From contig NC_057926.1 in NCBI RefSeq assembly GCF_018873765.1, positions 32,224,946-32,288,945 of the forward strand: a stretch of DNA of 64,000 bases. Direction: 5' to 3'. Within the stretch, counting starts at the first letter, position 1. The number at the start of each line of letters is the position of its first letter. The position numbers and the translations under genes are program-made. The stretch is from Telopea speciosissima. Lineage: Eukaryota; Streptophyta; Magnoliopsida; Proteales; Proteaceae. The notes beneath the pieces are model-generated. The model saw only the letters and a program-made list of their open reading frames with translations, had not been told where the DNA came from and searched no databases. Positions 1 through 64,000 of the stretch are shown here, one piece after another.

Positions 1-928
1 AGAGATTGGGGGTCATTGTCCATGGGAGGAACTGTTTCTTGAAGGTTAGGCCATGGGAACTCCATTGTAGATTAGGAAACTTGGTAAGAAGGTCAAAACC
101 AATGAGAGCATCTCGACCTGGAAGGGAAGAGCCTAAAACCCTATGGTTGACAACCAAAGTAGGAAATATTTTGAATTTGATAGGTTCCTTGGAAATTAGG
201 TCAACCGAAAAGGTGTTTCTGTCTGCGGCAGTAAAATACTGCTTGTGAGATTTCCAACAAGACGGGGGTAAGACATGAGGGGCTAGGATTGTCATGGTTG
301 CTCCTGTGTCAAAGTAAGCAATAACTTTGACTGGGCGGTCCCACGCAGAAGGGAAGATGTAGAGGGGTGCGAGAGGAAGGGTAAGCTTTTGGGTAGAAGG
401 ACACAAAGGGATTGGGGGTTGGTATATGGGGTAGACGAGTTCAAATCCGTCAGACTCGGAATCTGAGCTGAAATCTTCTATGGCAAAGAGGAGATCTTTC
501 GAGAATTCATCATCTATGGAATACAAGGATTCTATATCAGCATATGGATCATCTATGGTGTCATGCTGGGTCAGCATATGCATGAGTTTAGCCTTCTTCT
601 GCTTATCAGGGCAATTTTTTGCAAAATGTCCTTTTTTACCACAAACAAAGCAACGATTAGAAGTTTTTCCTCGAAACTTCTTTCTCTTGAAATATCTGTA
701 GCGTTTACCTTTAGCTTGCTTCTTGGAGGAACGGAAATGCTTATGCTTGTAGGAGTTATGCTTGGGGAGACGAGAGAAATGAGTCTTCTTTTTGGTTGGG
801 CAGTGACAAGCTTGATCTTTGCATTTGATCTTGAGATAAGTAGAATCACATGTATCTCTCAATTTTTCTGTGGTCTTTTCCCAAGTCTTAAAGAATTGCT
901 GCTGGTTGCATAATCTCTGGAGGGCAGT
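1..928 (-). pseudogene. Pararetroviral nucleocapsid zinc knuckle and aspartic protease segment
   Basis: The frame is open from about 928 to the window edge. A basic Cys/His-rich stretch comes first, then a CCHC knuckle of the form C-x2-C-x4-H-x4-C (about 609-651), then an acidic linker. The protease active site D-T-G-A follows, with its codons near 303-311. Downstream is the LPG-D-x-LIGFD motif typical of caulimovirid proteases. In life the polyprotein packages the genome and cleaves itself. Here four in-frame stops at 1019-929 separate it from the coat-protein part. The end lies outside the window. Confidence 0.8.
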
Positions 929-1018
929 CTAGATTTCCTAGTACAATCGACCAAGAGTGACTTGCTAGAGTTGGAGACCTTGGGTATGCAGATGTTTAAT
1001 AGCATCGTTTCCCAATGG

Positions 1019-1714
1019 TTACGGGAAAGAATTGAGAAAGACTTGCTTCATATTGACATCATCCATGCCTCCTAGGATGTAAAATCTATCCATCATCCTA
1101 GTGAAGTGTTTTTCGAGATCAGAACGCTGGAAAGAGCAACACTTCATCTGGAAGTATTCTTCACGGGCTTTGACCTGATTGTTTTCAAGGGGACCAATGA
1201 ATTCGTTGTAGAGCTGTAGGACAAATTCATCAATACTGAGCTGAACCCATTGCATCTGTCGATAAGGTCCTAGAGACATGTACCATTTTCTTAATGTGCC
1301 ATGGGTTCTGGCAAGGAACTTGGTAATAGCAGCTCGAGGGGTCATTCCTTCTTGAAGTAATTCTGCAATTAGCCAAGCATGAAATTCAGAGATTTTGTTG
1401 GGCCATTTATTAAATGGAATGCCGTCAAAAGTGAATAGCAGCTTAGGATCCTGGATTTGGAACGGCTGGAATTCATGAATTGGGGGTTGAACAGGGGAAG
1501 TATCTTCATCAACATCGTCTGTCTTAGAGACTACTTCAGTGACTCCGGTTTTGTCATTTGGTTGCCCTTGCGGTGGAGGGGCTTGAGCCATGTAGACTGT
1601 AGGATAGTCATGCTCAGAGTCTGAGTGGGATTCAGAGAAATTAAGGGGAGATCGGGGAGGAACTGGGACTGGCTGCTTAGAAGTCAAGTAAAGTTGCTGG
1701 AGAAAGGTACTCAA
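1019..1714 (-). pseudogene. Pararetroviral coat-protein core
   Basis: About 231 codons resemble the caulimovirid capsid domain. Diagnostic text includes a KCCSF...DLEKHF...RFY-LGG block and a terminal NSFP that is normally followed by more polyprotein. The listed beginning is not a true start: the frame continues upstream without a stop to 1990 through a proline-rich linker, and in the same frame beyond a TAG at 1991. It ends here at a TAA at 1019. The family assignment is recognition by motif, not by search. Confidence 0.78.
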
Positions 1715-1990
1715 GGAGTTTGAGTTCTCAGCAGGGAGTAAAGGGGAACATGCAGGTTGAGTTGATGGAGGTTTAGGGGGTGGAACATATGGGATGAAAC
1801 CAGGGGGACGTTGTGGATATGACAGAACTGGTTGAAATGTAGCTTGTGAGTATGAATGATGGGGTTGGGAAGGGGAGGATTGGAACCACGGGGATTGGAT
1901 ACTGCCATGATGGTGAGTGGGTGCAAACTGGGAAGTGGATGACTTTGAGGACTTTCTATGACCAAGTCTTCTTTGGTCTTGACGTAACTC

Positions 1991-2506
1991 CTATTCTGAT
2001 AGAGGGTAGCAGTCTGTGGTAGGATAGAGCAAATTCGACTTTCCCTCGAAGAGATGGGGGATATTTAAAGCAGAGACATATTGATATATGACCTTTCTTC
2101 CTTGTTCGATGTATCTAGACTGATAAAGATACCAACTAAACAGCCCTTTACCAAAGTCGAATAAACTTACCTGGGGGGGTGAGGAACCACGCATAAACGA
2201 ATCTCCGTCGCTGTCCAAATCACTGTCAGTCTCATACTCTCCGACTATAACTTGCAATGTTCCTAGAAATATTCCAGATTTCGATGGTGATCCCATAGAT
2301 ATGTTGGGTATAGTTTCTGGGAATAGAAGAGTTGGGGATTTTGGTGTATATATGTGAAGTAGGGATGATGAAGGACCCATTACTTGCTTCAAGTCATCAT
2401 TTATTTCAGGATCTCCAAAGAGTGTTCCCGACTGCACTTTCGATGCCATGTATATGATGGTTAGGGTTTCTAGGAAGAAGAGATTTGGGGATATAAATGG
2501 GTACAA
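1991..2506 (-). pseudogene. N-terminal part of the pararetroviral polyprotein (tentative)
   Basis: A 171-codon open frame ends at a TAG (1991) and lies in the same frame as the coat-protein segment. I recognise no domain. It holds an acidic DSDLDSDGD patch. Position and frame are the only reasons for joining it to the viral remnant. It could equally be leader sequence read by chance. Confidence 0.5.
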
Positions 2507-3149
2507 GAAATGTGATGGAGATAGAAATGGGTGTGATTAAGGTTTCAGATTAAAAAGATTGTTGGCCAAGAGGGTTTGGGCTGACCGGAAAAAGAGGGTG
2601 GAGAAGATGGAGTGGCCAGAAGACTTAGAGGACTTAGAGGGGAGTTACTGCGGAGAAGAAGAAATGAATGAAGGATTGAGACGTTGGTTATTGAATAGCA
2701 TAGACGATGTGGACTCTTTAGAGGAGGGGGAGGAGGTAGAATTTATTGCACCTACGGTTCCCTGACCGGTGTAGTTCCCTAGTTCCTCTCAGAAGAGAGG
2801 TGTGGGGCCCACCCATCTTGAAGAAGCACAAGTTACCAAGGGATTATCAATTTAGGCTTGACTATTAATTGATTCCATTTGTTTGGGTTTAAAGTTAGAA
2901 CAGTCCTGTGCCAAGTTGGATATATTTTCCCGACAAAAGCCATTAACATATTTTCCCCACAATTAATTTTTTTTTTTTTAGGTAAAACATATTTTCCCCA
3001 CATTACTTTAGTGTCTCTCTTTCTTTCAAGCTCTCATACATAGTGACATGGCAGTTTCTCTCTCTCATTCCTATTTCTGTTGTTGATTTGAATTAAGCCT
3101 TCTGCAACTGTCTCCCATTCGAGATTTCTTTCAAAGTTAACCTACTGCA
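2507..3149. other. No gene; spacer beside the viral remnant
   Basis: A short plus-strand acidic open frame (2559-2765) has no recognisable domain and is probably chance. From about 2990 the sequence is related to 14,040-14,350 (shared CTCTCTTTCTTTCAAG and following text), which makes it one half of an old duplicated segment later split by the solo LTR. Confidence 0.5.
2962..2985 (-). repeat. Micro-insertion A (poly-T tail, 24 bp)
   Basis: A poly-T tract ending in AGGTAA lies between two perfect 17-bp copies of AACATATTTTCCCCACA (2945-2961 and 2986-3002). Read on the minus strand the insert is TTACCT followed by an A-tract. Confidence 0.85.
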
Positions 3150-3154
3150 ACCAC

Positions 3155-4940
3155 TGTTTGAGTTTAAAAATTACCGCAAGCGTACGGGTCAATCGTAGCT
3201 ACGGGTCGAACACGAGGAGATATACGCCACTCTATTTAACTAACTTAAAAGTAATGCAAAGTGAACCAAATTAAAGTGTTAAATTAAACTAATTAAATTA
3301 ATAAAAATTAATGCATCCTAACTCATAAACATCTAACAAAATTAAGGGATTAAATTGACGTCCTAACACATGAACATCTAACCTATCAAACTAACATAAA
3401 TTGGAAGAAATAACAAAACCGCAGCCACACTTCATAATCACATAAAAAGAAATAAGGGAATAAGTGCATCCACATACCACAACCATATAAAAAAAATAAA
3501 AGAAATTGAGGGAGAAGAAGAAGAAGATAGAGAGAGATAGAGGAGAGGGAGAATGAGATTGAGAGTTTAGATAGTAAAACCTAGATGTGCTTGCATGAAT
3601 GTAATTGAAAAGCTTGAATACTTGCATAAACTTACCATGGCCTCCTCTTCTAAATCTTCAAGTCTTGTCATCAACTTAATAACTTAGACTAGAAGGCTTA
3701 AAACCTAAACTAGAATTAAGAAATTACAACCCAATTAAAGACTTAAATTGAAATTAAAGCATAAACTAAACCTATTACAACCATTAAATGAAAATCAAAA
3801 AGCAAACTAGAACTTAGAAAAGCCAAAAATCACAACTTAGAAGGAGAAGAAGAAAAGAAATTTTACTAAGTGAATGAACTAAAAATTACACTAAAAACTG
3901 AATTAAAATTGAACTAGAAACTAACTAAAAACTGAACTAAAAAACTAACTTCTTACAAGCCAAAGGGCAAGGGGTATTTATAGGGGGAAGAGAGGAGAAG
4001 AGAGAAGAGGGAAGTGTAGGAGAAATATTCCCTAAGAAAAGAGAATATTCTCTTCTCCTTCCTCTTTTACAATGCCTTGAATCCTAAAAAAAAAAAGAAA
4101 AAAAATAGAAAGAAGAAGAAGAGAAGATTGTTTACATAGACCTTCTATTTCTAGAAAAGTAAACTTCCAATTCTAACAAGTGCTTCATTTTCTTTGTAAA
4201 TATCTTCTCCAAGCAATAAAATCAAAGCATCTTTGACTTTTCAACCTTCCATAGGTGAGAGAATATCTTTCAAAATAAATCTATCCCAAGTAGAATTTCA
4301 GAAGTGCCCTTGAGAAGTTGAAGGAGAGAGAGAGTAAGGGTGATGACTAGGATTCCTTCAAGAATAAATAAAATACCCATTCTATCCTTCAGAAAATGTG
4401 GAGCATGGGGTGCTTATATAGGCCTCACCATTGTGTTTCTTGCAAAAAATCACCCAAAATAGACCCAAATTTCGTCCAATTTGGAGTTCGAGAGCCCAAG
4501 ATATCTCAAGTTGAAGTTGGACTGTCCAGAGCCCTCCAAATGGAATCTTTCAGGTACAGGAAATATAACTTTTGGTTATTGCGTTAGGACCCCTAGAATC
4601 CAAACTTTTCCTTCACTTTATCCCCGGCCGACTGTCAATAATTACAAATAAATCCCTACAGACCATTTTCGTGCTTCGTTACGGAAACGGCCGTAACTTC
4701 TTCGTTTCAACTCGGAATCAAGTGCCGGTTGAACCGTTGCGAAGCTGACTTGATGGGCTACGCATCCAAGCCATTAACACCTCTAAACATCTTAAAAACA
4801 TTTCCTTAGCATCATCTCCTCCATTTTCACAAGAATTCACATAAAACCTGAAAAGCCCAAGAAAGCACCGAGTAACTCTGTCCAATGTGGTAAAATGTAT
4901 GCTTTATGCCCTAAGATTTCACACATAAATGTGCTCATCA
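3155..4940 (-). mobile_element. Solo LTR, 1786 bp, with 5-bp target duplication
   Basis: On the minus strand the unit begins TGATGAGCAC and ends ...CTCAAACA, the TG...CA termini of an LTR. It is flanked by perfect 5-bp repeats ACCAC (3150-3154 and 4941-4945). No coding region or second LTR is present, so it is a solo LTR left by recombination between LTRs. A TATA box is visible inside. Its 5' end matches the LTR that begins at 63,799. Sequence related to the unoccupied site occurs at about 14,210 (CTACCGTCAATTCTGAT). Superfamily is probably Ty3/gypsy by LTR length and style, but there is no coding evidence. Confidence 0.9.
3975..3982 (-). promoter_or_regulatory. TATA box of the solo LTR
   Basis: TATAAATA on the minus strand within CCCCCTATAAATACCCC, about 960 bp inside the LTR 5' end. 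The position suits an LTR promoter (U3/R boundary) with a long U3. Confidence 0.6.
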
Positions 4941-4945
4941 ACCAC

Positions 4946-5498
4946 CGTCAATCCGGATTTCCTGGGTAGCGCCTACTATCCTATTGTGGTACAAGATGTT
5001 GTTGCCTGCTAAGATCTTCTTATTACACCACTCCATCTCCCTCTACTTCTCTTATTCTGTATCTATCTAGGGCATTCCTCTATGTATCTGTATCTGTCTA
5101 CCTCTCTTATTCTTTTTTTTTTTTTTGGTAAACTACCTCTCTTATTCTGTCTCTATGTATCTGTGAAGTGAAATTTGTCTAATCGAGCATTTGCCTTCCA
5201 ACAGAGCGATGCAACGGGGAGCTTCACAGCCGCTGGATCAGCTTCTTCCTATCGGGCAACGGAATTAGCGAGAAAAATGGAAAACCCTTTTTTGAATTGT
5301 TCAACAATTGTATAGTAAACCAGGGTGAAGGTAGGGGTTTGGTTTGGTTAATCAAGGTCAGGATATGTGTGTAGATAAGCAAGGTTAGTTAATAATTAAA
5401 AAACATATTTAACAATGAGACAGTTTGACCACCTTCGCTACGTGTCCGGATTGTAAGGGGGTACATATAGGAACCTACACATTCGGGAACCTGGGAGG
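4946..5498. other. Spacer continuing the duplicated segment
   Basis: This continues the segment interrupted by the solo LTR and is related to 14,212-14,350 (CCGTCAATCC..., then CT-rich text). No gene is seen. It contains micro-insertion B. Confidence 0.5.
5114..5132 (-). repeat. Micro-insertion B (19 bp)
   Basis: Thirteen T then GGTAAA, flanked by perfect 16-bp repeats CTACCTCTCTTATTCT at 5098-5113 and 5133-5148. Confidence 0.9.
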
Positions 5499-5499
5499 A

Positions 5500-6649
5500 G
5501 TATAATCCCCATTGAACCTACCAACCTAGGACGCTGGTATTAAGACCATGGTTAGATATCCATATCTCCTTTGGATTGAATCTGTTCCAGAGCGCATGTT
5601 TCCACCCCTGCAAGAATCCTGTTTGCTCAGCCTCCCTTGGGTTAGTCGAACGCAAAATTCCTGCAGACACAAAAACACTTTTGCCTCCCAAAAAAAAATG
5701 CAATACCCTTATACCCCCGGCCAGTTAGGCCCATGGACAATTCAGAGAGGCCTGCGCAGCACAGAATAGGGAATGGGATATCGTCATTAGGCAGGGTACT
5801 ATAATTAGTGGTGAATATTATATTCTGGGGGGTAGGGGATGTGAGTGCATTAATAGGGGGGGTTAAAAATTCAAATAGCACATCCAACGACTGACATTAG
5901 ACAAAAGCAAGTACGGGTCGGCCCGAGACAACCCTCTTGAGACATTGTTTCTTACAAAGCATAGAAAATATCTTCTTAAAATAAAATATGGAAATAAACG
6001 AGGAAGGGGAAATCAAATCCAGAGCTTTGGAATTGAGAAGGGAGGCACAAAGATGTGCAATATTGGGGATGCTAAGGTGCTTTGTTCTCAGGACGAGGGG
6101 CCCAGATGCCCAGACATGCTTAGTCCATTCAGAAGATATAAAAAGATGCCATTGGGTTTCATCACGAGCACCACAGAGAAAACATGTAGGCTCGACCAGA
6201 AGCCGGTGATAGATAATATCCTGGACAGGTAAACCTGCATGTAAGACACGCCAAATAAACATTTTAAATTTCGGATTAAGTTTAAGCTTTCAGATAAAAA
6301 GCCACCAAGTGGACAGATGCTTGTTATGGTGATTAGTGCTTTGTAGATAAGAGCGAGCCTATCGAGTGGAGATAGTCCCAGTTTTTATCAAGGAGCATTT
6401 CCACTGATCCTCAGAGTCTGAAATAGGGAGTCCTGACATTTCAGAAAAACAGCAAGGAGGGAATAAATTGTCAAGTAAAGAAAAATTCCAACCAGGGTTA
6501 GAACTAAGATCACTTACCATTTGTACCGACGTGTGTAAGAAGGTTGGTGGAATAACATGGGTTGGTATTGTAGGCACCCAAGGATGGTTTGAACAGAAGG
6601 ATGTTTTGGCATTACCAATATCCTTGCACACAATTTTATCCCTTGTATG
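5500..6649 (-). mobile_element. L1-type LINE, 3' part (RT C-terminus, zinc-binding RT domain, RNase H)
   Basis: In order on the minus strand there are three pieces. First is the region after the RT core (VSDL..., WNF-LLDNLFPP, then LPIS..SEDQW, about 6590-6380). Next is the zf-RVT domain beginning FIWRVLHAGLP, with FLCGA-DETQWHLF (6262-5900). Last is an RNase H-like stretch with NPREAEQ...GWKHALWNRF (5703-5520). Several stops and frame changes are present. It probably belongs to the same insertion as 7385-10440, with the RT core lost and a MITE between. No poly(A) end was identified. Confidence 0.75.
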
Positions 6650-6920
6650 TAGGGGTGTAAATGAATAGCCGAAACCTGTTTTCGTATCCGTGTCCGTATC
6701 CATTTAGTAGTATTCGAATCCGTCGAAAAGCTAAATGGATGGGGATATGGATAGGCTATAGCTATCCGAAAAGCTATATTTACATGTAAATGGATAAAAC
6801 ATCCGATCCGTATCCGCGTCCGTATCGGTTTAGTAGTGTCCGAATCCGTCCGAAAAGAATTTTGGATGCGGATGCAGATATAGCACTATCCAAGCCGAAT
6901 CCGATCCGTTTACAGCCCTA
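6650..6920. mobile_element. hAT-type MITE, copy 1 (271 bp)
   Basis: Terminal inverted repeats run TAGGGGTGTAAATG ... CGTTTACAGCCCTA. The 8-bp flanks are CTTGTATG (6642-6649) and CATGTATG (6921-6928), seven of eight bases identical, as expected for hAT-type insertion. The inside is built of short GGAT/ATCCG-rich subrepeats. There is no coding capacity. Confidence 0.85.
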
Positions 6921-6928
6921 CATGTATG

Positions 6929-7384
6929 TAGCGTGGTACCGAAAAGGTATCGGCACAGGATGATATCAGTGACGAGAAAAATAGGTATGCATTGCCCGAT
7001 ACGATATCGATACTTAAAACCATGATCTCTTCGAAGAAGAAAAATGAGAATGAAATGTTGAATAAAAATTGAATAAAATAGAAAATTGAAGGAAAAATAA
7101 AAAATAAAAAACACCGAGTGTAGCAAAAACTAGGAGAGAAAAGAAGTGGGTGAGTGGTTTCATTTTGTACTATTTTAATGACACAAAATTGGGTAAAAAT
7201 TAGAAGATGAATGGTAGATTAAATAAGTTAGCAGGTTAATAGGTGAAAAGAAGGGCAATCTGGGTATTTAAAAACATAAGGGCAGAAGGAGATGTCAAAG
7301 TTTAAAAGTAGGGTAGTATTAGAAAAGAAGTTTAAGGTAGGGTTTTAATAAATATAGGCTAAGTGTAGGGTAGTGATAGTAATT
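6929..7384. other. No gene; AT-rich filler inside the LINE region
   Basis: Contains a TATCG/GATACG-rich stretch (6940-7015) and simple AT-rich sequence. It occupies the place where the missing RT core of the LINE would be expected. Confidence 0.5.
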
Positions 7385-7754
7385 GTCCCTTATAAGAAAC
7401 ATTACAGAGGCTAATGGGCCTGAAGTCATTAGCAGTGTTAGCATCATCATGGTTGGGGATCATACAAAATGGGGGTATTCAAACAACTTTGAGGAAGCGA
7501 CCCAGTGGAAAAAGTGAATTCACAAGCCGAATCACATCAGGGTCAATAAGGTCCCAAAAAGTTTGATACAAACTGTGCCTGAAACCCATCCATTCCAGCG
7601 GCTTTGAAGGCCACCATAGAAAAAAACTACTTGGCGGATTTCACTTCCTAAAGGGGGCGAGAGGAGAGATCGATGATCCTCCTAACGGATCACTGAGTCA
7701 AACAAACCTCCAATGACATCAGAGTCCAATGAAAACACTTGTTAAAGGATTTCA

Positions 7755-8359
7755 CAAAAGGAGAGGTGTGGATGACAATGGAATTGTGATCCGAGCCCGG
7801 CGAAGGCAATTTGTGCATGTGAGACAAAGGAAAAGAAGAAGCAAGGTAGGGTTAGCAAATGGTCGGTCCAGACATTGTTTAATTAATTTGGGAGGGCGTT
7901 GTTTATTAGTCCAAGTAAAGGGGGTTCCAGGGAAAGACAAAGGTTGAAGGGAAACGCCCATTCACAAGTGTCGATATAATCATCTAGTCCAACACTCCCC
8001 AAAATGTAGGGCGGTCAAAAGTGTGAGGGGGAGCATATGACACAGACAGCAACCAATGGGATAGTATTCAAGCCGTTGAGAAGGATGGAAATAAAATGTG
8101 CATGGAGATGAAGCAATTGGTGTCCAAGTTTAGCAAGAACCCAAAGCCGTCCCTTTAAACCCCTTACCCCAGTACTACGTAAAGACGCCACCGAAGAGTA
8201 CTTGGAAGTAAGATCCTTACAACAGCAATCATCATAATTCACCACCTTGGTTTCAAAAAGGAAAATTCTATCACGAGAGAATTTAGTTAAATGGTGGTGA
8301 AGACAGCGGGGTCTGAAAGGATTATTTAAACCCCTAACGTTCCAAGAGAGAAGAATCAT
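7755..8359 (-). pseudogene. LINE ORF2 endonuclease domain
   Basis: Begins with the hallmark LSWNVRGLNN and continues to IFLFETK, where plant L1 endonucleases have the catalytic ETK. After a frame break it resumes at LSFPGTPFTWTN and ends near SDH-equivalent text. The enzyme would nick target DNA to prime reverse transcription. Frame breaks make it non-functional. Confidence 0.75.
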
Positions 8360-9239
8360 GATGGCCCTAAAAAATAGTCCGTAGACAAACAAGGAAAACA
8401 TACAGGTACAGAACAGAAGCACACCAAACCTAAAACAGAAAAAAGAGCATGCTAAAGCAATAAGATTAAATAAACAAGAATTACGGAAAATAGGCAACAA
8501 AGAACTACAGTAGGCAAACAGTACAACCAAGACGAAAGTAGAACGCAAGAGATAACTAAGAATTAAGAGTAACCTTTGGGGGTGAAATCCACGTCTCAAA
8601 TATCGGCCTTCCAGTATAAACCAGGAAAGGGAGAGGCAAAGGAGAACAATAGAGAAAATATTCCACAATTGAAAGACAAGAGAATAATGATGAGAGAATG
8701 AGTAACTTACCTGGGCTTCGGCGGAAAGATCATTGGGGTCACTGAGATAGTAGGTGGGGATGGAGGAGTACACAGGAGGATGAATAGGCAACTCGTCGTT
8801 ATAAGAGACCGAAATGGCAGAAAACCAATCTTGAAGCATAGCAATGAGCAGTTGGGGATCAGAGGACAGTTCCAAAACATGGGAAAGAGAGTCCTTCAGT
8901 TTGTCAAACTCCGTGAGCACAGTGGATGGCCATGCAGGAAAAGTTATTTTGCGCTTCTTGGACACAGGCAGTGAGGTCTGAGTACCCACAAAAATTGCAC
9001 CTGAAGACAGAGCCTGCTGAGAATATTGCACGCCCAAAGAGCCAACATTAGCGATGATCGTGTTGTGGAAGAAATTCACTGGTTCAGAAACTTGATGGAA
9101 GGACACTGTAGGAGGGGCATCAGACAACCGAGTCGGCACTAATCTGGGGCTCACCGCATCAAGAAAGTTCCATTGCAACTCTTCAGCCATTGCAAAGAAA
9201 TTAGTATCAAAAGTGCCAGTTGAATCCCTCTGGGTCAGC

Positions 9240-10086
9240 ATAGGTGGTACAGTAATGGCCGAAACTGAAGAATCCTATACAAAAGCCTAGTTGATAGGTG
9301 TTTGGTCGAAGGATTTCCTTTCGCCTTCATTTGAGACCTCCAAAGCAGAAGAAGACCGTTCAGCCCTAACAGTGCTTCGCTCATTAGGCACCGAGTAAAT
9401 ATTGACTTGTCTAGGAGGAACCGCAACACGCCGGTAAAATCCAACCTGGGGTAGGTTAGGATCAGGGGCCCCCTTTAGATAAGGACAATGACCGATGTCA
9501 TGACAGATATGTCTACAGCACTCACAAAAAAGCAGCAGTTCATAACAAATCTCCATAGGGTGTCCAATACCCAACTCGTCCCGGATCTTAGAGGAAATAC
9601 TGACAGACCGGCACTTCTTAAAAGCAATTTTGACTCTGGTAGTCCCCTGTGGTAGTCCCAAAACACCAAAGTTCAGTTGAACCTCAAGTACCTTACCAGC
9701 ACACGAACCGCTTGGCGAACCAAGTTGGCCAAGAAACACTTATCAGGTATGTCACTAACCTGGGCTCAAATCTGGACCGTTTCCCTTTTATACCAAAAAT
9801 ATGGGTCATGAGGAGGGTGCTTGAACAGTTGTATCAAACACGTATTGAACCACCATGGTGCTAACGTCAGAATTTGATCCCTTTGAGTCGAAGTTTGGAA
9901 TTCAGCATAAAAACATGCCTTCTCAAAACAGCAAATAGTAATTACTCCAAGAGGCTCCCACAGCCTACCGAGAAAGTTGTCAAGAACCCCCCTTTGAGGT
10001 TTGGGAAAACCAATAGTAAACCCATAAAGAGAGCGAGCTTCCACGTCAGGGGCATCGACTGGGCAAGAGTTCAGTGCCAAATCCAT
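9240..10086 (-). pseudogene. LINE ORF1-like RNA-binding protein (DUF4283 / zf-CCHC_4)
   Basis: The first part (10,086-9,766) reads like the DUF4283 domain found in plant L1 ORF1 proteins, with GRLWEPLGVI and TLAPWWFNTCLI. The next part (9,739-9,287) has CECCRHICHDIGHCP, a degenerate CCHC_4 zinc knuckle. Frames change between the parts, so it is broken. ORF1 products bind element RNA and DNA during retrotransposition. Confidence 0.72.
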
Positions 10087-11182
10087 ATATAACCCGGTAA
10101 GGCCTCATTCAACCGGGAACTGCGACGGTGACCAAAATGATTCGAAGACCGGTGATAGGGACGATGTCGAGAATAAGAATGCGTAGAGGCCATGAGAGTG
10201 CTCAACCAAAATCAGGGAAGCAAAGCTCTAGAGGAGCAACGCAAGCTTCAGTACACAGCCGTAGGACACCGCAATCAGTGGGGTCAACAGGGAAGCAGAA
10301 CCGATTAGTGCAAAAGTGGAGGAAACGGCAGAGGAGAAGGAGTACAGAACACTGAGAAGAAAAGGGGAGCAAAGAGAGTCCAAAGCGACAGAGAACCTTG
10401 GAATACCACAAGTGCCTTATATATTGGAAAAGGGAAGCAGTTTATCAAAAAAATAGGGTTTTCAATGAACTACTTTGTGTGACACGTCATGTCATGTAGG
10501 GTTGTGATGGATGACATGTCCTACACTGCATGATTACCCATGTGTATGAAGAAGTGTTTGTAGTATGAGAGTACAGGAGATAGTAAAGTCACTAATGTGA
10601 GAGAGGGAAGGGATAATTGAAATGGTAAATTATGTATGACCCCCTGGTTTTTAATCGAAACTCATATCAACCCCCAGTTCCCATCATGAAAATATTCGTA
10701 TAAGTACCCCCAGAATTGTGACATGTGGCACTACCTGATCTAATGGATGAAATAATCAACCTTAACCCAATGTAACTCACCTAACATTCTCTCTCCTCCC
10801 TCACTCCTCCCCATCCATCGTATCTCTTTCTTTCTTCATTGTTCTTTCTTCTTTTTCAGCAAACAGGACGTGACACCTGCAACTCCTCTATCACTGTCAG
10901 TCCAACCGCCCCACTCCCCTAGTTTAAATCCAGACCAGTTTTTGTCTTCCTTCTTCTTATTCCCACCTTTCCCTCCCTCACATTAGCCAATAATAGTACC
11001 GGTTCTCTTGGCTTGCTTTATTACCGGTAATGGCTTCTTTAAGTTTTTATTTTGACCATCTCCACTTAAGACTCTCTCCTCTTTAAATGGGAAACACAGG
11101 TTGTTTGGCATCCCATGACCCTCTGCCTCTTCTCTCCATTTCATCCACTAGGTACACAGAAACCCATCCCATGGAAAGGTAA

Positions 11183-11945
11183 AGAAGGTCTCTTATAGTT
11201 TCATCTCGATCTTCTCCTAAGATCCCTGGGTCTGTCCTCCACCATAGATAATGAAGGAGTAGAAGAGATATTTAACTCAGTCCAACATTGATTATGTTTT
11301 CCTTTAATAATTTGCGTTGCAGGCACGTCAGTTTAATTAACCTTAAGTCAATGTTGGTGGTTAACCCAATAGATAATTAGAAATATGAGTTGCAGACGAT
11401 GAAAGGGGGAAGAGACAGTTGTGGATTCTTGTCCAGTCCTTCCAAAATAAGCAAGGGAAGGGTGGTTAAAGGGAAAAAAAAATGGGTTAACAACTCAAGA
11501 CATTAGAAGTTTGTTCGACTGCAAACATTCCCACCACAGAGCCACCATTAACATAGTGAGTCCAATAAACTGTTTTCCTTTAATTTGCTTTGAAGGAACC
11601 TCGAAAACAATGGGGCAGGAATCTATTTTGTCTCACAAATTCAAGAGGAAGAAATAAACAAACATTTCAACTGATAGAATAAGAGGACATATTCAGTTGT
11701 TGGCATTAGGGTACACCCTGAAATTATGAAGAAATTGGAATCCAAACACAAATACATGAATTTACAAAACTGAACAAACTTGAACCAATTTGATTTGATT
11801 GAGAACAAAGTTAAATTTCTCATCCCTTGGTCAGCTAAAGAAGGCTTCTTATAGCTCCATCTTGATCTTCTCGTAAGATCTCTCTTTCACTCCTCCACCA
11901 GAGATAATTAAGGAAGAAAAACAGAGATATTTAACCTAGTACTTG
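11183..11945. repeat. Pair of diverged direct repeats about 655 bp apart
   Basis: 11,183-11,290 and 11,838-11,945 share a long imperfect block including ATCTTCTC-TAAGATC and GAGATATTTAAC. They indicate an old local duplication. No gene is involved. Confidence 0.6.
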
Positions 11946-12341
11946 GAGGTTCCCTGCAATTTGAATGGCAAGGCGTAAGGTATTTTCAGTCAAGGATGGA
12001 GGTTGCTCCAGCCCTTTTGATCTCTCCTCAGAAATCTTCAAACTCTCCTACATTATAAACCATAGCTGAAGAAGACGTAGATGATTATGATGATGATGAC
12101 TCTTAATGAACGTTTCTCTTCACTTCAACTTGAAACATGACATCAGGTTGAGCCATAAAGTTATTTTCCACATTATTCCATTCCTGGTCCCCATGTTGTG
12201 AAGAGACTGGGTACGTGGCTTTGGTCAGTCTAAGACGTAGAGAATTTTACCAACAAAAAACAATTAGACGCACAAAATTACGAAATTTATCTATTAACCC
12301 AACAATAATTACGAAATTGAATGTTAGTAAGTCAGTCCATC

Positions 12342-12359
12342 TTTTTTTGTTTGATAATA
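12342..12359 (-). repeat. Micro-insertion C (18 bp)
   Basis: TTTTTTTGTTTGATAATA between perfect 17-bp repeats TAGTAAGTCAGTCCATC at 12,325-12,341 and 12,360-12,376. Confidence 0.88.
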
Positions 12360-13285
12360 TAGTAAGTCAGTCCATCCGCTACCGTTGGAAATGCACCAAA
12401 ACCACGTGTGTAGCTATGATTAGGCCTCGAGGGCCCGAGGCTATAGAGTCATAGGATATAGAACTTGAGTAAAAATACCCTAATTTAAAGATAAAGATTG
12501 AAAAAGTACTTAATCACATAATTGTAAACGGGTATAGGAGGAGGTGAATGTAGACGTACGTGGGCATACACAATCAACTCACATTCGTTCAGATGGAACA
12601 TTTTTTAAATTTAGATTCTATCTGAACGACTTTGAGTTGAGGACGTAGCCTTCAGTAGGTGAACATTACCCCAACATAACCCAAAAACTGCACAGACTCC
12701 TCCTTGCTGCACAAACTTACAAAAGGTAACGTAAGAAGCACACAGAAGTATGCAGAACTTTCCCAAAAGAAGTGAAAGAGACTGTTAGATATGTACAGTG
12801 AATTTCATTGCGTGATTATCTCCTCTCAATAGGAGAGTATATATACTGATACCCAAATTCCATGATCTCCACTGTAGTTATACAAGGTAATGAAACACAT
12901 AAAATATGGAAACTACAGTAGGAGATATTCACTGAGATAACATTCTATATCACATGTCATACCGATTCTAGCTTGCCATTCATAGAGAGATTTTATATCA
13001 CAGGTGAGATATTCCAACCAGATTTTTGCCATATATGATCTTCAAGAGAGAAAGACATGTAAACCCTTGATAGAGACAAAAGTGGACCAAACCAGTATGT
13101 AAGCACAAAAACACAGAAAAGTTGTTACCCAAAAAACAAAGAAAAAAAACAAACACACAAAGCGATGCAGAACATTCCCTTAAAAAGTGTAAGACACAAA
13201 AGCTTCGTAGAGAAAACAAAAGTACTGCAGAATTGGTCAGCCCATCAAAGTTGTAAAGAGGAGCATATAAAAGGGGAGTGGGGAA

Positions 13286-13990
13286 CTATTTGCTGGACTT
13301 TCCCGCCATAGTGGAGTTGCTCCGAGATAATGTTGATTGCGAACGATGGCTTAGCAACATCGACCTAAAATATGAAGGTCGGAGTGTGAGTACACGATTA
13401 GGACGTACAGAGTACATTGGATGTACAAAGTTTCCCCTTGCTGGTGTACTCAGTCTAGCCCCATCTTGTATAGCAGTGGCGCAAACAGCTTTGCCTTTCA
13501 GTTTGACTTCATCCTTAATCGCAGTCGCTTCTACCTCCTCTCTTTTTGGGTAAAAAGGCAGATTATGGGTTCCCGCTTCTATTTTCAGAGCAGGAACTTC
13601 ATCCTCCTCGTCAGAACTAGAGGAGATGTCAATATATTCGACCACAACCGGATCATCCGATATGATTATTGGGTTCAAAGCACTTGAACCCGGCCTTTGA
13701 TGTTGGGGAGGAATCAGAACAGCAAGCTGGTTGCGCCACCTATTTTGGGCACTTCTCAGTTGCAGAGGGAGTATTGTCCTCCTCCTACTACGATTCAGAG
13801 GTGAGAATGTTGTTCCATTTTTTTGGTGACTTGGAACAATAGTAGGAATCTTCATGGGTGGTCTAAAGGAACAGTTATTGGATGGAGTAGAATGAAGTGA
13901 TACTGATAAGCTGATACCATTTGCCTTTATAGGAAAAAATTTGGCGGGGAAAGTTCTTTGCTTCCTTGTCAGAATTTTCAAACTTTTCAA
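13286..13990 (-). CDS. Unrecognised 234-codon open frame with SUMO-interaction-like motif
   Basis: I recognise no family. The frame is basic at its start (TRKQRTFPAKFFP), proline/serine-rich in the middle, and at about residues 108-128 has hydrophobic clusters directly followed by acid: IIISDD, VVVEYIDISSSSDEEDE. That pattern resembles SUMO-interacting motifs. The C-terminal third is basic and serine-rich. No intron, TATA box or poly(A) signal was convincing. It could be an exon, a decayed transposon ORF or a chance frame. Its length in AT-rich DNA is the main argument for reality. Confidence 0.3.
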   Translation of the reverse strand: MKSLKILTRKQRTFPAKFFPIKANGISLSVSLHSTPSNNCSFRPPMKIPTIVPSHQKNGTTFSPLNRSRRRTILPLQLRSAQNRWRNQLAVLIPPQHQRPGSSALNPIIISDDPVVVEYIDISSSSDEEDEVPALKIEAGTHNLPFYPKREEVEATAIKDEVKLKGKAVCATAIQDGARLSTPARGNFVHPMYSVRPNRVLTLRPSYFRSMLLSHRSQSTLSRSNSTMAGKSSK

Positions 13991-14029
13991 GTAATTGGGT
14001 GTCTTTCTTTGAGATTACCTTAGCTATCT

Positions 14030-14446
14030 TGCTTCTTTTTCCCACCAACTACACTTACTTTCCTGGAACAATTGTGCCTCTCTTTCTTTCAAGGTCTCAC
14101 ACAAAGTCACAGTGAATCATTAATCTTGTCCTTTTTAATTTTATTTCTTAATTTTTGTAAAGATCTCTTTCTTGAGAGTCAAGTTTCTATAAATTTGAAC
14201 CTTGCTGATACTACCGTCAATTCTGATTGTGTGGACAACCTACTTCAAACCTATTTTGGTTCTGTAGTATTTGGCATGATTACAAATTTTTTGGGAGTTT
14301 ATGTCGACATCCTCTACCTATCAAATTCTCTCTCTACATCTATCTCTATTTGTTTGCGTCAGCGTTTGAGTTTGAGAAGAGAGTTAAACATGGCCTCTAA
14401 ACATGCCCATACATCTCTTTTGCAATAATATCATGTCCATTTTCAC
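14030..14446. other. Paralogue of the segment around the solo LTR
   Basis: This stretch aligns by eye with 2990-3149 joined to 4941-5100 (CTCTCTTTCTTTCAAGG, then GATCTCTTTCTTGA, then CTACCGTCAAT). It therefore preserves the arrangement from before the solo LTR insertion. No gene is recognised. Confidence 0.55.
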
Positions 14447-14622
14447 GGATCTTTAACCTCTCAATTACACTGCCCGTACTTGAGTCAAGTACACACAGAG
14501 GAGGCAGAAATGACTATCCTACCCCCTGCCCGAACACACTGCCTGAGGTGGGGTCCACCTCCCTCTATTAGATGTACTTGACGGTCAACTACGGGCAGTG
14601 TAATTGAGAGGATAAAAAATCC
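14447..14622. mobile_element. Mutator-like MITE, 176 bp, perfect 9-bp target duplication
   Basis: A perfect 21-bp inverted repeat (CCTCTCAATTACACTGCCCG plus T) starts at 14,457 and is mirrored up to 14,611. Weaker pairing extends to GGAT...ATCC at the tips. The flanks are perfect 9-bp repeats CATTTTCAC (14,438-14,446 and 14,623-14,631). A 9-bp duplication and long terminal inverted repeats suggest a Mutator-type MITE. Confidence 0.87.
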
Positions 14623-14834
14623 CATTTTCACCCTTCCTATTTTTAAGTTATTAGGGAGTCCTTATCCCAAAAGCCACTTACCATGCAACATCCGATATTT
14701 TCATTTAGGGTTTTCCTCTCCAATTTCGTCTCCAAAGCGAATTGATTATGTATGTAGGCATTTAATGTGCACTTGGAGAAGATAGAGAAGGCCATCAAGT
14801 CATAAGTGTCAATCAAATCAATGTTGTAGTGTCT

Positions 14835-14852
14835 ATTTTTTTAGGTGAATAG
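14835..14852 (-). repeat. Micro-insertion D (18 bp)
   Basis: ATTTTTTTAGGTGAATAG between perfect 12-bp repeats GTTGTAGTGTCT at 14,823-14,834 and 14,853-14,864. Confidence 0.85.
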
Positions 14853-15071
14853 GTTGTAGTGTCTTCAGTACTCTGCATCGTGCTATGTTGTGATACAACT
14901 GCACAACTATGTATCGCTTGAAAAAATCACAACTCTGAATCATCCCAAGTATGGACCGCAAGGTTTCCTCCTCACTTTAAGGGAACTGTGTAAAGGCAAA
15001 AAGCAAAAGGGAAAATGGGCATTTGTATTACGGGTCATGTTTGGGTATTACGGTTTTCCATTAATTGTTTA

Positions 15072-15224
15072 GGGAAAAGTTTTCATACCCTACATGGCTT
15101 ACATGTGAGAGGGTAGGAGTTTCAAGGCATTAAGTAATGCGTGGAGGCTTATGCCATTTCCAATTCTCTGTGAGAGGGGACAAAACTGTGCATGCTTACA
15201 CGGCCGTATATGAAAACTTCCCCC
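15072..15224. mobile_element. Mutator-like MITE family M2, copy 1 (153 bp)
   Basis: Inverted termini GGGAAAAGTTTTCATA ... TATGAAAACTTCCCC. The 9-bp flanks are AATTGTTTA (15,063-15,071) and AATTTTTTA (15,225-15,233), eight of nine identical. The inside shares GGAGTTTCAAGGCATTAA with the copy at 22,694. Confidence 0.8.
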
Positions 15225-15310
15225 AATTTTTTATTAGCATTATTTAGTAACGGAGCCATTTAGTAATTATGTATGAGTATGGTTGGTGCTACGATTCTTA
15301 GTTGTGTATG

Positions 15311-15884
15311 TAGAGGTGTAAATGAATAGCCGAAATCCGCTTGTGTATCCGTGTATCACTATCCGAATCCGTTCGATTGCTAACCGGATGTGGATACGGA
15401 TAGTCGATAGCTATCCGAGAAGCTATATTTACATGTAAACGGATAAAATATCCGATCCGTATCCGTGTCCGTATCCATATAGCACTATGGTTTCATATTT
15501 TTTGTACAACACCGTTCACCATTATTCAGTATTGACCAATATATGCGATATATTGGGTATCCTCGGTTTCCTTAACACCCTCAACCTCTTACCTTTAACC
15601 AGCACATGTGACTATAGAATCCTTCTATTATCATCGCATGTGATATATAGTTACTACCATCCTTATCACATATAAATCTTTCATAGATTCATAACCCAAT
15701 GGGTGTCATTGTAACTATAAATATCATCTCTTGTAACTATTCAATTTAGGAATACAAATGACAACTTACATTCACAATAACCACTATCCGAATTCGTGCG
15801 AAAACAAATCGGATGCGGATGTGGATGCGGATGCGGATGCGGATATACCACTATCCGAGCCGATTCCGATCCGTTACATCTCTA
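15311..15884. mobile_element. hAT-type MITE, copy 2 (574 bp with nested insert)
   Basis: Ends TAGAGGTGTAAATG ... CCGTTACATCTCTA. The flanks are perfect 8-bp repeats TGTGTATG (15,303-15,310 and 15,885-15,892). It is twice the usual length because another sequence lies inside it (15,489-15,781). Confidence 0.9.
15489..15781. mobile_element. 293-bp sequence nested in hAT-MITE copy 2
   Basis: The MITE consensus is interrupted here and resumes after a repeat of CACTAT (15,483-15,488 and 15,782-15,787). No clear terminal inverted repeat or poly(A) is visible, so its class is unknown. A 62-codon frame inside is not recognisable. Confidence 0.6.
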
Positions 15885-15892
15885 TGTGTATG

Positions 15893-17205
15893 GGGTATTA
15901 GATGTCTTCTATCACAGTTAGGGTTTTGAATGAATTGTCATTATTCCAAATGGTACTTTTTTGTTTTGGTATAAGGCATAGACACAGTAATTACCCAATC
16001 AAAGGTTAGAAGGCACGATTTTCTTCAACATTTTATATATGTTGTTATTTTTTTTATACTTACACAGAGTAAATCATAACCAATGATAGGAGACACCCAA
16101 TATCAGGAGTTCTGTTTGAAAGAAGGTACATGATCAGATGACCGATTGTTGCTATGAAGAGACTGTTACTTCCAATGTGAAGTTTTAATTAGTTGATGGT
16201 TTTTATTGAGATTTTGGAACGCATAAGCAATAAACAAGTTTACTGTTGAACTTTTTTTTTATGAAACTGTAATCACACAACTTTATTGTTCAACTTGATC
16301 TCCTGGTTGTTACTAAATTTGTGGTTTAGGGTAACAATAACCGGTGTACTTGTAATGAAATATGTATGTAGTGTTACGTAAGCCATTTGCAGTCTTGTAT
16401 ATCGATCGAATTTTCCAATTTTGCAGTCAACTTCATTACATTAATCGGTTGACTTGTCAGCGTTGATGGGTTCATTTTTATAAGATTATTGTATGAAAGA
16501 CTAACAAATTTCTTGTAATTTACGACATTGATTTATAGGTTGTTTTTATATCAACAGAATGACCTTATAAGTAATAACATTTCATACAGAACAAAAATTT
16601 TGGCAGATCCTGTTGAAAAATATACAATTACATATAGGCTGGAATTCATAGAAAATCAGTCATGTGCACCCCCTAAGATTACGTAACAAAAAATATTGCA
16701 ATACCCCATTTCAATGGTTATAATGATACACAATAATGAATTATATAGATATATAATTGATATACGAAAACCCAAACAACCTGTTGAGACCTGTCATACC
16801 CAAACCACAACTACTAATTCCATATATCCTATTGACATAAAAAATATCATTACACCCCTTGTAGACATTCAAACACATACATAACTTTACTAACCAATAT
16901 GATATGTTCACCACAGTGAGACTACGAAGATAACCGATAATTTAGATTCGACTGACAACTATTAAATATTGTATACACATAACTCAAAGTAACCGTTACA
17001 CCCATGACACATATACACACTTACTAATTACATATATATAATACATACAAAAAATTGACCCTAAGTTCCCTAACAACCATACACAATCAACGTAGAAAGA
17101 TATATAGACATCATATTAAAAATAAATCGTAACACCCTATTGACCCATACAACAAGTACTAATGGTAATGTATATATACAATATGGCTTATTTAATAGTG
17201 TAATA
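15893..17205. other. AT-rich stretch without a gene
   Basis: No coding signal. Contains a candidate micro-insertion at 16,253-16,281 and text near 16,440 (CGGTTGACTTGTCAGCG) related to the 17.6, 21.1 and 28.3 kb repeats. Confidence 0.5.
16253..16281 (-). repeat. Candidate micro-insertion (29 bp)
   Basis: Eight T followed by 21 bp, between TTTACTGTTGAACT (16,239-16,252) and TTTATTGTTCAACT (16,282-16,295), 12 of 14 identical. It lacks the usual GGT next to the T-tract, so it is less certain. Confidence 0.5.
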
Positions 17206-17213
17206 GTTGTGAG

Positions 17214-17477
17214 TAGGGGAGTAAATGAATAGCCCAAATCCTGTTCCGTATCCATTTAGAACTATCCGAATCCATGCGAAAGGTAAATTGATGCGGATAC
17301 GGATAGGCTATACCAATCCGACAAGCTATATTTACATGTAAACGGATTATATCTCCGATCCGTATCCGTGTTCGTATCTGTTTAGCTCTATCCAAATTCG
17401 TCCAAAAGGTAATCGGATGTGGATGCGGATGCGGGTATAGCACTATCCGAGCCTAAACCGATCCGTTTACATCCCGA
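17214..17477. mobile_element. hAT-type MITE, copy 3 (264 bp)
   Basis: Ends TAGGGGAGTAAATG ... CGTTTACATCCCGA. The flanks are perfect 8-bp repeats GTTGTGAG (17,206-17,213 and 17,478-17,485). It carries the same internal GGAT-CGGAT subrepeats as the other copies. Confidence 0.92.
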
Positions 17478-17544
17478 GTTGTGAGTGTATGGGAAAATAG
17501 ACCCATAGATATCTATATGTACTTTCACTCAAGAGTGTAAGATT

Positions 17545-18225
17545 CACCTTACATGTTCGAGAATGGATACGGCCACCTTCATATCAACCAATATACGTGG
17601 ATTTATTAGACTGGTCAGCAATGATCGGTCGATTGGTACAAATAATAGATCGACTTATGACTTTTGAACATCACCCAAGTAACCTGATCGGTTGATTGTT
17701 ATGATTAATTGAAACAAAATAAATTTGGGTTAATGCTAGAAATCACATCATACAACTACCGTTATTTTTTTACATTATAAGGCTGAGTGTTACTCTCATA
17801 AACCTTGAGAATATTTTTCAAATCCTATAAAATTTACTTTTTTTTTTTGGTAGAATCCTACAAAATTTACACATCCAACAAAGGTTCATCTTTGGGGACA
17901 TCATTGGCCACGATCCATAGTTATAATCTTTGTACTTGTGATTTAAATAATTTGACTCCAGTCTCGAGTTGATCAAACCATTACTGTTCACCCTAAAAAT
18001 ATAAAGGAAAATTTAAACCTTGTTTCTTGCGTTATTGGAAGAGTAGAAAAGACATAAATTGATTGCATATCGTTCATTTTCAATACTTGTCAGCCCATTA
18101 ATATTTGGGTAAAAAATTTGCCGCCAATGTCCGTTCCCTATTTATTATTCATTACGAAAAAAAAAACAATACCCTTTTTTTATTTGACAAATCATACTAA
18201 ACGACGACTCTCCGTTGTAAGTTGG
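17545..18225. repeat. Left member of a diverged direct repeat flanking the coiled-coil gene
   Basis: Related along its length to 21,030-21,660 in the same orientation. Shared blocks include ATCGACTTAT-AC-TTTGA-CATCA, CAAATCCTA, GGCCACGA, TTATTGGAAGAGT and AAACGAC. It carries micro-insertion E, which the right member lacks. Confidence 0.7.
17838..17853 (-). repeat. Micro-insertion E (16 bp)
   Basis: T-tract plus GGTAG between AATCCTATAAAATTTAC (17,821-17,837) and AATCCTACAAAATTTAC (17,854-17,870), 16 of 17 identical. The paralogous site near 21,318-21,340 has a single, uninterrupted copy. Confidence 0.87.
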
Positions 18226-18726
18226 TGCCTCGGTGGACAAGAAACCCTAAACTTAAGCCATTGTTAAGAGGATCGGCCGTCTCTGTCTCCTCTGATTGTT
18301 TGACCTCCTTCTACAGTAGGCATCAGTAAGGCCCATTCCAAGGTATGTTACGTTGTTCCATTTTCATTTCTCTATTTCTGGTTATCCCAGTCCTCATATT
18401 TTTTGGTTCTGCTTCCCCAAGTTTGATTCTTTAGCCATACAAGATAATGTTGTTTGTTTTCTGTATATTGAATAGAAATGCAAACAAATGTCGTCAGGAA
18501 AATGTATATAAAATGTAATTGGGAAACTGAACAGTAGATTAGAAAATGAAATCCTTGATTTTTTGTGTCAAAAAATCGATTATTTGGAATAAAATTTGGG
18601 GTTGTATGCAGTCCAATTGTTATGCGTTACCGTTCCAAATATTCTTCAGTCTGAATAATTGTGTTTACTTTTTATTTTCTTGAGGATGTTTTTTTGAAAA
18701 TAAATTTTATATGGGTTTGGGTAAAG

Positions 18727-19891
18727 ATGAATGACAAAAGTAAAAGACAAAGATCAAAAGGGAGAACATCCGGTAGTTCTAATATTCCGGTCCGAAGGTC
18801 AGGGCGTATTCAGTCTGTATCAAATAGTAGAAAGGTGGGTGAAGGTAGAGATGTTGTCATTGCAAACATTGACTTAACTGAAGAAGAACCCGAGGATCAG
18901 CAGAATGAAGAACAACAGGGTCGTGTATTGGAGAAAAGAGAGTGTTTCAGTTTCAAGGGAAAAGAGATGTATGAAAATCATGTAAGAAATACTATTCCCC
19001 CGATTATCAACGTAGATGTTTTTCATGTCAATTACTATGTGATGTTTTATGTTTACAAAAATTGTATGTTTTGTGACTGCAAGGGAACAAAAACCGATAC
19101 CGGGACCTATACATTGATTCCTATCAGAGGGTAATTTTAACATAGTCACACTTGATTTTGAATATGACAAGGGTTTATTCACTATTAATCCAAAATTCCC
19201 TTCTTTCAGTCTCAGGCATTGCTGAAGCAAAATCAAGAATTAGCATTACAGCTAGAAACAGCATGGGGCATTGTGACTAAGGTATGCATCATATTGTATT
19301 GACCAATCCATTAATTGTTGTAGTCTTATACATGTACCCCCAATGACAATATTTTATTCAGCTGATACTCAGAGGATTTATGATGATATAGTATTATTGG
19401 AATACAGGTACAAGCAACAAATATTGAACTAGAGGCCAAACTGGTAGCTACTCAATCACAACTTCACATTGTATGTTTATCCATAACTTCCATATACATC
19501 TGTGATCACTGTTTTTTGTTCCTAATATAAATTCAGGGGTGAAATGAATTTTCTGAGACGAATACTGATTGTGCAGTTTCTGGATGCCCATGACAAGTTG
19601 AACCGACAAGTATCAAATCTTAAGAGTACCCACTCACAACCCAACCCTACAGTAGGTGCTGAATATACTGATATGAGTACCCACTTTCAACCCAACCCTA
19701 CAATAACTGATGATGGTACTCATTCAGCCAAGATTGAAAAGGTAATTGGCCTTGCAGCAGCGGGCCAATGAAAGCGTCGTGGCAGAGGTAGGCCTTCGAA
19801 AGGCCACAAACCTCGTCAACCTTCATCTAATGCCCGTGCAGATACTGAGGCCAAGCCACCAAACACCTCCTCAGAAATCCAGTACTCATTC
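18727..19891 (+). pseudogene. Four-exon nuclear coiled-coil protein; AT-hook lies beyond an in-frame stop
   Basis: Inferred exons are 18,727-18,981, 19,210-19,281, 19,408-19,470 and 19,577-19,771. All introns are GT-AG and phase 0, with donors GTAAGAAA, GTATGCAT and GTATGTTT. A likely 5'-UTR exon ends at AAG|GTATGTTAC near 18,342. The 194-residue product has a basic start (KSKRQRSKGR, RRSGRIQS), a SUMO-interaction-like IDLTEEEPED, heptad-like exons (QALLKQNQELALQLE; IELEAKLVATQSQL) and two STH-QPNPT repeats. Directly after the TGA (19,769-19,771), in frame, 40 codons begin KRRGRGRPSKGHKPRQ, a classical AT-hook. The stop therefore looks like a recent nonsense change (for example CGA to TGA), unless an unseen splice or read-through bypasses it. 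The family is not recognised. Confidence 0.55.
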
Positions 19892-19894
19892 TGA

Positions 19895-20881
19895 ATGCTC
19901 GTACCTGATGTTTAAGTTTTGGTACATGTTTTTCATAAGGTTTTTGTAAACTGTTTTGTAATTTACAATGTTTAATTTGTCTCCTGCTGTACACTAACTA
20001 ATGTTGTTTGGAATTTACTATCCTCTTCATCAAGCTTGTGATACAAATCTGATGATGGTGGTACGATACTGTTATGTATATCTTATGTAACATTTATTTA
20101 ATATTAAGTGGTTGATTAGTAGTAAGTGTGTAATTAGTTATTAGCAATCGGATGAGTTGGAGAGAAAATGTAGGAGAAGTTGTAGGTGTGGGAAGTGGGT
20201 AGTTATGATAACCATTTATTTTACGTGTATTAATTTGTGAAAAGGTGAAAGAGAAACGACATTTGGAACAAAAAAATTAATCTTGAATTTCTACCCAACA
20301 AAAAAATATATATATAATTTGCTTCTTGTGTAAAGCAAAACTCTATCCCAAATTTCTGTCTCTTCCTCTCTTTATATCCCTATTGTTTCTCTTTTATTTT
20401 ATTTTATTTTGTACATTATCTTCCACGTAATAGATACAATTTAGTACATATAAGGTTGGGAACTTTGTTCAATCCACAAGATCAAAATTTTATTGTAAAA
20501 TTGATTTTACATACACTGATGTTACTCTTGGTTGAATCCCTAAATTAGTTAGTGTTCGGCCCTTACTACAAGGAGAAGAAGAGGGTGACTGTGGTTAGCT
20601 TTCGAATTAAAGGATGAAATTACTCCTTCACCCTCGATTTTAGGACTTCATAAGCACATGCTTAGTGTTGTGTTATTATTTTAAAAAAGCACTTTTTGAG
20701 TCAAATTATTATTTCAAAAAGCACTTTTACAGTTAAAGTATAAAAACATGTGTATTATGGTCATTCCCTCCTTTTTACTTCCCTCCAATTATTGGTTTTA
20801 ATTTGTTGTGCTCTCTTGTGTGAAAGAGGCAATATTGAGGTCAAGATTTGTCCCACATTTATTGTGGGAGACTAGGTTGAG

Positions 20882-20916
<35 letters not shown>

Positions 20917-21029
20917 TGGTTGCTTCGTTAAGGTGTGAGCCCTTTTGGAGAGGTGGTTACCCTACTCTCTTGTGTGTGTGGGTGGTGGGTCCTTGGGGTG
21001 CTTTTGAATCACATAACAGGGGAACATTG
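19895..21029. other. 3' region and spacer without a further gene
   Basis: AT-rich. Includes an (AT)n microsatellite at about 20,884-20,912. Nothing else is identified. Confidence 0.5.
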
Positions 21030-21660
21030 ATGTTGTATGTTGCATACTGAATATGCCCACCTTCTTATAACCCATAAATAGGTAGGTTTATTAGAGTAGT
21101 CATAACTCAGAACCCATTGATGGGTAGACTGGATGGCCATAATACATCGACTTATCACCTTTGATCATCAACCAAGCATCATAAATCGGTCGACTGATAG
21201 GGTTCATTTTTAAAATATCATGTTGGTTAATGGTTCAAAGGACATCGTACTTTGACCACGTTGACACATTACAGTACAACCCTACCATGTTATCTTCGTT
21301 ACCTTGTAAATTTTTTTGCAAATCCTACAACATTTACCGATGCCACAAAGGTGCATGTTTGAGCACATCATAGGCCACGAATGCTTTATCTTTGTGAGTT
21401 TAGATTTGGATTTGTTGACCAAAGAAATAAAGGGAAATTGAACACTTGTTTTTTGCTTATTGGAAGAGTCAAATAGTCCTAAATTCATTACATATCGGTC
21501 AAGTTCAAAACTTTTTTTTTTTTGGTAGAAGTCATGTTCAAAACTAGACAGTGATATTTTGGATATGTCACATCACCGTACATGCTTCATAGCAGTCATT
21601 GCTTTAATACTAATTTTATTGTGAATAGCATAATAAACGACTAATCTGCATTGTTATTTG
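21030..21660. repeat. Right member of the diverged direct repeat flanking the coiled-coil gene
   Basis: Same-orientation relative of 17,545-18,225 (see that entry). It carries micro-insertion F, which the left member lacks. Confidence 0.7.
21513..21530 (-). repeat. Micro-insertion F (18 bp)
   Basis: T-tract plus GGTAGAA between GTCAAGTTCAAAACT (21,498-21,512) and GTCATGTTCAAAACT (21,531-21,545), 14 of 15 identical. The left paralogue near 18,072-18,092 has the site unoccupied. Confidence 0.87.
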
Positions 21661-22693
21661 CCGAAGAGAACAAATGGTGCAAAGTTGAATCCGATCTTCA
21701 TAACGGTGATTCTGGTACTGTTTGATAAGGAACTCTTTGTTTTTGCAGTAGCGGCTAAGGCAGCATCAACCTCTCTACATTTTTTTTTTTAAGAAATAAC
21801 ACCCAAGAACAAATACTTGACTGAACATTTTTTTTTCGATGATTTATATATGGAAAAAAAACCTTTGTCATTGGAAAATAAATTTTTTTGTTTAGAAATA
21901 AAAGAAAAAATAGATACAAGTAATGTTTATTTCGATGATTTATATATGAAAAAAAAAGCAAACACCTGCATTTACGCATACAATTAGTAGTGGAAAGGAC
22001 ATGTTGCGTTGGGCTCAATGAAGAGGAGATTGAGATTTGATCATTTATTTGGACACAGAACTCCATTGGGAGTTGGGCATACGTAAAGAAAGTTGTGGAT
22101 TATTTAGAAGATCTTTTGATGATTACATTTCAGTTCCCAAGATATACAAAACCCAACAAAGTAAAGTGAACAAGTCAATCCCAACAACCCTCATTTACTT
22201 CGTCACAATAGCTTGGTGGCTTTGATTGTAATCCATGTATGTTAATATATATTTTTTTTTTGGTGAAATTTGTAATCCATGTATCTATTCTATCTATTCT
22301 ATCTATCTATCATATGATTATAACTATCATATTTCATAGTATCTACCATTCAATAATATCAACAAACCTATTACCAAAAACAAAATTTAATTATCAATAT
22401 ACCCAAATAAATACCCTTCATTAATCATTTTCCTGCTTAGTAGTTAAGGTATTACTGTATCCACTCCCTCATTCTCTCCCAAGAAATGGCCTTCATTAAT
22501 CGTGACTAGTTTATTCTCTCCCAAGAAATAGCCTTCATTAATCGTGAGTAGTGTGTACAGTGATATTTTCCTTTTTTTAGGTAAGTGGATTTAAATTATT
22601 TAAGAAGTTAAGAATGAATAGTTATAGTGATACGACTATTACTTCAAAAAAATGGACTCTTCCATTCTTTCAAAAAAATAATTAAAAAAAAAA
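21661..22693. other. AT-rich spacer without a gene
   Basis: Contains two copies of TTTCGATGATTTATATATG followed by an A-run (about 21,835 and 21,931), and micro-insertion G. No coding domain is seen. Confidence 0.5.
22241..22269 (-). repeat. Micro-insertion G (29 bp)
   Basis: GTTAATATATA, a T-tract and GGTGAAAT lie between perfect 15-bp repeats TTGTAATCCATGTAT at 22,226-22,240 and 22,270-22,284. Confidence 0.85.
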
Positions 22694-22851
22694 GGGGAAA
22701 GTTTTCATACACTGTCGTGTAAACCGTGTATGTGAGAGGGTGGGAGTTTCAAGGCATTAATTAATGGGTGGGGATTTATGACTTTTCCAACTCTTTGTGA
22801 GAGGCCCTCTCACATACATGGTTTACACAGTCGGGTATGAAAACTTATCCC
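22694..22851. mobile_element. Mutator-like MITE family M2, copy 2 (about 158 bp)
   Basis: Inverted ends GGGGAAAGTTTTCATAC ... GTATGAAAACTTATCCC, and the internal block GGGAGTTTCAAGGCATTAA shared with 15,072-15,224. It sits in an A-run, so the 9-bp duplication cannot be read cleanly. Confidence 0.78.
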
Positions 22852-23695
22852 AAAAAATTAGAACAACTCTTCGTTTGTACCAAAAAAATACGACTATAAA
22901 AAAAATTAAAAAAAGACTTCTCAAGTCTTCTAAAAAAGACGGTTGAAATGTTCAATGCCAATGGATACTAACCCTAAACCGTTTCGGATCCTGCTACATA
23001 CCCTTTGGCCAGTGTATATAGACAATACTGAAGGGTCATCTTCTCCATTTCTTATTTGTCTCCAACTTGGACAAACTGAAGGGTCGAAGAAGTATCATTC
23101 GTTTCGTTTCATCAGAGGAAAACGTTTTCAAGGTACATGTCCTCCTCCTACTGTATAATATGAAAACGTAGAGGTACCGTCAATCCTTCTTCTTGACTCT
23201 TTTAATCAATAACGTCTCAATTTGGTTAATGTATTTGTGCTCGTCTCCGTTTGATTGAAGAAGAATATTTTTGTTGACCACTACGTTCATTTTGTATGAT
23301 AATTATCGTACTTGTCATGGATGGTTGATCTGGTAGTTTTAATGAGTTTGAGAATAGTTTGGAGGTTGGATGAATTTTTGGTTACGGTCCTTTTCAGTGT
23401 TGGACGGTTTTGTCTGTTGTCCATTTTTTTATTGGAGTTACTGCACACCAAAACATTTTTTTATTCTTTGTATATCTGTTTTTGTTCTATACTTCCTTCA
23501 ATTTGGAGGATATTTGGTATTTTTTTTCATCCTTTTCTAACTTGTAGACTGTCGTGTTTACTGGTGTTTGTCTGCAATATGTTTACAAATTCGATTGTCG
23601 TCCTCTGTTGTCGTTGCTAACTCCACTCCCAAAAGTACGATAACACCACCACCAACGCACTTACTATTGTGTTGGTAGTGGGTTCATTTGGACTA
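22852..23695. other. No recognisable gene
   Basis: A 71-codon frame (22,943-23,158) and a hydrophobic 102-codon frame (23,312-23,620) have no recognisable domain. The latter is probably chance in T-rich DNA. Confidence 0.45.
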
Positions 23696-23860
23696 GGATC
23701 CTCAACAATACCGGCAGGGCGACAGTGCACATCCAACGGTACAGCAGAGCTCACGTGGCACAGCACACATGGCACACATGGCACACATGGCACACATGGC
23801 CCACATGGCCTTTGCTTTCCCGTCGGATGTACACTGCCCCCCGCCGGTATTGTTGAGGAT
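23696..23860. mobile_element. Fold-back MITE with a GGCACACAT minisatellite in its loop
   Basis: Inverted repeat GGATCCTCAACAATACCGGC ... GCCGGTATTGTTGAGGAT (20 against 18 readable bases). Inner arms also pair (ATCCAACGG/CGTCGGAT and GTGCAC/GTACAC-like). The loop holds about five tandem copies of a 9-bp unit, (G)GCACACAT, at 23,758-23,812. No convincing target duplication was found. Confidence 0.72.
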
Positions 23861-24391
23861 TTTTATCAGGGTTCATCATTTGTTGATCGAAAAGCCTGGA
23901 GATACAAGTTTTTCCCCTTCATGGTTGATCTAATTAACACCCTCAAAAGGATACACTACTGTGTTACTTTGAAAACCTGAGTATTATTCAACCAAAATTA
24001 TCAGGCCTTTAACTAACAAGATATACTATTTACTTAAATTAGGGTCTTGAACCCGTCCTGCTGTCCCAATATCACCACAATTAGGGGGTTGTTAACTCTT
24101 CTACACTCACTTGGTTTGTAGCAATTCATTTTTTTTTGAAGGATTATAGATTTCTGCAATTAAAGTAGTTGTTTGGCACATCTTTAACTATATGTGGACT
24201 GTACAGCAAATTTTTTGTTTAAATACATAATACAAAGCTTCAGAACCCCTTGGCTCAGTTTGACTATGTTTGACTAATTCGTAATCTGTCTTCAAAACCC
24301 TCCTTTATGTTTGACTAATTCATAATCTGTCTTCCAAACCCTCCTTTCTGCTACTACTGCTACTCTCTGTCTTATAACGGGTCGTTCAAAG

Positions 24392-25066
24392 ATGATGAAA
24401 GGAGCTAAGAAACAACTGCTTCCATCCATTGAAACTCTGCCAAACGAGCTGCTAACAGAGGTGGTAGCTCAAGTTGGATCTTCTGTAGTGACTGACCTAT
24501 TCAACTTGAAACAGACTTGTAAACAATTGTACAGGGCTGGACTTGACACAGAAGTGCTTCGAAGGGTCTCATTAGAAAAGCAACCGGCAATTCCATGGCG
24601 GGTTTCACCTGGGTATCATTCTTTCATAAGACAGTGCGAAGAGAATGGTAACCCAGAAGCCCAGTTCAAGCAAGGAATGGTGGAATATTTTAGTAGAAAG
24701 GAATATGAGTCAGGGGTTGAGTTACTGAAGAAAGCAACTTATCTTGGACATGAAGTAGCTGCATACATGCTCGGATTAATCCTCTTGTGCACTAATTACC
24801 CACTAAAAGATCAAGCTTTAGAAATTCTGAAAAAAGTTCTCCAAGGATGTTCACCATCTTCATCAACAAAGCTTATAAAATGTCGTAAACGATCGCGGGA
24901 GATAATCTGGGGAATGTGGACTACTCCTGCTACTCTCCCAACACCACCTGAACCCATCTGTACCAGTTCAGTCTGCAATAAGAGAAATGGCTCTTCTAGG
25001 TGGTTATCAATGATGAAGAACTTCCAAAGTGTGAAGCTTGTAAATGGACTTGGGAAATTGTTTTGA
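24392..25066 (+). pseudogene. F-box protein with Sel1-like region, copy 1 (C-terminal frameshift)
   Basis: The F-box lies at residues about 15-50 (SIETLPNELLTEVVAQVGSS...DLFNLKQTCKQLY). A Sel1-like helical stretch follows at about 90-138 (GNPEAQFKQGMVEYF...GVELLKKATYLGHEVAAYMLG), the layout of the Arabidopsis At1g67623-type family. Such proteins are adaptors of SCF ubiquitin ligases. The middle agrees in frame with copy 2 up to CTSSVCNKR. After NGSSRWLS the frame shifts relative to copy 2 near 25,000. The copy-2-like ending with P-KCEACKW is present, but in another frame ending at 25,095. The Cys pairs (CTSSVC, CEAC) may bind zinc. The start is the first ATG of ATGATG at 24,392. Confidence 0.75.
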
Positions 25067-25132
25067 TTAGGGATGTGCTACATGTAACATTATAGACTGT
25101 TCTTGCTTAAATTAACTTAGGTCTATGAGGAT

Positions 25133-25161
25133 GTTTTTTGTTTTTTTTTTTGGTGAAAAAA
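25133..25161 (-). repeat. Micro-insertion H (about 29 bp), in F-box unit 1 only
   Basis: T-rich tract plus GGTGAAAAAA, between CTATGAGGAT (25,123-25,132) and CTATGAGGAT (25,162-25,171). Unit 2 has a single AGTATGAGGATG at the matching place (26,524-26,535), so it shows the empty site. Confidence 0.8.
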
Positions 25162-25789
25162 CTATGAGGATTTTTTTACTTGAAAATCTGTTAAATTTTA
25201 GCGAAAAAGTTCTCTCTCTGGATGTGTGGCCTACGCCAGCACTCCCACCAGTCTACCTCTCTCCTCCCCCTTATCTTTCAAGATTTCAGTTTTATTCTGC
25301 TACCTTGGCTCAGTTTGATTATGTTTCACTAATTCAAGACCTTATTTTCCAAATAAAACCTCATAAGATTTACAAGCAATGGCGAAGGAGACCACAGACA
25401 CCATTACCTTGTAGAAATATAGTTTAGTACTTCATACTATTTTGAATATTTATAGAAAAATAGTTTAGTACTTCATACTATTTTGAACATTGACAAAGTC
25501 GCATTACCTTCTAAGACCAAAATAATTTTGTTTGGTACATCTTTAACTATATGTGGACTGTACAGCAAATTTTCTGTTTAAATACATAATACAAAGCTTC
25601 AGAACCCCTTGGCTCAGTTTGATTATGTTTGACTAATTCATAATCTGTCTTCCAAACCCTGCTTTATGTTTGACTAATTCATAATCTGTCTTCCAAACCC
25701 TCCTTTGTGTTTGACTAATTAATAATCTGTCTTCCAAACCCCTCCTTGCTGCTGCCTATACTCTCTGTCTTATAATGTGTCGTTCACAG

Positions 25790-26498
25790 ATGATGAAAAG
25801 AGATAAGAAACAACTGCTTCCATCCATTCAAACTCTGCCAAAGGAGCTGCTAACAGAGGTGGTAGCTCGAGTTGGTTCTTCTGCAGTGACTGACCTTTTC
25901 AACCTGAAACAGACTTGTAAACAATTGTACAGGGCTGGGCTTGACACAGAAGTGCTTCGTAGGGTCTCCTTAGAAAACCTACAGGCAATTCCATGGGGTT
26001 TTTCACCTGGGTATCATTCCTTCATAAGACAGTGCGAGGAGAATGGTAACCCAGAAGCGCTATTCAACCATGGAGTGGTGGAATATTTTAGTACAAAGGA
26101 ATATGAGTCAGGGATTGAGTTACTGAAGAAAGCGACTGATCTTGGACATGAAGTAGCTGCATACATGCTCGGATTAATCCTCTTGTGCATTAATTACCCA
26201 CTAAAAGATCAAGCTTTAGAAATTCTTAAAAAAAGTGGACCATGGATGTTCACCATCATCATCAACAAAGATTAAAAAATGTCGTAAGCGATCACAGGAG
26301 ATACTCAGGACAATGTGGACTAGTACTGCTTCTCTCCCAACACCACCTCAACCCATCTGTACCAGTTCAGTCTGCAATAAGAGAATTGGCTCTTCTGGGT
26401 GGATATCAATTGAAGATGATGAACCTCCCAAGTGTGAAGCTTGTAAATGGGCCCGGGAAATTGTTTTGATTAGAAATGTGCTACAGATAACATCATAG
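25790..26498 (+). pseudogene. F-box protein with Sel1-like region, copy 2 (mid-gene frameshift)
   Basis: Tandem paralogue of the gene at 24,392. The F-box (SIQTLPKELLTEVVARVGSS) and Sel1-like region are intact. A frame 5' of the homologous ATG at 25,790 adds MCRSQ. Translation runs through ALEILKK and stops at about 26,275 after SGPWMFTIIINKD, where copy 1 continues. The rest (KKCRKRSQEIL...CTSSVCNKR...EDDEPPKCEACKW...VLIRNVLQITS) is open in the next frame to 26,498. One small indel near 26,235-26,270 is enough to explain this. Copy 1 is broken at a different point, so the two lesions are independent. Confidence 0.75.
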
Positions 26499-26554
26499 AC
26501 TTTTCTTGCTTAAATTAATGAAAGTATGAGGATGTCCTTACTAGAAAATATGTT

Positions 26555-26572
26555 TTTTTTTTTTTTGGTAGA
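26555..26572 (-). repeat. Micro-insertion I (18 bp), in F-box unit 2 only
   Basis: T-tract plus GGTAGA between ACTAGAAAATATGTT (26,540-26,554) and ACTTAAAAATATGTT (26,573-26,587), 13 of 15 identical. Unit 1 has the uninterrupted site ACTTGAAAATCTGTTAAATT near 25,178. Confidence 0.87.
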
Positions 26573-26757
26573 ACTTAAAAATATGTTAAATTTTAGGGAA
26601 AAGTTCTCTCTCTGGGAGTGTGGCCTACGCCAGCACTCCCATGACTCTACATCTCTCCTCCCCTTTGTCTTTCATGATTTCAGTTTTATTCTGCTACCGT
26701 GGCTTAGTTTGATTATGTTTGACTAATTCAAGACCTTATTTCCCAAATAAAACCTCA

Positions 26758-26915
26758 TAAGATTTACAAGCAATGCTGAAGGAGAGCACAGACACCATTT
26801 TCCCATAATTTTTTTGATATGCATGAATATTTATTAAGATTTACAAGCAATGCTGAAGGAGAGCACAGTCACCATTTTCCCATTATTTTTTATGATATGC
26901 ATGAATAGTTATTGA
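26758..26915. repeat. Tandem repeat, two copies of about 78 bp
   Basis: AAGATTTACAAGCAATGCTG begins at about 26,758 and again about 78 bp later. Both copies run through CACCATTTTCCCAT and GATATGCATGAATA. The repeat is private to F-box unit 2. Confidence 0.8.
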
Positions 26916-27086
26916 ATAATTAGTACTTCATGCTATTTTGCACATTGACAAAGTCGCATTACCTTCTAAAACCAAAATAATTTTCTCTCCATCACTTAAC
27001 AAACAGATTCTGTCATGTCTTATACCAATTGGCTACATTGGGTCCTACTTTCTAACAAGCTGAAGGTGTTCAAGTAGGTGTAAGAC

Positions 27087-27479
27087 ATGCCTGGCATTCC
27101 CACCTATGGCGCCCATCCACCTGAGCCCTCCATCACTGATTTAAGTTCTATTCGTCTGTCGGCGGAGGAAAAGAGGATTCAATCTTTGTTTGAAAAAATT
27201 GGGCCCTTCAACGGTCAAAATTTTGAACGGTGGAAACGTATGATGCTATTCGCTTTGTATCAAGCTGGGGTGCTGTTTCCTTTCATAGTACCGAAACCGA
27301 ACGAAAGTGATGATGTTGGACTTGAGGCGCAGAGGATTGAATGGGAGAATACAGACGAAGAGTGTAGATTTCGTATATTGACACATCTCTCTATTAAAGT
27401 GTATCGTCATTACTATAAAATTGACTCTGGTTTTATGATTTGGGAAGCACTGAACAACAAGTATGGTCGTGGTGAATGA
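27087..27479 (+). pseudogene. Copia-type Gag (UBN2-like) fragment
   Basis: A 130-codon frame containing FNGQNFERWKRMMLFALYQAG, then W...EECRFRILTHLS...YYKIDS...IWEALNNKYGRGE, the pattern of the N-terminal half of copia Gag (UBN2/DUF4219 region). It ends at a stop immediately after. No zinc knuckle, LTR or primer-binding site is seen nearby, so it is a fragment or an isolated gag-derived gene. Confidence 0.55.
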
Positions 27480-27722
27480 TGTAATAGTTTTTACAGCCCT
27501 TTTTCTTGTTGTTTTTTTTTTGTCCAATCATCTATACAGTTGGAATTTTCTAGTGTTCTGCCTATCATGTTGAATACTAAATTATTTTTGGGAAAAGAAA
27601 TTGGGAATCATTATCTACTACTGGATAAACTGACCCAAAAGCAAAGGATTGTAACTAAACTTTTCAAACATATCCTACATCCAAATGAAATCCTCCTCCC
27701 CCGAATTTCATTAAAAATAATA

Positions 27723-28080
27723 AAAAATGGGATGCCATAGGCTTTATCTTTACAAATGAATTTGTCTCTCCAATATCAGCCTATTTTTCTTGCATCCATT
27801 GTGAATCCCCTCAAATTGGTGAAGCAATTTCTATTAGATCTGGACTATTACATGCGGTTATAATTGGAGCTACCCATGTCACAGTGGAATCGGATTGTCA
27901 AAAATTGATCCACCAACTACCTGCAGATTCACAGGTGGAGAAGGAAATTCATAGTATTTGCCATCATATTTTACTATCTACAAAAGAAATTTGAATCATG
28001 TACTTTTTCTTTTGTTCCAAGATCGTCCAATTATGTGGCGGATTCCTTTGCCCGGGCGGCCTTATCGGTGGACTTGTCAT
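27723..28080 (+). pseudogene. LINE RNase H-like (RVT_3) fragment
   Basis: Reading from KWDAIGFIF, the frame shows EAISIRSGLLHAVIIGATHVTVESDCQ, the typical RVT_3 pattern with the ESD acidic site, ending at a stop near 27,993. A shifted frame continues FVPRSSNYVADSFARAAL, the usual RNase H C-terminus. It is frameshifted and lacks the upstream RT. Confidence 0.68.
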
Positions 28081-28626
28081 CATGCACCGGTGGACTGTAT
28101 ATTACCCCTGTCTGTCAAATCATTTGTATTTCCATATCCATACTATTAATGTCAGTTATTTCCGACATTCTGAAAATGGACCATTATTTTGTAGTCCACA
28201 AACCTATGTATACTGTTAAGTAAGGGTATTATTCTTACCCCAAATGGAATTACTTAATTGTCATTAAACGGTGGACTTGTTAATTTAGGTAAGTCGATTG
28301 TGTGGTAAAATTCAGTCGACTTGTCATCGTAGATAGGTCGCCTGTTCTCCAAGGACCGTGGTATAAACCATCGTTGCATTGGTTGTATTGTGACAATATC
28401 AAGTTTACAGTCAAGAATGCATACAAACTCAGCCTAAGTTCATTCATACCACCAAATTTTTTTTTGGTATTTAATAGTTAATTTACATTATAATTGCAAC
28501 GATCCAGTGTCCATCATTCAGATATTCTGCGGATGTTACCATTAACTACGACAGAGATACCCTAAAATGTTATATTTTGAACTTTGAATTCTCAACACTT
28601 TGAGAACAGAAAACCCTAATGGTGTA

Positions 28627-28628
<2 letters not shown>

Positions 28629-28690
<62 letters not shown>
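28629..28690. repeat. (CT)n microsatellite, about 31 units
   Basis: An almost pure CT run inside the first array unit, absent from the later units. It creates a spurious Leu-Ser open frame. Confidence 0.95.
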
Positions 28691-28698
<8 letters not shown>

Positions 28699-29309
28699 AT
28701 CCCTCACCATTTCTCTACTGTGGACTTATGCTATTACCTTAGTCTCGTTACAAAGTGGATTGCTTACAATGGAGTAGTCGCATGTTAATCATCAATCAGT
28801 CGAATTGTCATCATGCACCGGTCGACTGTATATTACCCCTGTGTGTCAAATCATCTCTATTTCCATATCCATATTGTTAATTAAAGGCAGGTACCGACAT
28901 TCACAAAACTGAGCATTATTTTGTAGTTCACAAATCTATGTATAGTGTTAAAGTAAGTGTATTACTCTTACCCAAAATGGTATCACTTAATTGTGAATAA
29001 ACGGTTGACTTGTTAATCATGAGCAGTCGATTGTGTGGCAAAATTCAATCGACGTGTCATCATAGATAGGTCGACTATTCTCCAACGACCGTGGTATAAA
29101 CCATCATTGCATGGGTTGTATATTAACACTATCATGTTTACAATAAAGAATGCATAGAAACTCAGCCTAAGGTCATTCATACAATGAATTTTTTTATTTT
29201 ATTTAATACTTACTTTACATTGTAATTGCAACAATCCAATGTCCATCGTTCAGATATTCTGCGCATCTTACCAATGTCAATCTATGTATAGTATTGAAGT
29301 AAGGGTATT

Positions 29310-29329
29310 GTAGCCAAACAAAAAAAGAG
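29310..29329 (+). repeat. Micro-insertion J (20 bp)
   Basis: GTAGCCAAACAAAAAAAGAG between TTGAAGTAAGGGTATT (29,294-29,309) and TTAAGGTAAGGGTATT (29,330-29,345), 14 of 16 identical. Other array units (near 28,216 and 28,948) have the site unoccupied. Confidence 0.82.
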
Positions 29330-30198
29330 TTAAGGTAAGGGTATTACTCTTACCAAAAATGGTATTACTTAATTGTCATTGAACGGTGGACTTGTTAATC
29401 ATGAGCAGTCGAGTGTGCGGCGAAATTCAGTCGACCTGTCATCACAGATAGGTCCACTGTTCTCCAACGACCGTGGTATAAACCATCCTTGCAATGGTTC
29501 TATTGTGACAATATCATGTTTACAATGAAGAATGCATACAAACTCGGCCTATGTTGATTCAAACACCAAGTTTTTTTTTTGTATTTAATAGTTAATTTAT
29601 AATATAATTACGATGATCCAGTGTACATCGTTCAGATATTCTGCGGATCTTACCATTAACTACGACATAGATACCATAATATGTTATATTTTGAACTTTG
29701 AATTCTCAACACTTACCCAAAATGGTATCACTTAATTGTGATTAAACGGTTGACTTGTTAATCATGAGCAGTCGATTGTGTAGCGAAATTCAATCGACTT
29801 GTCATCATAGATAGGTCGACTGTTCTCCAATGACCGTGGTATAAACCATCATTGCATTAGTTGTATATGGACAATATCATGTTTACAATAAAGAATGCAT
29901 ACAAACTCAGCCTAAGGTCATTCATACAACGAAATAAAAGTTTTATTTATTTATTTTATACTTACTTTACATTATAATTGCAACGATCCAATGTCCATCG
30001 TTCAGATATACCACCAAATTTTTTTTTGTATTTAATAGTTAATTTAGATTAAAATTACGATGATCCAGTCTCAATCGTTTAGATATTCTACGGATCTTAC
30101 CATTAACTACGACAGAGATACAGAGAGATAGGGATAGACAGAGAGAGAGAGAGAGAGAGAGATTGGTTGATCACATGAAGCGTGACAATCCTCGGATG

Positions 30199-30322
30199 TA
30201 GGGGTGTAAATGAATAGCCAAAATCCATTTCCGTATCAGTGTCCATATCAGTGTAGTTGTAGCCGGATCCGTCTGAAAGCTAAACGGATGAGGATTCGGA
30301 GAGAATATAGCTATCCGAAAAG
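30199..30322. mobile_element. hAT-type MITE, copy 4 (truncated)
   Basis: The left end TAGGGGTGTAAATGAATAGCC is intact and followed by the family's internal repeats. The right half and right terminus are missing after GCTATCCGAAAAGG. Confidence 0.8.
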
Positions 30323-30691
30323 GAAATAGATGGCTTGGTACAATGTAACGTATGGAAACAAGAAAAACTTTCCATCCTCCAACACAATCTTTCAAGTACC
30401 AATTTAAGTGTGTACAATATATTAATAGGACTTTTCAAATTCGAAGAAGATTAGTTAAGTTTCAATGATACCTTTTTCAGAACTCATTACTCTTTCTCAA
30501 CTTCCACTGTATCTGGTACATTCATTGTGCATCTTACCATTAACTACAATCTATCTGGCACATTATATGGCTTGCAATGAGCCAAAAACAATGAATGTAC
30601 CAGCTACCCACCCGTCCCCATGTGGGTACCTGATCTGAACTCCAACAAAAACTTTCCATCCTCGAAGACTGTATCAAGTACCAATTTAAGT

Positions 30692-30708
30692 TTTTACCAA
30701 AAAAAAAG
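30692..30708 (+). repeat. Micro-insertion K (17 bp)
   Basis: TTTTACCAAAAAAAAAG between perfect 16-bp repeats AAGTACCAATTTAAGT at 30,676-30,691 and 30,709-30,724. The sister repeat at about 30,393-30,408 has one uninterrupted copy of the same 16 bp. Confidence 0.93.
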
Positions 30709-30853
30709 AAGTACCAATTTAAGTGTATATATATCAATAAGACTTTTCGAATTCCAAGAAGATTAGCTAAGTTTCAATGACACCTTTTGTCAAAAGTAAT
30801 TATTCTTTCTCACCTTCTAATGGATTTGGTCATTTATTGCGCATCTTTTACCA

Positions 30854-30874
30854 ATATTTTGTTTTGGTACAAAT
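30854..30874 (-). repeat. Micro-insertion L (about 21 bp)
   Basis: ATATTTTGTTTTGGTACAAAT between GCATCTTTTACCA and GCATCTTACCA. The sister repeat has GTGCATCTTACCATTAAC uninterrupted at about 30,528-30,545. Boundaries are uncertain by a few bases. Confidence 0.75.
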
Positions 30875-30980
30875 GCATCTTACCATTAACTACAACATAA
30901 AAAGTTGTGGCGATGTGACGTGTGAGAAATCCGATATATGTTGGAGTAGATGGATCGTTTCTCATGTTCCTTGGATTTAA

Positions 30981-33250
30981 AATCTACATCTACAATCTAC
31001 AAATCTACAAATCTACAAATACAGATAAACAAATCCCTGGTGTAGCTCATCAAGTCACATCCTCAGCCTTATAAATAGTATGGCTTTAACCACTGTACTT
31101 CGTAAATTTTACTCACACAAGATCAACAAACATGAGTACCTAAGAAGTGCATATCTATTTTGGTTTCTCACTATCTTCTCTCGTTTTATCCCTTATGGAT
31201 TTACTCATGGCCCCTTTCTGCAGCACTTTTCGTTGGACAGGCCGAGTACCCTTCTTATGTACTAATATTGTTTCATATTCAGGTGTGATCTTCCGTCGAC
31301 CTTACTACTTCAGGTGTGATCTTCTATCGACATATCACGTCGTCAAGATCATTGCTGTGTTCTGCCTCCCCCGAGGTTGGGAGTGTGGAACAATTTCAGG
31401 GATAAGAAAGGGAATTCATAATTGTCTCTACGGGTCTACTGTCAAGCACACTAAAGTTGATAGAGCACATTGTTTGGGATTTCTTTCCCTCGTCTCCCCC
31501 TTCTGTGAGGAACGCTGATACGGCTTCTTTCATAATTGAGCGGAAGAATCCATCGACAAGGGAGAAAGAGGACCATGAAAAGACCGTGCTTCCACAACTT
31601 CGATCATCATTTGTTTAGCATGATGATTGTGTTCAACTACAAGTGATCAATCTACGGTGTTCTCATGAGCGTTTAAAGTAAAACCCAATTCAGAAGGTTG
31701 TCCTTTGTTAATGAAAGTTTCATATTTCCTTAGTTTAAGCATCGATGTAGACCATTAGTTTTGGAAAAGCAGACCTTCCGGGATCAAAAAGATGTTCTTT
31801 GTTTTCCAAGACGTATGATACGAATTTGTTATACATCATACCTTACATTAAGGAAATATATTGTCTTCCGTATATGAAGGAGATTTTCTATCCTTGGGTT
31901 TATCTGTAAAATGTAACGGATTAGTAACAATTATTGTGATTTCTTATAATTACTGTGTGAACCTTTTATTTTGAATTTCTATTATGTTGTGATTCATTGA
32001 TTGGTAAATTAAAAGACATAATTGAAAGTCGAGGATAATCGAAAACGATGAATATGGTATGTCTACTCTCAGTTAATTTGATATGTTGATATCTTAAAAA
32101 ATGATCGTAAGTGAACATTTGTTCTTCTTGTTGGATGGCTTTTTACTTTCATGTTTGGGTTAATTGAAAGTGGTGATGTTTCTAATGAATGTTAATGGAG
32201 ATTGAAATGGTTTTTACTTTCATTTTGTATTTTCAGCTTGCATCAATGGTTGATAAAATCTGTTTCTCAAACCTGTATCTCCATTTACGGACTCTGTAAT
32301 TGCATTTTCTTCCACCTATTTGATCCTCTGCTTCTTTGTACTCGCTTACATCTGGGAGGGAAAAAAATAACTCTGCTCCATCATATCCAACTGAAATATC
32401 CTTATTCAGTGCTAAATTTTAAAAAACAATTGGACGAAAAATCCTCCACCCACCTTTGTTGCCTAAAGTACAACAATGTATGTATTATTATAGTGAAGAA
32501 GTACATGTGATACAAGTAGCAGTGTTACAAAACATCAAGACACTTGAACGTCACAGCCTACGACCACTAGGAAGTAAGTGCCTTTGAAGGCCTGAGAATT
32601 ACTAAAATCTGTAGTATGGACGGCCTAGGGCCTCCCAGTTCACTGCATGAATTATGAACCCTGGGGTTTAAGTCCACTACCTTGTGGATCTCTGCTTTGC
32701 TCCAAATAAATGTGTTATGTTCAGTCATATTATTCATATTCCACCATTATAAAGTTGGAATCTTGTTTGTTAACTACCAAAACTTGCATGAAGACAAAAT
32801 CCATTGCAAAGAATTTTATGTCGATAATCTTGTTGGCTATATGATTGGGAAAAAACTGATGATGAATCCATGTTATTGATTGGTTTGTAGAAATATCTTG
32901 AGGAATACCAAGATATACATATATAACCATACATCTCATGTGAAGGTAATTTTCTAATGAATCCTGAATTTTAGCATCTACATTTGAACTGGAATCAGTG
33001 ACTCAAATCCATTGATTAGACATTTCATACTAATAATATTTTGTCATTGCAGCACACAAAATTCTAGATACAACTCCATAAAATAACTAAGAGTATCATT
33101 CAAATCTTGAATGTAGGGAATTTGCAAAGATTGATTGTATAGACTAGAGTAACAAACTCAAATATTACAAGACAAAATAGATAACATGTCCATAACTAAT
33201 ATCCATTTCCATCAGCTTCCTCTGATGGACTGATTCATACATCACAGTAG
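30981..33250. other. About 2.3 kb without a recognisable gene
   Basis: Short (ATCTACAA)-like repeats lie at 30,981-31,025. A TATA-like TTATAAATAG at about 31,069 is followed by an ATG at 31,080, but the two overlapping frames (61 and 123 codons) have no recognisable domain. This could be a decayed LTR or a lineage-specific transcript. No other signal. Confidence 0.4.
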
Positions 33251-33257
33251 ACTGGTT

Positions 33258-33835
33258 TCAAGTGGTGATGTCCACATGTATGACTCGGCTTTCTTGTGTT
33301 TCATCCTCACCAACAGTTCCAGCCTGCATAAATGAATACAAAGAATAGTTAAATCTTACATACAGGGAAAATATAAAAAAACACAATACACTGGTTTTAA
33401 GTACTGTTCAATACTATGACTCGGCTTTCCTGTGTTTCATTCACACCAATAGTTCCAGCCTGCATAAAGAGTAATTTTTTGGTAAGGCATATTCACCTCT
33501 TCCACATGTTGGTGTGATGTTGTTACTACATTTTCCTTTGGAGGTGCATATGCATGTCCAGATATGGTTAGCAGTTGGGTGAGATGGTAAAAAAAAAAAA
33601 AAGAATAAGTATGTATGTCTTTCTCTATCTTTGCCCAATATTCATCCATCCATAGGAAGTCTCCTCCATGCCCACCACCTCAAGGACATTTATAAAATGG
33701 ATGGTTAGGATTATTTGATGTTTGGGATATAAGATAAACCATCTTTCCACCACCACATTCACATAACGGTGGTGTTGTGTCAATATATATCGGCACATTT
33801 TTAAGCAATTCCTTCTTTTGTGTTGTGTCAGCCAT
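33258..33835 (-). pseudogene. GRF-type zinc-finger protein with duplicated last exon
   Basis: The start is taken at ATG 33,835 (MADTTQKK). The GRF zinc finger follows: CECGGGKMVYLISQTSNNPN, HPFYKCP, then GGGHGGDFLWMDE, with the conserved C-x-C, CP and W-x-DE positions. A TGA (33,682-33,680) splits the finger right after KCP. An exon coding ENVVTTSHQHVEE ends at donor GTGAATAT (about 33,498). Two alternative terminal exons follow, each behind an identical TTTATGCAG acceptor. They are 33,459-33,397 (20 residues, AGTIGVNETQESRVI...) and 33,323-33,258 (21 residues, AGTVGEDETQESRVI...). GRF fingers bind nucleic acid. The protein's role is unknown. Confidence 0.65.
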
Positions 33836-33989
33836 ATCTCTGCAATTAGACATAGGATTGAAATAAAGGAAAAAAACAAAAAAAAAATTAAACAATAGAG
33901 AGTGATAGTTACAGATGCTGCTTTTTACGCACCATGTATAATGCAGTTGTAGAATCGGTGTAGCCTTGTAGCAGAGCAACCGATAAGGA

Positions 33990-34961
33990 GGATGAAGACG
34001 ATGGCCCCAAAACGATTGAAACCCCTGTAGATCAGTGTAATTTAGAGTACTGGGTTTGGTATGAGTGAGTTTGAACCGGTCGGTTCATATTTGTTTTGGG
34101 GTTTACCTTCGGTCAAAAGGTCTGACAGGATGTTCAAAAACTTATGAATCTTTTTCAACTCCCACCCGTTGGATGGCAGTAATGAGAGGTTGCGTTTTCA
34201 GAGGACTTCTTATATTATTGTTCTTTAAATCCAGTGTACCACTGATCTAAAGTGAATCAAAATAAAAAATGTTACCCAAAAATAAAACATTTCAAAATAA
34301 AAAATTTTAAAAATAAAAAGAATGAATCCTGGACCTCCTAGTTGGACGATGACCTTCCCAACACACTGTCATTGTCACTCCCTCCCTCTACTAGGCTTTC
34401 ACCTGGAGCTAATCCACTTGGAAAAAACTATTCTTCTCATGGACCGTGATGTACACATATCCTTGTTTATATTATTGTAAATCCAATCTACCAATACTCT
34501 AAAATTAATCAAATCAATCACTCCAGTTTGTGTAGAAACATTTAAGTCCTTCTTCTACGCTTACCTTCCCAATACAAGCTCATTATCACTCCCTTCCTCC
34601 TCTACTAATAGGCTTTGAATTGTCACTTCAAATGGTCATTCAAATGCTTTTCCCAAGATGGGTCATAATAAAGCTGACCACCTGTCATCCCCCTCACTAT
34701 ATTGTGGGACCCACTTAGATCATGAGTACTTATTTATCACACCTGTTTTCAGTACATGGGAGGAAGTTATGAACAAAAGATTGCAGATAGATTTATAACA
34801 TCCACATTATATCTACATCCTCTACTTCTAAAATTCGTACTTCCATCCTACTTCCGTGACCTCACATTGCGCCACCTAGCCTGACATGCATCCAACGGTT
34901 CCAGTTAAAAAAAAAATCAAAATATTTTAACAACATGGAAGATGAAGGCCCAAAGATGAAG
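33990..34961. other. No recognisable gene
   Basis: AT-rich with A-runs. Nothing coding was identified on either strand. Confidence 0.5.
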
Positions 34962-35277
34962 TTGTTAGGGATTTGGGTCTCATCCTCAAAAGCTAGTTGT
35001 TAAGGAGAGGTTGCCGAAATACCCCTCGGCCAAATGGGACTATTCGTGGATATCCCCAATAATCTCCCCCGCCACGCAGAAGGTAAACACGTGGAGCCTG
35101 AGATCAAACCCTGAGAATACTCGGCCAAATGGGAATTTCCACTCCCCAGCTTTGATACCACTTGTTAGAGACTTGGGTCTCATCCTCAAAAGCTAGCTAC
35201 TAAGGAGAGGGTGCCCAAGTACATATTAACCCACCCACATCCATTTCATATCCGATGTGGGACTATTCTTTTTGCCT
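34962..35277 (-). mobile_element. TRIM-like small LTR element (incomplete)
   Basis: On the minus strand, GGATGAGACCCAAGTCTCTAAC is followed two bases later by TGGTATCA-AGC (35,152-35,163), an initiator-tRNA-Met primer-binding site. The LTR-like text (CTCTCCTTAGTAGCTAGC...) recurs at 34,962-35,010. The LTR begins near GTCCCACATCGGATATG. The whole is under 350 bp with no coding, as in TRIMs. A second copy of most of it lies at 36,747-37,010 as part of the B3 duplication, where the primer site is intact. Confidence 0.6.
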
Positions 35278-35529
35278 TACGCGTGGATATCCCAACAGAA
35301 TTGTGGAATTACAAAAACTTCTATTTTGAGAAAGGGGTTCTTTCAAAAGTGTAAAAAATACTTTATCAAAAAAAAAACAAAAAATAGATTCTACCCAAAA
35401 AAAAACTTACCATTAACAAAACCAGGACTTATCACTGTAAAGTTATGTTCGTTTTGCTGGGGCATAAACCCTTTCAACTAAATAATATTGTTACAAAATC
35501 CTTTATCAACGGGTTTGTTCCTCAAGTCA

Positions 35530-36508
35530 ATGGAGGAGACGTTGAGCATCATGGGCGTAAACAACCAGTGGGTGGTTCCTCCTTGTTTACCAATGTTCAT
35601 CAAATTCATAGTTCACCCTTCTGCTGAAAAACTAGTAAGTGAAGAAATGTTGTATCCTGTTCTTTAAATGCTTTAACGAAGTCCACATACAACCCTTCAC
35701 TTTTGCGCCTTTGGCGCACATCTAACTTAATCGATTACATTTTTCCTAATAACTACAGAATCAAGTATGATATTTGTAAGTTTCTTTCCACTATTTTAGG
35801 GCTTGTTAATTATTTGTGTTGTTGAAGCATATATGTTGTCCGACTTGAAATATTCTTCATTTGTAACAATATTACAATATTTCGATTCTTTAACATAATA
35901 ATCTATTACACATACTTGCAATTTATAACTTTCAACACAGGAAGAAAACCTTAATATAGGAACGAAGAATGCCATGTCTATATGCAATAACACCATTTGT
36001 TTCATACCAGGATATCCCCAATGAGTTTGCAAGAAGATATGGAGATCTAGTTCCAAATGTGGTCATTCTAAGGGTTCATACCGGTTACATGTGGAAACTA
36101 GACATAAACAAAAGTGATGGTCAAATTTCTTTTACAAATGGCTGAAACTTATTCTCCAAGCATTTGAAACTCGAGTGTGGTTGTTTATTACTCTTCGAAT
36201 ACGATGTACGTTCGACTTTCAAAGTAATTATGTTTGACCCTAGTAGTTGTGAATCATAATATTGCATGTTGGAGCCTAATGTCACAAAAGCAGAAGAAGG
36301 TCAAAGAGGGAACCTATCAAATATGATGTTCGGTTTAATAAGAACATCAACCGATCTCGTATCTGGTGTTTCTAGCTCCACTCATTCTGTTAGAGGCAAT
36401 TTTGATTTGGACTTAATCAGAAAAAAAATGCGTGTTAATCAGGTAGCTCATAACACAGAAGTATCTGGAACACATTACATTAAATTGAAGTCTCGTTCTT
36501 TCCATGTC
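35530..36508 (+). pseudogene. B3/REM-type gene, truncated copy A
   Basis: Exon 1 (35,530-35,634) codes MEETLSIMG...FIKFIVHPSAEKL and ends at donor GTAAGTG. Exon 2 starts at 36,011 after an AG acceptor. Together they form a plant B3 DNA-binding domain (DIPNEFARRYGDLVPNVVIL...). The conserved NGW position is a TGA, and a second in-frame stop (TAA, 36,257) follows CES. The frame then continues through MLEPNVTKAEEG to SRSFHV, where it is cut off at 36,508 by the filler DNA. Later B3 domains are missing. Both stops are shared with copy B. Confidence 0.8.
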
Positions 36509-36509
36509 G

Positions 36510-36748
36510 TGGGCTTCTTTGGGCTTTTTTTAAGGTCTATGGATGCGATATCTTCCATCAATGTCCCATTGTCATCATCGCCAGGGGTGGTGGCAAAATT
36601 TTAGTGTCTACGATACCTCATTTTGTTGATGCCCCCGAATGCTTCCTATAATGATGATGAGCACACTCCAATGCATAGAACCAATGAATCTGTAGATGTA
36701 GAGCAACTGTGTACTTTTTGATTTTGTTCATAAATCATTTACCATCAA
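36510..36748 (+). other. 239-bp filler DNA, near-identical to 55,261-55,499
   Basis: Starts TGGGCTTCTTTGGGC and ends TTACCATCAA. By eye it differs from the 55-kb copy at three positions (two are C-to-T in a CpG) with no indel. It lies exactly between the two B3 duplication units. The donor-like copy sits at the 3' end of a gypsy-type LTR region. Confidence 0.9.
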
Positions 36749-37261
36749 ATGCCCCTCGGCCAAATGGGACTATTCGTGGATATCCCCAATAATCTCCCCC
36801 GCCACGCAGAAGGTAAACACATGGAGCCTGAGATCAAACCCCGAGAATACTCGGCCAAATGGGAATTTCCACTCCCCAGCTCTGATACCACTTGTTAGAG
36901 ACTTGAGTCTCATCCTCAAAAGCTAGCTACTAAGGAGAGGGTGCCCAAGTACATATTAACCCACCCACATCCATTTCATATCCGATGTGGGACTATTCTT
37001 TTTACCTTATGCGTGGATATCCCAATAAAATTGTGGAATTACAAAAACTTCTATTTTGAGAAAGGGGTTCTTTCAAAAGTGTAAAAAACACTTTATCAAA
37101 AAAAAAAACAAAAAATAGATTCTACCCAAAAAAATACTTACCATTAACAAAAAACAGGACTTATCACTGTAAAGTTATGTTCGTTTTGATGGGGCATAAA
37201 CCCTTTCAACTAAATAATATTGTTACAAAATCCTTTATCAACGGATTTGTTCCTCAAGTCA

Positions 37262-39209
37262 ATGGAGGAGACGTTGAGCATCATGGGTGTAAACAACCAG
37301 TGGGTGGTTCCTCCTTGTTTACCAACGTTCATCAAATTCATAGTTCACCCTTCTACTGAAAAACTAGTAAGTGAAGAAATGTTGTATCCTGTTCTTTAAA
37401 TGCTTTAACGAAGTCCACATACAACCCTTCACTTTTGCGCCTTTGGCTCGCATCTAACTTAATCGATTACATTTTTCCTAATAACTACAGAATCAAGTAT
37501 GATATTTGTAAGTTTCTTTCCACTATTTTAGGGCTTGTTAATTATTTGTGTTGTTGAAGCATATATGTTGTCCGACTTGAAATATTCTTCATTTGTAACA
37601 ATATTACAATATTTCGATTCCTTAATATAATAATCTATTACACATACTTGCAATTTATAACTTTCAACACAGGAAGAAAACCTTAATATAGGAACGAAGA
37701 ATGCCATGTCTATATGCAATAACACCATTTGTTTCATACCAGGATATCCCCAATGAGTTTGCAAGAAGATATGGAGATCTAGTTCCAAATGTGGTCATTC
37801 TAAGGGTTCATACCGGTTACATGTGGAAAGTAGACATAAACAAAAGTGATGGTCAAATTTCTTTTACAAATGGCTGAAACTTATTCTCCAAGCATTTGAA
37901 ACTCGAGTGTGGTTGTTTATTACTCTTCGAATACGATGTACGTTCGACTTTCAAAGTAATTATGTTTGACCCTAGTAGTTGTGAATCATAATATTGCATG
38001 TTGGAGCCTAATGTCACAAAAGCAGAAGAAGGTCAAAGAGGGAACCTATCAAATATGATGTCCGGTTCAATAAGAACATCAACCGATCTCGTATCTGGTG
38101 TTTCTAGTTCCACTCATTCTGTTAGAGGCAATTTTGATTTAGACTTAATCAGAAAAAAAATGCGTGTTAATCAGGTAGCTCATAACACAGAAGTATCTGG
38201 AACACATTACATTAAATTGAAGTCTCGTTCTTTCCATGTCATCATGAAAGCTTCGTATCTACACAAGGGCTTGGTAATACAATTATATTACTTTATCATT
38301 ATAACTTTTTCAAATGCCTTCAAATTCCTAATTCCATTTAAACCGGAATTCATGTTTTACATTCCTTGTGCAGAATGTTCATCTTCTATTTGCCTACAAA
38401 CATTTTCCGAAGGGATGTAATCTGATTAACCTTTATTTTAATGGTAAATATTGGTCTGTCCGTTTATATAACTATGACACCAAAGCTGCATTTCGTGGCG
38501 GTTGGAAAAATTTTGTTGGAGATAATGGTATTTCAGTTGGAGACTGTTGTGTCTTCAACGTTAGTAAGAAAAATAGCCCAATTCATATCACAGTGGACAT
38601 TTTACGTGCCACACGCAACCATGCCCTGCCTCTTCGGAATGGTAATTCTATAATTATAAATACCACTCAAATTCACTTAAATTGTTCTCACTACCTTTTA
38701 ATTGCGTTTGCTTAAATCAATTTCTGCTTTACACTAAAAGGAAGGAAGCAGAGTCCACATGAAATAGAAGACAGTACGGCGCCTCAAGCTGCACGTAATT
38801 TCAAGTCTAACTACCCATTCTACTCTGTGTATATGCATAAAAGCTATGCACGTAGAGAAGGCATGGTCAGGATCCAACCAATAATTCTATATGCACATAC
38901 ATTTTCCCTAATCAATTACTTTGTTTTTAACCATTACAGTATTCAATGGGTGTATTGCAGATTGTCAAAGCAGCTTTTGTCCGTAAGCACTTGACGGATG
39001 TAGGTGATACAGTCACACTCCTGGATTCACATGGTAGAAGATTTGCGATTGGATTCGCCCAACGCAAAGGTCAGGGTAGATTGGGTGCTGGTTGGGCTGA
39101 ATTTGCAAAGATAAACAATATACATTTAGGGGATGCTTGTGTTTTTGAATTAATTGCCAAAACAGATACTGAAACTGTATTAAGGACAACTATTTTCAGG
39201 GGAGTTTGA
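37262..39209 (+). CDS. B3/REM-type transcription-factor gene, copy B
   Basis: The full gene model has exon 1 at 37,262-37,366, exon 2 at 37,743-38,273, then 38,374-38,641, 38,741-38,865 and 38,961-39,209, all GT-AG. Three B3 domains are seen. B3-1 has the same TGA and TAA as copy A. B3-2 runs from SRSFHVIMKASY to FAYKHFPKGC...GGWKNFVGDNGISVGDCCVF. B3-3 runs from FYSVYMHKSYAR to FVRKHLTDVGD...GAGWAEFAKINNIHLGDACVFELI. From the ATG at 37,998 the last four exons form an uninterrupted 305-residue frame with B3-2 and B3-3. REM proteins bind DNA in the nucleus. Whether this frame is translated is unknown; the upstream stops argue for partial decay. Confidence 0.78.
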
Positions 39210-40909
39210 TCATGAAAGGTTTGTTAGAGGTGTACTTGTTAGTGATGTCAAACAATGCTTATAGTTTTGGGGGGGACAATAATTCCACTGGAATACGTCC
39301 CAGATTATGATACTTTACATGTGTGTTTTGTAACATTTTTTAAGTAAGTGTTACTTTAAATTTATGGGTTTATCAGTTAATATCTGTGACAAAGATATAG
39401 GTGTTGTTCTGCTAGACTTTGATTACATGAATAAATTTAAATGTAATATGTGTACATCGCAATTTCATTTCCTCTCTGTCTTTACAACAGTATTCTGATC
39501 ACTTTTTCATAGTATGTTCACTTAATATTTGCTGTGATGTCATTTACATGTGCCTAGATGTCATAAACTGTGGATGAACTGATGACATTTTTTTAACTTT
39601 ATTCGTGATTTTTAAACCACACATGATTATACCTAATCTTAACACATCAATTGCTCGGACTGATATTTGGATTCTTATAAGGGTAAAAAGGTATTGGACT
39701 CAAGAGTCGACTATAATCAAAGAACTGGGTTTACATTATCCTTGCTTTGACTTTCTTTCGAGCATTTAAACTTGTGAAACTTAAGAGTTTACAAGTCCAA
39801 TCCTTTTTGTTATTCCATTTCTTTTTCAACGGTTATTTGTACTGTAATACTATTCTATAAAAATCAAGAAAGAGGGTTTTTTTACAAATTCATAACTTAC
39901 CTGCACCTGATGAACTAAGGGACTAAGTTTATACTCTTACAAACTTTGTCCCAAGTGGGAACAGAGCAGTTCTGGGCCTTTCACTGGGATTTGGATCTTC
40001 CATCTACCCGATCCATGATCACACAACAGTTATCAATGTACAATGGTACACATAGTGGCAATCCAAACCCTTCTTTCTTAAGCCAACTCGATAATCACAC
40101 AAATCAATACCTGCTCCACCTTGTCTATTTATGTGCTCCATTTCCCCATATGTTTGGACAGCACCCACTAGTCTGTATGTTCGGGAAGGGGTAGGGTGTC
40201 CATTTATGCTCCCCTTCTATTACAGGTGCGTGGGAGAAATGACAATGGACTACAATATATTGAATGTTTATTTTTTTACAGACTTCAACATTCCCAGTAA
40301 ACATATATTCGTCATCTACTCGTCAAGTTCTGTGCATATTGAAATATGGCATGTGTTGTAAGTGGCTTGATCGTACAAATTTGGTTTCTTTACTTTCATG
40401 TTCCTTGTACTCTTTCATATATGGGGTTTATGAGTTGGGGTATTGAATTAGGTCATGTTGGGGCTTCTCTAACACCCTAAACTTTTATACATTCATACCA
40501 GGGTTTCGAAACCTCCAATGAAACCTTTTTATCTTTTTTTCTAAACACCTCCAAGGAAACCTTGACACTTAATATTTTGAACACCAGGATAGCAATTAAT
40601 CTGTGAAAGACTTTGATTAAACATCATTTCTGATAACTATGAATGAATATCCTCCATTATTTTGACCAATGTGATCATCTAATAACTAATTTAATGCCAC
40701 AATTGCTGAGTGCATCACATAACATCTTCGAAATTGCTCTATTCACGAATCCATGATCCGACTTATCTACCCATTGCAAAATGTAATTGGTCTCATATAT
40801 GTACCCTACAAATCGTAAGGCAGATTTCGTTGATTGTGAGGTTGGCTGTTCGCATCACCTGCATATTCAGTAACCTACATAAAAGTAACCAATTAGTTTA
40901 TTAAAAAAG
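39210..40909. other. Downstream spacer without a recognisable gene
   Basis: No ORF has a domain that I recognise. Probable 3' UTR of the B3 gene, then unique-looking AT-rich DNA. Confidence 0.5.
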
Positions 40910-43438
40910 AATACTACGATGGCATCACAACATTTTAAGGATATAAAACACTTACGAGATAAATGACATTTCGCCACGTTATGTTCTGTACTTCCACAAC
41001 GCGAGCAATGGTAAGGACGTCTATTCCTCAATTTTTTCAGGGCCGACTTCAATCAACTACTATTAGGTCTCCCTTTATTTAAAGATGACTCCCTTGGACA
41101 ATAGACGGGTGTGGTGTTCAGATCTGATGGAAGTACAGTGGAATGTTGTGATCCCAAATTGGTAGTGGAAACCCGATTGGTTGATGGCAAATTCAACCAG
41201 TCATTAAGACATTGGCTCATAAGCTCATGCACCAAACCATACCTCTCTGTGGAAAGGGATCCTTCACTGGATATCCGGTTAGCAATGTCTTGAGGTAATC
41301 ACATAGGCTGCAGGGTCTGCTGTTGAGATGAGCCCCCACGATGTTGTCCAACACTAGTATTAGCACCTTTGGTCCATCTACGCAAAACGTAGGTTTGGGA
41401 AATCTTGGATCTGTCCGTTATTACATACACCTTCAGTATGTGCCTGTATAGTAAGCCTAACTGCTCGAACTTCTTATAGCTACAACTGCTCATTTCACCA
41501 TCTTCATTGTCAACCACATAGTTCAAGTAAATTTCTCGACTGCCATCCATTGAAAATACCCTATACCTTCTCTCGTGGGTATCAAATTCTATAACTTTAG
41601 CCACGAGTCCAAAGCATGCACACCATTCTTTTAAGAATACCCCAAACACCTTTGCTGTATAAACAAGCCTGGCTTGCTTCTCAATTTTATGCTCTATAAG
41701 CAAACATGGTAAGGAGGTCATGCATTTGATGTCTGTGTTCGCTTCCTTTTCTCTTCTTTTCTTAACAGCCTCATCATATTGTGTAATAAATTCACAAATT
41801 GGAATAGATGGACTGAAGAAGCCTTTGAAGTACTTGTTCATTGACTCACCTCTCTGGGTTGTGCTCATACCAACAAAAAATATGTCAGGAAAGTAACATG
41901 GAACCCAATGCTTCCTTCATTTGAATTGTATCCTCAACCATTTATGTTCTTGTAAATTGAATCTCTTAATCATTCCTTGCCATTTTTGCTCAAAATCTGT
42001 AATTGTTTTTGAATCATGTATGCAACTATAATATGCGTTCTTTAGATCGGGGTATTTCTTGTATAAGGAACCCATGTGACTGGTCCGATGCTTCTCCAAA
42101 TGCCAACCACACAGACGATGTACACAATTTGGGAAAACATGTCTAATTGCTCTCATTATAGCCGGGTCCTCGTCGATCAATATAGACTTTGGTTGGACAT
42201 TGTCCATTGCTTTAAGCCACGACTGAAACAGCCATATGAAAGATTCCTTGGTTTCATTGGCTATTAACCCACAACCGAAGAGTGTGCATTGCATGTGATG
42301 ATTAACCCCCGTAAATGGAGCGAATGGAAACTTATATTTATTTTGCTTGTAGGTTGTGTCAAACACAATCACGTCTCCACAATTTTTATACTGTTCCCTT
42401 GAAGGACCATCCACCCAAAAAAGCCCTGTCAATTGCTGCTCCGCGTCCCTACTGATTGCATAAAAAAACTGTGCATCCGACATTGCTTTGCTCTTCAAAC
42501 AGTTCACCGCTAACTGACAATCTACACCTAAGGTTTTCCTACACTTCATTTTGAAAATATTCCGGCAACGCTCCTCGCTGACACTACCATTCTGCTCGCC
42601 ATCGGCAAACTCCAATACAATTGAAATGATGTCGCTCTGTTTAATCCCACATTGATGCAGTTTGCTAATTAGTTGCATCGTAGCATCTGTCATTTTCTGG
42701 TGTGACCGAAGTCTAAAATGATTGGCTAGGATCTACCAGTTGGTGATTGTGTTCTTTTTCCAAAAGATCAACCACCCACTTCCCATTCCTGAACTTGATC
42801 CTCATTACAGCATGGCAATCGCATTTTTTGGTTGCACGAGGTTTGTAATCCATTCCCTTTCTCCTCTTATCATTACATCATTTCTCACCTTGTTGTGAAC
42901 ACACATATGATCTAGCAAGTACACGATTACCCACTCTTGAGCGCTCCACCCTAAATTTCAGAACTGAAAATCCCATCTCTTTTGCATAAGCATTATAAAA
43001 GTTATATGTATCATCATCGGATTCAAATTCCATGCCAAGACATGGTTCCAATACCGGGATTGAACTTCTAACATTGCTATTATCATCTTCATTCAACTTC
43101 ATTTCTTGGGGATCCTTACTCCTCATTACCTCAACACCACCAACATCAACATTACACCCAGAAGATGCACTGCTATCATCGCTCCCATCGGTATCCATAT
43201 AATCAGACCCTTGCTCACCAGAACTGATAGACCAATCATCCTTATCATTTTCATCTTCTTCGGATGAACTGTCAATCCCCATCCTTTTCTTGCCTCGTAC
43301 AATTGTCTCTCCAGTTGCATTTTGACCTCTTGAACTGTTCCCCCTTTCCATTATTGCCTCTTGAGGGTCCAAAACATTATGTTCTGGGACCGGAAGCAAT
43401 ATGGATAATTCGCCTTCAGATAAACTACTGCCTTCCAT
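40910..43438 (-). pseudogene. FAR1/FRS-like protein (MULE-transposase derived)
   Basis: The start is taken at ATG 43,438, behind a TTTGTTTACAG acceptor, which suggests a 5'-UTR intron. An acidic N-terminus is followed by the FAR1 DNA-binding domain (GMEFESDDDTYNFYNAYAKE ... WVVDLLEKEHNHQLV). Next come the MULE transposase core (VIVFDTTYKQNKY; LIDEDPAIMRAI; CGWHLEKH; FEQKW) and the [17 protein letters not shown] block. Last are a SWIM region, a KGRP motif and a CCHC knuckle (CSRCGSTEHNVAKC, about 40,990). Stops interrupt the frame at 42,878, near 42,710, at 41,917 and at 41,053, with one frame change. SWIM cysteines are replaced by Tyr (SSCSYKKF...LLYRHIL). It is a decayed FRS gene or a MULE carrying it; terminal repeats were not found. 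Confidence 0.83.
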
Positions 43439-43439
43439 T

Positions 43440-45599
43440 ACAAACCCCCCTGTAAACAAAGATTTCTATGCACTTCTATGTATCAGTATTTTCACCTTTA
43501 ATCAACTCAAATGAATCATTACAGTATACAGAACAGAGTGAACCTGTAACTTATATAAGATAAATTCAGTTTTAAGCCATTTCAACGACTTTATTGAACA
43601 AAAACAAATTGGATCAGTTAAGGTATCAACGTCTACAAATTGGAACAACAAAGTCAACTGCCGGAACTTATCAAAAAATAAATAAAAATATTCAACTGTC
43701 GGAATAAAGCTAAAAAAGAACTGAGTTTTAAGCTATTTCAACGATGAGTTCTGGTATGAACTGGGAAGAAGAAAATCAACTGCCGGAATGAAGCTCTAAA
43801 TGAACTGACGGAATGAAGTTCATTAATATGCCACACTAGCTAGGAGCAAGGGTACAACATACTAACCTCTGCAAATGTGTTGAATGAGAACCTTGTCGGT
43901 GGTGAAGAATGTCATAATGGATACCAAAGGAAAACAATGGCGATGAATCTAAGCTGCAAGGGTATAACGATGAAAATATGGACAGCAAATCAGATGCCTG
44001 ATGGTCTGCGCCTACAAACAAGATGCCAGAGTAGAACAATCAGTAAAAATGAAGAAGAAAGGAGATGCCGGGTCCGTGCGTGAAAGTGAATAATGAAAAA
44101 GGGAAGATGATGTAAAACCCTCTTTTACCCTTTCCCACCATTACGTGATATGACGTTTTACAAAGTCGGTTCAATTCTACTAAAAAATTAAACGGTGTAA
44201 TTGACCAATTTGACCTACTATACAAAAAACGGGAAATGCAATTCAACTGTCAGGCTGTCAGAGTAACACATAAATGCTCAACGCATAATCGACGGCTCAA
44301 AAGAAAACGTTTGAAATGGAAGGTTAGATTTCAACAAAGTCTTTCCAGCTTATTACCACGCACGTCCCGCTACCGGTCACCCAATGAGTTATTATGCGGG
44401 TATTGTTGTGTTTTTTTTTTTAATTAAATTAATTACTTTCTATGATAACACCTAGTAATTAGTTTTTCATAATTGGACCAAGTATTGGATACAAGTGATA
44501 GCTATAGTGTCTCATATCTTTTCATCAATGAAATTTCTAAATTTAGAGTGATATTCACATTGGTAAACTTGATTTCTGTTCCTCCGTTTATCACATTTGG
44601 TATCTAACCAAAACAAACCAAAAAAAAAATGTGTATCATATTTGGTACAGGAGAAATCTAAGGAGATGGTCGTCCAAGTCTAGAACGAACCAGCTAATTT
44701 GGCACATCGGATGTTTTGAGATTAGGGGTATCCTCGGTTCGATATCCATGGTTTCCAAATTCTTCTAGGAGCAGACACTTAGGGTGTGTTTGGTTGAACG
44801 TTTTTGAGGAATCGGATTCAACGGGATCTAGATTCCGTATTTTTTATCGTGTTTGGTTTTTTAGAACACGATTTTGTGTTGGATTCCAAGAATTCACAGG
44901 AACCCATTTTTATGTGTATTTTTAGAATCCATTAGAATTCACCCCAAGGGGTGAATTCTGAAATAAATCTGTGGGAATCCACCTTGGTATTTAAGGATCA
45001 AAATCCACGCGACTCCATCTATCGAGATTGCCTTTCCTCCAAAACCCGACGTTCGCACAGGAGATCAAGCTCACCTTCGAATCCAACCTGAGAAAGAGAG
45101 CTCGCCTTAAAATCCAACCTCAAGAGAGCCTTTTTGTATTCTCTGTGTAATCTCCTTGCTGGAGGGAGCCTCTATTTCATGAGGTTAACTCGCTTCCCCC
45201 ACCCCCTTTCCCTCTTTCCATCCTTTCTCCTTTTTCCTCCCCTTCATGGGTAGTGAGTTCTTTTGCGCTTTCTTGAATATAATTGCTATTCACCTAAAAA
45301 ATATTTTGAGAGAGTGTAATGTGCCTAATGGGTCCCACTATAATGTATTGTCGCTAGATTGGGCTAGTCTAGGATGAGATGGGTTAAAGGGTGTGATTTA
45401 ACGCATTCCATCAGCTCAGGAGCTTTTGGCGTATCAATCAAGTAGTTAACAAAGAGATTTTTGTTTCTCGGTGGGGGTGGGGGCCGGACTCACCTATCCA
45501 TCTTAAACTCTTATTCTAAAAAGAATGTTAGCGACATAAAATAAGAGACACACTAAATTATCCAATCCTTAGACCAACCACATTTTATTTATCTTTATA
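43440..45599. other. Spacer upstream of the FRS pseudogene
   Basis: 43,650-43,830 holds four spaced copies of a CAACTG-CGGAA motif. 44,603-44,633 is a micro-insertion. 44,780-45,000 starts GGGTGTGTTTGGTTGAACG, the style of many plant MITE ends, but no partner end was found. No gene is seen. Confidence 0.45.
44603..44633 (+). repeat. Micro-insertion M (about 31 bp)
   Basis: TCTAACCAAAACAAACC, an A-tract and TGTG lie between TATCACATTTGGTA (44,589-44,602) and TATCATATTTGGTA (44,634-44,647), 13 of 14 identical. Confidence 0.78.
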
Positions 45600-45742
45600 G
45601 GGAAAAAGATCTCTACTTGATGGTGTTGCCTACGCTCTCCAATGGGTGAACACACCTTGTATCTACCCAGGGGGCAGAGATGTCATCTCACGGTGCCTGT
45701 GAGAGGGCGTAGGAAACACCACCAAGTAGATATCTCTTGCCC
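45600..45742. mobile_element. Mutator-like MITE family M3 (143 bp)
   Basis: Fold-back element. The left arm GGGAAAAAGATCTCTACTTG...GTGTTGCCTACGC pairs with the right arm GCGTAGGAAACACCACCAAG...CTCTTGCCC. The flanks are ATCTTTATA (45,591-45,599) and ATCTTTTTA (45,743-45,751), eight of nine identical. Confidence 0.82.
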
Positions 45743-45813
45743 ATCTTTTTAATAAATATTTGATTTAGTTCTAAGTTCTTGAGCTCTATCAAAGATAGCA
45801 ATTACGCTTTGAT

Positions 45814-45976
45814 TTAGTTCTAAGTCCTAGTATGGTTCATATTTTTGCTTCTTTTTGCTAGGGGTGTATTTCCCCTATCCCTATTGATTTGTATTCGTCT
45901 GGGTATGCCTGGACGATAAATACTTTGTATTTTTTTCCCGTGCCTAATATTAATCTTGCTGACCTTTAGCCAAAAA
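45814..45976 (+). mobile_element. 5'-truncated LINE 3' end (163 bp)
   Basis: Ends CTTGCTGACCTTTAGCC then seven A, which is close to the 3' end of the LINE at 58,659 (CCCTGACCTTTAGC then A-rich). The flanks AATTACGCTTTGAT (45,800-45,813) and AATTAAGCTTTAAT (45,977-45,990) match at 12 of 14 positions. No coding sequence remains. Confidence 0.65.
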
Positions 45977-46110
45977 AATTAAGCTTTAATCATGACAAGC
46001 CACATTGTGCATCTTGTTTATTTCAGTTCTTTTATTTTGATAAGAAAATGGAAAAGATATATTTAAGTTCCTATGCTCAATTTAACTTGAACTTGCAACT
46101 AATCCCTCAG

Positions 46111-47555
46111 GTTTATCATCATATTTTTGGTGATTTTCATACCAGACTATTTACGTACTGGACAGTAAGTGTTGCTTAATTTGCTTATTAATTATTTCTC
46201 ATCTCTTTGCCATGTAAAACTCACAAGGTTCATTTTCCACCACACACACAAATCTCTCTTTGGGCAATACCTGCAAGCGGACAACTATGGTCAAACAGGT
46301 TGCAACAATTTGGTATGTCCAGGTTTTGTGCTAGTGAGCCAAGAGATAGGTTTAGGTTTTGCTCTTGATCCCGTATCTGTATATAATGGAAGCCAAATGG
46401 AAATAACTCTCTCTCTGTTTCAGGTAAATTGGAATCTTTTCTCCACCTTATTCTACAATATCATCAATAACTCGAAGTCCGAAGATAGTTGGAAAATCAG
46501 GTTTTGACTGAGGCGAGTTGTAGGAGTCGAATCACAATGTTGGAAAACCTGGTAAAGAGTTTAGTTTCTTTTGGATAGATAGGGAGGGATGTAGGATGTG
46601 AACCAGGAGACTTGAACTCAAGACCTCCCGATAGCAATGGGCATTTACGCACCACTAGCTACCAAGTGCGCTAGGCACTTGACCACACTCGACAAGTTTA
46701 GTTGTTTTTCAAAAAACCATAAATACAGTTCATTTCTCTTGTTAAATATTATAAACTCAAAATGCATTGATACGTGATTCCCTCTTTTTTTTTCCTGGTT
46801 TTCCCATATTTTTTCTGCTATTTTCGAATTTTTTTACTAATTTATATATATTTATTGTATTTAAAAAAATTAAAAAACTTGACTCGTCTTGACCGGGTTT
46901 GACAAGACCGAGTCACCAAATTTTTATAAAAGTTGAGTCATAAAAAAACCACTGATTTTCCAACTATTCTTGGAACAGCAACTTGGGCCAACTCACTTTA
47001 CATGCCTTTAATTGATGTTTCTTGGTGGGGAAAAATTAAAAAACCCCCCGGTAGTTTGAAAAAATTACACCTACATCCCTCCAGAGGAGAGGTGGAATTA
47101 ATTTTTTAGCGGGAGGTAGGCATAATATTTTCAAACTAAAGGGGGTTGGAATGATTAATAGTGTCTTGATGGTGGATATATGGTTATTGTAGGACATGAA
47201 AACTGGAAATTGGTGGCTTACATGGGGATTAACTGATAAGATGATTGGTTACTGGCCCCATAATCTTTTCAAGTTCTTAAATATCAATGCAACCAAGGTA
47301 GCTTGGGGAGGTGAATTTTTTGGTGATGCACCACATCCTGAAATGGGTAGTGCCCATTTTCCTGAAGGTGTTGGGAAGTCCAGTTATGTGTCCCATGTTA
47401 AGATAATAGATAAATCTAAAGTAGTTAGGGATGTTGATCTACCTAATGAATGTACAACTTTTAATGATAAACCCAGCTGTTATCTGGCACAATCTTTCCG
47501 CAGGTTTCCATCTGGAACCTTTCTCTTATTTGGTGGGCCTGGTGGTAATTGCTGA
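46111..47555 (+). pseudogene. Neprosin-domain (DUF239) gene, 3' half only
   Basis: Exon 46,111-46,164 codes FGDFHTRLFTYWT and ends at donor GTAAGT. The next exon (to 46,423) codes ADNYGQTGCNNLVCPGFVLV...VYNGSQMEITLSLFQ and ends at GTAAAT. The last exon (47,193-47,555) codes DMKTGNWWLTWGLTDKMIGYWP...WGGEF...MGSAHFPEG and ends FLLFGGPGGNC, the family's normal C-terminus. Neprosins are secreted glutamate-class prolyl peptidases or relatives. The middle exon's expected acceptor reads CTGCAA|GCGGAC where AG is required, and the next AG shifts the frame by one. The 5' exons and signal peptide are absent, so it is a fragment. Confidence 0.8.
47043..47148. mobile_element. Imperfect fold-back element, MITE-like (about 106 bp)
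   Basis: AACCCCCCGGTAGTTTGAAA is mirrored by TTTTCAAACTAAAGGGGGTT, with further arm pairing (CCCTCC/GGGAGG). It lies in the last intron of the neprosin fragment. Confidence 0.55.
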
Positions 47556-47559
47556 GCCC

Positions 47560-48049
47560 ATTGTTACTTTGTTATGATTCTCCTTATAATAACAGTAGGG
47601 TTATGTTTCTTATTTAATTTTTTAGTACTTTGTGTTGGTCAACTAGGTCAATTGAGGTTTGCTGGAGTAGTGTTGTCATTGTTGGCAACCTTATTAGTCA
47701 TATTGGTGATGCGGCAGTGGTATTTGGTGAATTGAAAAGCTGAAATGGTTAAACAGTCATCTATATAACAATAAGAGTATTTTGATCATTTAGTAGAGTT
47801 ACAGGGGTACCCACACTTGAAGAACACCATTTAACAGCATATTAAGTCCTTATAGTGTTTGGCAAAGGGGCGAAGTAGCAGGCAAAGGTTTCATACTATT
47901 AAAAGTTGTGATTTCACAGGTTCATGCAATGGCAGCAACTTTAAGGACATTTTTGAAAGGTTTAATGGTAGTTTTTGGTGAAGCACGTCCATGGGAAATG
48001 AATTTCATCGTGTTACGGTTCTAATGCAACTGGTTTCGCATTATTTCAG
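47560..48049. other. Spacer without a gene
   Basis: Possible 3' UTR of the neprosin fragment followed by unremarkable AT-rich DNA. Confidence 0.45.
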
Positions 48050-49430
48050 TGTCGGACAAGAAAGTTACAGATGATTTTGTGTCGACGCGCAAAAACGGAG
48101 CAAATCTGGAATAGGCAAACGCTTATATACTTGGCCAAAAATTTTGGTTTAGTTTTTAGTGCTATAATGTAGACAAGCATTCTCCTTTGTTTCTTTAAAA
48201 CTACAAAGTCTTTTTGACTATTGGATGTGCTTAGTCACACTTGATTCCAGATCTATGGTAATGTATGCTCTTGATTCCCATGCGAGCTCATTCATTGGGT
48301 AGATGCATTTATTTCCATACACTGCACATACATGGAAAAGCATCTTCAGGTGTATCAGCAAGGGCCTTAACCAAGTGTATCGCTGGTGTATGCAATTTGT
48401 AGAAGATTCCATACGGAGATCTCTAATTGATTTAAAGTTAAAAGCATATAGAATATTCTTATCGATGAAGTAAAGTCAAAAGTCCTTTTTAAAAGGTGAT
48501 GATGTCATGCTGATGTCATCAAGTGCTATTAATAGGAAACTATCTCTTGAATCGGCTTCGTTACGTGCCTGTCACCAGAATCATCTTATATTTATGGATT
48601 TGCCACTAGCTTTCAATTTTGGAGCATCCAACTTTGGAAGGTCGTATCTAACCCATCTGGAGTTCAAATTGGATGAAATTTTTTTGAAACTACATGTTTT
48701 TTTGAAAGCTATCCATTGGAGCTACTTTCAAAGGTAAAAAACGCAAAGAAGGTATAATGTACAAAAACTCTAATTGATCGATCGTAGATGTTGCTTTGAA
48801 TATTGGAGAACATGCACGACATTAGGAAGGCTTCAAGCAATGGGTTAGTCACGGGATTACTCAGGGAGAGATAATCTTTTGTTTCACAAGCCCTATTTAT
48901 ATCTAGGGTTTGATTCATGTTGAAAGAATCCTACTTTTGTTCGTGTTATTGGGAGGGATTTGTAATTGAGTTTTTATATTCATATTGTAATACCAATCAA
49001 GTTGGGGCTTGATTGGCTTGGGATTGTAATCCTAGATTTCGTTGTTGCGGAATCAAAAACAGGTATTGCAGCACATGGGCTATTGGGTAGTTGAATTCAA
49101 GTTGAGTATTTGAGGAAATACGAAACCCTTATGGGTATTCCTACGTGGATGTAGGCAGCTTGGCCGAACCACATATACTTGGTGTACTGTGTGTTTGTTA
49201 TTTTTTCTGTATATTCTTGGAGTGTGTTTGCTGTAGAGTAGTGGTGCATTGTCTGGTAGACCCTGGCACACAGTGGTTGCGAGGTGGACGTGCATGTGTG
49301 ATTGGTAATTACAGGACTGCCCCCACCAATCTTTGTGTGTGATTGTTATAGCTCCGGGATTGAGTTTGGGAGAATTTTTTAAGACACTGATTCACCCCCC
49401 TCACAGTGCACCTGGGATTATCACTTTGAA
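48050..49430 (+). mobile_element. LTR-like region, probably copia type
   Basis: A TATA-like CTATTTATATC at about 48,892 is followed by a long non-coding leader. Then comes text familiar from plant copia LTRs: GTGGATGTAGGCAGCTTGGC, CGAACCACATA, TTGGTGTACTGTGTG, and a terminal CTGATTCACCCCCCTCACAG. No primer-binding site or coding region follows, so it is a solo or decayed LTR. The left boundary is approximate. Confidence 0.5.
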
Positions 49431-49433
49431 TCA

Positions 49434-49549
49434 AGATCCTCTACTTTCGCCTGCCCGAACGCCTTACCCGAACATGGGTGAGGCGGTCTTTACTACCTTG
49501 TTGTGTGTAGGGCGCACGGTAGTACCGGGCAGGTGGAAGTAGAGGATCC
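49434..49549. mobile_element. Fold-back MITE-like element (about 115 bp)
   Basis: GATCCTCTACTTTCGCCTGC is mirrored by GCAGGTGGAAGTAGAGGATC (one to two mismatches). It has the same style as the 23.7-kb element (GGATCCTC ends). No target duplication was recognised. Confidence 0.65.
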
Positions 49550-50900
49550 AGATTCCTTCTGTTGATAGCAGATTCATTTGTATTCCTTCATTGATAGAAA
49601 GAAATTCTCTTGCAAAGATCAGGTTTGTAAGCCCATCTTAATGTAAGCACAGTTTAACTAAGGCCATTGTGTACGTACTGATATGCCATGTGAAGGTTTT
49701 TTTTTTTTTTTTGGTCTAGTCCTATCAAGGGCCTATAGAGATCAACTAGTTGGGAATTCTTGAACACAAGACATGCCATCGGCCTCCTGCCTCAACAAGC
49801 AGAGTCCATTACATCACAGATCATTGTGTCCTTCTGTTGTTAAGTACTCTTGTTTGATAGAGATCAGCAAGATTAAATTAAAGAGAAAAGAAATAAAATA
49901 ACTGTTTAACGTCTAGACATACCCAAACAAATACAAGAAACCATTAAACTTGATGGACGAAACACCAACTACAATAATGACTAAGATGAGAGACTATCTC
50001 ATCATAACACAATAGGGGAAAAGCGGTATCTAGTCCTATTGCTATTTTTTATTTTTTTTGATAGGTTGGTCCTGTTGTTAAATACTCACTTTTCTACAAA
50101 AATGACAAAGAAAAGCTCCCATTTAATGGCGTTTTACACTTTAGCAGCTTTAGACTAAGCCCCATTGTACAACCTCTTTTAAGGGCGTTTTTCGGAAAAT
50201 GGTACATACATGGAATCAATGAAAAAATATCGCATTACAATTCCACGCAACTTAAAAATGTAAACGTGGTTATAGGTTTCAATGTTGTGTTTTTAGTTAA
50301 ATCATTTTTGGCGGCGATCATAAATGCCACTGTAGACCTTTCTTGTAGTGAGGAATGCAACAACATTCTCTAGGTTTATCTCTCTCCCAATAGGAACAAA
50401 GATTCCATTTCATAGGGGGAGGAAAGAGATAAACACATGACAACTCTGATGTAGGCTAGACTCCCAGGCAGAAAATGATATAGGTACTATAGATCCCTTC
50501 ACCATTTACCTCTCGGATTGAGTTGTGGAAGGATCATGAATGATGTGGTAAAGTCAGATTGCCCACAATCTCTTAGAGAGGTTTACCCTTTGGGACTTCT
50601 CCTATCAAGTATACTAGTTCAAACATGAGGGTTAACTCTAGTGTTGCCGAAGTCGCAACTGTGAAGGTCAACTGACTTGCTTGATTACATGAACCATACT
50701 ATGCATTTCTGAACAATAAGCTACAAAAACTTGCCAAACATCAGTCCAATCAATGCATCCCTTTGAGGAGAATATAGAGTTAAAACTGATCCTGCATCAG
50801 GATCTAAATCACTACTTCAATGGAAGAAAATATTTAACTTTTTACGAGTAGGAAATAAATTAACACAATGGAAGAACACGCAAAATATTTTCCTTGATCC
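49550..50900. other. Spacer without a recognisable gene
   Basis: Has a long T-run with GGT at about 49,697 (no flanking repeat found) and the candidate micro-insertion at 50,045. No coding signal. Confidence 0.45.
50045..50068 (-). repeat. Candidate micro-insertion (24 bp)
   Basis: A T-rich tract plus GATAGGTTG between GTCCTATTGCTA (50,033-50,044) and GTCCTGTTGTTA (50,069-50,080), 10 of 12 identical. Confidence 0.5.
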
Positions 50901-51660
50901 AAGCTAAACTTGTTATTTAATTTCTTATTATAATAATATGCATTATTCTTGATATACACAGAATCAGATGCCCAATAATATGATGACTCTAAAGAGCTAA
51001 GCCAAAGATACGGTTCACGAAATATGAGCCAAACAACCCGGTTGGACCAACAAGCGTAGCCTCATGCCAGAATCATTTGTGAGGAGTCTTACACATGGCC
51101 TACATAAAGCACAATCATTGACAATGCCAACTCAGCCACTAACAAATTTGGTTAACAGTTCCAGCTATGATCTCCAGCAAACTTAAGCATTATGCAACTC
51201 TGAGGACAAGAAAGACATTTGAGACAACATCATATAAATAACGAATCCAACCTCTGAGCAAGGTGATTCCGGAGAACTCAAATTAATTCTTCTGGCACTG
51301 TTCGATTGGATTTCATCTTCTAGCTCTGATATCAGTTCTCTATCTCTGGACTTGTTAACTGCTGTTTTACTATGAGATTTGACTTAGGCATCGGAGAGTC
51401 CCCCCCCCCCTCCAGAGCTAGCTTCAGGCCACTCATTTACTTTGCCTTCTGGTTCTTTTATGTGCAAGCCAGAACCAGACTCTTGGGGAAGATCTCAGCA
51501 GCAACAAATTGGCACCTACTATGGGGCACTGACTAGAAGAAGGACAAAACTTCAATCAAAGAACGCTGATCCTGCCTCAATGACGGCCAATCTAACACTT
51601 AACGCTCTACCATCAGCCAACTCACCCAATCATGGTGACAGCCATCAAAGCCACTAGGAG
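50900..51660 (+). mobile_element. Gypsy-type LTR 3' end, primer-binding site and start of internal region
   Basis: GACTTAGGCATCGGAGAGTC (51,380-51,400) is the late-U5 text common in plant gypsy LTRs. The LTR appears to end at GCAACA (51,506). TTGGCACCTACTATGGGGC (51,509-51,527) is a decayed form of the common TTGGCGCC...GTGGGG start of gypsy internal regions. The reading frame that follows has no recognisable Gag. The left boundary of the LTR is not determined. Confidence 0.55.
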
Positions 51661-51969
51661 GAAGTACTTCTACACGATGACGGAGTGGATCCCAATGCTA
51701 CAGTCTCCCATAGCCAATTCGTTGCCTTGTAGCAGAAGCTAGAACAGAAAGCATGGACATTGCAAAAATCAATTTATACAAAGCATTCATCACAACACAA
51801 GAAAGGTAGAAGAAAAACATTTTACTTGAGGCGGATGCCATGCGTTGCCATATAGATGTGCAGGAGAGTCAAGAAAGAGATGTCTTTCGTACCAGGGAGC
51901 CCTATTGCGGGTATCTCGACCAGACCCCCTTGCGGAGGGCTCTCTCGGAGCATGACGGGGAATATCTAC

Positions 51970-52997
51970 CCTTCCCTCGGTCCATGCGCTCCTTCGCCCC
52001 TCGTCCCCTATGATTGGGATGGTCTATTTGCGGCCCGGGTTTTGGGGTTCACTTTTAAAAGTTCATTGTTAATAATGAGGGATTGGGGTCGTGTTTTATA
52101 CGTATTGAAAAGGATTTGATACCTAGGGTTCAAGCCTACGATTTGATGAGTGGTAGCCCAACCTATAGGGAAAGGAAGGGCTACCTGATTCCATTTGGTC
52201 TGGTCAAATAGTTTGGATAAGTGGTCAGGTTACGAGAGTGGGAACGTATTAGCACCACATCCTACTCGGTTACACCAGTCTTTCTACTAAATGCTAGGTT
52301 TTGAATATTGTCCAATGATAATACATCCTATACCCAACATGTAAGGCAAACGTATAACATAATAATCAAGAAATAAAGTAAGCATGCCATCCTAAGGAGT
52401 ATTATATACACAAACAAATCACTTTAATGATCTACACTGTGCTCAAGTAAAAGGAAAAGTGAGTATGTATACTTGCACGCAAACACTAAAATACGAAATG
52501 TAAAGTATCTCCCCGACTCAGGTCTAGATGGATGATTGTCTTACCTACTTTTGGTTGGACAGAATAATGATTAGGATGATCTTCAAGTTGCTCTGACTTC
52601 TAGTAGAGTAATGATAGTAAATGGGTTAGAAATATGGATTCGAGCAATCCGGACTTTGGGTAGGGTAACAGAATCATGGGTTTCAAGGTGGGAGATGGTG
52701 AGAAGCCCGATATGAGTGAAAGAAGGCTACGGGCACCGAAATTGGGAACACATGGACTTGGAAGCGCACTTCCCAAAAAAAGTTGTTCTTTAAATGAGGG
52801 ACGAGATAGTCCCATTTTTAATCCTTGGTGCCATGGAAGGCCAAAATAGGTCTTGTAGGCTTTACCTCCCCAAATGAGGGTATTTTTTGGGTTTTTTCAA
52901 TGTTTTCCAGGCCTTGGGAGATTCCCTGAGAGGAGTTGACATTCATCTATGTCCTGTTGTAATCATTGTCAGGGGAGGCAAAAATTTAGCGTCTACA
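51970..52997 (+). mobile_element. Gypsy-type LTR unit 1 (diverged)
   Basis: Shares with 54,224-55,363 the blocks GG-TC-TGTTTTATA, GGGCTAC-TGATTCCAT, TGGTCAGGTTAC-AG, GTATTAGCACC and a terminal AGCGTCTACA. It may pair with unit 2 as the two LTRs of a compact, non-coding element (internal about 52,998-54,223). The left boundary is approximate. Confidence 0.5.
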
Positions 52998-54223
52998 CCT
53001 AGTTGACTCTTTACAATCATTGAGAAGAGCCACATTTGGATCCTCGTCCGTATGGAAGGCGGTATCAATGCTCTCATGGATCACAATCTCAGAGCTCCTA
53101 CGGAGGAGGGTTCTTCGCATGTGCCAACATCACAAAAATGGACAGAGAGCACAAGAATAAGAAAAATCAAAGAAAAAGATGAAATCCAGGGAAACCTTGG
53201 GTCTTGGATAGTATAGAGGAGAAGAAGATGACCAACTCAAGCCCAAGAACAGAAGATTCCACCCACCAATGGTTCCACACGACCTAAAATGGGCAAAAAC
53301 TTAGAAACCCTTGGAGCTCGAAAATGGCAAAAATAGAAATGAAAATGGAAGGCTTCATATTTTACATGGACGATCCCACAAAGAATCGGCATCGAACCAA
53401 CCCTCTGTTGACATCAATGAGCTGTCGATTTCCCATAGTCGATGTCAACTTGGGCTTTCACTGTCGATAGATCCCGTCTTCAATGTTGATCCATACATTT
53501 TGGCACCAAATTCAAATTTTGAACCATTAGACGCACTCATAGTGACTTGGCACATGCCAATACGCACCTCCATGTGGCCTACAGTTCCGAATAATCCACA
53601 AATTGGCACCAATCACGCCTAAACATTGACTATTTGATTGATAATCTGCCCCAGTTACCAATTTAGTTGACAATATGTTCCAAGTTGTGCCCGCACATTG
53701 GCAATTGCCATTCACACTCATACAATGGTTAAATTCCCATTCTGCCCTGAACCATGGCAAGTACTGTACTATCATCAAAATTATGATACTAACCCTCAAT
53801 TATTTCCCAGCATGCCCCAACGGTAGAAGCTGTACACAATTACCTTCCTAGCTTTCCCCAATGGCAAAGGCTATACAAAATTTCCTAGTTTGCCACATAC
53901 AACGGTAGAAACTGTATGTACTTATTGCCCAAGCAATGACAAACCATGATTGCGCCCAATACTATGGCAATGCAGTCGCCCATTCAACAACAATTATGAT
54001 ACCTAACTAGTTCAGCCCGTACTACCGCCCACCTTGACATGCTTAACAATTCATCCGATAGAGCCACCTACGAAGGTATGTTTCCATCTCCCCACTCTCT
54101 GGTGTCCTTGAGCAAGGCACTGGTGGGATTTTTATCGAACTTAACAATGCAAAGTGTTCAACGAATCACTTCTTTGACTTTCAATTCATAGTCCTAGTCA
54201 AAGAGGGGCATTTTTTTGATAAC
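52998..54223 (+). other. Non-coding interval between the two LTR-like units
   Basis: No Gag or Pol is recognised. Contains several GATGTCAAC / TCGATGTC-type motifs (53,390-53,470) that recur at 56,030-56,150 and 57,580-57,780. The last part is AT-rich with repeated CAATGGCAA-like words. Confidence 0.4.
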
Positions 54224-55363
54224 TGTAAATACTGCGGTCCTCTTGGATTGCGGAGAGGGTTCTTCAGCCTTATGGAGTCAGAATTGTCATTGGAGGGTAA
54301 TGGCGTAGCATTTCGATACATTATCATGGGTATTGGGATCATGTTTTATAAAAAATATGAAGTTGCCACCTAGGATTAGGGCCTAGGACCCAATAGCTGT
54401 AGCCCTATCCGGTATGGGCGGAAATGGGCTACATGATTCCATATGGTTTGTTCAAAGAATGGGTAAGGGGTCAGGTTACAAGTATGGGAAGGTATTAGCA
54501 CCCCACCTTGCTAGGTTAAGCCGGTCTTTCCATACTAGATGCTAAGTTTCGAATATTCTCTCTTCATGGCACATTCACATGGCAATTACGTTATATTCAT
54601 TCTACTAACATTTACAATATTTACAATAAAGCAAAAAGCACAAAAGACTACATCGTATCGATTATACCTTATATGGAAATTTCTTGACTGTCGATGATCC
54701 CCTGGCTTAGGTGGAGACAGATGGTTGAGTCATCACCGGTTCTTTTGAAAGAATAACAACTTGTAAAAGGGCTTCATGTTACCCGTACATGAACAGAATA
54801 ATAGTTATAAGAGAGGGGTTTCCATTATCCATATGCAGACGAAGTGACAGCTCACATAGGAATGGGAGCACTCAATCTTCAAGTAGGGTAATCGAAGGGC
54901 CAACCCATAACTTGGAGGAAGACTAAAAATCGATCAAATGGCTTGAATGGAGAGGCAAAGAAGGGCCAAAAACAGACCCTTCCTTTCATCCTTTTTTCCA
55001 TGTTAATGGGGGAGGGGAACCCTCCTATTTATAGGGGTACCTCCAAAAAATGCAGCGCCATGTGGGGTCTTCCACGGCGCCGTGGAAGCCTTCCATGGCG
55101 CCGTGGAAGCCTTCCATGGCGCCGTGGATGACGTTTCTCCTTTTTCGTGGTGCCTTGTGGATTTTATGCGACGCCATGGATCTCTTTCCACGGTACCACA
55201 CTTTGGATGTGACATCACCAAGGTATTTTTTGGCTTCCAATGGGCTTTTTTGGGTCATTTTGGGCTTCTTTGGGCTTTTTTTAAGGTCTATGGATGCGAT
55301 ATCTTCCATCAATGTCCCATTGTCATCATCGCCAGGGGTGGTGGCAAAATTTTAGTGTCTACG
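54224..55363 (+). mobile_element. Gypsy-type LTR unit 2
   Basis: Begins TGTAAATACTGCGGTCC and ends GTGTCTACG, degenerate TGTA...TACA termini. TATTTATAGGGG at about 55,027 is a TATA-like element. Contains the palindromic tandem repeat at 55,069-55,129. Its 3' end and flank (55,261-55,499) reappear as filler at 36,510-36,748. Confidence 0.55.
55069..55129. repeat. 21-bp tandem repeat, three copies, each palindromic
   Basis: The unit core is CATGGCGCCGTGG (first copy CACGGCGCCGTGG), repeated three times. Each core is a near-perfect palindrome around GGCGCC, so the array can fold into successive hairpins. Confidence 0.85.
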
Positions 55364-57079
55364 ATACCTCATTTTGTCGATGCCCCCGAATGCTTCCTAT
55401 AATGATGATGAGCACACTCCAATGCATAGAACCAATGAATCTGTAGATGTGGAGCAACTGTGTACTTTTCGATTTTGTTCATAAATCATTTACCATCAAC
55501 ACCCCTAAGAGAAAAAAATCCCGCAAACCTATACCTAGTCCCCTGGACACTCCAAACTTGCCCTGGAAGAGCTAGCCCAGACCCAATCCTTTTTTGAACC
55601 AGCTTGGTCCTGAACAGAACCAGCCCAAATAGCCTAATATAACCCTTTCGACACAGTAGACACCTCATTTTGCCTTTCCCCCCATAGGTTTCCCTTAACG
55701 ATGATGAGTACCCTCCAAGGCCTAGAGCCAGTGTGTTTGTGGATGTAGCGTCAGTGTGCACTGCCCGAATCCATCTACCGATCGTCCATTCCCCTTGTCA
55801 GAGCCCAAATCAGAGCCTCCAAGCCCCCCCCCCCCAAGAACCCCTGGAAAGGGTAGCCCTGACCTAGACCCCTGGGAACCAGCCTGGCCCAGCCCAAAAC
55901 CTGGTGCAAACAACCCAAACGATCCTTGTCGACACTCAAAGGCCTCGAGTCGACATTGAACCCAGTTGCCATCGGCATCGAGCCATGGCTTTTTACTATC
56001 AGGCAGAACATCCTTATTATCTAACCCACTTTGACTTTCAGACAACAACATTCGACACTTAAACACCAACCTTTGATGTCGAGTCTTGTTCATCGAAAGC
56101 CACTCGATGTCGACAATACCAAATTTCAATGTCAACTCGAGCAATTTCAATGTCGAATCTCTACAAATCCGAGAAGCCCAAACTTGCCATTTTTTATTTC
56201 TTCCCAGCCTATTTTTGGCACCTTGGATCCCAAGCTTGGCTCCCTAAGGCTCTAAGAAACACTTCCTAAGGTAATAAAATACTTACTCATATTCTATTGG
56301 TCCTTACCTTGACTTTACACCTACCATCGATGTAAAGACCCCTCTTTTGGACGATATACATCAACCTAACCATACCTACACAAATTTGAGAGTGCACAAA
56401 CTCCTGTACATCTATAAATACACCTCCTCTCATATTGAGGAGGGCTACATGCACCTTTTATGAGCTTTGCTTAGTCCCTAGTTCAGAGACAATGCTCCCT
56501 TGTCAAGAAGCTTTGAGTCCTTAGCCTGTGGCTCTTCACTTAGCCTTCGTCTATTGCCTCTCTCACCTCTTAAGTACCACAATCCTACTTGAGACCTCCA
56601 GATCAAGGCTTGGAGACACCAATCCGATAATCTCAGCTTGACAACAAAGCGTTCGAGTAAAAGAAACAAGAGAAGCCATCATAAGCGGCGATATTTGCTC
56701 AACGTACAAACCTCCTGAGTTAGAAAAGGGAGACCTCCACATCATTGTTTTCTTCTACTAGGTAGCTTCTCCTCTATATTTAATACATGTTAGTTTCTGC
56801 TTAACTACCATTTTGCATCCCCTAAGGAAGTGTGACCCCATCTTTCTAGATGTTGGTCACACCTCTTCTCTTTTCTTTATCTCTTTTTTCATTTTCTTAT
56901 ATTGTACCTCATCTTTTAGCATGCATGCATCTTCACATGACCCCCATCCCTGCTAGTATAAGATTCCTCCATACATTCATTCTCACTAGCTCCTTCACAT
57001 GGCATGCACATATGTTTTTATATTTTATTTTCGTTTTCCATGTTGTTCCATGCATATTCATTGAACTGTCAACTTTGTT
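55364..57079. other. Decayed retrotransposon sequence without a recognisable gene
   Basis: Includes the donor-like match of the B3 filler (to 55,499), C-runs at about 55,826-55,837, and repeated GATGTCGA/CAATGTC words. Frames here show no known domain. Confidence 0.4.
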
Positions 57080-57560
57080 TTCATACTCTTATTTTACCTT
57101 TGTCTAGATTAGAGCCAATCATGATTAGGTCCCATAGGTCTTTGAGTCCTTTATTTTCATTTCAAGTATACTAACCCTTGCCCTGCAGCCAAACTTTCGG
57201 GTATGTGTCTTTCAACCTTCCCTGTATTTTACTCTCTTATAGTCTTCTTTTATTTTGCATTCCCCCAAAGCATGTTATGCCATCACCTATGCCCAGCAAT
57301 AGAAAGATCGGCAAGTCCAGGCTGACTGGGGTGTCTAATACCTTTCTCGGAACGTAACTTGACCCATACTCGGATCAACGGACCAATTATCCCCAATGGG
57401 GCATCGCATGAGAGTCATTACACTTACATCTTGGGTCCTAGACCCTCCTCTAGGTGGCAACTCCTTACATACAATTTACACCCATTTCACCTCTCTCTTC
57501 TCCCCAAAGAGGGATGAGGTAGAGGACACGTGACGATCCCCGGTCATGGCTATTTGTCCT
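57080..57560 (-). mobile_element. Gypsy-type LTR unit, inverted copy 1
   Basis: On the minus strand it reads AGAAAGGTATTAGACACCCC ... GATCTTTCTATTGCTGG, with the GTTGCCACCTAG-GGAGGGTC block. This is the same family text as units 1 and 2 but in opposite orientation. Confidence 0.5.
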
Positions 57561-58640
57561 CAAAGGCACTCAAACCTGGAGTCGATATTCAAAGGCCCCG
57601 AGTTGACATCGACCACACCTTCGACCAACATCGATCTCCCCTCCATAAATGTTGAACAAAACTTTTTGAATGTCTATCATCAACCGACACTCTGAAAAAT
57701 CCCCACTGATGTGGAAAGCAGCTCAATGTTGACTTAACCCCTCCTCGATGTCAACTTAACCCCACTTTAGTGTCGATTCAGTGCAAATCAGACACCCAAA
57801 CTTGTCATGTATAGCTCTGATTTCACTTCCATTCGTGACCAAGCTCGCATTTGGAAACTTGAATCCGTATTTTTGGCTCCCTTAGGTGCCAAGAAACTCT
57901 AATTTTGGCAACAAATTGCTTTCCTACACCCCATTGGCTATGACTTTGACCAAACACCCACCATCAATACAAAGACATCTTTTCTGATGCTTCACCAATG
58001 ACCTAGATGAAACTTATCATCCTTGTAGGAATTTGGGAGTGTACACACCCCTCTACAACTATAGTACATCCTCTCTCACATTGAAGAGGGTCCCTACTTT
58101 GGTCCTTGGATTTTTAGCACTTAGGTCACAGTTTAGAAACACCAACACTTAGTGGTCCATGAAGGACAAGAATAGCCTATACAAGTGGCGATATCATCTC
58201 TAAGTACCCCCCGAGTCAAAAAGGCCTTCACTCTTCTTTCACTAGGTAAGCTTCTCTTGTTTTACTATTTTTTTTTACTGGTTTTATCGCCTTATTCTCT
58301 TATTTTTGGCTTTGCATACAAGCAAAGTGGTGTGTGATCTTATCTCTTTAGATGATGATCTCATACACCCATGTTGTCATCTCTATTTACGTAATCCTAT
58401 GCATGACCCACATCCCTCATAGACTATGTTTTTTTCCCTTATTCTCATTCATCAATTATATTTTATGATTTCTTCTCTCATGCTATGAATGTATCACTAT
58501 TTTTTCCCTTCTACGTACTTTTTCAATCATTGAAACTAACCATTTATGTCTTGTTTACCATGTCCATGCCTTCATTCATCTATGATTCATGCTTTTGTCT
58601 GTCTATGTTAACTAAATTAGACCGGCCCATTCATGTCCCC
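57561..58640. other. Decayed repeat DNA around the LINE insertion site
   Basis: Continues the gypsy-related text (57,580-57,780 has clustered GATGTCAACTT/ATCGA words), followed by CT-rich DNA. No gene is recognised. Confidence 0.4.
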
Positions 58641-58658
58641 ATACTTAGTTATTCACTT

Positions 58659-59954
58659 TTTGTTTTTTGCTAAAGGTCAGGGAATTTTTTTTTTATTAAC
58701 GTAAGGAGATAAAAAGAGAGATATACAGATGAGAACTTGAAAAAAGAAACAACAATACAAAATAAGTATTCCTAAAACCCCACCACCTTTGTTTGGCATA
58801 GCCATCAGTAGCATGGAAGAAGGAGATACTTACCCCACTCATAGATCCTCCTTCGGCATGGCCATCAAAGAAACTACAAGAGAGCCAAAAAAACTGCATA
58901 ATAAATTACATAAATTTGTATCTTCGCTGACCAGTGGTATCCCAGGCAATCTCTATCATGATGCCAGTTGGGGGAAACCTCCAACCCACTGATGTGCGTA
59001 ACCGAGCTGAGTATTTTTCCAAAAAAATCAGCTGCTGAATTCCCCTCTCTAAAACAATGAGTAATACGTCACTGACTACAGGAAAGGAAAACAGAGAGAC
59101 CTCTCCATCATTGGAGAAGCTGCCAAGGAAATGAGCCTTGGCGAATCACCTAAACAGCTGCCATAGAATCACATTCAATCCAGAGATGGTTAAATTGTTT
59201 AGAGCAAGAAATCTTGATCCCCTCTATGACCATTGAAAGTTCCGCCATAAAATTTGTTGATATGCCAATGTAAGACGAGAAGTCCCAAAGCATTGTTCTA
59301 TTGTGATCCCGTAAGAGGTCTCCCGAACCTGCATGACCCAGGTTACCAATTGAGCATCCGTCTACATTCAGTTTCATCCAAGAGGTGGAAGGGCATGACC
59401 ATAGCGCACTTCAACACATCTCAACGGTGTATGCGGAGTAGCATGTATCCGAAAAGATTTGATAACCTGTAAATCAAAAACAGAATTAACTTTGCATTTC
59501 ATGAACATTGCAACCTCCTTGATATCTAGAGATATCATTTGGAAAATGATAATGTCTGGCCTCTTTAATTTTGAAAAAAACACGCCGATTACGTTCATAC
59601 CTAATATTGAGAGGAATAATGATCAATGCAGCATCCCAAATCTCCTTAAGCGAAACCAATTGCCTCTTACACTTCCACCAAGATAAGAGCTCCTAGATAG
59701 AGGGCAGTTGAGGCCAATGAAGTTGGAAGAGTTGAAGGAATTTCTTCCAAATAGGAACAACGGAAAGTACATTACAAGACGAGATGAGGTATCGATTCAG
59801 AGGCACTATTACATAGAGGGCACGGGGACATAAGAGAAACAACCTTTTTTTGGACAGAATCATCCGTAGGTAGTTTAGCATTAAACAACTTCTAACCAAA
59901 TATACTATGATATGGCTAAAGGTATTTAGACCAAACAATTGAAAACCAAATTGA
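58659..59954 (-). mobile_element. 5'-truncated L1-type LINE with 18-bp target duplication
   Basis: The minus strand encodes the end of ORF2: IWDAAL...NIRYERNRRVFF, then an RNase H-like domain (MKLNVDGCSIGNLGHAGSG...AELSMVIEGI...LWIECDSMAAV) ending CFREGNSAADFFGKIL, with frame breaks. The 3' tail is A-rich: TTAATA and an A-tract, then CCCTGACCTTTAGC and another A-rich run. The flanks ATACTTAGTTATTCACTT (58,641-58,658) and ATACATAGTTATTCACTT (59,955-59,972) match at 17 of 18 positions, fixing both ends. RT and endonuclease are missing by 5' truncation. Confidence 0.9.
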
Positions 59955-60059
59955 ATACATAGTTATTCACTTGCATGCATGTTGTGATCACTCGTCTCAC
60001 ACACTTGTCACATATTTAGTCCATATTTTTCATTACTTTCTTTACTTTCCTATGAACTA

Positions 60060-60440
60060 ACCCTTACCATGAAACCAAGCTTCTAGGTATTATTTCTTCT
60101 CTCTTTTCTTTTCCTTATATTTAGATTTTCACGTTCTTGTACACTATTTTCATACCCCAAAAGTATGTTCAACCAAAATCTAGCCAAGTAATAGAAAGAC
60201 CAGCTTGATCGGGCGGACTAGGGTGCCTAATAACTTCCCTAAACCATAACTTGACCCGTACCTAGACTAATGGACCAATTAATCCCCAATGGGCATAGAA
60301 GGACTTTACTTTGAGTTACATTATGGGTCCTAAGCCATCCTCTAGTTGGCGACTACAACACACAATTTACCCTCTCTCCCTTCTCCCCCAAGGAGGAAAT
60401 GAGGTGGAGACATGTGGCGATCTGCCGCCATGCCCAATTG
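60060..60440 (-). mobile_element. Gypsy-type LTR unit, inverted copy 2
   Basis: Related to 57,080-57,560 in the same orientation: AATAGAAAGACC, CTAGGGTGCCTAATA, AACTTGACCCGTAC, CCAATTA-TCCCCAATGG, GGGTCCTA-GCC-TCCTCTAG. It also matches, inverted, the plus-strand units at 52 and 54 kb. Confidence 0.5.
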
Positions 60441-61513
60441 TCTTTACAAGGTGCTAGAGTAACCAGGGTCCAAGGAAGACCTCTCAGAGGCAAAGAATAA
60501 AGGGCTTAAAGCATGTGTTTCAATTTGTAGGCTAAAACATAGGTTCGGGTGGACCGCAGCTCGAATACATTGTTTGGATGGTGCTTCGAGCACAAAAATC
60601 TTGACTTGGAAGTAGTTGGATCCTTGGATCCATGCCAACGTCTGACCGAAGAGAGGGGTTGGGGTTCATTTGCTAATGCATCACGATCTGAATTGAATAG
60701 GTTTAAAGGAGTTCATTTCACATGTGTAGGACAGGTAAGAGCAGTCAGTTTGCCTCGTACAATGTGATGCCTCCTACGAGGGATGCCTCCAACAGGGAGA
60801 AGTGGCCCTCTAGAAGTGTGACAAGGGTCTGGTAGTCCCTAACTGTGACCGTGGGAGACTAGTTGCCGATGAAGTCACCACTCGTGCGTATGGTTGACTT
60901 ACATCTTAATATAGAGGTATCGGAACTAGTTGGCACCTAGTAAGCCTTAGGGAGTAGGAAGAAGAAGACCTCAACCAGTGAGGCAACAAAAAACCTCTGA
61001 AAGTTGAGGCACATAATTGAGCCAGGTAATCAACTTGTGCTCCCAACCAATAAGGCTTGGCTTGGAAAGTTGGATCAGTTGTGGATCTATGTCATGACAC
61101 GTGGTCGTTCACTTGAGGGGCGTATCGCATGTAGAATCGAGTGAGGTCAACGCAGTTGGAGTGAGACCTCCTTAGTGAGGCACAATATGGCACATCAAAG
61201 GTAGAAGATAAAGACCTCAAGGAGTGAGGCATTGTAATAGACAGGTTGACTGGATGTGGACACACAGAAGAAACGTGACTCAGCTCACACTCATAAGAAA
61301 TCAGTTAATTATAATCCAATTTAAGTGTCCCAAACACAATAAGTGAAACATTGGGTACTTAAATTACAATTTGTCTAAACCTTAGGTACCTTGGGTTCCA
61401 TTTACCTTTCTTTTGTCTTTTTCCCTTTTTTTTCTCATCTCATTTCTCAACCTTCTTTTCCCCATCTTCTCTCTCCTCTTTGCTGTTTAGACCTTAGTTT
61501 CCTACTTTGTTTG
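60441..61513. other. Repeat-like DNA without a recognisable gene
   Basis: GACCTC-A--AGTGAGGCA recurs at about 60,968, 61,168 and 61,213. No coding domain. Confidence 0.4.
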
Positions 61514-61575
61514 GCTTGGATCCATGTAGTCGACCCCATTAAGTTGGGATAAGGCTGAGTTTGTTGTTGTTGTTA
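61514..61575 (+). mobile_element. RTE-type LINE 3' terminus
   Basis: TGGATCCATGTAGTCGACCC, CATTAAGTTGGGATAAGGC, TGAG, then (TTG)n. This is the familiar 3' end of plant RTE-clade non-LTR elements, which end in short repeats instead of poly(A). Only the tail is recognised. Confidence 0.75.
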
Positions 61576-61692
61576 TACTCTGTGGTAAACATCGCATGAA
61601 CTACTCATATATCTATCAAATAGTTAGAACATCCAGATCAGCCATTTACATGGAAAAAATCAATATGAATCCAGATATTCCTCTTTGGTTCC

Positions 61693-62378
61693 TGTTGGCA
61701 AGATGTGAAGTCTAAATGAATAGAAAATATAATAAATGCATGAAGACTTACCTCACCATGGCATAAACTTTTGTTTAGATGGTTGTAGATTGCATTCAAT
61801 GCAATTTGAATGCAATTAATGAAGAAGGCTACAAATGCAACTCACTCTCTCTCGCAAGTTGGAAAATTGGAATTCAAAGAAGTTTGGCACGACCCAAATT
61901 TACCACGCCTGATTTTTAAGAAAATGGGGAGATCGGTGAACGATGCAAACGGGGTGAGCAACCTTTGGAATTGCCTATAAATATGGAGGAAGGGAGAAGA
62001 GTTGAGACACAAGATAGAGAACCAAGAATGGGATCCTCAGAGAGCTTTGAGAGTGTTCTTGAGTTTGGGATTGGGTTTCACTTGTAGGGTATTCTAGGTA
62101 TTACTTTTTGTTCATACTTCCTTTGGGAATTTGTGAGAGTTATATTGTGAATGAGTTTCCTTATTCAGTGGATCCCACATATAGTGTTGTGAGTCAGGGG
62201 TGTGTGTTGTAATTTTTCATGAATTAGTAAAGTGAGCTTTGTGTTATTGCCCCATGGACGTAGGTCACCATGTCGAACCACATAAATCCTTTGTCTTCGC
62301 ATTTTTACTTTTTTGTGAGTCTTTGTTAGACACTTTGATTTTTGTACGTTTAGATTAGTGCGGGACAAATTTCCGCCA
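61693..62378 (+). mobile_element. Copia 5' LTR (about 686 bp)
   Basis: Begins TGTTGGCA and ends CCGCCA, 4 bp before the primer-binding site. A TATA box (CCTATAAATATGG) lies at about 61,975. The right end is fixed by the primer site; the left end is inferred from the TGTTGG start typical of copia LTRs. Confidence 0.6.
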
Positions 62379-62382
62379 GAAT

Positions 62383-62394
62383 TGGTATCAGAGC
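62383..62394 (+). promoter_or_regulatory. Retrotransposon primer-binding site (initiator tRNA-Met)
   Basis: TGGTATCAGAGC, exactly complementary in style to the 3' end of plant initiator tRNA-Met. It primes minus-strand DNA synthesis in copia elements. Confidence 0.9.
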
Positions 62395-62456
62395 CCAAGG
62401 TTGAGAAGCCTTGTTAGCACTTGATTAGCATCGGTGTCGTGTTTTGGCTTTGTAGT

Positions 62457-63798
62457 ATGGCTATACCAAAGTTCAAGGTGCTAAAATTTAACGGATCAAA
62501 ACATCCATTGTGGAAGTTGAAAATACAAACGGTGTTGGTAAGATGGATGTGCAGTTGCCCTTGGCAGAAAAGATAAGAAGCCAAAATATATGCAGGATGC
62601 TGATTTCGCAACGAAAGATCAGATGGCAATGGCAGATTTACTTCTTGCCTTAGATGATTCTGTATTTTTCAAAGTCTCTGATCAAACCACCTCTAAAAGT
62701 TTATGGGACAAGGGGAAGAATCTCTACAAAGGGAAATCAATGTCCACCAAAATTTTTCTTCGTCAACAGTTGTACAGTCTGAAGATGAAGGAAGTCGTAT
62801 CTTTCCAAGAACACTTAGACGGGTTTAATATCCTATTGAGCAGATTGACCGCTATCAGAGTTAAAATTGATGACGAAGAAAAGGTAACACTCCTTTTATG
62901 TTCTGTACCAGATTCGTGGGATTCTTTAATCATGAATCTCAACTCTGCAGTTGATCTTGATACGGAGTCGATCGTTGCTACGTTGCTTATGGAAGAGTCT
63001 TGCACAAAACATAATGCAATGATGGCCAGAGGGAGATCCACAGACAGAAGTTTCAGTGGAAGTCGATCGTCAAGATCCAAATTGAAATGATGTAAAAGTA
63101 GTCCTTGTTGGAAATGTGGACAGAAGGGTCATTTGCATAAGGATTGTAAATCCAAGGACAATCAGCAACACTCTAAATCTAATTCTCATATTGCATCTAC
63201 GTAGCAAGTTCTCAAGGCAATATTGTTGAGATTGTGGATTCATCCGATGATGGCACAATGATGCCCGCGGTTCCACTTGAAAGTGTGAACCATCAATGGA
63301 TTCTGGATTCGAGCGCTTTTTTTCATATGACACCACATAGAGATTGGTTCCATACATATCAGTCATGTAGTGGTGGTACAATATACATGGGTAATGATAA
63401 CTCAAGTTATGATGTTTAACTGCATAACTCGTACAATTTCTGGTGTACGACATGTACTAGACCTACAGAAGAGTCTACTGTCCTTGGTAAAGTTCGATGA
63501 TGATGGCTACAAAATTACATTGGAAAAGGGTTGATTGAAGATTGTCAAAGGAGCACTCGTCTTGGTGAAAGGAGAATTGATAGACAGCATATACAGGCTG
63601 ATCGGAGATACCGTGGTGGGTAAAGCTATTGTCTCCAATGTTGTGATAGAGTCTATTACAATCTGACACAAGTGCTTGGGACATATGAGCAAGTAAAGAC
63701 TAAAGGTACTTCTTGATCATGGCCTTCTACCTGGTTTAAAATCTATTAATTTAAATTTTTGTGAAGATTGCCTATTTGGAAAGCTCCATAAAGCTTCC
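62457..63798 (+). pseudogene. Copia Gag, protease and pre-integrase remnant
   Basis: Starts at ATG 62,457 (MAIPKFKVLKFNGSKHPLWK). A one-base frame change near 62,541 leads into a long Gag frame (LDDSVFFKVSD...SLWDK...QLYSLKM...EHLDGFN...LLLCSVPDSWD). It then has a TGA (63,088), a zinc knuckle CWKCGQKGHLHKDC (63,106-63,147), a TAG, and a shifted protease region HQWILDSSAFFHMTPHRDW, where the usual catalytic D-S-G is D-S-S. Pre-integrase text CEDCLFGKLHKAS ends at the nested LTR. Non-functional. The rest of Pol lies beyond the insertion or the window. Confidence 0.85.
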
Positions 63799-64000
63799 TG
63801 ATGAGCACATTTATGTGAGAAATCTTAGGGCATAAAGCATATATTTTACCACCCTGGATAGAGATACTTTGGTGTTTCTTGTGCTTTTCAGGTTTTAGGT
63901 GAATTCTTATGAAAATGGAGCAAAAGATGCTAAGAATAGCAGGAAGCGCCCAGGAGTCGAGAAAATCAAGTTTAGATTGAGCACTGAAAGAATCACGCCA
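63799..64000 (+). mobile_element. 5' end of an LTR nested in the copia element
   Basis: Begins TGATGAGCACATTTATGTG and follows the 5' end of the solo LTR (3155-4940, minus strand) for at least 150 bp with scattered differences. It interrupts the copia pre-integrase region after CTTCC (63,794-63,798), which is the expected left target duplication. The right side is outside the window. Confidence 0.85.

What the first reader, a model, noticed from the sequence alone, without database searches (positions are those of the whole stretch)
2945..50080. A population of ultra-short retroposed tails: 16-31 bp inserts between 10-17 bp direct repeats
At least 13 sites (2962, 5114, 12342, 14835, 17838, 21513, 22241, 25133, 26555, 29310, 30692, 30854, 44603) and two weaker ones (16253, 50045) share one structure. 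Each has a poly(A) or poly(T) tract of about 7-14, one side joined to a few bases, and the whole lies between direct repeats, several of them perfect over 12, 15, 16 or 17 bp. Read on the A-tract strand, most inserts end ...ACC, ...CC or ...ACCT directly before the A-tract. Direct repeats of this length plus a 3' A-tail are the marks of target-primed reverse transcription by L1-type machinery. The insert is almost only the tail, so reverse transcription stopped within a few bases. Annotation tools would call these low-complexity. About one per 4-5 kb would make this a major, hidden source of small indels.
Basis: partly seen in the sequence, partly recalled or inferred. Interest (0 to 1): 0.88.

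Follow-up and report, generated by a model that had tools for sequence, protein, structure and literature searches.

The report
Ultra-short LINE insertions in waratah
In this plant genome, jumping LINE elements have left many tiny inserts that are only the last few letters of the element plus its A-tail, and such inserts are easily overlooked as low-complexity DNA.

Summary
The window is very probably Telopea speciosissima (823-Mb assembly). It holds 14 inserts of 16-31 bp: an A-tract preceded by 5-10 bases, between 12-17 bp direct repeats. Of 192 A/T tracts, 15 (13 places) have such repeats, against 0.15 with resampled flanks. Seven sites have a paralogue in the window over the junction; all show the empty site, though 21513 weakly on its right flank.

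Genome-wide, TTCTACC-A10 occurs 1108 times against 21 for the reversed pattern. Of the first 100 listed, 56 have TSDs (swap control 1.0), with inserts of 14-29 bp in 54. The part before the A-run is most often 7 nt. Longer copies share the 3' end, one with an RVT_3 frame. A 31-bp insert (L038) carries enough to name the template. TSDs begin with RA.

Best explanation: target-primed reverse transcription by L1-type LINE machinery that usually stops about 7 nt into the 3' UTR. Human 'simple poly(A) insertions' are the known parallel. A predominant, position-defined class in a plant looks new. The cause of the stop is unresolved.

The parts
2945..3002 (-). Ultra-short insert TTACCT-A13-TTAAT (24 bp) in 17/17-bp TSD
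5098..5148 (-). Ultra-short insert TTTACC-A13 (19 bp) in 16/16-bp TSD
12325..12376 (-). Ultra-short insert TATTATC-AAAC-A7 (18 bp) in 17/17-bp TSD; its end resembles the LINE end CTCTATC-AAACAA at 49850
14823..14864 (-). Ultra-short insert CTATTCACCT-A7-T (18 bp) in 12/12-bp TSD
17821..17870 (-). Ultra-short insert (T)CTACC-A11 (16 bp) in 16/17-bp TSD; empty paralogue near 21325
21498..21545 (-). Ultra-short insert TTCTACC-A11 (18 bp) in 14/15-bp TSD; empty paralogue near 18085, homology weak to the right
22226..22284 (-). Ultra-short insert ATTTCACC-A10-TATATATTAAC (29 bp) in 15/15-bp TSD
25123..25177 (-). Ultra-short insert TTTTTTCACC-A11-CA (23 bp) in 15/16-bp TSD; empty site in F-box paralogue near 26525
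26539..26586 (-). Ultra-short insert (TT)CTACC-A13 (18 bp) in a ~15-bp TSD with mismatches; empty site in F-box paralogue near 25178
29293..29344 (+). Ultra-short insert GTAGCC-AAAC-A7 (17 bp) in ~17-bp TSD; empty paralogues near 28950 and 28225
30676..30724 (+). Ultra-short insert TTTTACC-A9-G (17 bp) in 16/16-bp TSD; empty paralogue near 30395
30840..30886 (-). Ultra-short insert ATTTGTACC-AAAACAAAATAT (21 bp) in ~12-bp TSD with a 2-bp indel; empty paralogue near 30530
40511..40563 (-). Additional insert GTTTAG-A7-GATAAA (19 bp) in 16/17-bp TSD; no ACC
44589..44647 (+). Ultra-short insert TCTAACC-AAAACAAACC-A10-TGTG (31 bp) in 13/14-bp TSD
16234..16296 (-). Weak candidate: 23-bp insert ending TTTCAT-A7, 17/20-bp repeat
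50031..50080 (-). Weak candidate ACCTATC-A8-T-A6 at the 5' edge of a LINE insertion
58641..59972 (-). Longer 5'-truncated LINE: 1296-bp insert with RVT_3 (above cut-off) and zf-RVT (26.6 bits, just under the 27.5 cut-off), 3' end CTGACCTTTAGC-A6, 17/18-bp TSD
49834..50087 (-). LINE-type 3'-end insertion: 222 bp, end CTGATCTCTATC-AAACAA, 15/16-bp TSD
45885..45979 (+). 3' end homologous to the one at 49.9 kb, ending CTGACCTTTAGCC-A7; no TSD found
5897..10104 (-). Decayed LINE: zf-RVT (2.8e-11) and a weak DUF4283 match (23 bits, cut-off 27.2) upstream on the same strand; 3' end not located

Best explanation
These are insertions made by L1-type LINE machinery. The endonuclease nicks the target before RA. 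The A-tail of a LINE RNA, or of a non-autonomous RNA with the same 3' end, is used to start target-primed reverse transcription. Synthesis stops about 5-10 nt (typically 6-7) beyond the A-tail, inside the terminal ...CTTTCTACC or a related end. The short cDNA is joined at the second nick, mostly 10-18 bp away, giving TSD-TTCTACC-A(n)-TSD. Shown here: the TSD structure, its excess over chance, empty paralogous sites, the 3' end shared with longer LINE-like copies, the nick preference, and the predominance of very short products for this end. Inferred: that the stop is abortive reverse transcription at a template-defined point (hairpin, bound protein, RNA end or enzyme transition), and that a plant L1 ORF2 protein is the enzyme.
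For: Excess over chance in the window. Empty sites for the 7 of 14 sites that have a paralogue over the junction. Genome count 1108 v 21 reversed. TSD score 10 or more in 56 of 100 loci, swap control 1.0; 54 of the 56 have inserts of 14-29 bp. Among the 59 with score 9 or more and insert 35 bp or less, 39 are compatible with a stop at exactly 7 nt and 9 need more than 9. TSD start AA in 28 of 46 (null 11.5), +1 A 35 of 46 (null 23.6), +2 A 37 of 46. Longer copies with the same end: L021, 206 bp, TSD 17/17, and L020, 1582 bp, TSD 17/17; L039, an RVT_3 frame (E 2.7e-17) about 100 bp upstream of CTGCTTTCTACC-A17. L038: 31-bp insert AATGAATAGCCCTGCTTTCTACC-A in a 19/20-bp TSD. CTGCTTTCTACC-A8 occurs only 11 times genome-wide although it asks for two fewer A. 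In-window LINE ends with TSDs are TTTAGC-A and CTATC-A.
Against: The human L1 consensus TT|AAAA is not met (TT before the nick 7 of 46, null 7.4; AAA 8 of 46, null 5.4), and T at -1 is only mildly raised (27, null 21.1). The 100 loci are the first listed, all on one contig, and include duplicates (L041/L056/L083, L076/L077, L095/L096, overlapping L042/L043), some of them inside the 46. 41 of 100 did not reach score 9 with an insert of 35 bp or less; by eye about 12, perhaps 15, of them are longer copies, the rest undetermined. The pattern demands TTCTACC, so shorter heads are hidden and the peak at 7 is partly a censoring edge; a search with a shorter head did not complete. In-window LINE ends differ from TTCTACC. 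The 1.58-kb family (L020, L033) shows no Pfam domain in the three frames tested and L039 has no TSD within its 3-kb locus, so the partner LINE is inferred. No conserved hairpin was found beside the end.
Confidence: 0.85

Rival explanations
1. The inserts come from polyadenylated tRNAs: N73-CCA plus A-tail, with reverse transcription stopping at the acceptor stem.
For: Most heads end ACC followed by A, as a tRNA with discriminator A would; a stop at a double-stranded stem would explain the short head. Discriminator usage is recalled, not from a call.
Against: The bases before ACC are T-rich and repeatedly TTC or TTT, unlike GC-rich acceptor stems (recalled). Longer copies run into LINE-like 3' ends. 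Variants GCC, TATC and ACCT occur. No comparison with the tRNA genes of this genome was made.
Confidence: 0.04
2. The template is a short RNA (a cleaved LINE 3' fragment, or a small RNA ending UUCUACC plus A-tail), so the RT copies to its end rather than aborting.
For: The 5' boundary is sharp: 39 of 59 compatible with exactly 7 nt, subject to the censoring noted. The total length varies mainly through the tail.
Against: Heads of 8-13 nt also occur (18 of 59), and no such RNA is known from these calls. Products of 31, 48, 206, 222, 1296 and 1582 bp show that longer templates are used too.
Confidence: 0.3
3. Double-strand-break repair or polymerase slippage: filler DNA and A-tract expansion between fortuitously duplicated ends.
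For: Short insertions flanked by duplications can arise by staggered-end fill-in (general knowledge).
Against: The same head recurs over a thousand times, and with TSDs in 56 of 100 sampled. TSDs cluster at 10-18 bp (53 of 56), the TSD start is non-random, and empty sites lack the A-tract.
Confidence: 0.02
4. Chance: A-tracts that happen to lie between short repeats.
For: A/T tracts are common (192 of length 6 or more in the window).
Against: 0.15 expected v 15 observed; 1.0 expected v 56 of 100.
Confidence: 0.01

Closest known systems
Human 'simple poly(A)/poly(T) insertions' by L1 endonuclease (PMC3219598; passages read)
   Same: Only a tail, or nearly so, attributed to L1 machinery; read there as severely truncated Alu, L1 or processed pseudogene
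   Different: A handful of disease alleles: three of 48 in the survey cited there, one of 18 in NF1. Tails in the NF1 set are 60-178 bp. Here a ~7-nt head is recurrent and the class predominates for its 3' end
5'-truncated plant LINEs, e.g. poplar Celine (PMC11288735; passages read)
   Same: A-tail, TSDs of 10-30 bp averaging 15, DUF4283 in ORF1, 5' truncation
   Different: The passages describe full-length and truncated copies; I saw no insert of only ~7 nt plus tail, and did not read the whole text
Sadhu non-autonomous retroposons of Arabidopsis (PMC2848041; passages read)
   Same: No conserved reading frames, A-tailed, TSDs of 7-18 bp, 5'-truncated partial copies called abortive retrotransposition
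   Different: Partial copies there are recognisable Sadhu fragments; the passages mention no tail-only class
Plant L1 LINEs with 3' ends shared with SINEs (PMC3747384; passages read)
   Same: A 3'-terminal sequence shared between LINEs and non-autonomous elements; here CTGCTTTCTACC-A in L039-type and L020-type copies
   Different: The maize/sorghum case shares ~50 nt with a conserved hairpin; here about 12 nt were seen and no conserved hairpin shown

Membership tests
L1-clade LINE (TPRT) insertion | Variable-length target site duplication of about 7-20 bp | tested here: met
   12-17 bp in the window; 10-18 bp in 53 of 56 genome loci
L1-clade LINE (TPRT) insertion | 3' A-tail next to one TSD copy | tested here: met
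L1-clade LINE (TPRT) insertion | Empty site with one TSD copy and no insert | tested here: met
   The 7 of 14 sites with a paralogue over the junction; 21513 weak on the right; paralogues, not alleles
L1-clade LINE (TPRT) insertion | Endonuclease nick preference TT|AAAA (mammalian L1) | tested here: not met
   |RA instead, mild T at -1
L1-clade LINE (TPRT) insertion | Insert is the 3' end of a LINE coding for APE endonuclease, RT and RNase H | tested here: inconclusive
   Shared CTGCTTTCTACC-A end with an RVT_3-bearing copy, L039; endonuclease and RT domains of that copy not seen; a 7-nt head cannot be assigned to one family
Human-type simple poly(A) insertion | Tail-only insert with TSD attributed to L1 machinery | tested here: met
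   here with a recurrent ~7-nt head
SINE | Pol III promoter (A and B boxes) in the element | tested here: not met
   Inserts are 16-31 bp with heads of 5-10 nt, too short for it
DNA transposon / MITE | Terminal inverted repeats and fixed TSD length | tested here: not met
   TSD length varies 12-17 bp; no terminal inverted repeats seen by eye in the inserts

The most novel reading that the evidence does not exclude
In this plant lineage the usual outcome of LINE retrotransposition is not a truncated LINE but an abortive product about 20 bp long with a fixed stop some 7 nt beyond the A-tail. Tens of thousands of such inserts form a hidden class of retroposons and record in vivo where L1 reverse transcription passes, or fails to pass, from initiation to elongation.
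Probability: 0.45. Interest if true: 0.82.

Novelty: new variant of a known kind. Interest (0 to 1): 0.7.

Why it matters
LINE activity in plants is usually counted from recognisable copies. If most events leave only ~7 nt plus a tail, insertion rates, and the share of small indels due to retrotransposition, are underestimated. The stop position would be a genomic record of an early step of target-primed reverse transcription that is hard to see in vivo, and it can be tested in vitro with a plant ORF2 protein. The inserts, with clear TSDs and empty sites, might also serve as phylogenetic markers in Proteaceae.

Tried and rejected
tRNA-end origin: considered because of ACC-A, set aside on the T-rich heads and on L038. 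Hairpin stop: three in-window LINE ends were folded; one showed a short 5-bp hairpin next to its tail (z -2.45 for the whole 81 nt), the other two were no better than shuffles. The L007, L020 and L021 ends (no shuffles) show a possible GGGC/GCCC pairing about 11 nt before the tail in two of three. Left open. Canonical L1 nick: with 14 window sites only a weak A preference; clearer as |RA with 46 genome sites. Two-class size claim: one search shows six tract-bearing pairs spaced 32-120 bp in the window; I judge five (26758, 29985, 33243, 33279, 43642) tandem or paralogous and leave 49969 unclassified. 160 kb elsewhere gave 36-, 39- and 48-bp inserts, the last a LINE-like end. So I claim predominance of short products, not a gap. 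Rfam and tRNA scans of the window found nothing. Literature: the listings showed no paper on a tail-only class in plants; most of those papers I did not open, and the library holds only open-licence papers. PMC9599045 (passages) gave nothing relevant.
Full report
Origin. The F-box-like/TPR_27 gene at 24.3 kb is closest to Telopea speciosissima proteins, and the entry marked as the window's own lies on a contig of the same length as a Telopea hit. The window is G000:C11:32224946-32288945 of an assembly of 822.9 Mb. Pfam finds LINE (zf-RVT, RVT_3), MULE, copia gag, neprosin and TPR_27 matches.

Observation. The sites were read directly and laid out on the A-strand. Each is TSD - 5-10 bases ending mostly in CC - A-tract - TSD. 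Of 192 A/T tracts of 6 or more, 15 (13 distinct places, the weak 16253 included) have flanking repeats scoring 11 or more, against 0.15 with resampled flanks and 3.6 at random real positions. A scan not tied to tracts found 49 repeat pairs at spacing 6-120, against 2-6 in five simulations; 13 of the 31 spaced 45 bp or less are these inserts, 16253 included. Sites 26555 and 30854 are below both thresholds because of mismatches or an indel, and are kept on their empty sites.

Empty sites. Sites 25133 and 26555 sit in two F-box gene copies, and each copy is empty where the other is filled. 17838, 21513, 29310, 30692 and 30854 also have empty paralogues in the window. In a systematic search with joined flanks, 5 of these 7 (17838, 25133, 26555, 29310, 30692) are matched by 15 bases or more on both sides of the TSD. 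For 21513 and 30854 the match ends 6-9 bases past the TSD; one search shows more for 30854, while 21513 stays weak on its right. 2962 has only a right-flank match, which says nothing. The other six of the 14 had no paralogue.

Source in the window. A 1296-bp minus-strand LINE with RVT_3 (and zf-RVT just under its cut-off) and an 18-bp TSD ends CTGACCTTTAGC-A6. A 222-bp 3'-end insertion ends CTGATCTCTATC-AAACAA, and a homologous end at 45.9 kb ends CTTTAGCC-A7. These resemble the short heads GTAGCC, TTATC and TTTACC but are not identical to most heads.

Genome. TTCTACC-A10 occurs 529 + 579 times against 10 + 11 for the reversed pattern. I took the first 100 listed places, all on C1, none dropped. 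TSD score was 10 or more in 56 of 100; the swap control, with downstream flanks exchanged between loci, gave 1.0 per 100. Of these 56, 54 have inserts of 14-29 bp. The two longer readings are L002, which also has a 14-bp TSD giving a 16-bp insert, and L097, which is CT-rich. Among the 59 with score 9 or more and insert 35 bp or less, the head is 7 nt in 23 and 6 nt in 10 (the swap control at score 9 is 2.7 per 100). Allowing for shared bases at the junction, 39 are compatible with exactly 7. Because the pattern demands TTCTACC, shorter heads are hidden. In the window, where no such demand was made, heads are 5-10 nt with mean 7.0 (lengths entered by hand).

Longer copies. CTGCTTTCTACC-A8 occurs 11 times genome-wide. 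Nine of the 11 end in ATGAATGAATAGCC-CTGCTTTCTACC or a close variant, including L030 = L021 (206 bp, TSD 17/17), L029 = L020 (1582 bp, TSD 17/17) and L038 (31 bp, TSD 19/20). L031 and L039 have a different upstream sequence, and L039 carries an RVT_3 frame. Other longer copies among the 100 (for example L046, L067, L069, L080) have yet other upstream sequences (by eye). Several LINE-like families therefore share a terminal TTTCTACC-A, consistent with 3'-end recognition, and an autonomous/non-autonomous pair is suggested.

Nick. In 46 sites (score 11 or more, insert 30 or less; a few are duplicates), normalised for tail A, TSD position +1 is A in 35 and G in 8, +2 is A in 37, AA starts 28 (null 11.5) and -1 is T in 27 (null 21.1). 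This is a relaxed preference, not TT|AAAA.

Density. Twenty 8-kb stretches fetched around seeds (160 kb) held 7 unseeded inserts at score 11 or more, of which L017:5615 is doubtful because its repeat is 34 bp long (the eighth row, L016:986, is a seed). A further 51 kb held one clear case, L039:2750 TTTCCACC-A9, and one doubtful. That is about 8 in 212 kb, or some 30,000 genome-wide by simple scaling, a rough inference from stretches that were not drawn at random. The window, chosen because a reader noticed the sites, is about five times denser.

Mechanism. Shown: real insertions with TSDs and A-tails; a 3' end shared with LINE-like copies; a nick preference; a strong excess of products ending within ~10 nt of the tail. 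Inferred: L1-type ORF2 protein as the enzyme, and an early stop in reverse transcription. The part before the tail is less variable than the tail (CV 0.22 v 0.32), which hints at a template-defined stop, but 14 sites cannot settle it.

Literature. Tail-only L1-mediated insertions are known as rare human disease alleles (PMC3219598, passages). Plant 5'-truncated LINEs and Sadhu elements are described (PMC11288735, PMC2848041, passages), and shared 3' ends in plant L1s are reviewed in PMC3747384 (passages). No paper on a tail-only plant class appeared in the listings.

Noticed in passing
window 35017-38240 and 55261-55499: Two 1.49-kb direct repeats, 98% identical, separated by a 239-bp stretch that also occurs alone at 55261-55499 at 98.7% identity; looks like a retroelement with long terminal repeats and a tiny interior.
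   Followed up: no
window 24169-26984: Tandem F-box/TPR gene copies (82% identical) holding two of the inserts at different places.
   Followed up: partly
window 45759-45825: Perfect 18-bp direct repeat around a 31-bp insert TCTTGAGCTCTATC-AAAG-ATAGCAATTACGC, resembling the LINE end CTCTATC-AAAC but without an A-tract.
   Followed up: no
window 49697-49840, minus strand: Possible degenerate tRNA-like SINE ending GGACTAGACC-A16; the string ATAGGACTAGA recurs at 50.03 kb.
   Followed up: no
TSDs at 5098, 29293, 44589: The TSD end nearest the head carries GGTA, complementary to the UACC of the template, in 3 of 14 sites; seen after the fact and not tested.
   Followed up: no
L042 / L043: Two TTCTACC-A inserts share one target, with the TSD unit present three times in a row: two events at one place, or a duplication.
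   Followed up: no
L010:2585: 48-bp insert ending GTTAATGAAATATTTTTATC-A10 in a 13-bp TSD, a LINE-like end of intermediate length.
   Followed up: no
window 2945-50080: The A-tail lies on the minus strand in 11 of 14 inserts.
   Followed up: no
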